Below, in pieces: positions 1 through 25,117 of a DNA stretch of 25,117 bases. A program made the translations under genes and the position numbers. The DNA comes from a virus. The DNA lies in IMG/VR virus record IMGVR_UViG_3300013122_000021, positions 1 to 25,117 of that record; one strand, given 5' to 3'. The notes beneath the pieces are model-generated. The model searched no databases. It had not been told where the DNA came from and saw nothing but the letters and a program-made list of their open reading frames with translations. How positions within the stretch are numbered: the stretch's first letter is position 1; each line of letters starts with the position of its first letter.

Positions 1-87
1 AGGGGGTGGTGCCGGTGTCGGCGCAGGCGTCGGGCTTGGCGTCGGCGTTGGTGTCGGCGTCGGAGGTGGTCCTACTTGTCCGTCCAT
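1..87 (-). CDS. Pro/Thr-rich protein, partial (cut by window edge)
   Basis: This is the first 29 codons of an open frame that runs off the left edge. After MDGQVG the frame is almost pure proline, threonine, serine and alanine (repeats of PTPTP and PAPTP), an extended low-complexity linker of the kind seen in phage tail and surface proteins and in secreted proteins. The start is decided by AAGGAG at 95-100: it lies only one base from the ATG at 93 but seven from the ATG at 87, so 87 is preferred. It follows the tail fibre gene after about 20 bp and is probably cotranscribed with it. No function can be assigned. Confidence 0.55.
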   Translation of the reverse strand, partial: MDGQVGPPPTPTPTPTPSPTPAPTPAPPP

Positions 88-106
88 GTTCATTCTCCTT
101 GGTTGA

Positions 107-1462
107 TTAGGATGCGATCAGGCCGTGCGCCCGGAGGCGGGACAGCAGGGCGTTGAGCTGGGTTATGGCGCTGGCGGCATCGGTCGCATCGGCAACAGCG
201 GCTCCGCGCGCGCTCACCACCTTCTGACCGTTGACGCGCAACTCTGCGTTCGCAGCGCCGCTGTCCGCCTTCAGGTCGATTACGGACTTGCCAGAGCCAT
301 TGTTGTGGAATTCCCACAGCAATTCGCCGCTGACCGGAAACACCCGGCTAAAGCCATAAAGGTTCCCGGTAACTGCGTTGCCGAACACGCGCTCGACATA
401 GCTGCCACTCGCCAGCGCGCTGATCTGCTCGACGTGCGCGCCGTGGATGCCGTAGGTCGCATTGTTCTTGGCCGCGCGTAGATAGAGTGTCGGCGCGCTG
501 GTGACTTGGAAGTCCTGATTATTGATGAAAGGCAGTGCAATGTAATCATTGCCAGCGGCGTTGATCTGTCGGTGTGGCGCGTGGTTGTTTCCCTTGAAAT
601 CGTATCGGGTCGCGCCTTCGTGATCGAAAATCCCGTTTTGAATGTCATACGTCGCTCGCAACGCACCGTAATAGTCCAGCCAAAGCCACTTATCGACGCC
701 GGTAGAAAGGTTCGACTTGCCGCGCGTCACGCCATCCTCGGGGAAGATGCCTTGAAATACACGCCTTGCCGAACCGTCAAGACCGCCCGCGCACATCTGC
801 ATTTCAGTATTAAAGATGCCCGCCTGCCAGAACTTGCTTTCGAAGAACAAACCGAACCCGCCGTTTTCGGTATTCCGAAGATTGCGGTTCGGGTCCATGT
901 TCATGGTGATTGAGCCGACATCATCGACATAGGCATAGGGAGCGCCAGAGCCTTCGTGGTTTGCTGCGAAGGGGAAACGGCCAACATTCAATGATAGATC
1001 GGCGCGATTATTGTTGCCGCCACCATCGTCAACGTCGGGCATTTGCATCACTTGCCGCGTGGTCGGGCCACTGAGATTGGTAAGCGTCCCCCGATAGGAT
1101 TTGGGCAGCGCGAAATCGACAAACACCATCGAACCGCTGACCTTGCGATAGATGGTCCGCTCACCGCCCTGCGCTTCATCAGCGATAACCGCCAGATAGA
1201 CGCCATTGGCGAACGGCCCCGCCGCCGCGTCCATCTCGGCTTTCGTCGGATAAGTGCCCGTGATCGACGTTGCGCCAAGGGCCGCTACTGCGGTCCCCGC
1301 TGCTGTAACGGCCTGGTCCCGCGCACCGGTTGCAACATTGCGAGCAGCGATTGTCTCGTCGCGGGCAGTAGTGGCTTGGGATACGAGCGGGGCAATCAGA
1401 TCAGTGCCTTGAGCCAATACGACAAATTGGCGCTCGCGCGCATCGATTACAGCGACTGTCAC
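107..1462 (-). CDS. Tail fibre / receptor-binding-type protein
   Basis: The protein has 451 residues. Residues about 20-65 are an Ala/Thr-rich heptad-like helix, expected to form a trimeric coiled coil. The middle is long, beta-rich and full of aromatics, Asn and Gly (for example NGGFGLFFESKFW and the YGIHGAH stretch). The end is a short amphipathic helix (ITQLNALLSRLRAHGLIA) of the type that closes many fibre proteins as a trimerisation tip. No enzyme motif was recognised. The start is GTG at 1462, overlapping the TGA of the preceding gene (GTGA), so translation is probably coupled. Its place at the distal end of the tail operon, after the tip and collagen-like proteins, supports host recognition. 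The family itself is inferred from architecture, not from a recognised domain. Confidence 0.7.
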   Translation of the reverse strand: MTVAVIDARERQFVVLAQGTDLIAPLVSQATTARDETIAARNVATGARDQAVTAAGTAVAALGATSITGTYPTKAEMDAAAGPFANGVYLAVIADEAQGGERTIYRKVSGSMVFVDFALPKSYRGTLTNLSGPTTRQVMQMPDVDDGGGNNNRADLSLNVGRFPFAANHEGSGAPYAYVDDVGSITMNMDPNRNLRNTENGGFGLFFESKFWQAGIFNTEMQMCAGGLDGSARRVFQGIFPEDGVTRGKSNLSTGVDKWLWLDYYGALRATYDIQNGIFDHEGATRYDFKGNNHAPHRQINAAGNDYIALPFINNQDFQVTSAPTLYLRAAKNNATYGIHGAHVEQISALASGSYVERVFGNAVTGNLYGFSRVFPVSGELLWEFHNNGSGKSVIDLKADSGAANAELRVNGQKVVSARGAAVADATDAASAITQLNALLSRLRAHGLIAS

Positions 1463-1872
1463 AGCGTTACTCCGGGCGGGATGGGAAGCTTTCCGTGGGC
1501 GATCAGGCGTTTCGCGGCCCCGGTGCCGACGTGAATGTCGTAATATGTGGTAAGCGGCTGATCCGATGGCGAACCGAGCGACAGCGCCTCAAGCGTGGTT
1601 TCGTTGATGCGGATGCGGATCGTCGTGGCAGGCGCGGTGAACGGCTCGCCTTGCGCCGGTTCAACCTCAAATGAAGGATCGTATGTGGCAGTTAGTCCCT
1701 GCCCGCTCGATACGTTTTCAAGCGCCGGAATCAGTGGGTCGCTGGTGTCGCCGGGTAGATTGCGAACCTCCATCCGCATCGTCTCGCCAGCCCAGTTCGG
1801 GCCGACGAAAACGAGTTCTTCATCGTAAGGAACGCGCTTCCACGCGGGCGGGAGATCGAGTTTCACGGCCAT
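1459..1872 (-). CDS. Small tail-fibre-associated protein, probable beta-sandwich
   Basis: A 137-residue protein with alternating hydrophobic strands and acidic turns (VPYDEELVFVGPNWAGETMRMEV, then TTIRIRINE near residue 90), like the Ig-like or adaptor modules found beside phage fibre genes. I do not recognise a family. It is the first gene after promoter copy 1. Its ATG at 1872 coincides with the predicted +1 (TAGCGT, six bases, ATG), and no Shine-Dalgarno site precedes it, so its mRNA is predicted to be leaderless. The next gene (fibre) overlaps its stop codon. A fibre adaptor or chaperone are both possible. Confidence 0.7.
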   Translation of the reverse strand: MAVKLDLPPAWKRVPYDEELVFVGPNWAGETMRMEVRNLPGDTSDPLIPALENVSSGQGLTATYDPSFEVEPAQGEPFTAPATTIRIRINETTLEALSLGSPSDQPLTTYYDIHVGTGAAKRLIAHGKLPIPPGVTL

Positions 1873-1878
1873 GCCGGA

Positions 1879-1916
1879 ACGCTAAAACCGCGCCCCGCAA
1901 GCAGTTACCGCCGTCA
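1879..1916 (-). promoter_or_regulatory. Repeated phage promoter element, copy 1 (leaderless type)
   Basis: TGACGGCGGTAAC (1904-1916), 19 bp, then TAGCGT (1879-1884). The 13-bp part is an exact consensus match. The TGA of the motif (1914-1916) is also the stop codon of the collagen-like gene. The predicted +1 is 1872, the first base of the next ATG. Promoter function is inferred from the constant geometry shared with the other copies. Confidence 0.75.
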
Positions 1917-2465
1917 GGCCATGCGAGACACCGCCAGCGCCAGCGTATTCGATGCGCCAAGCGCCAGCGCAGGGCCAGTGAAGCGGATTGCGATCTGATC
2001 CTTCGCAGTCACCCATGCGTTATGAACCGCGTATCCAGTGGGCATGGCGGAAGTCGGATCAGCGCGGATGATCTGGCCAACGGTCGCACCGGGACAGGCG
2101 ACTGTCAGCGTTCGCAAGCCGAGCGCGAGAGCGACCAGAGCGCGATCGACAATCTCGACCGTGCCGATCATCACCGTTCCGGGCGCGCCATCCTTGCCAT
2201 TCGTTCCGTTGGTGCCGTTTATTCCATCGCGCCCATTCGTGCCGTCTTTGCCCGCCGGACCTCGCAACGCCGGGTCTTTCGTGGGGTCGCTTACCAGCAT
2301 CACGGTCATGTTCGGCGCGATCGTCATGCCAGCGCTCATCAACGCGATCATGTAGGCACCGCGCGGCGGTCGCGAGTGCGAGGCCCTCAACCTGATACGA
2401 CCATCCTTGTTATCGGAAAGCGTCAGATAGATGCGCCGATATTCGTTCAGATCGATGTCGGTCAT
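1914..2465 (-). CDS. Tail fibre protein with collagen-like repeat
   Basis: 183 residues in three parts: an N-terminal region of about 65 residues rich in basic residues and beta-type stretches, ten consecutive Gly-X-Y triplets at residues 69-98 (GPA GKD GTN GRD and so on), and a C-terminal beta-rich domain rich in Ala, Thr and Leu. Collagen-like segments in phage proteins form rigid trimeric rods linking fibre domains. The ATG overlaps the stop of the tip protein gene (ATGA), with no clear Shine-Dalgarno site, so it is probably translated by coupling. It lies between the tip protein and the distal fibre genes, which fits a fibre linker on the tail tip. Confidence 0.75.
   Translation of the reverse strand: MTDIDLNEYRRIYLTLSDNKDGRIRLRASHSRPPRGAYMIALMSAGMTIAPNMTVMLVSDPTKDPALRGPAGKDGTNGRDGINGTNGTNGKDGAPGTVMIGTVEIVDRALVALALGLRTLTVACPGATVGQIIRADPTSAMPTGYAVHNAWVTAKDQIAIRFTGPALALGASNTLALAVSRMA
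2172..2261 (-). repeat. Collagen-like Gly-X-Y repeat, ten triplets
   Basis: Codes for ten in-frame Gly-X-Y triplets, rich in Asn-Gly and Lys-Asp at X and Y. The third-position sequence is varied, so the repeat is conserved at protein rather than DNA level. Confidence 0.9.
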
Positions 2466-4393
2466 TGCTGCACCAATGCTGGGTTACTGCCATCCCCACC
2501 GCCGCCACCGGGCGGTGTCGGAAGCGACGGGAATTCGCCATCGGTCGATGTGGCCTGCCAGCCTAGGAACACGTTGTCAGACGATGCCATGTCCGCCAGA
2601 GCCGGTTGCGCTGCCAGATGATAATCGTCGTCGCTCAGGCTGTAGAACAAGCCGAACACGATACCGGATGCCGCCGACAGCGATCCCGCAGGGAAATCGA
2701 CCTCCGTCCCATCGTCCAGAACGCCGCTGAACGCTTCTATGGTAACGGTCGTGTCGTCGCTGGTGATTGGATAGGCAACCGAGCGGCTAAGCAGGCGATA
2801 CGCCCCCCGTGCCACCGCCCCGACGATCGGGGAAAGCGCCGGATCATAGGGGGTCGGTGCCACCGCCTCGTTGCCAGCACCGTAAGCTGGTGGGTCGTAG
2901 AGATCGGGATGTTCCTCACGCAACAGCATCGGCACGACGCCATCCTCGCGATGCTCCAGCTCGACGACACGAAACAGCTTATCGACCCAGCCCCGCGGCT
3001 TGAACGACAGTGTGACGATCGCGTTTTTCTGCGCCCGCCAGCCCGTCGCCTGAAACTCGGCCCGGAACAGACCCGCGATCTTCTGGCGTTGCAGCCGAAG
3101 ATTGGCGAGACGTTGGGGCTGGTTCACCGACTGGATGAATGGGAAGTCGAGCGGCAAGACGCGATCAATGCCATCGGGGGATGCAAATTCGACCTGGGGA
3201 TAGTCGTTCGGTTGATACAGCGATGCGTTGCTCGGATCGATGTAGGTGCCCCGGACGATGTTGAACTGATCGTCGAGCGATACAGACGGACGCCATGAGA
3301 ATTCGCCCAGAATGTCGTCATCGGTGAACGCAGCTACCGGGCTGTCGAGATCGTTGTGGAAGATCGTCAGCCGCAGCTTGCCGCCGACATCATCCAGATC
3401 GGCGTTCATGGTGGCCTTGAGGTTGTCGAGAACCGCAGTCGGGCTGTCGCCTTCGGAGTAGATGCCAGCACTGCGATAGCGCGGCTCGGTGCCGCCTCCG
3501 GGGATCGACACCGGCTCGTCACAGATGTTCGCTGCGATGGCGAAACTTTCGAGATCGATGCGCGCGGGAGGGATACCCTTGCCAACTGCCAAAAGACCCT
3601 CGATGCGCCACCCCAAACAATAGGACAGCGCGACTAGCGCGGGATTATTGCACGCCCCTTCGTGCCATTCCCAAGTCGACTGATCGTCTGCCCGGTGCGA
3701 ACCCGATCCACCGGGGACGGTGCTGTCCTTCCGCGGGTCGTAGAGCAACATCCCGTCGCCGATAATTGTGATGCGAGACGGCACCGACTGATTAAATACG
3801 CTGTCGAGTTTCTTGGACTGAGCGAGGATTTGATAGCGCAGATAGACATAGGCACACCCGGTGTAGCGGCGCGACGATCCCATGCGGCTGCTTATATTGA
3901 TCGCGTTGGCGGCACTGCCTTCGGTGCGAATTTGAACCTGTAGCCACGGCGCGAACTCACCTTGCGGTCCACCGGCGAGCGTCCAGGCCAGCTTATCGTC
4001 GAACCAGATTTCGCGGATCGCGTGGACCTTGTGCGAGGCAACGACGATCCAGCGGTGAAGGTATTTCTGGCTTTCGGTATATTCCTGATCGCGGATATCG
4101 GTCGCCATCGCGGTTGAGCCGAACACAATCTTGCGCGGCGTGCGTGGGTCGATGTTGGCGTTAAGCCGATCGGTGGTATCGGTCAGGGGTGGCGGCGTGC
4201 CTTTGCCCGCCAATAGAGACGCGCCCACCGAAATCGCACCCGCGATCGTGGCGATCGTCCCTGCGGCAATGCTGGCACCAAACGCCGTAAATAGCATTGT
4301 TCCGCCCAGAACCGAGCCAATGCCTGAACCGATCAGAGCCACGGCCCCGACGACGCCAGCGATCTTTCCAACCGTCTTGAGCGCCCCACTCAT
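2462..4393 (-). CDS. Tail tip / central hub protein (lambda J-like)
   Basis: 643 residues from the ATG at 4393, which overlaps the previous stop as ATGA. A TTG nine bases upstream is less likely because it lies one base from the AAGGGG site. The N-terminus (about residues 1-65) is a long Gly/Ala-rich hydrophobic segment typical of phage hub proteins. Then come DPRTPRKIVFGS near residue 85, a hub-like beta-rich core, and a C-terminal region ending in a Pro/Gly linker (PTPPGGGGGDG) that probably joins the fibres. The order peptidase-like gene, then tip gene, then fibre genes is that of lambda K-I-J. The family call rests on the core and the position; exact domain limits are not visible by eye. 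Confidence 0.8.
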   Translation of the reverse strand: MSGALKTVGKIAGVVGAVALIGSGIGSVLGGTMLFTAFGASIAAGTIATIAGAISVGASLLAGKGTPPPLTDTTDRLNANIDPRTPRKIVFGSTAMATDIRDQEYTESQKYLHRWIVVASHKVHAIREIWFDDKLAWTLAGGPQGEFAPWLQVQIRTEGSAANAINISSRMGSSRRYTGCAYVYLRYQILAQSKKLDSVFNQSVPSRITIIGDGMLLYDPRKDSTVPGGSGSHRADDQSTWEWHEGACNNPALVALSYCLGWRIEGLLAVGKGIPPARIDLESFAIAANICDEPVSIPGGGTEPRYRSAGIYSEGDSPTAVLDNLKATMNADLDDVGGKLRLTIFHNDLDSPVAAFTDDDILGEFSWRPSVSLDDQFNIVRGTYIDPSNASLYQPNDYPQVEFASPDGIDRVLPLDFPFIQSVNQPQRLANLRLQRQKIAGLFRAEFQATGWRAQKNAIVTLSFKPRGWVDKLFRVVELEHREDGVVPMLLREEHPDLYDPPAYGAGNEAVAPTPYDPALSPIVGAVARGAYRLLSRSVAYPITSDDTTVTIEAFSGVLDDGTEVDFPAGSLSAASGIVFGLFYSLSDDDYHLAAQPALADMASSDNVFLGWQATSTDGEFPSLPTPPGGGGGDGSNPALVQQ

Positions 4394-4794
4394 ACCGCCC
4401 AAGCCCCTTGCCAGTCAGCGCGCGGCACGCGGACCAAGCCCCCACCCTCTCCTTCGGCGGCGATGAACAGCGCATAGGCACCGGCACAGACGCCCACCGC
4501 CTCACCATTCCAGATAAGGTCGCCGCGGTGAGCGAACGAGGGCTGTTTGCGCTCGAACATGCTATCGAGCGTCGATTCCAGATCGCCCGCACCGATGCGA
4601 CGCAACGCCTTGGCCGCACCGGTGGCGCTGTCATACTGCCCACGAAACGCAGCCGCGGGGTCGTCGCCCGTCATCGCCAGCACGGCCCCAGCGGCGAACA
4701 GCCCGCAATCGTCGCGACCGTAACGATATTCAACCTCCCGCATCGACGCGAGATAGTCGGACAGTGCGCGCTCCCAATTTGGCAGGCGCGTCAT
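4390..4794 (-). CDS. NlpC/P60-like tail protein (DUF6950 type)
   Basis: 134 residues. The segment YRYGRDDCGLFAAGAV carries the conserved cysteine (Cys30) of papain-like NlpC/P60 proteins, followed by MTGDDPAAAFRGQY, a pattern I associate with the DUF6950 phage family. In active NlpC/P60 enzymes a histidine follows in an HVG-type strand. The corresponding strand here seems to read AVGVCAG, without histidine; the only nearby histidine is His89 in FAHRGDLIW. Hydrolase activity is therefore doubtful. Both ends overlap neighbours by ATGA. The position directly before the tip protein matches lambda gpK, a tail protein linked to cell wall passage and tip assembly. Confidence 0.75.
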   Translation of the reverse strand: MTRLPNWERALSDYLASMREVEYRYGRDDCGLFAAGAVLAMTGDDPAAAFRGQYDSATGAAKALRRIGAGDLESTLDSMFERKQPSFAHRGDLIWNGEAVGVCAGAYALFIAAEGEGGGLVRVPRADWQGAWAV

Positions 4795-5438
4795 CGTATC
4801 GCCTGATTGTTGGAGAGTCCCCCGCCGCCGTAGTTGCTTGCGCCGGTCGGCACTGTCGCATTCGGGTTACCGGTCCCGCCGTTTGCAATGCCTATGGCAG
4901 CGCGCGCAGATAGGTCGCCGGGGTCGTAGCGCTCTTGGTCGAGATAAGACCGGTTGGACGCTCGCGAGAATGCCGCCAGATAGGTTTCGATCGTCACCCG
5001 GATCGTCTGCGATTCAGGCGAGCCGACCTGATCGAGCGCGACCATGTAACCGGTATAGTAAGCCTGGAGTGCCCCTTGCTGGACGTTGGCGCTGTCGCGG
5101 ATCATGCGCCACAGCCGCGCCGGTCGCCCCTGCCAGTTTGCCGGGTCGTCAATCTGGGCAAGCGTGTCGTCGTCGATGCCGGGGAGCCCGGAGATTTCAG
5201 CGGTAACGCTCTCGCTTCCACCCTCGCGCACGGACACCGACGAAACGCTCACGAATTTGTGCGACACCCCCAAAAACGGATGATCGTCAAGGTCAGGATC
5301 GCCAGTGCCGGTCGGCGTCAGCTCAAACCCGCTGCTGTTGGCGCGGATCGGGTCGTCCACGAAATCGAGAAATGCGAAGAATACCGGGCGGATATCACCG
5401 TCAAGCGCCGCCGCGGCTGTTGCGTCGGGAAGGCTCAC
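4791..5438 (-). CDS. Distal tail / hub-associated protein (DUF2163-like position)
   Basis: 215 residues, beginning with an acidic beta-rich region (RPVFFAFLDFVDDPIRA) and containing WQGRPARLWRMI, a phrase typical of proteins located between tape measure and tip in proteobacterial phages and gene transfer agents. The C-terminus is Gly/Asn-rich. The GTG start at 5438 overlaps the upstream TAG (TAGTG) and is preceded by GAGGAGG with seven bases of spacing. Tight overlaps on both sides place it in the distal tail operon. A structural role at the tail tip is likely; the specific family is uncertain. Confidence 0.65.
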   Translation of the reverse strand: MSLPDATAAAALDGDIRPVFFAFLDFVDDPIRANSSGFELTPTGTGDPDLDDHPFLGVSHKFVSVSSVSVREGGSESVTAEISGLPGIDDDTLAQIDDPANWQGRPARLWRMIRDSANVQQGALQAYYTGYMVALDQVGSPESQTIRVTIETYLAAFSRASNRSYLDQERYDPGDLSARAAIGIANGGTGNPNATVPTGASNYGGGGLSNNQAIR

Positions 5439-6040
5439 TACATGGCCTCCTCAACATCAAACGACCGCCCGCCGACGCCATTGGACCACGACAGACCGAT
5501 GCCGGGATCAGTCGAGGAAACCGGGCAATAGGGGTTCACGGATTCGACCGTCGCGCCCTCTTCCGGCGCTTCGTTGAGAGCGAAATTGCACACCGCCGTT
5601 GCTTCGCCGCTGCTGTCGGTAACGAGATCAGCAAGCAGGTTGACCAGTCGCGCGTGGCCCGACGGTAGCGGCACCGTCAGCCATTGCCCCGCCGACAGGA
5701 TGCGCGTTGACGGCTGCATCCCGACAAGGGGGAGGCTGTAGCCATCCGTCGCGCCTTCACCGACTGTCGGCATCGGGCCGATATGGCGCTGGCAACCGAC
5801 GCGCAGCTTGAACCAGTTTTCCTGACCCCGGAGCGCAAACAGGAACGCCCGCCACGGGCGCTCGGCAACCTCCGTCGCCAGTTGCTCGATCGTCACCGAC
5901 GCCATCCACATTTCAGCACCGGGAAGCCCAACGACCTTGCGCCGCCCAGTCCAGCCCGAGCGATTGACCTGGGCCGGAACGCGGGGATCAAGGCTGTCGA
6001 GCGTCAGACCGTCATAGTCGGGGACGAGGATTTCGGACAT
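5438..6040 (-). CDS. Distal tail protein, unidentified family
   Basis: 200 residues, beta-rich, with conserved-looking aromatic stretches (RPWRAFLFALRGQENWFKLRVG) typical of the distal tail protein that follows the tape measure in siphophages. I cannot name the family. It is the first gene after promoter copy 2: the ATG at 6040 lies exactly on the predicted +1 (TACCGC, six bases, ATG), with no Shine-Dalgarno site, so a leaderless message is predicted. It begins a chain of five overlapping genes (6040 to 1914) ending with the collagen-like fibre protein. Confidence 0.7.
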   Translation of the reverse strand: MSEILVPDYDGLTLDSLDPRVPAQVNRSGWTGRRKVVGLPGAEMWMASVTIEQLATEVAERPWRAFLFALRGQENWFKLRVGCQRHIGPMPTVGEGATDGYSLPLVGMQPSTRILSAGQWLTVPLPSGHARLVNLLADLVTDSSGEATAVCNFALNEAPEEGATVESVNPYCPVSSTDPGIGLSWSNGVGGRSFDVEEAM

Positions 6041-6046
6041 GGCCTA

Positions 6047-6084
6047 GCGGTATGGCGCGGGGTGCCTTTTCGTTACCGCCGTTA
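6047..6084 (-). promoter_or_regulatory. Repeated phage promoter element, copy 2 (leaderless type)
   Basis: TAACGGCGGTAAC (6072-6084, one mismatch), 19 bp, then TACCGC (6047-6052). The TAA of the motif is the stop codon of the tape measure gene. The predicted +1 is 6040, the A of the next ATG. Confidence 0.72.
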
Positions 6085-8787
6085 GATGCGGGGGCGGTTC
6101 ATCCGCGACATGTCCTGAGCCGCCAGAACGCGTCCACCTTGCGCCCCTTGCACCGCGGCGTCGCGAGCGAGGCTGTTCATCTGTTCGATCAGTTCTACCG
6201 TGGTGACACCCCCGCGCGCATCGAGAACGAATGTCTGCTGCACGACCGAAGCCCCCGATCGCTGAGCATTCATCTGCCCGAGCGGAATGACGGTGCCACC
6301 GCCACCCGGACGGAAACCCTCAACACGGCCCGGCGAACCCGCCTCGTTGACGCGCACCATCTGACCCGGGGCAACGTAACCGCCGGATGCCCGGCCAAAG
6401 ATGGAGCGCAGGAACCCCCCGCCCCCGCCTTCGGGTCCGAATAGGCTATCAGCAAGGGGGCCGATGACTTGGCGCTGGATGGCTATCCGCAGCAAGTCCT
6501 TGATGATCTGGTTCGCGACATTGCCGAACGCATCGCCCAGCGACTTCGCGCCCGTGATCGCGTCCACGATGCCGTCGTTGAGAGCGTCCAAGCCATCGAC
6601 CGCAACACCTTCGATCGCATCATTGATATTGTTGCCAACCTCTGCGCTTTCGCGACGATAGCGCTGCAACGGCGATTCAAACTGGCGATCAACGCCCGCC
6701 TGCCGGTTTGCCTGCTGCTGCGCCAGATTGGCGCGTGCGCGGGCAGCGTCCAGCACTTGCCCGTCTGCGATCGCCCGCTCCAGCAGGTTGCGCTCCTCCT
6801 GTTCGACCAACGACAGGATGCGCTTTTCCGCTGCTAGGCGGTCCTCGCGATTTGTCAGCAGTTCGGCTGCGGTTTCGGCGGTTCGGATTTCATCGCGCAG
6901 GGCGGCGTCGCGCTTGTCGAGTTCGCGGTTCTGACGTTCGCGCTCGACCAAATCCTCTTGCAGCAGCGAGTTGAACCGGTTGCCGATGCGAAGGCGCTGT
7001 GCCTGCTGTTCGGTCAGTTCGCCATCGCGCACCCGGCGGGCGAGTTCGGCGTTATACTCTTCCTGCGCGAGAGCGATCAGTTGCCGTTCAAATTCAGCCC
7101 GCTCGCCAACGTCCGTCGTAATGTCGGCTTTAAGCTGCAATTCCTGCGCGGACAGGCGCAACAAGTCGTCGTTGAAGCGATCGAGGTTGCGCTGCGTGTT
7201 GTCGCGCGTGGTGCGGGTGCGGGATGCTTTGTCTGGCTTACCGGCGACACCCGGCGACGCGGTTGGAGCGGCCCCATTGATCGCGCTAGACAATTGCTGG
7301 AACGTGTTGACCAGCGTTTTGAATTCGCCCGCCGCTTCAGCAATGTCGCGATCAGCCTTTGCCACAGCAGCGTTTGCGGCTTGCTGGCGAGCGAGATTCC
7401 CACTGCCACCGGGACCGGTAAATATGGGCGTTGCGTTCGGTGCCGCGGCTGCTGCTGCGCGGGCCGCGCGTCCTTTGGCCTGCGCTTCCAGCAGGGCCGC
7501 AGCGGCATTCTTCAACAGGTCGCGCGTTTCCTGTCGCTTCGCCTCCGCGAATGCGATTGCTTCCTTACGTGCCGCACCGGTGGCAGTAGCGAGCCGTTCC
7601 ATTGCATCCCGCGCGCCCTCGGTAGCATCGGTCGCACGCGCTACACCCTTGGCTTGCGCCTCTTGTGCCCGCTCGAATTCGTTTGAGCGGGTGACGGCGT
7701 AGCCAAGGGCAAGCACGACCGCGGTAATCGCAACGCCTACAGGCCCGCCAAACGCAGCAAGCAAAGCCGCGCCCGCCGATCGCGCCGCCAGGGCCGTTCC
7801 GGCAAGGCTGGTCGTCGCGACCGTGGCGTAGGCGGACAGGACTTGCAGGCCGCGCCCGCCAGCCACAGCCCCAGCAGCAAAACGGCCGATCAAAATTGCG
7901 CTGACTACCGCCAAGGCGTTGGCCACACGATCCAAGTTCGCCGCGAGCGATTGAATACCTTGTGCGAGCGCAGCCGTAAGACCGTTCGATTTCGAGGCTT
8001 CGCCAACATAAAGGGTCAGTTCGTTGCGAAGGACAGTGAACGCGCCGCCTAGGGTCAGGGTGGCGCTCTCGGCCTGCTTGATGGTGTCCGTGCCGCCCTT
8101 CAACACGCCGTCGAAAAACTGACGCGACGTGATCTGTCCATCTGCAATCGCCGCACGCAGTTTGGACACAGAGCCGTCGAACCCGGCGATCCCCCGCGCC
8201 GCGGCCTGCGCGATCGGCAACGCGCCTTCCAGCACGGAGTTGAATTCCTCGGCCCGCACGACGCCGCTGCCCAGCGCCTGGCCAAGCTGTAGCAGCGCGC
8301 CCGAAGCCTCCTGCGACGACGTGCCGGTGATTTTGAGACCCGCGGCGATAATCTCGTTAAGGCGGATGATCTGTTCGGTCGATGCGCCCAATTCTTTTTG
8401 GGCCAGTGACGCTCGATTGAACACGCTGCCCAGCGCCTCGATCTCAACACCGTAGGTTGCGCCGATCTGGCGTAGCCGCTCCTGCACATTGGCCAGCGCC
8501 TCGCCCTCAAGTCCCGCGACGCGAAGACTGTTCTGCAACCGGGTGAAGCCATCGACCAGACTGCCGATCTCTCGCGCGGAGAATGCACCTGCGAACGTCC
8601 CGGCAAGCAAGCGAAGTTTGCTGCTGATCGCTCCCGACGACCGCTCAAATTGGCGCTCCAGCGCGACGACACGCTGCTCTTGCTGCTGTAGTGAGCGAGA
8701 AGCGATACCGGCGGTCTGTTGAAGCTGGGCGCGGTAGCGACCGTCTCGTGCGATCAACTCAATAATGACGGGATCAATCGCAGGCAT
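6082..8787 (-). CDS. Tape measure protein
   Basis: 901 residues, the longest gene of the window, in the usual place after the tail chaperones. Residues about 70-240 match the tape measure N-terminal domain pattern (FTRLQNSLRVAGLEGE, then GVEIEALGSVFNRASLAQKELG and GQALGSGVVRAEEFNSVLEG). Residues about 280-370 include hydrophobic stretches able to span a membrane during DNA ejection. The middle is charged coiled coil. The C-terminus has the lambda gpH-like pattern GDAFGNVANQIIKDLLRIAIQ and a Gly-rich end. ATG at 8787 has GGAGG close upstream. By the usual relation of about 1.5 angstrom per residue, the tail would be roughly 130 nm, a family-based estimate. Confidence 0.95.
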   Translation of the reverse strand: MPAIDPVIIELIARDGRYRAQLQQTAGIASRSLQQQEQRVVALERQFERSSGAISSKLRLLAGTFAGAFSAREIGSLVDGFTRLQNSLRVAGLEGEALANVQERLRQIGATYGVEIEALGSVFNRASLAQKELGASTEQIIRLNEIIAAGLKITGTSSQEASGALLQLGQALGSGVVRAEEFNSVLEGALPIAQAAARGIAGFDGSVSKLRAAIADGQITSRQFFDGVLKGGTDTIKQAESATLTLGGAFTVLRNELTLYVGEASKSNGLTAALAQGIQSLAANLDRVANALAVVSAILIGRFAAGAVAGGRGLQVLSAYATVATTSLAGTALAARSAGAALLAAFGGPVGVAITAVVLALGYAVTRSNEFERAQEAQAKGVARATDATEGARDAMERLATATGAARKEAIAFAEAKRQETRDLLKNAAAALLEAQAKGRAARAAAAAAPNATPIFTGPGGSGNLARQQAANAAVAKADRDIAEAAGEFKTLVNTFQQLSSAINGAAPTASPGVAGKPDKASRTRTTRDNTQRNLDRFNDDLLRLSAQELQLKADITTDVGERAEFERQLIALAQEEYNAELARRVRDGELTEQQAQRLRIGNRFNSLLQEDLVERERQNRELDKRDAALRDEIRTAETAAELLTNREDRLAAEKRILSLVEQEERNLLERAIADGQVLDAARARANLAQQQANRQAGVDRQFESPLQRYRRESAEVGNNINDAIEGVAVDGLDALNDGIVDAITGAKSLGDAFGNVANQIIKDLLRIAIQRQVIGPLADSLFGPEGGGGGFLRSIFGRASGGYVAPGQMVRVNEAGSPGRVEGFRPGGGGTVIPLGQMNAQRSGASVVQQTFVLDARGGVTTVELIEQMNSLARDAAVQGAQGGRVLAAQDMSRMNRPRI

Positions 8788-8809
8788 ACGTCCTCCAGGT
8801 TGCGCCCGA

Positions 8810-8847
8810 AGGCTAAGGGCGGCATGATTGCTCGGTTACCGCCGTTG
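8810..8847 (-). promoter_or_regulatory. Repeated phage promoter element, copy 3 (with leader and SD)
   Basis: CAACGGCGGTAAC (8835-8847, two mismatches), 19 bp, then TAGCCT (8810-8815). The predicted +1 is 8803, giving a 16-nt leader that contains GGAGG before the tape measure ATG. It gives the tape measure its own start site downstream of the inverted lipoprotein gene. Confidence 0.7.
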
Positions 8848-8857
8848 GGGATGTTGG

Positions 8858-9280
8858 ATGCGCCTACCAGTAATAGCCATCGCCGGGGTTGCACTGGGAT
8901 CATGCTCAACCGCTGAAAGCGCGGCGGTCGATGTATGTGAAAGCGCGCTGATGACTGAAATACGGTCCCCAAGCACCTATTCGCGAGTCAATACTTACAC
9001 ACCTGAACCAGCCAATGGATTTAGGGAGGTTGCGATAACTTATGACGCCGCGAATGCTTTTGGGACACCGGTCCGGGGCAGCAAGGTTTGCGTCTTCCGC
9101 GATAACAAAGACGGGTTACCCTCAAGGTCGGAGTTAGAAATTGATGCACTCACCGCCCAGACTGAGGCGGCGGCGCGGGTCAGAGAGGGGAAAAGCGTTT
9201 ATCGTAACGTAGGCGGGGTGACGATTGGCGAATGCTGCGTTCCTGATGCCAAGCTTCCGCCGCCTAACCCTGCCCCTTGA
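8858..9280 (+). CDS. Small lipoprotein, inverted moron-like gene
   Basis: 140 residues from the ATG at 8858; a TTG at 8828 would add ten residues before the signal peptide and is less likely. The N-terminus is a short lipoprotein signal (hydrophobic to LGSC, Cys16 lipidated). The mature part has IRSPSTYSRV and ITYDAANAFGTPVRGSKVCVF, a pattern I associate with small exported proteins of proteobacteria, plus several cysteines (Cys27, a CC pair near the end) that may form disulphides. It is the only plus-strand gene here and sits between tail chaperone and tape measure. Its DNA is poorer in GC (29 of 60 in the line at 8941). Such inverted, atypical genes are often expressed from prophages, for example for superinfection exclusion; that role is inferred. 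No Shine-Dalgarno site is clear. Confidence 0.8.
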   Translation: MRLPVIAIAGVALGSCSTAESAAVDVCESALMTEIRSPSTYSRVNTYTPEPANGFREVAITYDAANAFGTPVRGSKVCVFRDNKDGLPSRSELEIDALTAQTEAAARVREGKSVYRNVGGVTIGECCVPDAKLPPPNPAP

Positions 9281-9871
9281 ATATCCCCTGCATCATCTGG
9301 CGAAACTCGGGCGATGCAGGCTCATGCGCGCCCTTATCGGGCTGCGTCCGCTCGTTGTTCGCCTCGATCGCCTCCATGTAATCGGATAGCGAGGCGCGAT
9401 TATAATCAAGCCCCATCGCCGCACAGTTGACGATTACGTCGCCTTTTCGGTGGGGCTTTGCTCGCCCGCGTCCGGCTGCGCTTTTTTTTTGAGCGAAACG
9501 CCCATGATGGCCGCGTTCAATATCGCCCAGGCGACCGGCACTGTTTCGGACATGGGGCGACCGTCAACATAATCGTCAACAAGTCGCTTCGCCTCCAAAG
9601 GGCTGACCGGGTGGGATTTCTCTCCGTCATAGCGCTCGTTGCCGCCGATCGCAGCACAGCGTATGACCTCATACACATCCTTGATGCGGACGGGGCCAGC
9701 CCCAAAGAATTGCGGGCTTTCCTCCGATCCGCCCAGCCCCACGCTCATTTCCTCGTACATGAGGACGATGCTCTTATCACCGCAGAGACGCTCGACCTCG
9801 CAGATGCGGGCCATCGGAAGCCAGAAGGTATAACGGCCCCCTGCAAAGTCGAGCGTAATCGCGGTATCCAT
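9264..9871 (-). CDS. Tail assembly chaperone, predicted -1 frameshift fusion (G-T type)
   Basis: The upstream frame (9434-9871) can continue past its stop if ribosomes slip back one base on the A9 run. I translated the -1 frame by hand: it stays open from the slip site to TAG at 9264-9266, adding about 72 residues to the first 130 (about 202 in all). The added part includes AAMGLDYNRASLSDYMEAIEANNE-like alpha-helical sequence and ends FRQMMQGIFKGQG, typical of the T part of siphophage G-T proteins. The chaperone pair coats the tape measure during tail assembly and is not in the virion. Its last 17 bp overlap the end of the convergent lipoprotein gene. Confidence 0.75.
9434..9871 (-). CDS. Tail assembly chaperone, unshifted product (G type)
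   Basis: 145 residues, starting MDTAITLDFAGGRYTFWLPMARICEVERLCG, the common opening of GTA-gp10-like and TAC-type tail chaperones (a beta hairpin followed by a helix beginning around ICEVE). It follows the major tail protein by two bases and precedes the tape measure region, the invariant position for this gene. The C-terminal 15 residues after Lys130 are lost in the shifted product. No strong Shine-Dalgarno site is present, so translation is probably coupled to the gene upstream. Confidence 0.85.
   Translation of the reverse strand: MDTAITLDFAGGRYTFWLPMARICEVERLCGDKSIVLMYEEMSVGLGGSEESPQFFGAGPVRIKDVYEVIRCAAIGGNERYDGEKSHPVSPLEAKRLVDDYVDGRPMSETVPVAWAILNAAIMGVSLKKKAQPDAGEQSPTEKAT
9481..9490 (-). 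other. Slippery site for -1 frameshift (A9 G)
   Basis: On the minus strand the frame reads CTC AAA AAA AAA G (Leu-Lys-Lys-Lys). A run of nine A followed by G allows tandem -1 slippage (A AAA AAG type) and is the classic phage tail chaperone signal. I did not confirm a stimulatory hairpin downstream. Confidence 0.75.
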
Positions 9872-9873
9872 CG

Positions 9874-10311
9874 TTAGGCTTCAGCCCAGACCAGTTCGCC
9901 ATCGCCCGAAAGCGTAACTTCGCCGGTGCCTTCCTCGCCAAACGCCTTGTTGTTCGAGGTCAGGACAGCAGCACCCGAATAGGTGCCGATGATCTCGCCG
10001 GTGTCGGTGCCGTCGCGCTTGCCGAGATCGACCTGCCAGTTGCGGCTGATCCCCAGCGCGGTCTTGAGACGATCGATTTCGTCCATGTTGAACACGCCAG
10101 AGCCGGTGATATCCCACTGCGTCCCGGTTACGAACGGCTTGCGCGTCGGCGGAAGGCCGGGCTTCGCGCAATCGCGCCGGAAGCGGTCGTTGGTGTTCGC
10201 CGTTTCGTTGATCGAGATGTTGTCGATCCCGCAAACGATGGTGAAGACTTCGGGCGTTTCGCCGTCGCCCAGCTTGAGAATTGCGAAATCAGGTTCGTTA
10301 GGTGCGGCCAT
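9874..10311 (-). CDS. Major tail tube protein
   Basis: 145 residues with a beta-rich pattern and the C-terminal GEVTLSGDGELVW strand typical of tail tube proteins (GTA TP901-1 type). Internal phrases such as NTNDRFRRDCAKPG and the TQWDITGSGVFN strand resemble proteobacterial siphophage tube proteins. It is placed immediately before the tail chaperones, the expected order. It is first after promoter copy 4; its mRNA would have a 21-nt leader containing AGAGGA before ATG 10311, suitable for high expression of an abundant protein. Confidence 0.88.
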   Translation of the reverse strand: MAAPNEPDFAILKLGDGETPEVFTIVCGIDNISINETANTNDRFRRDCAKPGLPPTRKPFVTGTQWDITGSGVFNMDEIDRLKTALGISRNWQVDLGKRDGTDTGEIIGTYSGAAVLTSNNKAFGEEGTGEVTLSGDGELVWAEA

Positions 10312-10338
10312 TTTGCGTTCCTCTGGCTATTTGCCGGA

Positions 10339-10376
10339 ACGCTATCGGGTGGCGCTATTCGCCGTTACCGCCGTCA
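10339..10376 (-). promoter_or_regulatory. Repeated phage promoter element, copy 4 (with leader and SD)
   Basis: TGACGGCGGTAAC (10364-10376, exact), 19 bp, TAGCGT (10339-10344). The predicted +1 is 10332, with a 21-nt leader holding AGAGGA before the tail tube ATG. The six bases after TAGCGT (TCCGGC) are identical to those in copy 1. Confidence 0.78.
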
Positions 10377-10597
10377 GATACGACGCGCATTCTCCCCCGC
10401 CGCTGCTGTGCCGTCCATTCGCTGGCAGGGGTTTCGTTCGCCCGCACGATCAGGCACATCAACTGGTGCGCGGTGTCGGTGTCGCCTTGCTCGGTCGCAT
10501 ATTCCGCCGCCTCAACGATCTGGTCGTCGGTGATCGCGCCGGATTTGAGGCCGGATATGGCAAAGGCGCGGAAAGCGGGGTCCATGCGGGCGAGCAT
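10355..10597 (-). CDS. Small hypothetical protein between tail completion and tail tube genes
   Basis: 80 residues (ATG at 10597, or 76 from the ATG at 10585; neither has a good Shine-Dalgarno site). The sequence is helical and acidic in the middle (ITDDQIVEAAEYATEQGDTDTAHQLMCLI), then basic. No family was recognised. It starts ten bases after the preceding stop, and its 3' end contains promoter copy 4, whose motif codes for its last residues (SDGGNGE). The short spacing and helical composition support a real gene. Confidence 0.6.
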   Translation of the reverse strand: MLARMDPAFRAFAISGLKSGAITDDQIVEAAEYATEQGDTDTAHQLMCLIVRANETPASEWTAQQRRGRMRVVSDGGNGE

Positions 10598-10609
10598 GAC
10601 ACAGAGGCG

Positions 10610-11053
10610 CTATGCTGCCAACACCCGAGCCCTGCAACTAAGAATTCCGTGATAAGCCTTAGATTCCGCGCCGTCGATCAGCAGCCGCGACGAGACAACC
10701 GTCAGCAACGCCGATGCGCCCGCGACCGGTACGCGGCGGTGATGGACCGCCAATTTCATCGCGTCCACGATCCTGCCTGCATGATCCTCGGCATATTCGA
10801 TAACCTGCTCCGCCCCGTTCTCACGCGGCTTGGCGAAGCAATGTAGCAGGAAGGTCACCTCAGCACCGGCATAGCAGCCGCCGTCCAGCGGGATCGACTG
10901 CGGCGCATCGAAGCGGATAAACGGCCAAGATGCTTCAGCGGGCACGGTGGACGGATGAATGCTCGCCGCCGCCACGATGGCGGTAAGGCCCGCATCAGCT
11001 TTCAGGCGTGTCAGAACCGCCCGGCGAACGTCGCTTATCAATGCGCCTGCCAC
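10610..11053 (-). CDS. Tail completion / terminator protein (DUF3168 type)
   Basis: 147 residues with the DUF3168 pattern: an N-terminal helix (VRRAVLTRLKADAGLTAIV), a strand around WPFIRFDAPQSIPLDG, the AEVTFLLHCFA strand, and a C-terminal region with SRLLIDGAESKAYHGILSCRARV. Family members such as HK97 gp10/gp17-class proteins cap the head-proximal end of the tail. The start is GTG at 11053, with AAGGAG seven bases upstream. It overlaps the end of the preceding small gene by 59 bp. The position between connector genes and the tube gene agrees. Confidence 0.8.
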   Translation of the reverse strand: MAGALISDVRRAVLTRLKADAGLTAIVAAASIHPSTVPAEASWPFIRFDAPQSIPLDGGCYAGAEVTFLLHCFAKPRENGAEQVIEYAEDHAGRIVDAMKLAVHHRRVPVAGASALLTVVSSRLLIDGAESKAYHGILSCRARVLAA

Positions 11054-11195
11054 GCTTCGTCTCCTTGAGTTTGCCAGCGGCGCGCGCGGCTTCTTCGATT
11101 TCGTTCGTCACCCGGCCCGAATAGCCCGCCGGGAATACGGTGGTGCGCTGGACCGTGATGTGCCGGTATTGCGCGGCGAAGGTTACCTGTTTCAT
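10995..11195 (-). CDS. Small phage protein, SH3-like pattern
   Basis: 66 residues starting MKQVTFAAQYRHITVQRTTVFPAGYSGRVTNEIEEAARAAGKL, a compact beta domain followed by a helix, then a basic tail. Short proteins with a TVFPAGY-type strand and an EEAARAAGKL helix are frequent in the connector region of proteobacterial phages. The ATG overlaps the stop of the preceding gene (TGA/ATG junction at 11192-11195), and the basic C-terminal tail overlaps the DUF3168 gene. Role unknown; a small virion or head-tail joining protein is plausible. Confidence 0.65.
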   Translation of the reverse strand: MKQVTFAAQYRHITVQRTTVFPAGYSGRVTNEIEEAARAAGKLKETKRGRRIDKRRSPGGSDTPES

Positions 11196-11608
11196 CGGGT
11201 GCGTGATCCTTTGACGACAGAGTTTACCGCCCGCTCGACCAGGGCGACGACCTCGCGGCGCTCTAAGTCACGAGCGGGGGCCATGTGTGGTCGAGCAGCC
11301 ATTTTACTGGTGCCCTCCTCAAGCGGCTTAGCGTGGGGAGCATTGGACGAAACCTCGACCAATAATGGTGCTTTTTGAACTACCTCAATGCCGTTCGCGA
11401 GCGTGCCTTCATCATTGTTCGGAAATTCGCCGGGGAGCGAGGCAACGTGTCCTGCCCCGCTGACAGCGCCCGCCGTTATTTCTATTTGCGCTCGGGTGGC
11501 GATGCGCTCCCCACCCGCGAACAGCGCCCGCCCGACGTTGCGCTCCATCGTCGGCCCCGCCAACTTGCGAAGCCGCGCGATATGCTGTTTCCCGCCGCGC
11601 ATTGGCAT
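11192..11608 (-). CDS. HK97 gp10-like head-tail / tail component protein
   Basis: 138 residues from the ATG at 11608, which shares bases with the preceding stop (TGATG) and has GGAAGG eight bases upstream. The pattern of an N-terminal basic helix (IARLRKLAGPTMERNVGRALFAGGERI), a central segment (ITAGAVSGAGHVASLPGEFPN) and the later ARPHMAPARDLERREVVALV is that of the HK97 gp10 family, where RPFMxPA is typical. These proteins act at the tail end next to the head. An upstream extension of the frame to 11677 lies in the previous gene and is not needed. Confidence 0.82.
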   Translation of the reverse strand: MPMRGGKQHIARLRKLAGPTMERNVGRALFAGGERIATRAQIEITAGAVSGAGHVASLPGEFPNNDEGTLANGIEVVQKAPLLVEVSSNAPHAKPLEEGTSKMAARPHMAPARDLERREVVALVERAVNSVVKGSRTR

Positions 11609-11973
11609 CACGCGGGCCTTCCGCGACAAACAAAACCGACACCCACCGGATCGCGCTCGCACGATTGAAGCGACCACCTGCCCGCGTGCGGACCGGTCGC
11701 GATCGTTACCGTCGCGTCGGTATTCAAACCAACAAGGCCGATAACGATCAGGCGGATATCCTTGTCGGCAAACCCTTCGGCCTGGCGCATGGCCTCGGTC
11801 GCGGCGTCACCCTGCGCCGAGCAACTCTTTCGAACCGGCGTCGCCGGGGTGACGATCGACCCGCCGCTATCCTCAACCGGTGTGCCCGGCCATGATGCAA
11901 CCGCGGGGTGATATGGTCCGCCATACTCTTGCGAAATGGCTTGCGCGAACCCGGCGAATACCGCCTCGAACAT
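11608..11973 (-). CDS. Probable head-tail connector / stopper protein
   Basis: 121 residues from the ATG at 11973, coupled to the previous stop (TGATG) without a separate Shine-Dalgarno site. The order FEAVFAGFAQAISQEYGGPYHPAV, a middle strand region, and C-terminal TVTIATGPHAGRWSLQSCERDPVGVGFVCRGRP suggests a small beta-barrel adaptor. I recognise it as the protein usually found between DUF4054 and gp10-like genes but cannot assign a formal family. The role is inferred mostly from position. Confidence 0.7.
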   Translation of the reverse strand: MFEAVFAGFAQAISQEYGGPYHPAVASWPGTPVEDSGGSIVTPATPVRKSCSAQGDAATEAMRQAEGFADKDIRLIVIGLVGLNTDATVTIATGPHAGRWSLQSCERDPVGVGFVCRGRPA

Positions 11974-12656
11974 CAGAACGGCACCACGGGATGACAGCCG
12001 ACAAGATGGATGCCCCCGACATTGCGACGGAGCATGGCGGCGAATTCCCGCCCATAAACCGTTGAGCCGTAGCCATCGCGGAGGGATTCCGACGCTGCGG
12101 CTTCCGATCGGGACAAAGAAAATGTCCCGCTCTTGAATGACGTAAGCCCCGCTAGCGATACCCCGCCGACCTGTCCTGACGTGCCCAGCCCCTGCAATGC
12201 CATGAGGTGCGCGGCGAGCGATAGAATACCCGGCGCGTAATCCTCCTGATCCCATGCGTCGGTAACGATCCGGCGCGCGTCGGCAATCCATGTCGCGATT
12301 GTGCCGGTCGGCACCGATGCAAATGCTGGATAGCGAGCAATCAGATGCCCCGGCCCCGGCACGTCATAGCCCATGAGCGCCGCCAGCTCGTTCGCGACGA
12401 CTGGAAGCGTGATAACGTCGTCGTCTTGGCGACCGCCGTCCGTTGTCCAGAACACGCGGAACACCGCTGTCTCGCCATCCGTGCCGCCGCTCAACCATAC
12501 GGTAATGCCGGTCATATCGGTGATCTGGCTATCGAGATTGACCGAGCCTGACAGCTTCTCGATCTCGATTTGCGCCAGCGTGTCGCCTTCATCCAGCGCC
12601 ACGTTGTAGCGATAATCGAAGACGCTATAGGGGTCTTTGGCGTTCCATGCGGGCAT
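11973..12656 (-). CDS. DUF4054 head-tail connector with N-terminal Ig-like/fibre domain
   Basis: 227 residues in two domains. Residues about 15-90 form a beta-rich module (EKLSGSVNLDSQITDMTGITVWLSG, then TAVFRVFWTTDGGRQDDDVITLPV) resembling Ig-like/fibre DUF modules. Residues about 100-215 match DUF4054 (RYPAFASVPTGTIATWIADARRIV, then YAPGILSLAAHLMALQGLG), a connector that binds the portal ring. Stand-alone DUF4054 proteins are usually about 120-150 residues, so this is a fusion. It is first after promoter copy 5; its ATG at 12656 is on the predicted +1 and lacks a Shine-Dalgarno site. It starts the chain of overlapping connector genes. Confidence 0.8.
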   Translation of the reverse strand: MPAWNAKDPYSVFDYRYNVALDEGDTLAQIEIEKLSGSVNLDSQITDMTGITVWLSGGTDGETAVFRVFWTTDGGRQDDDVITLPVVANELAALMGYDVPGPGHLIARYPAFASVPTGTIATWIADARRIVTDAWDQEDYAPGILSLAAHLMALQGLGTSGQVGGVSLAGLTSFKSGTFSLSRSEAAASESLRDGYGSTVYGREFAAMLRRNVGGIHLVGCHPVVPF

Positions 12657-12662
12657 GGGCGG

Positions 12663-12700
12663 ACGCTAACCAGCGGCTCGCGAGCGCGTTACCGCCGTCA
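12663..12700 (-). promoter_or_regulatory. Repeated phage promoter element, copy 5 (leaderless type)
   Basis: TGACGGCGGTAAC (12688-12700, exact), 19 bp, TAGCGT (12663-12668). The TAG of the -10-like box is the stop codon of the upstream repeat protein. The predicted +1 is 12656, the A of the connector ATG. Confidence 0.77.
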
Positions 12701-14561
12701 CCGTGCGGGCGCGAAGGCGACCGGCGGTATGACGTGGGAGATTGTCGCCAGATGTAATTCGTGGCTCATATGGTTGACTTACCTGCCGGGATATCTGCGC
12801 GCCACGCGCTGTTCTAGCGAGCGGGGTCGGGGGACGCTCGCCCACCACCCCGCGCGCTTCGCCGGTCAGCGACAGCCCGCCTTCGATCACCGCCAGAATT
12901 ACCGTGCTGGCAGTGCCTTGGCCTTCAAACTCAATGTTGCCCGATGCCGATCCGATGACCGAGGTGTCAGCCTGCGCTGTTCCGTAGAGGTCGATCGATC
13001 CATTCGCCGTCCCGGTGACAGCAGCGGAAGCCACAGCCTGCCCGGTTAGACTTATATCCCCTTGCGCTGCCCCGGAGATGGCCGGAGAGCCGCTTGCCGT
13101 CCCCGTTAGTGCGATCGTGCCCGATGCGTTGACAATGGCCTCAGACACACCCTCCGAAGCCGTGCCGGTGATCTCCAATGTCCCGGCTGCATCGCCGCTG
13201 ATTGCGCTAGTCGCCGCACCGGTGCCTGCCAGGTCAATTCCGCCCGATGCATCCGCTGCGATCGCCGTGCTTGCCGATGCGATCCCTGACAGCACAAGGT
13301 TGCCGCTCGCGTCGGATGCGACCGCAACCGTCCCCGATGCTGTGCCGCCGAATGCCAGAGAGCCGGTTGCGTCTCCGCTAATCGACGTGCCGCCCGACGC
13401 CTGCCCGGTCAGATCAACCGAGCCGCTTGTATCTCCTGTTACCGTTGGCGAGCCCGTTGCGCTTCCGTCGAACCCTATCGTGCCGCTAGCATCGCCAGTG
13501 ATCGTGTCCACAGTGTCGCCGGTCGCCGTGCCGTCGAGTGCAATCGACCCGCTCGCGTCGGCGTTGATCGAACCCGTTGCCTCGCCTGATCCGCTTAGCG
13601 CGACCGAACCGGTAGCAGCGGCCTGCGTCGTTACCGTACCCGTTGACGATCCAGTCAGCGCTATCGAACCGCTGGCGGTGCCGATGACCTCGCCCGGCTC
13701 TCCACCGCCCCCGGCATCGTCATAGATCAGGACAATGCCGCCGGGAGCGCCGATGCCCGCGCTGGTTACATGGCCCGCGCCGCCGCCGCCGCCCCAGCCC
13801 CCACCGTTGCCACCGGGGCCGGCCCGTGAGCCGCCACCACCACCTCCCGGCCCCGCCGTTGCTGCGTCACTGGTTTGGGTCCAAATGTCGTATTGAGCGC
13901 CGTTGCCACCAGCAACGGTGTTGGCAGATGCGGCACCGGTGCCACCACCGCCGTTTGCCGCCTCGATAATCGCATTTGAAGCAGATAGCCCGCCCTGGCC
14001 ATCTCCTTCTGGGCCAGCACCGCCGCTGTAATTCGGGTATGTAAGCGTCGCCTGCAACCCCGCAGTCGATGATCCTCCATTGCAGCCACCGCCGCCACCA
14101 CCAAGGTTTCCGCTGGACGCGGTAGCCCCAAATCCCGCTCGCCCAACACCATCCGGGCCAGCAGCACCGCCGCCTCCACCGCCCCCAGCGCCGGTGCGAT
14201 CGCCACCCTTACCGCCGGAAAACTTGGTCGAGCCGACACTTGTCGTTGCCTGCCCACCCTGCCCCGCCGCAGTGGTCGTAGCGTTGGCACCGGCCTTAGC
14301 CAGAACTTCCGACGTTGACGAAAACCATGTGTCCTGCGCCGATCCGCCCGCGCCAATCTGGCACGAAACGGAGGTGCCAGGCGAAACGGTTACGGTTTTG
14401 AAGGCGTAGGCACCGCCGCCACCACCACGCTTCTGACCCGATGTAATTGATAGCGAGCCGCTACCGCCCGCGCCGACGCAATGAACATCAACCGACGAAA
14501 CGCCAGCCGGGACCGTCCAACTGGTCGTTCCGGCTTGCAGAAATACGATGATTGTCGCCAC
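12666..14561 (-). CDS. Glycine-rich and 20-residue-repeat virion protein, probable head fibre or decoration
   Basis: 631 residues from GTG 14561 (GGGAG seven bases upstream). Residues 1-30 start as a glycine-rich domain protein (FLQAGTTSWTVPAGVSSVDVHC). Residues about 30-285 have many Gly runs (GGGGGAGG-like), as in phage adhesins whose glycine segments pack as polyglycine helices. Residues 296-570 hold fourteen repeats of about 20 residues, ASGSIALTGTATG-like, suggesting a beta-solenoid or stacked beta rods. The last 60 residues are Arg/Pro-rich, unlike the rest. It lies between capsid and connector genes, so a head fibre or capsid-surface protein is more likely than a tail fibre. Function is inferred from composition and position. 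Confidence 0.8.
   Translation of the reverse strand: MATIIVFLQAGTTSWTVPAGVSSVDVHCVGAGGSGSLSITSGQKRGGGGGAYAFKTVTVSPGTSVSCQIGAGGSAQDTWFSSTSEVLAKAGANATTTAAGQGGQATTSVGSTKFSGGKGGDRTGAGGGGGGGAAGPDGVGRAGFGATASSGNLGGGGGGCNGGSSTAGLQATLTYPNYSGGAGPEGDGQGGLSASNAIIEAANGGGGTGAASANTVAGGNGAQYDIWTQTSDAATAGPGGGGGGSRAGPGGNGGGWGGGGGAGHVTSAGIGAPGGIVLIYDDAGGGGEPGEVIGTASGSIALTGSSTGTVTTQAAATGSVALSGSGEATGSINADASGSIALDGTATGDTVDTITGDASGTIGFDGSATGSPTVTGDTSGSVDLTGQASGGTSISGDATGSLAFGGTASGTVAVASDASGNLVLSGIASASTAIAADASGGIDLAGTGAATSAISGDAAGTLEITGTASEGVSEAIVNASGTIALTGTASGSPAISGAAQGDISLTGQAVASAAVTGTANGSIDLYGTAQADTSVIGSASGNIEFEGQGTASTVILAVIEGGLSLTGEARGVVGERPPTPLARTARGAQISRQVSQPYEPRITSGDNLPRHTAGRLRARTVTAVTRSRAAG
12852..13676 (-). 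repeat. Fourteen tandem 20-residue repeats (coding)
   Basis: Protein residues 296-570 repeat a unit of about 20 residues with consensus ASGxIxLxGxAxGxxxIxGD. DNA copies are diverged at third positions, so selection acts on the protein. Two units are slightly longer (21-22 residues). Confidence 0.85.
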
Positions 14562-14586
14562 GGGCTATCTCCCGCCCGTGCCGGGG

Positions 14587-14991
14587 TTATGCGCCGCCAG
14601 CGTTCAGGGTGAAGGCCGAAACAGTGATCGGCTGCGTATTCGCAATCGACGTATTGACCAACGCCATTTCGCCATCGCCTGCGGTCGTTCCCATGACGAT
14701 CGGTCCCTGAATATGTGTCGTCGCGCCCTGCTTGATACGAAAGTGACCCGCTGTGCCAGCAGCCGATGCGGTCAACGACCAAGTGCCAGCTTTTGCCTTT
14801 GATCCACCCGATGCGGCGGCTAGCCAGTCACTTGGGAGTGCCCCGCTCGCAAGCAACGTCCCGCTGTCCGCCGTGCCCGCCGTCGCCGGTGCCGAACCCG
14901 TGCGGATTTCCAGCGTCGGCGCGGTGCCTGCGGTGCTTTCGATCGCGTCAAGCGCAGCGTTCCGGGCTGCTGTCGAGAATTGGAATGCCAT
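14587..14991 (-). CDS. Small virion-type protein upstream of the repeat protein, family unknown
   Basis: 134 residues, Ala/Thr/Gly-rich and beta-type (SWSLTASAAGTAGHFRIKQG-like strand region, then TQPITVSAFTLNAGGA at the end). The N-terminus FQFSTAARNAALDAIESTAG is a helix also seen in a family of proteobacterial phage structural proteins, whose function I do not know. It begins the transcription unit of promoter copy 6, with an 18-nt leader containing CAGGGA, and ends 26 bp before the repeat protein. A partner or base for the glycine-rich protein is plausible. Confidence 0.65.
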   Translation of the reverse strand: MAFQFSTAARNAALDAIESTAGTAPTLEIRTGSAPATAGTADSGTLLASGALPSDWLAAASGGSKAKAGTWSLTASAAGTAGHFRIKQGATTHIQGPIVMGTTAGDGEMALVNTSIANTQPITVSAFTLNAGGA

Positions 14992-15015
14992 TCGGAGTTC
15001 CCTGCTGTTTCCGCG

Positions 15016-15053
15016 ACGCTATGCCCCGACCCGTCCATTCGTTACCGCCGTCA
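15016..15053 (-). promoter_or_regulatory. Repeated phage promoter element, copy 6 (with leader and SD)
   Basis: TGACGGCGGTAAC (15041-15053, exact), 19 bp, TAGCGT (15016-15021). The predicted +1 is 15009, followed by an 18-nt leader with CAGGGA before ATG 14991. It starts two bases after a terminator T-run, which supports a fresh transcription start. Confidence 0.8.
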
Positions 15054-15054
15054 C

Positions 15055-15088
15055 AAAAAAGGGCCGCCCAACCCAAGCTGGACGGCCC
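15055..15088 (-). terminator. Intrinsic terminator after the capsid block
   Basis: On the minus strand a nine-base-pair GC stem (GGGCCGTCC and GGGCGGCCC, one G-T wobble) with an 11-base loop is followed directly by six T. It lies just after the small acidic gene and just before promoter copy 6, so it separates the capsid unit from the repeat-protein unit. Confidence 0.88.
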
Positions 15089-15107
15089 GTGAGGAATGAC
15101 CCCCTGC

Positions 15108-15293
15108 TTAATCCTTGTCGTCTGCCTTCGCGGCTTTCGCGGCGGCTGCGCCGAACTTGAAATAGTCGCCCGCTTCCTCGCCCTTGGCCAGGTCAATCTC
15201 CGCGGTTTCATCCACTTCGATCATTACGACCTGACCATCGGCGTTGCGGATGCCCCGCGGGCCGTTCGATACGTTGGTGACTTTCGTTCCCAT
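15108..15293 (-). CDS. Small acidic protein downstream of the major capsid gene
   Basis: 61 residues, an N-terminal beta part (TKVTNVSNGPRGIRNADGQVV, VMIEVDETAEIDLAKGEE) then an Ala/Lys/Asp tail. Short proteins with VSNGPRGI and a strand such as VMIEVDETAEV often follow the capsid gene in siphophages. A small capsid-associated or head completion protein is possible. AAGGAGG lies eight bases before ATG 15293, a strong site. It is the last gene before the terminator. Confidence 0.7.
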   Translation of the reverse strand: MGTKVTNVSNGPRGIRNADGQVVMIEVDETAEIDLAKGEEAGDYFKFGAAAAKAAKADDKD

Positions 15294-15306
15294 CGTTCAA
15301 TCCTCC

Positions 15307-16398
15307 TTACAGGCCGTCGCGGTAGGCGAGCGCCTTGGGCAGACGGATTTCGGTGCCGCCGACGTTCATGATTCCGCCGACTTCATAGGTCATGCTCGAC
15401 TTCTGATGCGGGGGCAGGAACGTATGATCGCCGGGGAGATGGAATTGCGCCACCTCGCGGCTGTTGTCGTAGGCAACCGCGCGAGCGCTCGACGATTGGC
15501 CTGCGGTTTCCAGCGCGCGGGTGCCGCGAACCGTGACCGTGCGCGAGTTTGCCGAGCCGCCCAGGATGTAGGCCAGCACGCTCGACCCGGTGTCGGTCAT
15601 GCGGGTCGATTCCAGATAGCGAAGACGCGAGGTCGGCAGCAGGACGGTCGTGGCGATATGGGTTTCGCCCGTTGCCGTTTCGACCGCGTTGACCAGCTCC
15701 CAGAAATCGCGGCTGATCTGGTCCGGCGTCTTGCTCGCCCAAGTGCGGGCCGAGCCGGTGCCGTCCGCAGCGAACTGAGCGACCGGAACCGAGCTGTTGT
15801 TGATAAGGCCCGTCCAACCCTTTTCGCTGGCGGCTTCACCCGGGCCGCGGCCCGTCATGGCGATCGACCACTTGAACGCCTGTGCCGCCTTGTCCGCAGC
15901 CATCGCCTTGTCAGCCGAAAGCGAGCGGCCCAGCTTGGCTGCGCGTTCCAGTTCCTGCGTAGTCCACTCGTAACCGATACCGGCCAGGTGGAAGCCATGC
16001 GAGAACTGGTTCATGTTCGTGCTGGCGTAGGGCATATCGAAGCCCTTGCCCGACAGGAACTCGGCCTTGCCGACGCCATCCATGCTGTAGAACACGGTGC
16101 CGACATCCCACATGTCGCCGTCCTCCTTGATCGGGATGATCCCGGTCAGGTCGAACGACGGATACTTCTGCATGTAGACTTCCGTCTCGATGCGATGAAG
16201 CTGCGGGGTGAGGAAAGCGCGCCCCACCTGCGCGTCGGCATAGAGTTCAGCCGCCTTGTCGCGGAAACCGAACGCCTGCTGTGCGTCATGGGCACGCCAT
16301 GCCTGGATGGCCCGCGCGCGGGTGGCATCGTCGGCGGCGAAGAACGCGGCGGCGTCCGAGAACAGGCCGCCCGTTGCGTCAGAGAAATTCATATACAT
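15307..16398 (-). CDS. Major capsid protein (DUF2184 type)
   Basis: 363 residues. Recognised features are an N-terminal helical arm, YPSFDLTGIIPIKEDGDMWDVG around residue 80-100, the spine-like region around RAAKLGRSLSADKAMAADKAAQAF, WTGLINNSSV, and a beta-rich C-terminus ending in EIRLPKALAYRDG. This is the DUF2184 major capsid family with an HK97-type fold. ATG at 16398 has AAGGGGG seven bases upstream; a second ATG six bases further in (MNFSD) is also possible. It follows the scaffold/protease and decoration genes, the standard order. Confidence 0.88.
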   Translation of the reverse strand: MYMNFSDATGGLFSDAAAFFAADDATRARAIQAWRAHDAQQAFGFRDKAAELYADAQVGRAFLTPQLHRIETEVYMQKYPSFDLTGIIPIKEDGDMWDVGTVFYSMDGVGKAEFLSGKGFDMPYASTNMNQFSHGFHLAGIGYEWTTQELERAAKLGRSLSADKAMAADKAAQAFKWSIAMTGRGPGEAASEKGWTGLINNSSVPVAQFAADGTGSARTWASKTPDQISRDFWELVNAVETATGETHIATTVLLPTSRLRYLESTRMTDTGSSVLAYILGGSANSRTVTVRGTRALETAGQSSSARAVAYDNSREVAQFHLPGDHTFLPPHQKSSMTYEVGGIMNVGGTEIRLPKALAYRDGL

Positions 16399-16410
16399 CG
16401 GTCAGCCCCC

Positions 16411-16863
16411 TTAGCGCTTGGCCAGCTTGACCAGCGCGCCATTCGCGCCGGTCGTGTCGAAGAACCATCCCGGAAGGATGACGTTAGAACCCACGGTATC
16501 GACGATCGCACCGCCGGACGTGGCGTAAGCCTGTGCCCCATCGGTGACGGCTTCGCCCGCGGTCACCCAGATTACGCCCTGGGTCATGATCGCGACGTTT
16601 TCATACTGCGGATATTCGTCGGCATCCTGACCAGCGAGGCGACCGAGCGCTTCGTGCGCGATCGTCATGCCGAGGAATGCGCCCGCCGCCGGGGTGGCGG
16701 TGCAGCCATGGTCCCCGGTGCCACGAAAAGCAGCGACACCGAAGCCGATGCCGCCCGCGTCTTCGCAGGTCCGCGTGATGCGGTTGGAGGTTTCGCCATT
16801 GGCGACCATGCCGGGATAACCGGCGGCGGGAAATTCGGTGTAGGTCGTCTGAACTTCGGCCAT
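16411..16863 (-). CDS. Capsid decoration / structural cement protein
   Basis: 150 residues, beta-rich, starting MAEVQTTYTEFPAAGYPGMVANGE, which is the usual opening of the phage structural cement family (Phage_cement-like, formerly near DUF2190). Residues VWVTAGEAVTDGAQAY-like (near 105) form the typical strand that sits on the capsid. Proteins of this class bind the outside of the capsid and stabilise it after expansion. AAGGGG lies seven bases before ATG 16863. It lies between scaffold and capsid genes, as in related phages. Confidence 0.8.
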   Translation of the reverse strand: MAEVQTTYTEFPAAGYPGMVANGETSNRITRTCEDAGGIGFGVAAFRGTGDHGCTATPAAGAFLGMTIAHEALGRLAGQDADEYPQYENVAIMTQGVIWVTAGEAVTDGAQAYATSGGAIVDTVGSNVILPGWFFDTTGANGALVKLAKR

Positions 16864-16874
16864 TGGTGTTCCCC

Positions 16875-17384
16875 TTAACCGGCGTTGCGGAGCATGCGCG
16901 CGGTGTCGCGCACGGTGGCGGTGTCATTCGCGATGACGGGCGAGCCGAGCGACTGAACCTGAGCCTGGGCAGGCTTCGCGTCCTTGGTCAGCGCATCGAA
17001 CGCGATGGCGACGTGATCGGCGGTGTAATCCTTCGCCGCGTCACCCATCTTCGCGTCCACGACCGCCTTCTTGATCGCGGCGGTGTCGGCATCGGCTGCA
17101 AAGGCAACGCCCAGCGCCTTGGCCTTGGCCTGCGTGTCGGCAAACTGCTTGGCAGCATCAGCCAGCTTAGCGGGCGTGATAGCCGCGTCAGCCAGCTTCG
17201 CTTTCAGGTCCGCGATCTCCGCGTCTTTGGCCACGATGGTTGCGGCATCGGTGACGGCCTGGGCTTCCGCCGCGGCCTTTTGGCTGTTCGCATCGGCAAT
17301 AGCCGCCTGCAATTTCGTGATTGCTGCCTCCGCTTCGTCGGAGACGTTCGGGACACGAAGCCCGTCGATCGTCAAAGTCTTCAT
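16875..17384 (-). CDS. Nested scaffold protein (internal in-frame start)
   Basis: An in-frame ATG at 17384 has GGAG eight bases upstream and begins exactly where the protease domain ends and the coiled-coil scaffold begins (MKTLTIDGLRVPN). The separate 169-residue product would be free scaffold, as with Nu3 inside gene C in lambda. The many Ala-Asp-Lys heptads (about residues 25-95) support an elongated helical protein. Independent translation is inferred from the ribosome site. Confidence 0.65.
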   Translation of the reverse strand: MKTLTIDGLRVPNVSDEAEAAITKLQAAIADANSQKAAAEAQAVTDAATIVAKDAEIADLKAKLADAAITPAKLADAAKQFADTQAKAKALGVAFAADADTAAIKKAVVDAKMGDAAKDYTADHVAIAFDALTKDAKPAQAQVQSLGSPVIANDTATVRDTARMLRNAG

Positions 17385-17999
17385 GGGAATATCTCCGGTG
17401 GGAGGGCTCGAAAGGCGCGCCACCGCCTCGGGATTTGCGTCACAGACGGCGAAAGCGTCAGCGATGCGGCACTCGGAACCGGCACGGCCCCGATCGACGA
17501 GGGCGACGTGATTGCCGCCCGTGATTTTGGATTGGCGGACTGGGCATTTCGTGCCGTCCGCTGCGGTGAATTCGCCGAATTCCAGTTCGGCGCCGTATCC
17601 GTTCGACAGCTCGCGCTTGCCCGCATCGACCTTGGCAATCGCATCGCCATCGGTCAGCAGTAGGTCGAACGCGAGATAATCGCCCTCGCGCATCGCGCCC
17701 ATGATCGTGCCGCGCGCGTGTTGCCGCCAGTTATCCTTGGTGACCGCCTGGGTGGGATGATCGTCGGTGACCGGCTTGCCGATGAACGACTGAACCGCGC
17801 TCTTGTCGAACACGGTGTTTTCGTCGCGAAGGACGTTGACAAGCGCGGTGTCGCGCAGGCCATGCGCGTTGTCGGGATCGACTTCGCGGCCAGCATATTG
17901 GTAGACGCCCGTGCGCGCCGCCTTGGCCCGAACAGCGAGATAGCCGTCACGGGTTCGGCGGGGGGCGTCCAGCGTCAGATGGTCATGCAGAAATGCCAT
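16875..17999 (-). CDS. Prohead protease fused to scaffold (DUF2213 type)
   Basis: 374 residues from the ATG at 17999. Residues about 10-195 match the DUF2213 phage family: TRDGYLAVRAKAARTGVYQYAG, GKPVTDDHP (His81), ELSNGYGAELEF (Ser132) and ITGGNHVALVDRGRAG. These are candidate His-Ser catalytic residues of a head maturation protease. Residues about 205-374 are a long Ala/Lys/Asp-rich helix, a scaffold. A strong internal start lies at the junction. The start at 17999 is one base after the predicted +1 of promoter copy 7 and has no good Shine-Dalgarno site; a TTG at 18026 lies upstream of the predicted -10 box and is rejected. Confidence 0.85.
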   Translation of the reverse strand: MAFLHDHLTLDAPRRTRDGYLAVRAKAARTGVYQYAGREVDPDNAHGLRDTALVNVLRDENTVFDKSAVQSFIGKPVTDDHPTQAVTKDNWRQHARGTIMGAMREGDYLAFDLLLTDGDAIAKVDAGKRELSNGYGAELEFGEFTAADGTKCPVRQSKITGGNHVALVDRGRAGSECRIADAFAVCDANPEAVARLSSPPTGDIPMKTLTIDGLRVPNVSDEAEAAITKLQAAIADANSQKAAAEAQAVTDAATIVAKDAEIADLKAKLADAAITPAKLADAAKQFADTQAKAKALGVAFAADADTAAIKKAVVDAKMGDAAKDYTADHVAIAFDALTKDAKPAQAQVQSLGSPVIANDTATVRDTARMLRNAG

Positions 18000-18006
18000 G
18001 TGCGGG

Positions 18007-18044
18007 ACGGTACTCGCGCCCCGCAATATGGTTTACCGCCGTCA
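18007..18044 (-). promoter_or_regulatory. Repeated phage promoter element, copy 7 (leaderless type)
   Basis: TGACGGCGGTAAA (18032-18044, one mismatch), 19 bp, TACCGT (18007-18012). The predicted +1 is 18000, one base before the protease ATG. It leads the capsid unit that ends at the terminator at 15055-15088. Confidence 0.75.
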
Positions 18045-18055
18045 GGTGGGGTAGC

Positions 18056-18286
18056 TTATTCCTCAGTGATGCGTGTGGCCATTATCCCTCGCGCGACAAT
18101 TTCATAGCTGTCGTCGTCGATGCGATTAACGCCGTTCCCATCTTCATCCTCGACCCTCATCATGCCCTTAATGGTCGCGTTAGGATTTCCGAATGAGCCC
18201 GCGGGAATGATCTGCTGATAAATTCGAAGCGTTTCCACCTCTCCACGCTCAGTCCGAACACGAAACTGCTCGACCAACTGCTCCAT
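18056..18286 (-). CDS. Small hypothetical protein in a low-GC insert
   Basis: 76 residues from the ATG at 18286, which has a near-perfect GGGAGGA five bases upstream; the longer frame to 18331 lacks this. The sequence is acidic with beta-type alternation (ERGEVETLRIYQQIIPAG, then RIDDDSYEIVARGIMATRI), a compact single domain. No family was recognised. The hand-counted line at 18181 has 29 of 60 GC against 40 of 60 in nearby portal DNA. It follows the lipoprotein gene by 45 bp and was probably acquired with it. Confidence 0.72.
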   Translation of the reverse strand: MEQLVEQFRVRTERGEVETLRIYQQIIPAGSFGNPNATIKGMMRVEDEDGNGVNRIDDDSYEIVARGIMATRITEE

Positions 18287-18331
18287 TAATTCCTCCCTAA
18301 TGACGTTGTTTTGCCCGCAGACAGGCGACAT

Positions 18332-18667
18332 TCACTGATAGCAAGCGCGTCCATTGTTAAACCCATCCGCGATATTGTTCTTCCGCCGGGCTTCAACTCG
18401 CGTTCCGCCATCTACCGCTGTCAGCGTATAGTGGAATACGACCCCAGCAGGCCCGATTGAGAACATCACTTCGGCTCTTTGGTCATTGCCAGTCGTCAAT
18501 GGAGTGCGCCCTACTGCCCCGAGCGTGGCCAAGAGGCAGTCTCGAACAGCCGGTAGCGCTTGCTTTGTTACCACGTCGTCCTGAACCTCGCGGGCCTTGA
18601 TGTCGTTAAGCGAAGTAACGCAGCCCGAGAGCGCTAAAGACCCAGCGATAATTGCGATGAATTTCAA
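18332..18667 (-). CDS. Small lipoprotein in the head gene cluster
   Basis: 111 residues starting at TTG 18667, with GGGGGA six bases upstream and no ATG near the signal peptide. MKFIAIIAGSLALSGC is a classical lipoprotein signal with lipobox LSGC (Cys16). The mature part has two more cysteines (CLLATLG region and the C-terminal ACYQ), which could pair, and a beta-type region (AEVMFSIGPAGVVFHYTLTAVDGG). It lies between the Mu F-like and protease genes, where no export function is needed for assembly. Phage lipoproteins can block superinfection or alter the cell surface; that is an inference. DNA is GC-poor like its neighbour. Confidence 0.75.
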   Translation of the reverse strand: MKFIAIIAGSLALSGCVTSLNDIKAREVQDDVVTKQALPAVRDCLLATLGAVGRTPLTTGNDQRAEVMFSIGPAGVVFHYTLTAVDGGTRVEARRKNNIADGFNNGRACYQ

Positions 18668-18720
18668 TGGCTGTCCCCCGAGAAAAAGAATGCCACCGTA
18701 TCAGCGCCTTGAGTTCAGGC

Positions 18721-19521
18721 CTAATCGAAAGTCACCACCGCCCGCGATCGGCATCCACAATACGGAAGCTGCCCCGGCCTGTCCTGTGGTGCGGTCGCGT
18801 CCGTGTATTCCCGCCCGTCGCGCGCTTGATGATCGGCGCGAGGATGGCGCTTGCGCGAGTGAAGCCAGACCCACGTATCAATCCCCGCCTCGCGCCGCCG
18901 TTCGTCCGCCAGCGAGTTGCTGATCTTCGATAGCTGATCCGCGGCGATCCGCTGCGACCGATCTCGCGCCATGCCCACGGCCTCGCGTATCTCACGCGCC
19001 ACGTCTCGCGCGGCCTTGCGCTGCGTCAGCCCGGCGAACACGCGATCGGCTATGCGCTTCCGTGTCTGGTCCGAAACGTCGCGGATCAAGTCGGTGTTCC
19101 AGCGCAGATACGCCTCGATCGTGTCGCGCATATCCTCCGGGCCAATCAGCGTTTGCAGATCCACGCCAGTCGCGGACAGCACGGCACCGCGCCACCGCCC
19201 TCTAACCCAACGCTCGGTATCGAGCGCCCAATCTCGCAATTCCGGGCGTAATTCCATGAACAGCCGTTGAAACTCGCTCTCGCCATCCTCCAGTTCGCGC
19301 TGGATATCGGCGGGGCTGTCGGTCGTCATTGCGGACAGGGCGCGCTCGTATTCCGTCATGATGCGGTCGATACGGCGCTGCCACAGGGCGACGACGCGGG
19401 CATAGGTGCGATGATACAGGTCCGTCGCCATTGTGGCGGGTGCGCTGATCTCGCGCAGGACAATGCGGTTGCGGCGGATGTTGCGCTGGCGGCGAGCTAG
19501 GGTGGCGAGCGAGTAACGCAT
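18721..19521 (-). CDS. Mu F-like minor head protein
   Basis: 266 residues from the ATG at 19521, which overlaps the portal stop (TGATG) and has GAGGAG five bases upstream. The C-terminal region from about residue 217 (WVWLHSRKRHPRADHQARDGRE, then the cysteines of LPYCGCRSR) is the characteristic motif of the Mu gpF / SPP1 gp7 head morphogenesis family. The remainder is helical and charged. The family enters the prohead with the portal and in some phages leaves with DNA. Position directly after the portal agrees. Confidence 0.9.
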   Translation of the reverse strand: MRYSLATLARRQRNIRRNRIVLREISAPATMATDLYHRTYARVVALWQRRIDRIMTEYERALSAMTTDSPADIQRELEDGESEFQRLFMELRPELRDWALDTERWVRGRWRGAVLSATGVDLQTLIGPEDMRDTIEAYLRWNTDLIRDVSDQTRKRIADRVFAGLTQRKAARDVAREIREAVGMARDRSQRIAADQLSKISNSLADERRREAGIDTWVWLHSRKRHPRADHQARDGREYTDATAPQDRPGQLPYCGCRSRAVVTFD

Positions 19522-21449
19522 CACCGCTCCTCGATTTTCGACTTCCAATCCAGATCGAGTGCCTCGAAAATTTCAGGCCCGAACCGCAGTTCGCCGTTGA
19601 ACGGAACAATCGCATCCAGATTGACACCCTCGGGCAAGGCGTAGCTGATCGTCACGTGCGGCGCGTATTCTGGCCAGTCATGCGAACCGCCTGCCTCTCG
19701 CATTTCGCGATGACGGTATTCCAGGTCAGGCGCGGCGAACCGCAAGACGACGGCATTCTCGCCAAGCTGTTCGATCACGCGCGGGCCACCGGGGCGCACG
19801 GTGAGGTGCCCCTGTTCGTCTTCTGCCCACGAACGCCCCATCTTCATGGGATCGACCGCAGCACGCGAATACAGGACGGTGACGTGCATATCGGTGGCGG
19901 GCAGCGTGGTATCGAAGCCGTTGGCTTTAGCCCAGGCGATCAGGTCATCTGCGTTCAGTAGCTTTCGCTGGACATAGAGCGGGCGCGGTGTCGCATCCGC
20001 CATCCACGATGCAGCATCATTCGCCGCACGCGCAAACGCCCGTCTTCCACCGGGCGCTCGCGACGTGGGAGATAGTAGTTGATCCCCTCCTTCCTGCTGT
20101 TGCTGGGTTAGAGCGCTGGGGTCGCCGCCGTCATCCTCTGGCATACCGCCAAAGCGCAGCGCCTTGGGGATTTCTGACAGCGCGCCGTCAAGTCCGGGCA
20201 TGTATTCCCGCTCGCTCATAAGGTTCTGGACGGCCTTGTTGAAAGCCACCTCAGGGATCGACCCGGTGTTTTGCAGCTTCTCAACCGCTTCCATCGTGGT
20301 CTTGAAAGTATCCGCCTCTTCCTTCTCGCTCGGCACATCGAGCGGGGCAAAGCGCCAGGTGACCTTGGCAGGTTCAGACACCCCCGCCGATCGGATCAGG
20401 AACGGGTCAAGTTGTTCGAGGCATGGGCGCGTTTCGAGGCGCTGCCCGGATGCCACGGCCTTATGCCAGTTGGCGGTGTCATGTTCGCCGGTGGCGTTCA
20501 TTCCCGCCGGTGACCGCCCCATAAGCCGCGTGAACGGAATATCTGCGACCGCGGCGACCCGCTGGTCGAAGGCGTCCATCATGGCCGGGATGCCGGCCCA
20601 CGTGATCTGATAGTCGTTGATCTTTTCGCCCGACTTGTCCGATCCGTCGCCCGCGTCATAGACCACGGCATTGAGCGTGCTTTCACCCTCAGCGATCAGG
20701 GCGATGCGGCTGTTCAAGCGAGTCTGCCCACCGTCCGTCGAAACCATGTTGCTGAGATCGGGAATCCCCACCCGCAACAGCTTGGCCTTCTTGACCAACG
20801 CCGCGAACCAGTCCTGCGCATGATCCGACCGCTGCACCTCATGAAACACGCGCAGCAGGCGGCTATCGCCCCAGAACGCATCCTCCATCGACACCGTGTG
20901 ACCGGCGGGGAGAGGGTCGCCACGAAAGCAGATGACACGCGACGGGTGGATGGCCTGTTGCCGTCCGTTCCCGCTGATCTGGAACATCGTCGGCTTGCCG
21001 TATTCGGGATGTGCGAGGTCGCTGATCCAGTCGCGCCCGGTTAGCTGCCAGCGCGACACGACATTGAGCGCGATGATACCGTCAGCGCGCACGGTTTCGG
21101 CGGCCAGAGGCGTGGCATGGTCGCCCGCGGTGATGACGATGATCGCACCGCCGCCAATACCGCGCAGGATTTCAGCCGCCTTCACCTTGGCGATCAGACC
21201 GAGACGGCGTTCCTCGTCCTCAAGCTTGCCAATCGCGTCGCTGTCCGCCTGCCAGTCGCGCCATTCGCGGACCCGATCCTCGGCGGGGATGGCGATGACC
21301 TTGCGGAGCATCCCGCTCGACATGTAGGCGGCGACCGCCAGTTGATGCGAGAAAGCACCCGGGATGCCCGTCGCCTGTGCGCGTCCGAACGGGTTGAGGG
21401 TGGAGACTGCGCCGATCGCGCTCCTCAGACTGTCAGTGATCCACGCCAT
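19521..21449 (-). CDS. Portal protein (DUF1073 type) with C-terminal Acb1-like 2H phosphoesterase domain
   Basis: 642 residues. Residues about 30-430 are a DUF1073-type portal, including GRSPAGMNATGEHDTANW at about 311-328. After a Gln/Gly/Arg-rich linker (about 440-485), residues 488-642 match the Acb1 family of 2H phosphoesterases. The two HxT motifs are MHVTVLYS (His522, Thr524) and PHVTISY (His598, Thr600), and the family's YVQRKLLNADDLIAWAK-type helix precedes them. Acb1 of phage T4 cleaves cyclic di- and trinucleotides and defeats CBASS immunity. Fusion would place about a dozen copies on each portal ring. ATG 21449 is one base after the predicted +1 of promoter copy 8 and lacks a Shine-Dalgarno site. 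Confidence 0.88.
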   Translation of the reverse strand: MAWITDSLRSAIGAVSTLNPFGRAQATGIPGAFSHQLAVAAYMSSGMLRKVIAIPAEDRVREWRDWQADSDAIGKLEDEERRLGLIAKVKAAEILRGIGGGAIIVITAGDHATPLAAETVRADGIIALNVVSRWQLTGRDWISDLAHPEYGKPTMFQISGNGRQQAIHPSRVICFRGDPLPAGHTVSMEDAFWGDSRLLRVFHEVQRSDHAQDWFAALVKKAKLLRVGIPDLSNMVSTDGGQTRLNSRIALIAEGESTLNAVVYDAGDGSDKSGEKINDYQITWAGIPAMMDAFDQRVAAVADIPFTRLMGRSPAGMNATGEHDTANWHKAVASGQRLETRPCLEQLDPFLIRSAGVSEPAKVTWRFAPLDVPSEKEEADTFKTTMEAVEKLQNTGSIPEVAFNKAVQNLMSEREYMPGLDGALSEIPKALRFGGMPEDDGGDPSALTQQQQEGGDQLLSPTSRAPGGRRAFARAANDAASWMADATPRPLYVQRKLLNADDLIAWAKANGFDTTLPATDMHVTVLYSRAAVDPMKMGRSWAEDEQGHLTVRPGGPRVIEQLGENAVVLRFAAPDLEYRHREMREAGGSHDWPEYAPHVTISYALPEGVNLDAIVPFNGELRFGPEIFEALDLDWKSKIEER

Positions 21450-21456
21450 ACTGGTA

Positions 21457-21494
21457 TGGGTATGGCGGTCAGGTGTGGGCGGTTACCGCCGTCA
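21457..21494 (-). promoter_or_regulatory. Repeated phage promoter element, copy 8 (leaderless type)
   Basis: TGACGGCGGTAAC (21482-21494, exact), 19 bp, TACCCA (21457-21462, the weakest -10-like box of the clear copies). The TGA of the motif is the TerL stop codon. The predicted +1 is 21450, one base before the portal ATG. Confidence 0.72.
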
Positions 21495-22976
21495 CAGGAG
21501 GGCGGCGAGGTTGTAGCGCGCGCCCGCCAACGCCAGTTCATTCAACGCATCCGCCGCGGCATCCACCTGATCGTCATGCGACCCCGCGGGGAATAGCGCC
21601 AGCTCATCCAGAAACGGCTGCACCCAAGCGTCTGCGGTCGGATCGCCGGTGACCAATATCCGCACGTTGCCTGCCTCGGCCTGCGCCGCCAAAGGTGTGG
21701 CGCGCGTGGACTTATCGCCGGTAGGGCGCTCGACCTTAACAGGATACCCCGCCAGTTTCTTGACGAACGTCTCCGCCTGCGCCTTGCCCGCCTGCCCAGG
21801 GTCTTGCGCGAGCCGAACCGTCACGCCAGCCCCATCAATCGCCGCCTGTCCGATCAGCGATTGCTCGACCTCCATTGGCGAGCCGCGGAACCGGCGCACA
21901 CCTTCGATGATGAACACCCCCTCGCGCGTTCGGGACATGCGGACACCCGCCGTCCAGTCGGGGTTGTTGCTGGTCGTCTTGGCGGTAGCAGCCAAATCCC
22001 AAGCCCGAACGGTGCGAGTGATATCTGTTGGAAGCGCCCCGATAGGCACGAACCATGATGGCTTGAACAATCCGCCCTCGCGCGGGGCCGGTCGCTGCTG
22101 CAACTGGCCCGCCGTTGCATACGCTCCCAGCGACCGCTCTAACTCGGCGACTGTCTTTTCGGGGAAGCGATCAGGAAACATCAACGCCCCCTCCTTCCGG
22201 TCGCCTCGCCATGTTAGTCCAGGCCGGTCGCTCTCGTAGCGCATCGGGATAATCAGGTGGTCGTAACCCAGGTCAGCCGCCACAGCGCTGATATCGCGCT
22301 CGTGTAGCCGCTGCATGATAATGACGATGGCTGACTGGTCATTGTTCACGCGGCTTGGCAGTGCCTCGCGGAAAGTCAGAATATCCGCCTCCAGCTTTAC
22401 CGGGCTGTTAGCGTCGTCCACACTATGCGGGTCGTCGAGAATAACCCGATCGCCGCGCGAACCTGTCATGCTGGTAAAGGCCATCGCCTCGCGAAAACCG
22501 GTCGCGCCGTTCTCGAATTTGCCCTTCGCGTTCTGGTCGCTGGTGAGGGGCAGCGGCCATAGACGCTGGAACCATGCTGATTGGATTAGGCGGCGGCACT
22601 TCATGTTGTCGCGGATCGCCAGCTTTTCCATGTGCGCGGTCGCCAGGAACCGATTGTTCGGCATCCCGCGCGGACCCCACTCCCATGCGGGCCAGATAAC
22701 GCCGGTAAGCAGCGACTTCATTGAGCCGGGCGGTACATTCATCAGCACGCGCCGACGCTCGCCGTTGGTGACACTTTCCAGCCACTCGCAGATTACATCG
22801 AGCGGCCAGTCCCACTTAAGAGGCGTCGATGGCTCAAGCACCGGCCATGCGCGCTTGGCGAATGCGGACAGCGAGCGTTTGCAAATCTCACGTTCGGCGT
22901 CGTTAGCAGCTTCCAGCAATTCCGCCGTCGAGAGGTGCAAGTGATCGAAGGGTTTCGATTGCCTCAAGTTGCTCAT
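21492..22976 (-). CDS. terL: Terminase large subunit
   Basis: 494 residues with both halves of the DNA packaging motor. The ATPase half has a Walker A-like loop VPPGSMKS (81-88) and Walker B VILDDPHS (178-185). The nuclease half has acidic residues Asp327 (AWDLA), Asp392 (QDPG) and the HDDQVDA cluster (468-474), the typical RNase H-like metal site. Length is normal. The ATG at 22976 overlaps the small gene upstream by 74 bp; the Shine-Dalgarno site is weak, so coupling is likely. The stop lies inside promoter copy 8. Confidence 0.96.
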   Translation of the reverse strand: MSNLRQSKPFDHLHLSTAELLEAANDAEREICKRSLSAFAKRAWPVLEPSTPLKWDWPLDVICEWLESVTNGERRRVLMNVPPGSMKSLLTGVIWPAWEWGPRGMPNNRFLATAHMEKLAIRDNMKCRRLIQSAWFQRLWPLPLTSDQNAKGKFENGATGFREAMAFTSMTGSRGDRVILDDPHSVDDANSPVKLEADILTFREALPSRVNNDQSAIVIIMQRLHERDISAVAADLGYDHLIIPMRYESDRPGLTWRGDRKEGALMFPDRFPEKTVAELERSLGAYATAGQLQQRPAPREGGLFKPSWFVPIGALPTDITRTVRAWDLAATAKTTSNNPDWTAGVRMSRTREGVFIIEGVRRFRGSPMEVEQSLIGQAAIDGAGVTVRLAQDPGQAGKAQAETFVKKLAGYPVKVERPTGDKSTRATPLAAQAEAGNVRILVTGDPTADAWVQPFLDELALFPAGSHDDQVDAAADALNELALAGARYNLAALL

Positions 22977-23241
22977 CGCTCAAATCCGACATATCCCGCG
23001 GCGTGGGGGCGTCCATAAGAGCGATCGTTTGCGGCGCCTGCCCCCATCCCCGGTTGAGCAATTTGTCTGCCGCCGTCACGCGAGCAGCGGGCGGCGCGGT
23101 CTTGTCGCGCATAACCTCCACCATTGCGTTGACGGCTTCCTCGGTATGCTCGCGGGCTAATTCCGCCAACGTCCGACCGTCCGCCGTTCGATGCAAGGGC
23201 CGACCTTGAGGGTTCCCGCTTTGCCCCGGTTTGAACGGCAT
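22903..23241 (-). CDS. Probable terminase small subunit (DUF5681 type)
   Basis: 112 residues starting MPFKPGQSGNPQGRP, the signature opening of DUF5681, a family encoded just before large terminases and thought to contribute DNA recognition. A helical body (LAELAREHTEEAVNAMVEVMRD and AARVTAADKLLNRGWGQAPQ) follows. The start overlaps the stop of a 12-codon leader frame (TGATG), while the nearest Shine-Dalgarno candidate (TAGGG, ten bases away) is poor. The 3' end overlaps terL. Its identity as small terminase is from family and position. Confidence 0.8.
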   Translation of the reverse strand: MPFKPGQSGNPQGRPLHRTADGRTLAELAREHTEEAVNAMVEVMRDKTAPPAARVTAADKLLNRGWGQAPQTIALMDAPTPRDMSDLSDEQLEAIETLRSLAPLDGGIAGSC

Positions 23242-23279
23242 CAGCGGAACGCCCTACCAATATTGCTAACAGTTGGCAT
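23241..23279 (-). CDS. Possible 12-codon leader peptide before the small terminase
   Basis: ATG at 23279 lies at +4 of promoter copy 9 and opens a frame MPTVSNIGRAFR that ends in TGA at 23241-23243, overlapping the small terminase ATG as TGATG. If copy 9 is active, ribosomes loading near the 5' end could translate it and reinitiate on the terminase gene, which lacks a good site of its own. Too short to judge by composition. Confidence 0.35.
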   Translation of the reverse strand: MPTVSNIGRAFR

Positions 23280-23288
23280 AATGCACCC

Positions 23289-23326
23289 ACCCTACGCCGC
23301 CATACCCTGTGAGCGTGCCGCCGTTA
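23289..23326 (-). promoter_or_regulatory. Repeated phage promoter element, copy 9 (degenerate)
   Basis: TAACGGCGGCACG (23314-23326, nine of thirteen consensus bases), exactly 19 bp, TAGGGT (23289-23294). The TAG is the stop codon of the upstream small gene. The predicted +1 is 23282. The shared spacing and position before the packaging genes favour it, but the first motif is weak. Confidence 0.45.
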
Positions 23327-23510
23327 GATACTGCTTGCGTGCTTCCTTGAGCCTCTCGGCCCCCAGCGCGACAAACCAGCGGTTCGCGCACCGCTTGCCA
23401 TACATCGTGTTGACCCGCGGCCAACCGCCTTCGATGAAATTGTCCTCGAACTCGGGCGGGATGCGCTTGATCCGCCGTGTCGAGTAAGCCTTGAGTGCGC
23501 CCGTCGTCAT
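23292..23510 (-). CDS. Small basic protein upstream of the terminase, possibly DNA-binding
   Basis: 72 residues. AGGGG lies seven bases before the ATG at 23510 but only one before the ATG at 23516, so 23510 is the better start (MTTGALKAYS). The middle GGWPRVNTMYGKRCANRWFVALG reads as a helix-turn-helix-like segment, and the C-terminal helix is basic (ERLKEARKQYLTAARSQ). Such short basic proteins beside the terminase may help DNA recognition. The family was not recognised. Its 3' end contains promoter copy 9. Confidence 0.65.
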   Translation of the reverse strand: MTTGALKAYSTRRIKRIPPEFEDNFIEGGWPRVNTMYGKRCANRWFVALGAERLKEARKQYLTAARSQGMAA

Positions 23511-23521
23511 GTTCATGCCCC

Positions 23522-24079
23522 TCAGTCGTATGCCTTGCTCTCGTCGATTGCCTTGCCCCGGCCCACAGCTTCCATGAGGTCGAACGCGTATTCGCGGGCT
23601 TCGGGGCTGGCGCGGTTCCATGCGCGGATGATCTCGACGGCCTCGCGGGTCGTGTCGTCCTCGTCTACGATCAGTTGTCCCTGAGCGTGCTTCCATTCCA
23701 CGACAGCGTGGTGCGCGGCCTTGGGTGTCCAATGCTCTTGCTCGGCGCGACGAATAAACCCAAGGCGGTCTTCCGCAGCGACGGAGGCGATCTCGCCGTA
23801 AACCGCGAACTCGACCTTGGTTGACCGCTGGGCAGGCGGGAACGCCTGGGCGATCCTCGCCTGTTCGCGCGCGCGCTTTGGGTCCAGCCCCAATTGCTGC
23901 ACGAACATCTCGACTTGTTCATCGCCGCGGTATTGAGCGAGGCCGTAGCCTGCCCAATCCCCGATCAGCCAGTCTATGTCCCGGCGCTGGGTGAACAGCG
24001 CGCGCCCCACCTCTACCCATTCGGTGATGGGCATATCGGCGGGAAGGTTGGTGCCGACGATGCGTTCAATTGCCCCCAT
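23522..24079 (-). CDS. Phage protein with possible ParB/HTH-like DNA-binding region
   Basis: 185 residues. WLIGDWAGYGLAQYRG (37-52), then AREQARIAQAFPPAQRSTKVEFAVYGEIASVAAEDRLGFIRRAEQEHWTPKAAHHAV (70-125) follow a pattern of helices met in phage and actinobacterial helix-turn-helix proteins (W-x-GD, FPxxxR, then EIA...R...A...W). I can support DNA-binding only as an inference. The C-terminus is acidic. AAGGGG lies nine bases before ATG 24079. The gene precedes the terminase cluster by one small gene. Confidence 0.65.
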   Translation of the reverse strand: MGAIERIVGTNLPADMPITEWVEVGRALFTQRRDIDWLIGDWAGYGLAQYRGDEQVEMFVQQLGLDPKRAREQARIAQAFPPAQRSTKVEFAVYGEIASVAAEDRLGFIRRAEQEHWTPKAAHHAVVEWKHAQGQLIVDEDDTTREAVEIIRAWNRASPEAREYAFDLMEAVGRGKAIDESKAYD

Positions 24080-24083
24080 TGTC

Positions 24084-24344
24084 TTACGCCCCTTTGTCTT
24101 GGGTGGGATTTGCGGCAGGCAGCAGCCGAGCAGATCGAAGCGTCTCCGCGTCCTTCATACGGCGGCTGCGCATTTCGAGCGTCAGCCCGCATGTTGCCGA
24201 TGCCAAGAACAGCGAAACGACCAGTGGGATTGCCCACCAACCGCCTAGCCAAACCAGCGTAATTGCTGACGCAGCCGACATGGCTAGCAACTTCTTGGCT
24301 GTGCGCGCGTCGTTCGCGTTCTGCTGTTCGAGAGTGTCGTTCAT
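24084..24344 (-). CDS. Small membrane protein, two helices
   Basis: 86 residues. Two closely spaced hydrophobic helices (about 19-36 and 37-57, containing a WLGGWW turn) follow a charged N-terminus and precede a basic C-terminal tail. A hairpin membrane protein of this size could be a holin or another small phage membrane protein, but no endolysin or spanin gene is visible within the window, so holin is only one option. The start overlaps the upstream stop region at 24341. Confidence 0.65.
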   Translation of the reverse strand: MNDTLEQQNANDARTAKKLLAMSAASAITLVWLGGWWAIPLVVSLFLASATCGLTLEMRSRRMKDAETLRSARLLPAANPTQDKGA

Positions 24345-24838
24345 GATGCCCTCTCCCCTTTTAATGCGGTGGCGACCGGCTGATCTTCGCGCAAAGCTCG
24401 GCCCACCATATCCAACGCGGCATTGAAGGCGGCGGTATAGGTTGGGTCCATTGTCGGATGTGAGCGCCGCAAAAGAGCCGCTTTGACGCGATCCACCTTC
24501 CGTTCGGCCTCCTGCTTGGCAAGGTACATGGTGTCGTTACGTGACCGCGCTTCGGCTAGAAGGTGCTGCCCCCACTCTTGGCGTGCAATCACGTTCGCCA
24601 GTTCGGCTTCTGCTTTGGTCGCTCGATCGGCGTTCATCCGCGCTAGCTGATTGTTGGCCTTTGCAAGCGTGTAGAGGCGCTCAATTTCGCGCGCCGTCCT
24701 CCCGCATTGCTCGGGGTCGCCGTGGACCTCGGCATAGCAGGTGCCCGCCTCGTCACATCCAACGCCTAAATTGCAATGCGCCTCTGCCAGCGCGCCCACC
24801 CCTTGGCCTTGGGTTAGGGGGATTGTCTCTGTGGTCAT
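24341..24838 (-). CDS. Hypothetical protein with four-cysteine segment and coiled coil
   Basis: 165 residues from the ATG at 24838, which overlaps the upstream stop (ATGA); a GTG at 24850 is less likely. The N-terminal segment CNLGVGCDEAGTCYAEVHGDPEQC has Cys22, Cys28, Cys34, Cys45 and His39, compatible with metal binding. It resembles phrases (GVGCDEAGxCYAExHGxPExC) I have seen in proteobacterial phage proteins of unknown function. Residues about 50-115 are charged helix, probably coiled coil. No function is assigned. Confidence 0.68.
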   Translation of the reverse strand: MTTETIPLTQGQGVGALAEAHCNLGVGCDEAGTCYAEVHGDPEQCGRTAREIERLYTLAKANNQLARMNADRATKAEAELANVIARQEWGQHLLAEARSRNDTMYLAKQEAERKVDRVKAALLRRSHPTMDPTYTAAFNAALDMVGRALREDQPVATALKGERAS

Positions 24839-25053
24839 GCTGCGATCCACTTCCCGCGTGATTGTTGCTTGATGCGTCCAGCGCGGCGCTCCGCTTGCAG
24901 CAAACGATCGGCTAGACGGTAGCTCCAGCCCTGCTTTCCGCAGGCTCGGTCGCCAGCCATGTAAAGTTCCATGAACGTCACCGGATATGGGCCGTTCTCA
25001 AGTCGCCGCCGCATTTCAGCCATGGCGATTTCTGTGATCTGTTCGTCAGCCAT
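24835..25053 (-). CDS. Small hypothetical protein, winged-helix-like
   Basis: 72 residues from the ATG at 25053, chosen because GGGAG lies close upstream (the longer frame to 25101 has none). It is helical, with TFMELYMAGDRACGKQGWSYRLADRLLQAERRAGRIKQQSRGKW, where the two helices and a final basic strand resemble a small winged helix. DNA binding is a guess. It is the first gene seen in the chain of closely packed genes running toward the terminase; the 64 bases to the right edge hold no gene I can support. Confidence 0.6.
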   Translation of the reverse strand: MADEQITEIAMAEMRRRLENGPYPVTFMELYMAGDRACGKQGWSYRLADRLLQAERRAGRIKQQSRGKWIAA

Positions 25054-25117
25054 CACCGCTCTCCCCAAACATGCATCACCCGATTGCAGCCGTTCCAGCA
25101 CACAGGGGCACAGCAGC

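Follow-up and report, generated by a model that had tools for sequence, protein, structure and literature searches.

What reads the bipartite element that recurs eight times along this stretch of viral DNA, and what does it do? The window (the whole stretch analyzed) comprises the 25,117 bases of an IMG/VR virus record that may be a fragment. Each element comprises a 13-bp box, a spacer, and a hexamer. A pattern search recovered all eight copies at the coordinates given in a preliminary description of this DNA; there are exactly eight matches with three or fewer mismatches, compared with a mean of 0.01 and a maximum of 1 in shuffles. That description also had all copies on the coding strand, five exact 13-mers, and a constant spacer. 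This holds: the eight copies lie on the minus strand, as do the neighboring genes, the 13-mer is exact in 5/8 (those starting at 1879, 10339, 12663, 15016, and 21457), and the spacer is 19 nt in 8/8. The hexamer had been given as TA(G/C)CGT, which is complete in five copies; the other three read TACCGC, TAGCCT, and TACCCA. Our preferred reading of the element is a phage late promoter, with transcript starts and activity being inferred.

The elements precede structural genes, all on the minus strand. The element at 21457..21494 (box TGACGGCGGTAAC, N19, TACCCA) lies 7 nt upstream of the ATG of the portal gene (19521..21449), the first gene behind it, whose product has a C-terminal Acb1-like domain. 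None of the eight lies directly upstream of the gene for the terminase large subunit (21492..22976). At 18007..18044, box TGACGGCGGTAAA, N19, and TACCGT are followed after 7 nt by the ATG of the head protease gene (16875-17999). Four copies combine the exact box with N19 and TAGCGT: those at 12663..12700 and 1879..1916 have an ATG 6 nt downstream (at 12656 and 1872, respectively), and those at 15016..15053 and 10339..10376 are followed by leaders of 24 nt (containing AGGG; ATG at 14991) and 27 nt (containing AGAGGA; ATG at 10311). The element at 8810..8847 (box CAACGGCGGTAAC, N19, TAGCCT) has a 22-nt leader with GGAGG before a tape-measure-like gene (ATG at 8787), and that at 6047..6084 (box TAACGGCGGTAAC, N19, TACCGC) has an ATG 6 nt downstream, at 6040. 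In coordinate order, the hexamer-to-ATG distances are 6, 6, 22, 27, 6, 24, 7, and 7 nt. Where this distance is short, the mRNA is probably leaderless, although the start site is inferred. A strong terminator-like hairpin (15061-15088) lies just upstream of the promoter at 15016..15053.

Different phages use different boxes, of which we observed six classes (A-F). The general layout is a 9-13 bp box, N19, TAnnnT, and then an ATG 6-7 nt further on or a leader. Some loci (L006-L036) had been fetched by the N19 pattern itself, and their spacer counts lean towards 19; the geometry counts were redone on loci fetched by protein, not by DNA pattern. Among 104 distinct class A sites in the latter, an ATG lies 30-33 nt after the box in 74, compared with 5, 6, and 8 at the control positions 24-27, 34-37, and 40-43. 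This position of the ATG fits the earlier placement of the box at -44 to -32. A TA is present at offset 19 in 63/104 sites and in no more than nine at each of the other offsets between 12 and 26; 41 sites lack TA at offset 19, and A is found at -11 in 91. Class C has the same phasing to the ATG (67/97 sites at 30-33 nt; controls 6, 3, and 2). TA occurs at offset 19 in only 8/97 class C sites, and at offset 20 in 7; class C thus mostly lacks TAnnnT, and its -10 element must differ.

Other features of the sites bear on the same reading. Two sites with a spacer of 18 (L027:4233 and L028:9408) still have a hexamer-to-ATG distance of 6. No second conserved hexamer besides the box was found near -35 in the site alignment, and a sigma-70 scan of the window reported none of the eight elements. 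The predicted +1 of leader sites is a purine in 80% over all 44 sites and in 10/15 of the protein-fetched set. The TGA of the box closes an open frame of at least 60 codons in 36/84 sites, against 382/1400 random TGAs, a modest signal. The promoter reading is supported, in the absence of transcript-start, footprint, or reporter data.

The box is carried by viruses infecting sphingomonad bacteria, in which it precedes many particle-building gene blocks. Box-bearing records number 20, window included, with 3-9 copies each. Random placement relative to genes would have argued against a promoter family; in the relatives, the boxes are not random. Nearly all lie on the coding strand and before genes, and 119/123 sites in the 20 records are 3' of the gene for a small helix-turn-helix (HTH) protein, the candidate regulator. 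In 45 capsid-gene loci, sites on the coding and the other strand number 64 and 2 for class A, 16 and 0 for class B, and 62 and 4 for class C. Enrichment of 10-mers by strand was swamped by coding bias when unrestricted. When TA and ATG were required downstream, the top word was a class A-type box in 11/21 records; in G026 it was the class B box. This search missed G011 and G030, both carriers of box A.

A host promoter is disfavored by two surveys. The exact 38-bp pattern occurs in six stretches among the 84,980 genomes of genome_contigs, four of them sphingomonad. Neighbors read by eye place two matches among phage genes (L082 and L083), one with a second element (L085), and one beside an integrase-like gene (L087); the remaining two (L084 and L086) were judged to be chance. 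Clusters of the 13-mer are absent from most of 149 host-family genomes, with at least five copies in two only, both of which have the HTH. One prophage of this kind lies on contig NZ_VTOU01000003 of Sphingomonas montanisoli. Among named phages, an HTH homologue was detected in 1/50,697 records, the uncultured MT836812, where box A occurs once. Two named phages with similar capsid genes (L229 and L230) have none of boxes A-F in the stretches examined. Our literature searches uncovered no description of how the structural genes are regulated in this phage group, most of which is uncultured.

The reader had been proposed to be a phage-encoded activator or sigma factor. We favor the first alternative, in the form of the small HTH protein, over the second. 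No match to Sigma70_r2 (PF04542) was found in 21 records, with a control positive in 10/14 genomes, and Sigma70_r4 (PF04545) gave none over the cut-off in the same number, with four sub-cut-off matches in 3/21. These 21 records left out the window, itself possibly a fragment. With 0/21 over the cut-off for either domain, a phage-encoded sigma is disfavored. A T7-type polymerase had no match in 21 records, but the control was silent, so it is not excluded. The window also encodes an LmbU-like regulator (23522..24079, minus strand; NF038070, E 9e-17, 61.5 bits versus a cut-off of 125) directly upstream of the HTH gene. It was rejected as the common factor, having relatives in only 9/21 records.

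The HTH protein is the likely reader of the box, although binding and activation are inferred. In the window, the candidate activator is a 74-aa HTH-like protein (MNMTTGALKAYSTRR...) encoded at 23292..23516 on the minus strand, 5' of the terminase genes; in box-bearing records generally, the protein has 65-107 aa and is likewise encoded before the terminase genes. It forms the only coding-strand cluster outside the head-tail gene block present in at least 19 of 21 records, six unrelated members having been taken out by hand. A profile of the 19 HTHs additionally detects G026; the one record it fails to detect, G015, lacks a recognizable box. Furthermore, most of the 65 loci fetched by the HTH protein alone carry boxes. 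HTHs from host genomes came with a new box, ACGACGGTAA, at 6 sites (G180) and with box A at 8 sites (G109); weaker matches in G082 and G048 had no recognized box nearby. A second HTH cluster, XRE/HTH_23-like, occurs in 11 records (e.g., G008 9337-9819).

The HTH protein belongs to no family that we could identify. For four representatives, the best matches were E 0.1 in Pfam (PF10391) and 0.16 in PHROGs, with none in NCBIfam, and a profile of ten HTHs gave nothing below E 0.57 against PDB. A structure model has four helices. Foldseek found no PDB match at E <= 0.001, and the best hit in a viral fold library was an unnamed protein at E 0.04. With a homeodomain/Myb-like three-helix DNA binder in mind, a second-look comparison (VIA) against 8 chains had as its best match a SANT2 domain, with Z 4.2 across 59 residues; a second model (A1) was poor (pLDDT 64). 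As far as predicted models can tell, no fold match is convincing.

Box class largely follows HTH type. Among 71 HTH sources, box A accompanies the "TNWR" type in 25/25; the 39 of "GWR" type have box C in 32, none in 5, and box A in 2, and the 7 others have A in 5, D in 1, and none in 1. Several distinct HTH subtypes accompany box A, and the mapping of type to class is not simple. The types were defined post hoc, and the labels rest on a single site in 5/32 C and 2/25 A sources. Two identical HTHs (L204 and L205) were counted separately. Sixteen loci were left out: 12 whose contigs were also included as whole records, L190 (on the contig of L174), L171 and L201 (whose HTH matches were spurious), and, needlessly, L165 (a TNWR HTH with a single box A). 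None of the tested boxes was found in five of the GWR-type loci or in L212.

The boxes of one phage change in concert. Locus class labels in the HTH-type counts, the trees, and the named-phage comparison count every box, including the one before the protease gene, and an earlier finding of 57/57 protease matches was partly circular; portal and protease boxes were then compared directly. They are of the same class in 55/58 loci with both genes, and the other three lack one or both boxes. By HTH type, protease boxes are class A in 22/22 TNWR loci and, in GWR loci, C in 27, A in 2, and absent in 1. Before the protease gene of G014, a class C box is kept that starts 32 bp upstream of a class A box.

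Capsid gene trees do not track box class. It changes 14 times on the MCP tree, 15 on the protease tree, and 13 on the DUF2190 tree, near the shuffled means of 17.4, 20.6, and 16.4, respectively, compared with 4 times (minimum 3) on the HTH tree. The portal (n = 61) and g145 (n = 22) trees require 3 changes each. Because box class fits these two and the HTH tree equally well, the HTH is not singled out: box class is tied to a linked gene set, not uniquely to the HTH. These data establish the sites, their geometry, the concerted box classes, and their co-segregation with the HTH-portal segment.

We consider it rather likely that the element is a late promoter switched on by the small phage HTH protein with the host polymerase; promoter activity, start, identity of the binder, and activation are inferred. 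Our confidence fell marginally because the purine and class C figures are weaker in protein-fetched loci. The HTH protein, produced from the gene just before the terminase genes, would bind the asymmetric box, which would span about -44 to -32 and substitute for a -35 element, and would recruit host RNA polymerase carrying the housekeeping sigma; the sigma would read TAnnnT at -12 to -7. Transcription would start about 7 nt past the hexamer, mostly at the A of the ATG, yielding leaderless mRNA; the remaining starts would give a leader, often with a ribosome site. One protein could activate several structural operons at once, and different phages would have different HTH versions with matching, concertedly changed boxes.

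Phage activators of late genes include P2 Ogr. The proposed system resembles phage Mu C and staphylococcal Ltr in having a phage activator act on late genes. The -10 and -35 elements of Mu late promoters depart from consensus, and the C site is upstream of -35 (PMC4461284), compared with a box at -44 to -32 here; Ltr acts at promoter P23, which has four direct repeats (PMC13123087). Neither leaderless geometry nor switched box classes was found mentioned for Mu C, P2 Ogr, or Ltr in the available material. As in T4 middle promoters, a phage activator box would replace the -35 element and the host sigma70 -10 would be kept; however, the MotA box is centered at -30, 12 +/- 1 bp from the -10, which our elements do not meet (-44 to -32, spacer 19), and MotA has two domains, unlike the four-helix, 65-107 aa HTH modeled here (PMC2988021). 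Cluster K mycobacteriophages have SAS/ESAS, short asymmetric repeats that mostly share one orientation, directly precede ATGs, and are near-absent from the host; SAS lie in the non-structural half, contain a Shine-Dalgarno core, and sit 3-7 bp from the ATG, whereas our boxes precede structural genes, about 31 nt away, without such a core (PMC3203893). In Deinococcus-Thermus, TANNNT a few bases before the ATG drives leaderless mRNA, but there the promoters are the host's own and depend little on other sequence, in contrast to the conserved upstream box and phage setting here (PMC12340547).

GafA and GafYZ, alphaproteobacterial phage-derived regulators of late genes in gene transfer agents, are also comparable in role (PMC11150451), and bring up a different mode of action. 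GafZ, from a Caulobacter phage-like cluster, has a predicted sigma-like HTH, binds inside the GTA promoter, and antiterminates; GafY contacts sigma70 and needs IHF (PMC11150451). By analogy, our HTH might act as an antiterminator of the Q or GafZ kind, or appropriate sigma, loading at these promoters and modifying polymerase instead of simply recruiting it, and the hairpin beside one window promoter fits this. Yet 3-9 sites per record across the late region, without a recognizable -35, point to initiation at each, and the several asymmetric boxes lie upstream of -32, unlike the single GafZ target, a palindrome between -35 and -10 (PMC11150451). We think this unlikely, while giving it some weight. 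Slightly less likely is that the same promoters answer to another trans factor, a linked phage protein or an activator supplied by the host and varying from one host to the next. The portal and g145 trees, and the adjacency of the LmbU-like gene in the window, leave room for it; the patchy presence of that gene (9/21 records), the lack of box clusters in host genomes without such a prophage, and the absence of a further common cluster outside the head-tail block speak against it, though a small divergent protein could be missed at E 1e-6.

We regard as improbable that the boxes are repressor operators or stoperator-like sites silencing late genes in a lysogen. Asymmetric 13-bp sites in one orientation have parallels in cluster K SAS and the 13-bp stoperators of L5 (PMC3203893), but phasing to the ATG, the class A -10, and the missing -35 suit an activator, and the gene heads the late operon, as Ltr does in staphylococcal phage (PMC13123087). 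Repression or antitermination instead of activation is not excluded. Hardest to sustain is a role in translation, like that of a start-associated sequence: hexamers do lie 6-27 nt from start codons, but where the ATG is 6-7 nt away a ribosome site could not fit and the box is 31-32 nt from the ATG, and the three window sites with a farther ATG keep the box-N19-hexamer arrangement and do not follow the ATG.

Activation by the HTH protein remains our preferred reading, and a broader proposal builds on it that we find plausible without calling it probable. Sphingomonad phages may hold at least five matched, fast-diversifying activator-promoter pairs (A-E, with their own HTH types; the locus of F lacks an HTH), in which a 65-107 aa HTH, from a family not yet described, stands in for the -35 contact of host polymerase. 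Specificity would be encoded in the 5' part of the box, the 3' GTA(A/G) being kept in most classes (not B or E), and late mRNA would be mostly leaderless; capsid modules would swap freely, with their promoters converted to the resident class. If true, this accounts for the way in which modular phages retain promoters that work with a single regulator, supplies off-the-shelf compact activator-promoter pairs for use in alphaproteobacteria, and allows the evolution of regulator specificity to be tested directly through the exchange of one small gene. That the box changes in step with a nearby gene for a tiny DNA-binding-like protein points to a family in which on-switches and keys are matched.

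All eight copies of the element that the preliminary description had reported in the window were found at the same positions, against 0.01 matches expected by chance. Its claims of a shared orientation and a fixed spacer also hold, as every copy lies on the coding strand, in this case the minus strand, and carries 19 nt between box and hexamer. The genes behind these elements include the portal, the head protease, and a long tape-measure-like gene. The start codon lies 6 or 7 nt past the hexamer in five copies and 22, 27, and 24 nt past it in the other three, and all three long leaders contain a ribosome-site-like word. Immediately upstream of the element at 15016-15053 lies a strong hairpin and T run resembling a terminator (15061-15088); thus, the end of one operon may coincide with the start of the next promoter. 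An opposite-strand open frame (8828-9280), with a lipoprotein-like start by eye, overlaps the element at 8810-8847 and is possibly an added gene. By eye, the frame at 12666-14561 (631 amino acids) has a glycine-rich head and many degenerate ASGSIALTG-like repeats. The portal (19521-21449) is a Phage_portal_3 protein fused to a C-terminal anti-CBASS Acb1 domain (PF23474, E 1.4e-39). The window, a virus record of 25,117 bases, has no near DNA match among named phage records.

The geometry of the sites is promoter-like. Among 104 distinct class A sites from loci fetched by protein only, which are not independent by descent, the ATG lies 30-33 nt past the box in 74 (24-27 in 5, 34-37 in 6, and 40-43 in 8), 63 sites have TA at offset 19 and no other offset between 12 and 26 exceeds nine sites, and A is at -11 in 91. 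A larger set, which includes pattern-fetched loci, gave an ATG-position count of 116/192 and TA at 19 in 130 of the 140 class A sites having TA at 18-20. Where the spacer is 18, the hexamer-to-ATG distance is still 6. Of 44 leader-bearing sites, 80% carry a purine at the predicted +1 (10/15 in the protein-fetched set), and a ribosome site, loosely defined, is present in 30 of the 45 class A sites whose ATG is distant. The candidate activator gene has 119 of 123 sites on its 3' side; two of the remaining four are at that gene's end, one belongs to a record with late genes spanning its ends, and one (in record G018) is unexplained. Class C sites in the protein-fetched set have the ATG at 30-33 in 67/97, with TA at offset 19 in only 8/97 and at 20 in 7/97. 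The claim of a uniform -10 therefore has a real gap, since class C mostly lacks TA at the expected place. In the absence of transcript, binding, or genetic data, the promoter reading remains an inference from sequence; sequence alone does not separate activation, repression, and antitermination.

In its inferred design, the element resembles T4 middle promoters, where a phage box takes the place of the -35 while the host -10 is retained, but its spacing does not fit that of MotA promoters (PMC2988021). It likewise shares orientation and closeness to starts with the cluster K SAS, but fails the SAS position and Shine-Dalgarno features (PMC3203893). Among alphaproteobacterial regulators, GafYZ of Caulobacter comes closest in setting (PMC11150451), and Deinococcus is known to have leaderless TANNNT promoters (PMC12340547).

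The element recurs in related viruses and a few host genomes. Thirty-one IMG/VR stretches match its pattern, some perhaps by chance, and a capsid protein search fetched 45 loci. Of 32 whole virus records picked via the element pattern or the capsid gene, 18 contain the exact 13-mer, each on a single strand, and none contains a reversed control pattern. Six genome_contigs stretches contain the 38-bp pattern; four are sphingomonad and lie, by eye, in or beside phage genes. The small helix-turn-helix-like (HTH) protein, our candidate activator, is encoded in 6 of 149 genomes of the family of S. montanisoli, including that of S. montanisoli itself. Only two of the 149, both HTH carriers, hold at least five copies of the 13-mer, with two at most elsewhere. 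Of the six HTH-bearing genomes, G082 and G048 lack a recognised box near the HTH gene, and G183 has one class C box there. In a class-wide set of 289 genomes, the starting genome was the only match. A phage named for Synechococcus (OM868076.1, locus L229) encodes a capsid protein 59.8% identical to that of the window over 92% of the window capsid; the stretch examined contains none of boxes A-F.

The box itself differs between records. Sites in record G017 have GGAGG in place of GGCGG. The class B box of G026 is GAACCTACA, with N19 and then TA kept; the class C box of G012 and G020-G023 is GCGTCCGTAG, and the box of G180 is ACGACGGTAA. Two fetched loci carry GGGTATAAA (L046) and CTCCGTAAC (L055), each before three genes. 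A de novo search recovered a common box before at least two genes in 50 of 136 sources (duplicates included) and missed the class C box, because most class C sites do not have TA where it is expected. More box-like words (AGCCGTAAT, ACGTAAA) stand before portal and protease genes in loci L073 and L187, which suggests further box classes.

All-against-all clustering of open reading frames from 21 records gave one coding-strand cluster outside the head-tail block present in at least 19: the HTH protein, encoded before the terminase genes (six unrelated members were taken out). A profile from those 19 also recovers G026. Record G015 has no HTH by profile and none of boxes A-C, and its portal and protease genes leave no space in front of them for a promoter. 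In the window, the HTH gene (23292-23516) starts 5 nt past the stop of a gene for an LmbU-family-like regulator (23522-24079; NF038070 match below cut-off). This tandem neighbour, with relatives in 9 of the 21 records, is a possible second regulator. Four helices make up the HTH model (mean pLDDT 78), for which no convincing known fold was found; searches of four representatives against Pfam, PHROGs, and NCBIfam returned nothing of note. The preliminary description had proposed an activator or a sigma factor as reader; the activator is favoured and the sigma factor disfavoured, as no sigma family exceeded its cut-off in 21 records, the window not among them.

Box class co-segregates with HTH type. 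Loci fetched by HTH protein alone carry boxes, and, after 16 rows were removed, TNWR-type HTHs have box A in 25/25, while GWR-type HTHs have box C in 32/39, none in 5, and box A in 2; seven other HTHs comprise five with box A, one with D, and one with none. The HTH tree requires 4 box-class changes, the portal tree 3 (n=61), and the g145 tree 3 (n=22). The capsid, protease, and DUF2190 trees require 14 (n=48), 15 (n=57), and 13 (n=44), close to the shuffled-label means of 17.4, 20.6, and 16.4. Since the portal and g145 trees fit equally, box class is tied to a set of linked genes rather than to the HTH alone. We nevertheless prefer the HTH as the reader because it is the DNA-binding-like member of that set, an inference made without binding data. 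Record G014 (oriented-record positions 23324-23399; loci L128-L130) has, ahead of its protease gene, both a class A promoter and a class C box that starts 32 bp further upstream; the latter is possibly a fossil-like relic of box-class conversion. In 55 of 58 loci, portal and protease are immediately preceded by boxes of one class, and the box of the protease tracks HTH type (TNWR, 22/22 A; GWR, 27 C, 2 A, and 1 none). This agreement between separate late genes, together with their match to HTH type, is what a diffusible factor predicts.

Follow-up and report, generated by a model that had tools for sequence, protein, structure and literature searches.

An exchangeable Acb1-type domain at the C-terminus of a phage portal protein

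The portal gene of a virus recorded in IMG/VR encodes, behind its portal body, a C-terminal domain of the Acb1 type. Comparison with related phages indicates that this domain is an exchangeable cassette, with breakpoints at the domain edges, that relatives swap, replace or do without. The stretch analyzed here, which we call the window, is the IMG/VR virus record of 25,117 bases. We consider it fairly probable that its portal gene joins a normal DUF1073 portal to an exchangeable Acb1 cassette that is an active phosphodiesterase against CBASS-type signals, working late in infection in the cell that produces the phage. An active domain would tie the phage's counter-defence to an essential late protein, with the enzyme present from the onset of assembly.

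The portal and its C-terminal domain

The fusion gene lies at 19521..21449 on the minus strand and is complete, with an ATG start and zero internal stops in a product of 642 residues. The preliminary description had read it as a complete DUF1073-type portal followed by a flexible linker and an Acb1-like domain with two HxT motifs 76 residues apart (His522 and His598), and each part of that reading was upheld. The portal body, residues 39-391 (20277..21335, minus strand), matches Phage_portal_3 (PF06381, formerly DUF1073) with a Pfam E-value of 8.4e-104 and covers positions 4-357 of the 357 in the profile, and PHROGs places most of the 642-residue protein in a portal family. A model of the portal body has the Pam3 portal (PDB 8hds) as its top structural match, with a Z of 26.0 and 7.0 Å over 396 residues. 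A terminase gene lies on one side of it and a MuF-like gene on the other, and genes for DUF2213, the major capsid protein and the tape measure follow. The MuF-like minor head protein gene (18721..19548, minus strand; Pfam Phage_Mu_F, E 3.6e-8) overlaps the end of the portal gene and forms the other flank of the cassette. With its full profile match, its portal fold and its terminase and MuF neighbours, the protein is a member of Phage_portal_3. Elsewhere in the window, 12666-14561 encodes a 631-residue glycine-rich protein with many ASGSIALTG-type repeats, whose Gly_rich_2 match is weak and below the cut-off. No close relative of the window was found among 50,697 phage records, and a PADLOC scan gave no match.

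The portal body is followed by a linker, residues 434-479 (20013..20150, minus strand), that is predicted to be disordered, with pLDDT under 50. Comparison of portal tails places the cassette boundary at a RAAND motif within it (residues 474-478; 20016..20030, minus strand). An internal start at Met483, just ahead of the domain, would yield free Acb1; we rejected this candidate, as there is no Shine-Dalgarno-like sequence and homologues differ there.

The Acb1 domain itself comprises residues 490-637 (19539..19982, minus strand). It matches Pfam PF23474 (Acb1, anti-CBASS nuclease) with an E-value of 1.4e-39 and 135.5 bits against a cut-off of 27, over profile positions 2-143 of 144, and was also recovered by a search of the record itself. 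Translation and alignment agree on both HxT motifs: His522-Val523-Thr524 (19878..19886, minus strand) corresponds to H44/T46 of T4 Acb1, and His598-Val599-Thr600 (19650..19658, minus strand) to H113/T115. The catalytic histidines are kept in all fused homologues that cover the sites (46/46 and 45/45 in the alignment), and, given this conservation, the motif pair is by alignment far beyond chance. The ligand-contact and catalytic residues of T4 Acb1 have assigned roles (PMC9117128), and in our alignment the tetrad, Y12 (Y492), E141 (E629) and W147 (W635) are all kept. Glu629 to Trp635 (19545..19565, minus strand) thus span the equivalents of E141, which contacts adenine N6, and of the lid residue W147. 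The position of T4 F107 is a tryptophan (W592) and so aromatic, and that of W74 is Glu560, a glutamate in 42/46 fused proteins, in an uncertainly aligned stretch.

The preliminary description had proposed structure prediction as a check on the domain, and the outcome is a predicted 2H fold far closer to FBB1 Acb1 than to LigT. The isolated domain model (pLDDT 89.3, pTM 0.85) superposes on FBB1 Acb1 with 3'3'-cGAMP with a Z of 17.0 and 1.9 Å over 134 residues, on BCSR5 phosphodiesterase with a Z of 14.6 and 2.4 Å, and on E. coli LigT structures with a Z of about 10.5 and 3.6-3.8 Å. Sequence, predicted fold and ligand-contact residues together strongly support the Acb1-like assignment. Judged by a dN/dS of 0.06-0.15 in nine pairs, the domain is under purifying selection.

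Exchange, replacement and absence among relatives

The exchange is clearest where portal and domain disagree. Relatives L041 and L059 have portals that are 99% identical and Acb1 domains that are 42% identical, while L006 and L041 have portals that are 33% identical and Acb1 domains that are 96% identical. At the DNA level, L041 and L059 are 95.8% identical before the domain and 88.7% identical from the stop codon onward, with identity absent across the domain; for L006 and L041, the long match is limited to 526 bases around the domain. Similar exchange is seen in L014/L020 and in L049-L051/L055. The portal and domain trees conflict, and forced grouping was rejected both ways (AU p 1.3e-4 and 4.5e-6) in tests on quick trees with groups picked after the data had been inspected. 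Chimeric assembly is an unlikely cause of this pattern because several contigs from different samples agree.

The swaps on near-identical portals exchange the window's subtype of Acb1 for a second one. This second subtype forms one branch (L012, L013, L015, L019, L020, L055, L057, L059 and L074) and in the alignment has serine for T115 and no lid tryptophan. It is possible that differing substrates are the reason for the subtype swaps. The same portal with different cassettes provides natural matched pairs that bear on which immune signals select which domain.

Many relatives with portals 60-70% identical end near residue 480-500 and are without the Acb1 domain. The preliminary description had placed counter-defence within an essential virion protein. 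Its attachment to the portal stands, but the domain is not part of the portal's essentiality, because portals this similar are without it. Among 100 distinct complete portals, a sample biased because the first scan used a fused query, 53 carry Acb1, 41 are domain-free and six have another tail. Five of these six tails match the PBECR3 nuclease, two above the Pfam cut-off and three below it. One portal tail of 181 residues (L060:5571-6833) looks PBECR-type by eye and has no Pfam match, and a 912-residue portal (L046:3679-6414) carries Acb1 plus about 246 extra residues that also have no Pfam match.

The boundary motif recurs in portals with and without the domain. An AAND-type motif is present in the tails of 23/41 domain-free portals, starting 9-14 residues from the end in 22 of the 23, and in 32/53 fused portals, where it mostly directly precedes the Acb1 domain. 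About 1-2% of shuffled tails contain such a motif. On the other side of the cassette, the junction of the portal and MuF genes seems to serve as an insertion site. In the gap between these two genes, several domain-free relatives have ORFs that by eye resemble HNH-type homing endonucleases (L027:5380-6126, L053:6173-7063, L037:7445-8059 and L054:7277-8071).

Where else does the domain occur? Within the phage records, Synechococcus, Pseudomonas, Rhizobium and Sinorhizobium phages and Pam3 carry the nearest fused domains, and T4-like and Vibrio phages have standalone Acb1-type ones. The records of 19 relatives without the fused domain (32-52 kb, some of them perhaps fragments) yielded no standalone Acb1, and the same search was positive in 13/13 fused records, with one copy each. 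Roseobacter phage DSS3P8 encodes a standalone Acb1-type protein (L092:2992-3444) that is annotated as a prohead protease, a label that is evidently wrong. In Synechococcus phage Yong-M3-232, the portal-Acb1 fusion is interrupted by a repeated stretch (L088:158-2144), and it is intact in the near-identical Ssp-JY40. We considered this split portal as a natural unfused form, but it is more probably a sequence or assembly fault because the JY40 fusion is intact and Yong-M3 repeats part of itself.

These comparisons can be read more broadly. We give even chances to a reading in which the C-terminus of the DUF1073 portal is a docking site where cassettes for counter-defence or effector functions (either Acb1 subtype, PBECR3 nucleases or none) are exchanged by recombination between RAAND and the MuF gene. 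The portal would then serve as a carrier that ties immune evasion to virion assembly, and the subtypes with and without the lid tryptophan would differ in the signals that they destroy.

Proposed function and alternatives

What would such a domain do? Its sequence and modelled fold make counter-defence the most probable reading, and the domain very probably destroys bacterial alarm molecules. In the mechanism that we propose, the cassette is joined via a flexible linker to the portal's natural C-terminus and would act as a metal-independent phosphodiesterase. From its fold and residues, it would hydrolyze adenine-containing cyclic di- or trinucleotides from CBASS or systems like it. Its synthesis alongside the portal would come late in infection, at about the time when CBASS fires, and it would be active in the producing cell, both as part of free portal and inside growing proheads, on their inner face. 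Attachment to the portal would guarantee co-expression with virion assembly. In T4 infection, Acb1 becomes active at about 15 min, coincident with the late CBASS response, in a study that also assayed nine extra enzymes (PMC9117128). Cassette swaps would track shifts in the hosts' defence repertoire. Some observations weigh against this mechanism: the W74 position holds a glutamate in the window and in most fused proteins, in the uncertain stretch, and the second subtype has lost the lid tryptophan and has serine for T115. In addition, matches to SMODS (CBASS synthase-like) were over the cut-off in only 31 of 299 genomes from the family of Sphingomonas metalli (L079), although many are weak and the phage's host may be another.

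The domain might instead serve the next infection. Portals in general point their C-terminus into the capsid, an orientation that favors a virion-delivered effector: the linker would be cut in the prohead, and the freed domain would be packaged, ejected with the DNA and protect the phage in the next cell. The portal remains in the capsid after DNA ejection, and therefore delivery needs the linker cut, for which we found no evidence and no conserved cleavage site. Genomic context and architecture agree with an effector of the virion-injected polyvalent type. The PBECR3 nucleases that occupy the same portal slot are in keeping with delivery, which has been proposed for portal and MuF fusions (PMC5512222, PMC9503650). 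The Pam3 structure could also be taken to favor it, since the 8hds chain has 621 residues in sequence and 442 modelled, and our alignment to it stops at 436, as if the domain were flexible or removed. We infer that the Acb1 part of 8hds is unbuilt because our domain model recovers the distant LigT, yet 8hds is absent among the matches listed. However, an uncut, flexibly tethered domain accounts equally well for the missing density. We regard delivery into the next host as unlikely; of the two, work late in infection within the cell that makes the phage is the more likely.

Would the substrate be a CBASS signal at all? The fold is related to those of LigT, CPDase and Usb1-type enzymes, and the targets of the domain could be RNA ends, 2'-5' linked nucleotides or 2',3'-cyclic nucleotides, which would make it an RNA repair enzyme or an RNase. 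PHROG 755, which matches residues 491-637, is labelled RNA ligase, and the T4 57B (Acb1) record bears the same label. The window protein scored 18.7 bits against the 2'-5' RNA ligase superfamily of Pfam (PF13563), under the cut-off of 27. The earlier work on these fusions initially favored an RNase function or cleavage of 2'-5' oligoadenylate, but it also reports that this 2H type is never associated with RNA ligases (PMC5512222). The equivalent of W74 is not kept in the window, in the uncertain stretch of the alignment; in contrast, the adenine contact E141 and the lid residue W147 are kept, and the model fits Acb1 much better than LigT. An RNA substrate is thus quite improbable.

A structural role, in which the domain extends the portal for assembly or packaging and its catalytic residues are relics, is hardly credible. 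Its fusion partner is a structural protein, and C-terminal crown extensions exist in other portals, but portals 60-70% identical manage without it, an unrelated domain can replace it, a portal 99% identical to another can carry a version with 42% identity, and its catalytic histidines are never lost.

Relation to known systems

Portal and MuF proteins that carry fused 2H domains have been described and proposed to act against nucleotide-based immunity (PMC5512222, 2017; PMC9503650, 2022). The preliminary description had located the novelty in function and timing rather than in the pairing; the pairing is indeed known, but a function against nucleotide immunity had already been proposed in these two papers. 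In a literature search without most subscription papers, we found no earlier report of an Acb1 assignment with ligand-contact residues for portal-2H fusions, nor of precise cassette exchange. Portal annotation hides Acb1 enzymes: across the 299 genomes from the family of Sphingomonas metalli, nine Acb1 matches lie above the cut-off, and all are in portal-sized frames of 615-701 aa.

The window domain resembles Acb1 of T4 and FBB1 (PMC9117128; PDB 7t26, 7t27) in its 2H fold, HxT/HxT tetrad, adenine-contact glutamate and lid tryptophan, and in the aromatic side chains that occupy the Y12 and F107 positions. T4 Acb1, however, is a standalone small protein (gene 57B), whereas the window domain is fused to the portal and non-aromatic at the W74 position. 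In T4, the Acb1 gene (L095:353-811) adjoins ipI, an internal virion protein gene.

The portal of cyanophage Pam3 (PDB 8hds) is a full-length homologue, with the portal followed by an Acb1-type domain, and the gene order of TerL, portal and minor capsid protein is shared. The two Acb1 domains are 38.6% identical, and that of Pam3 is seemingly unmodelled in the structure. Pam3 is a myophage, whereas in the window a tape measure is encoded and a sheath was not seen. More broadly, the window protein belongs to the same architecture class as the polyvalent proteins in which a portal or MuF protein is joined to a 2H or PBECR domain, and for these the same role in counter-defence has been proposed (PMC5512222, PMC9503650). 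Those studies named a general 2H domain, whereas our analysis places it in the Acb1 family and describes its exchange with precise breakpoints.
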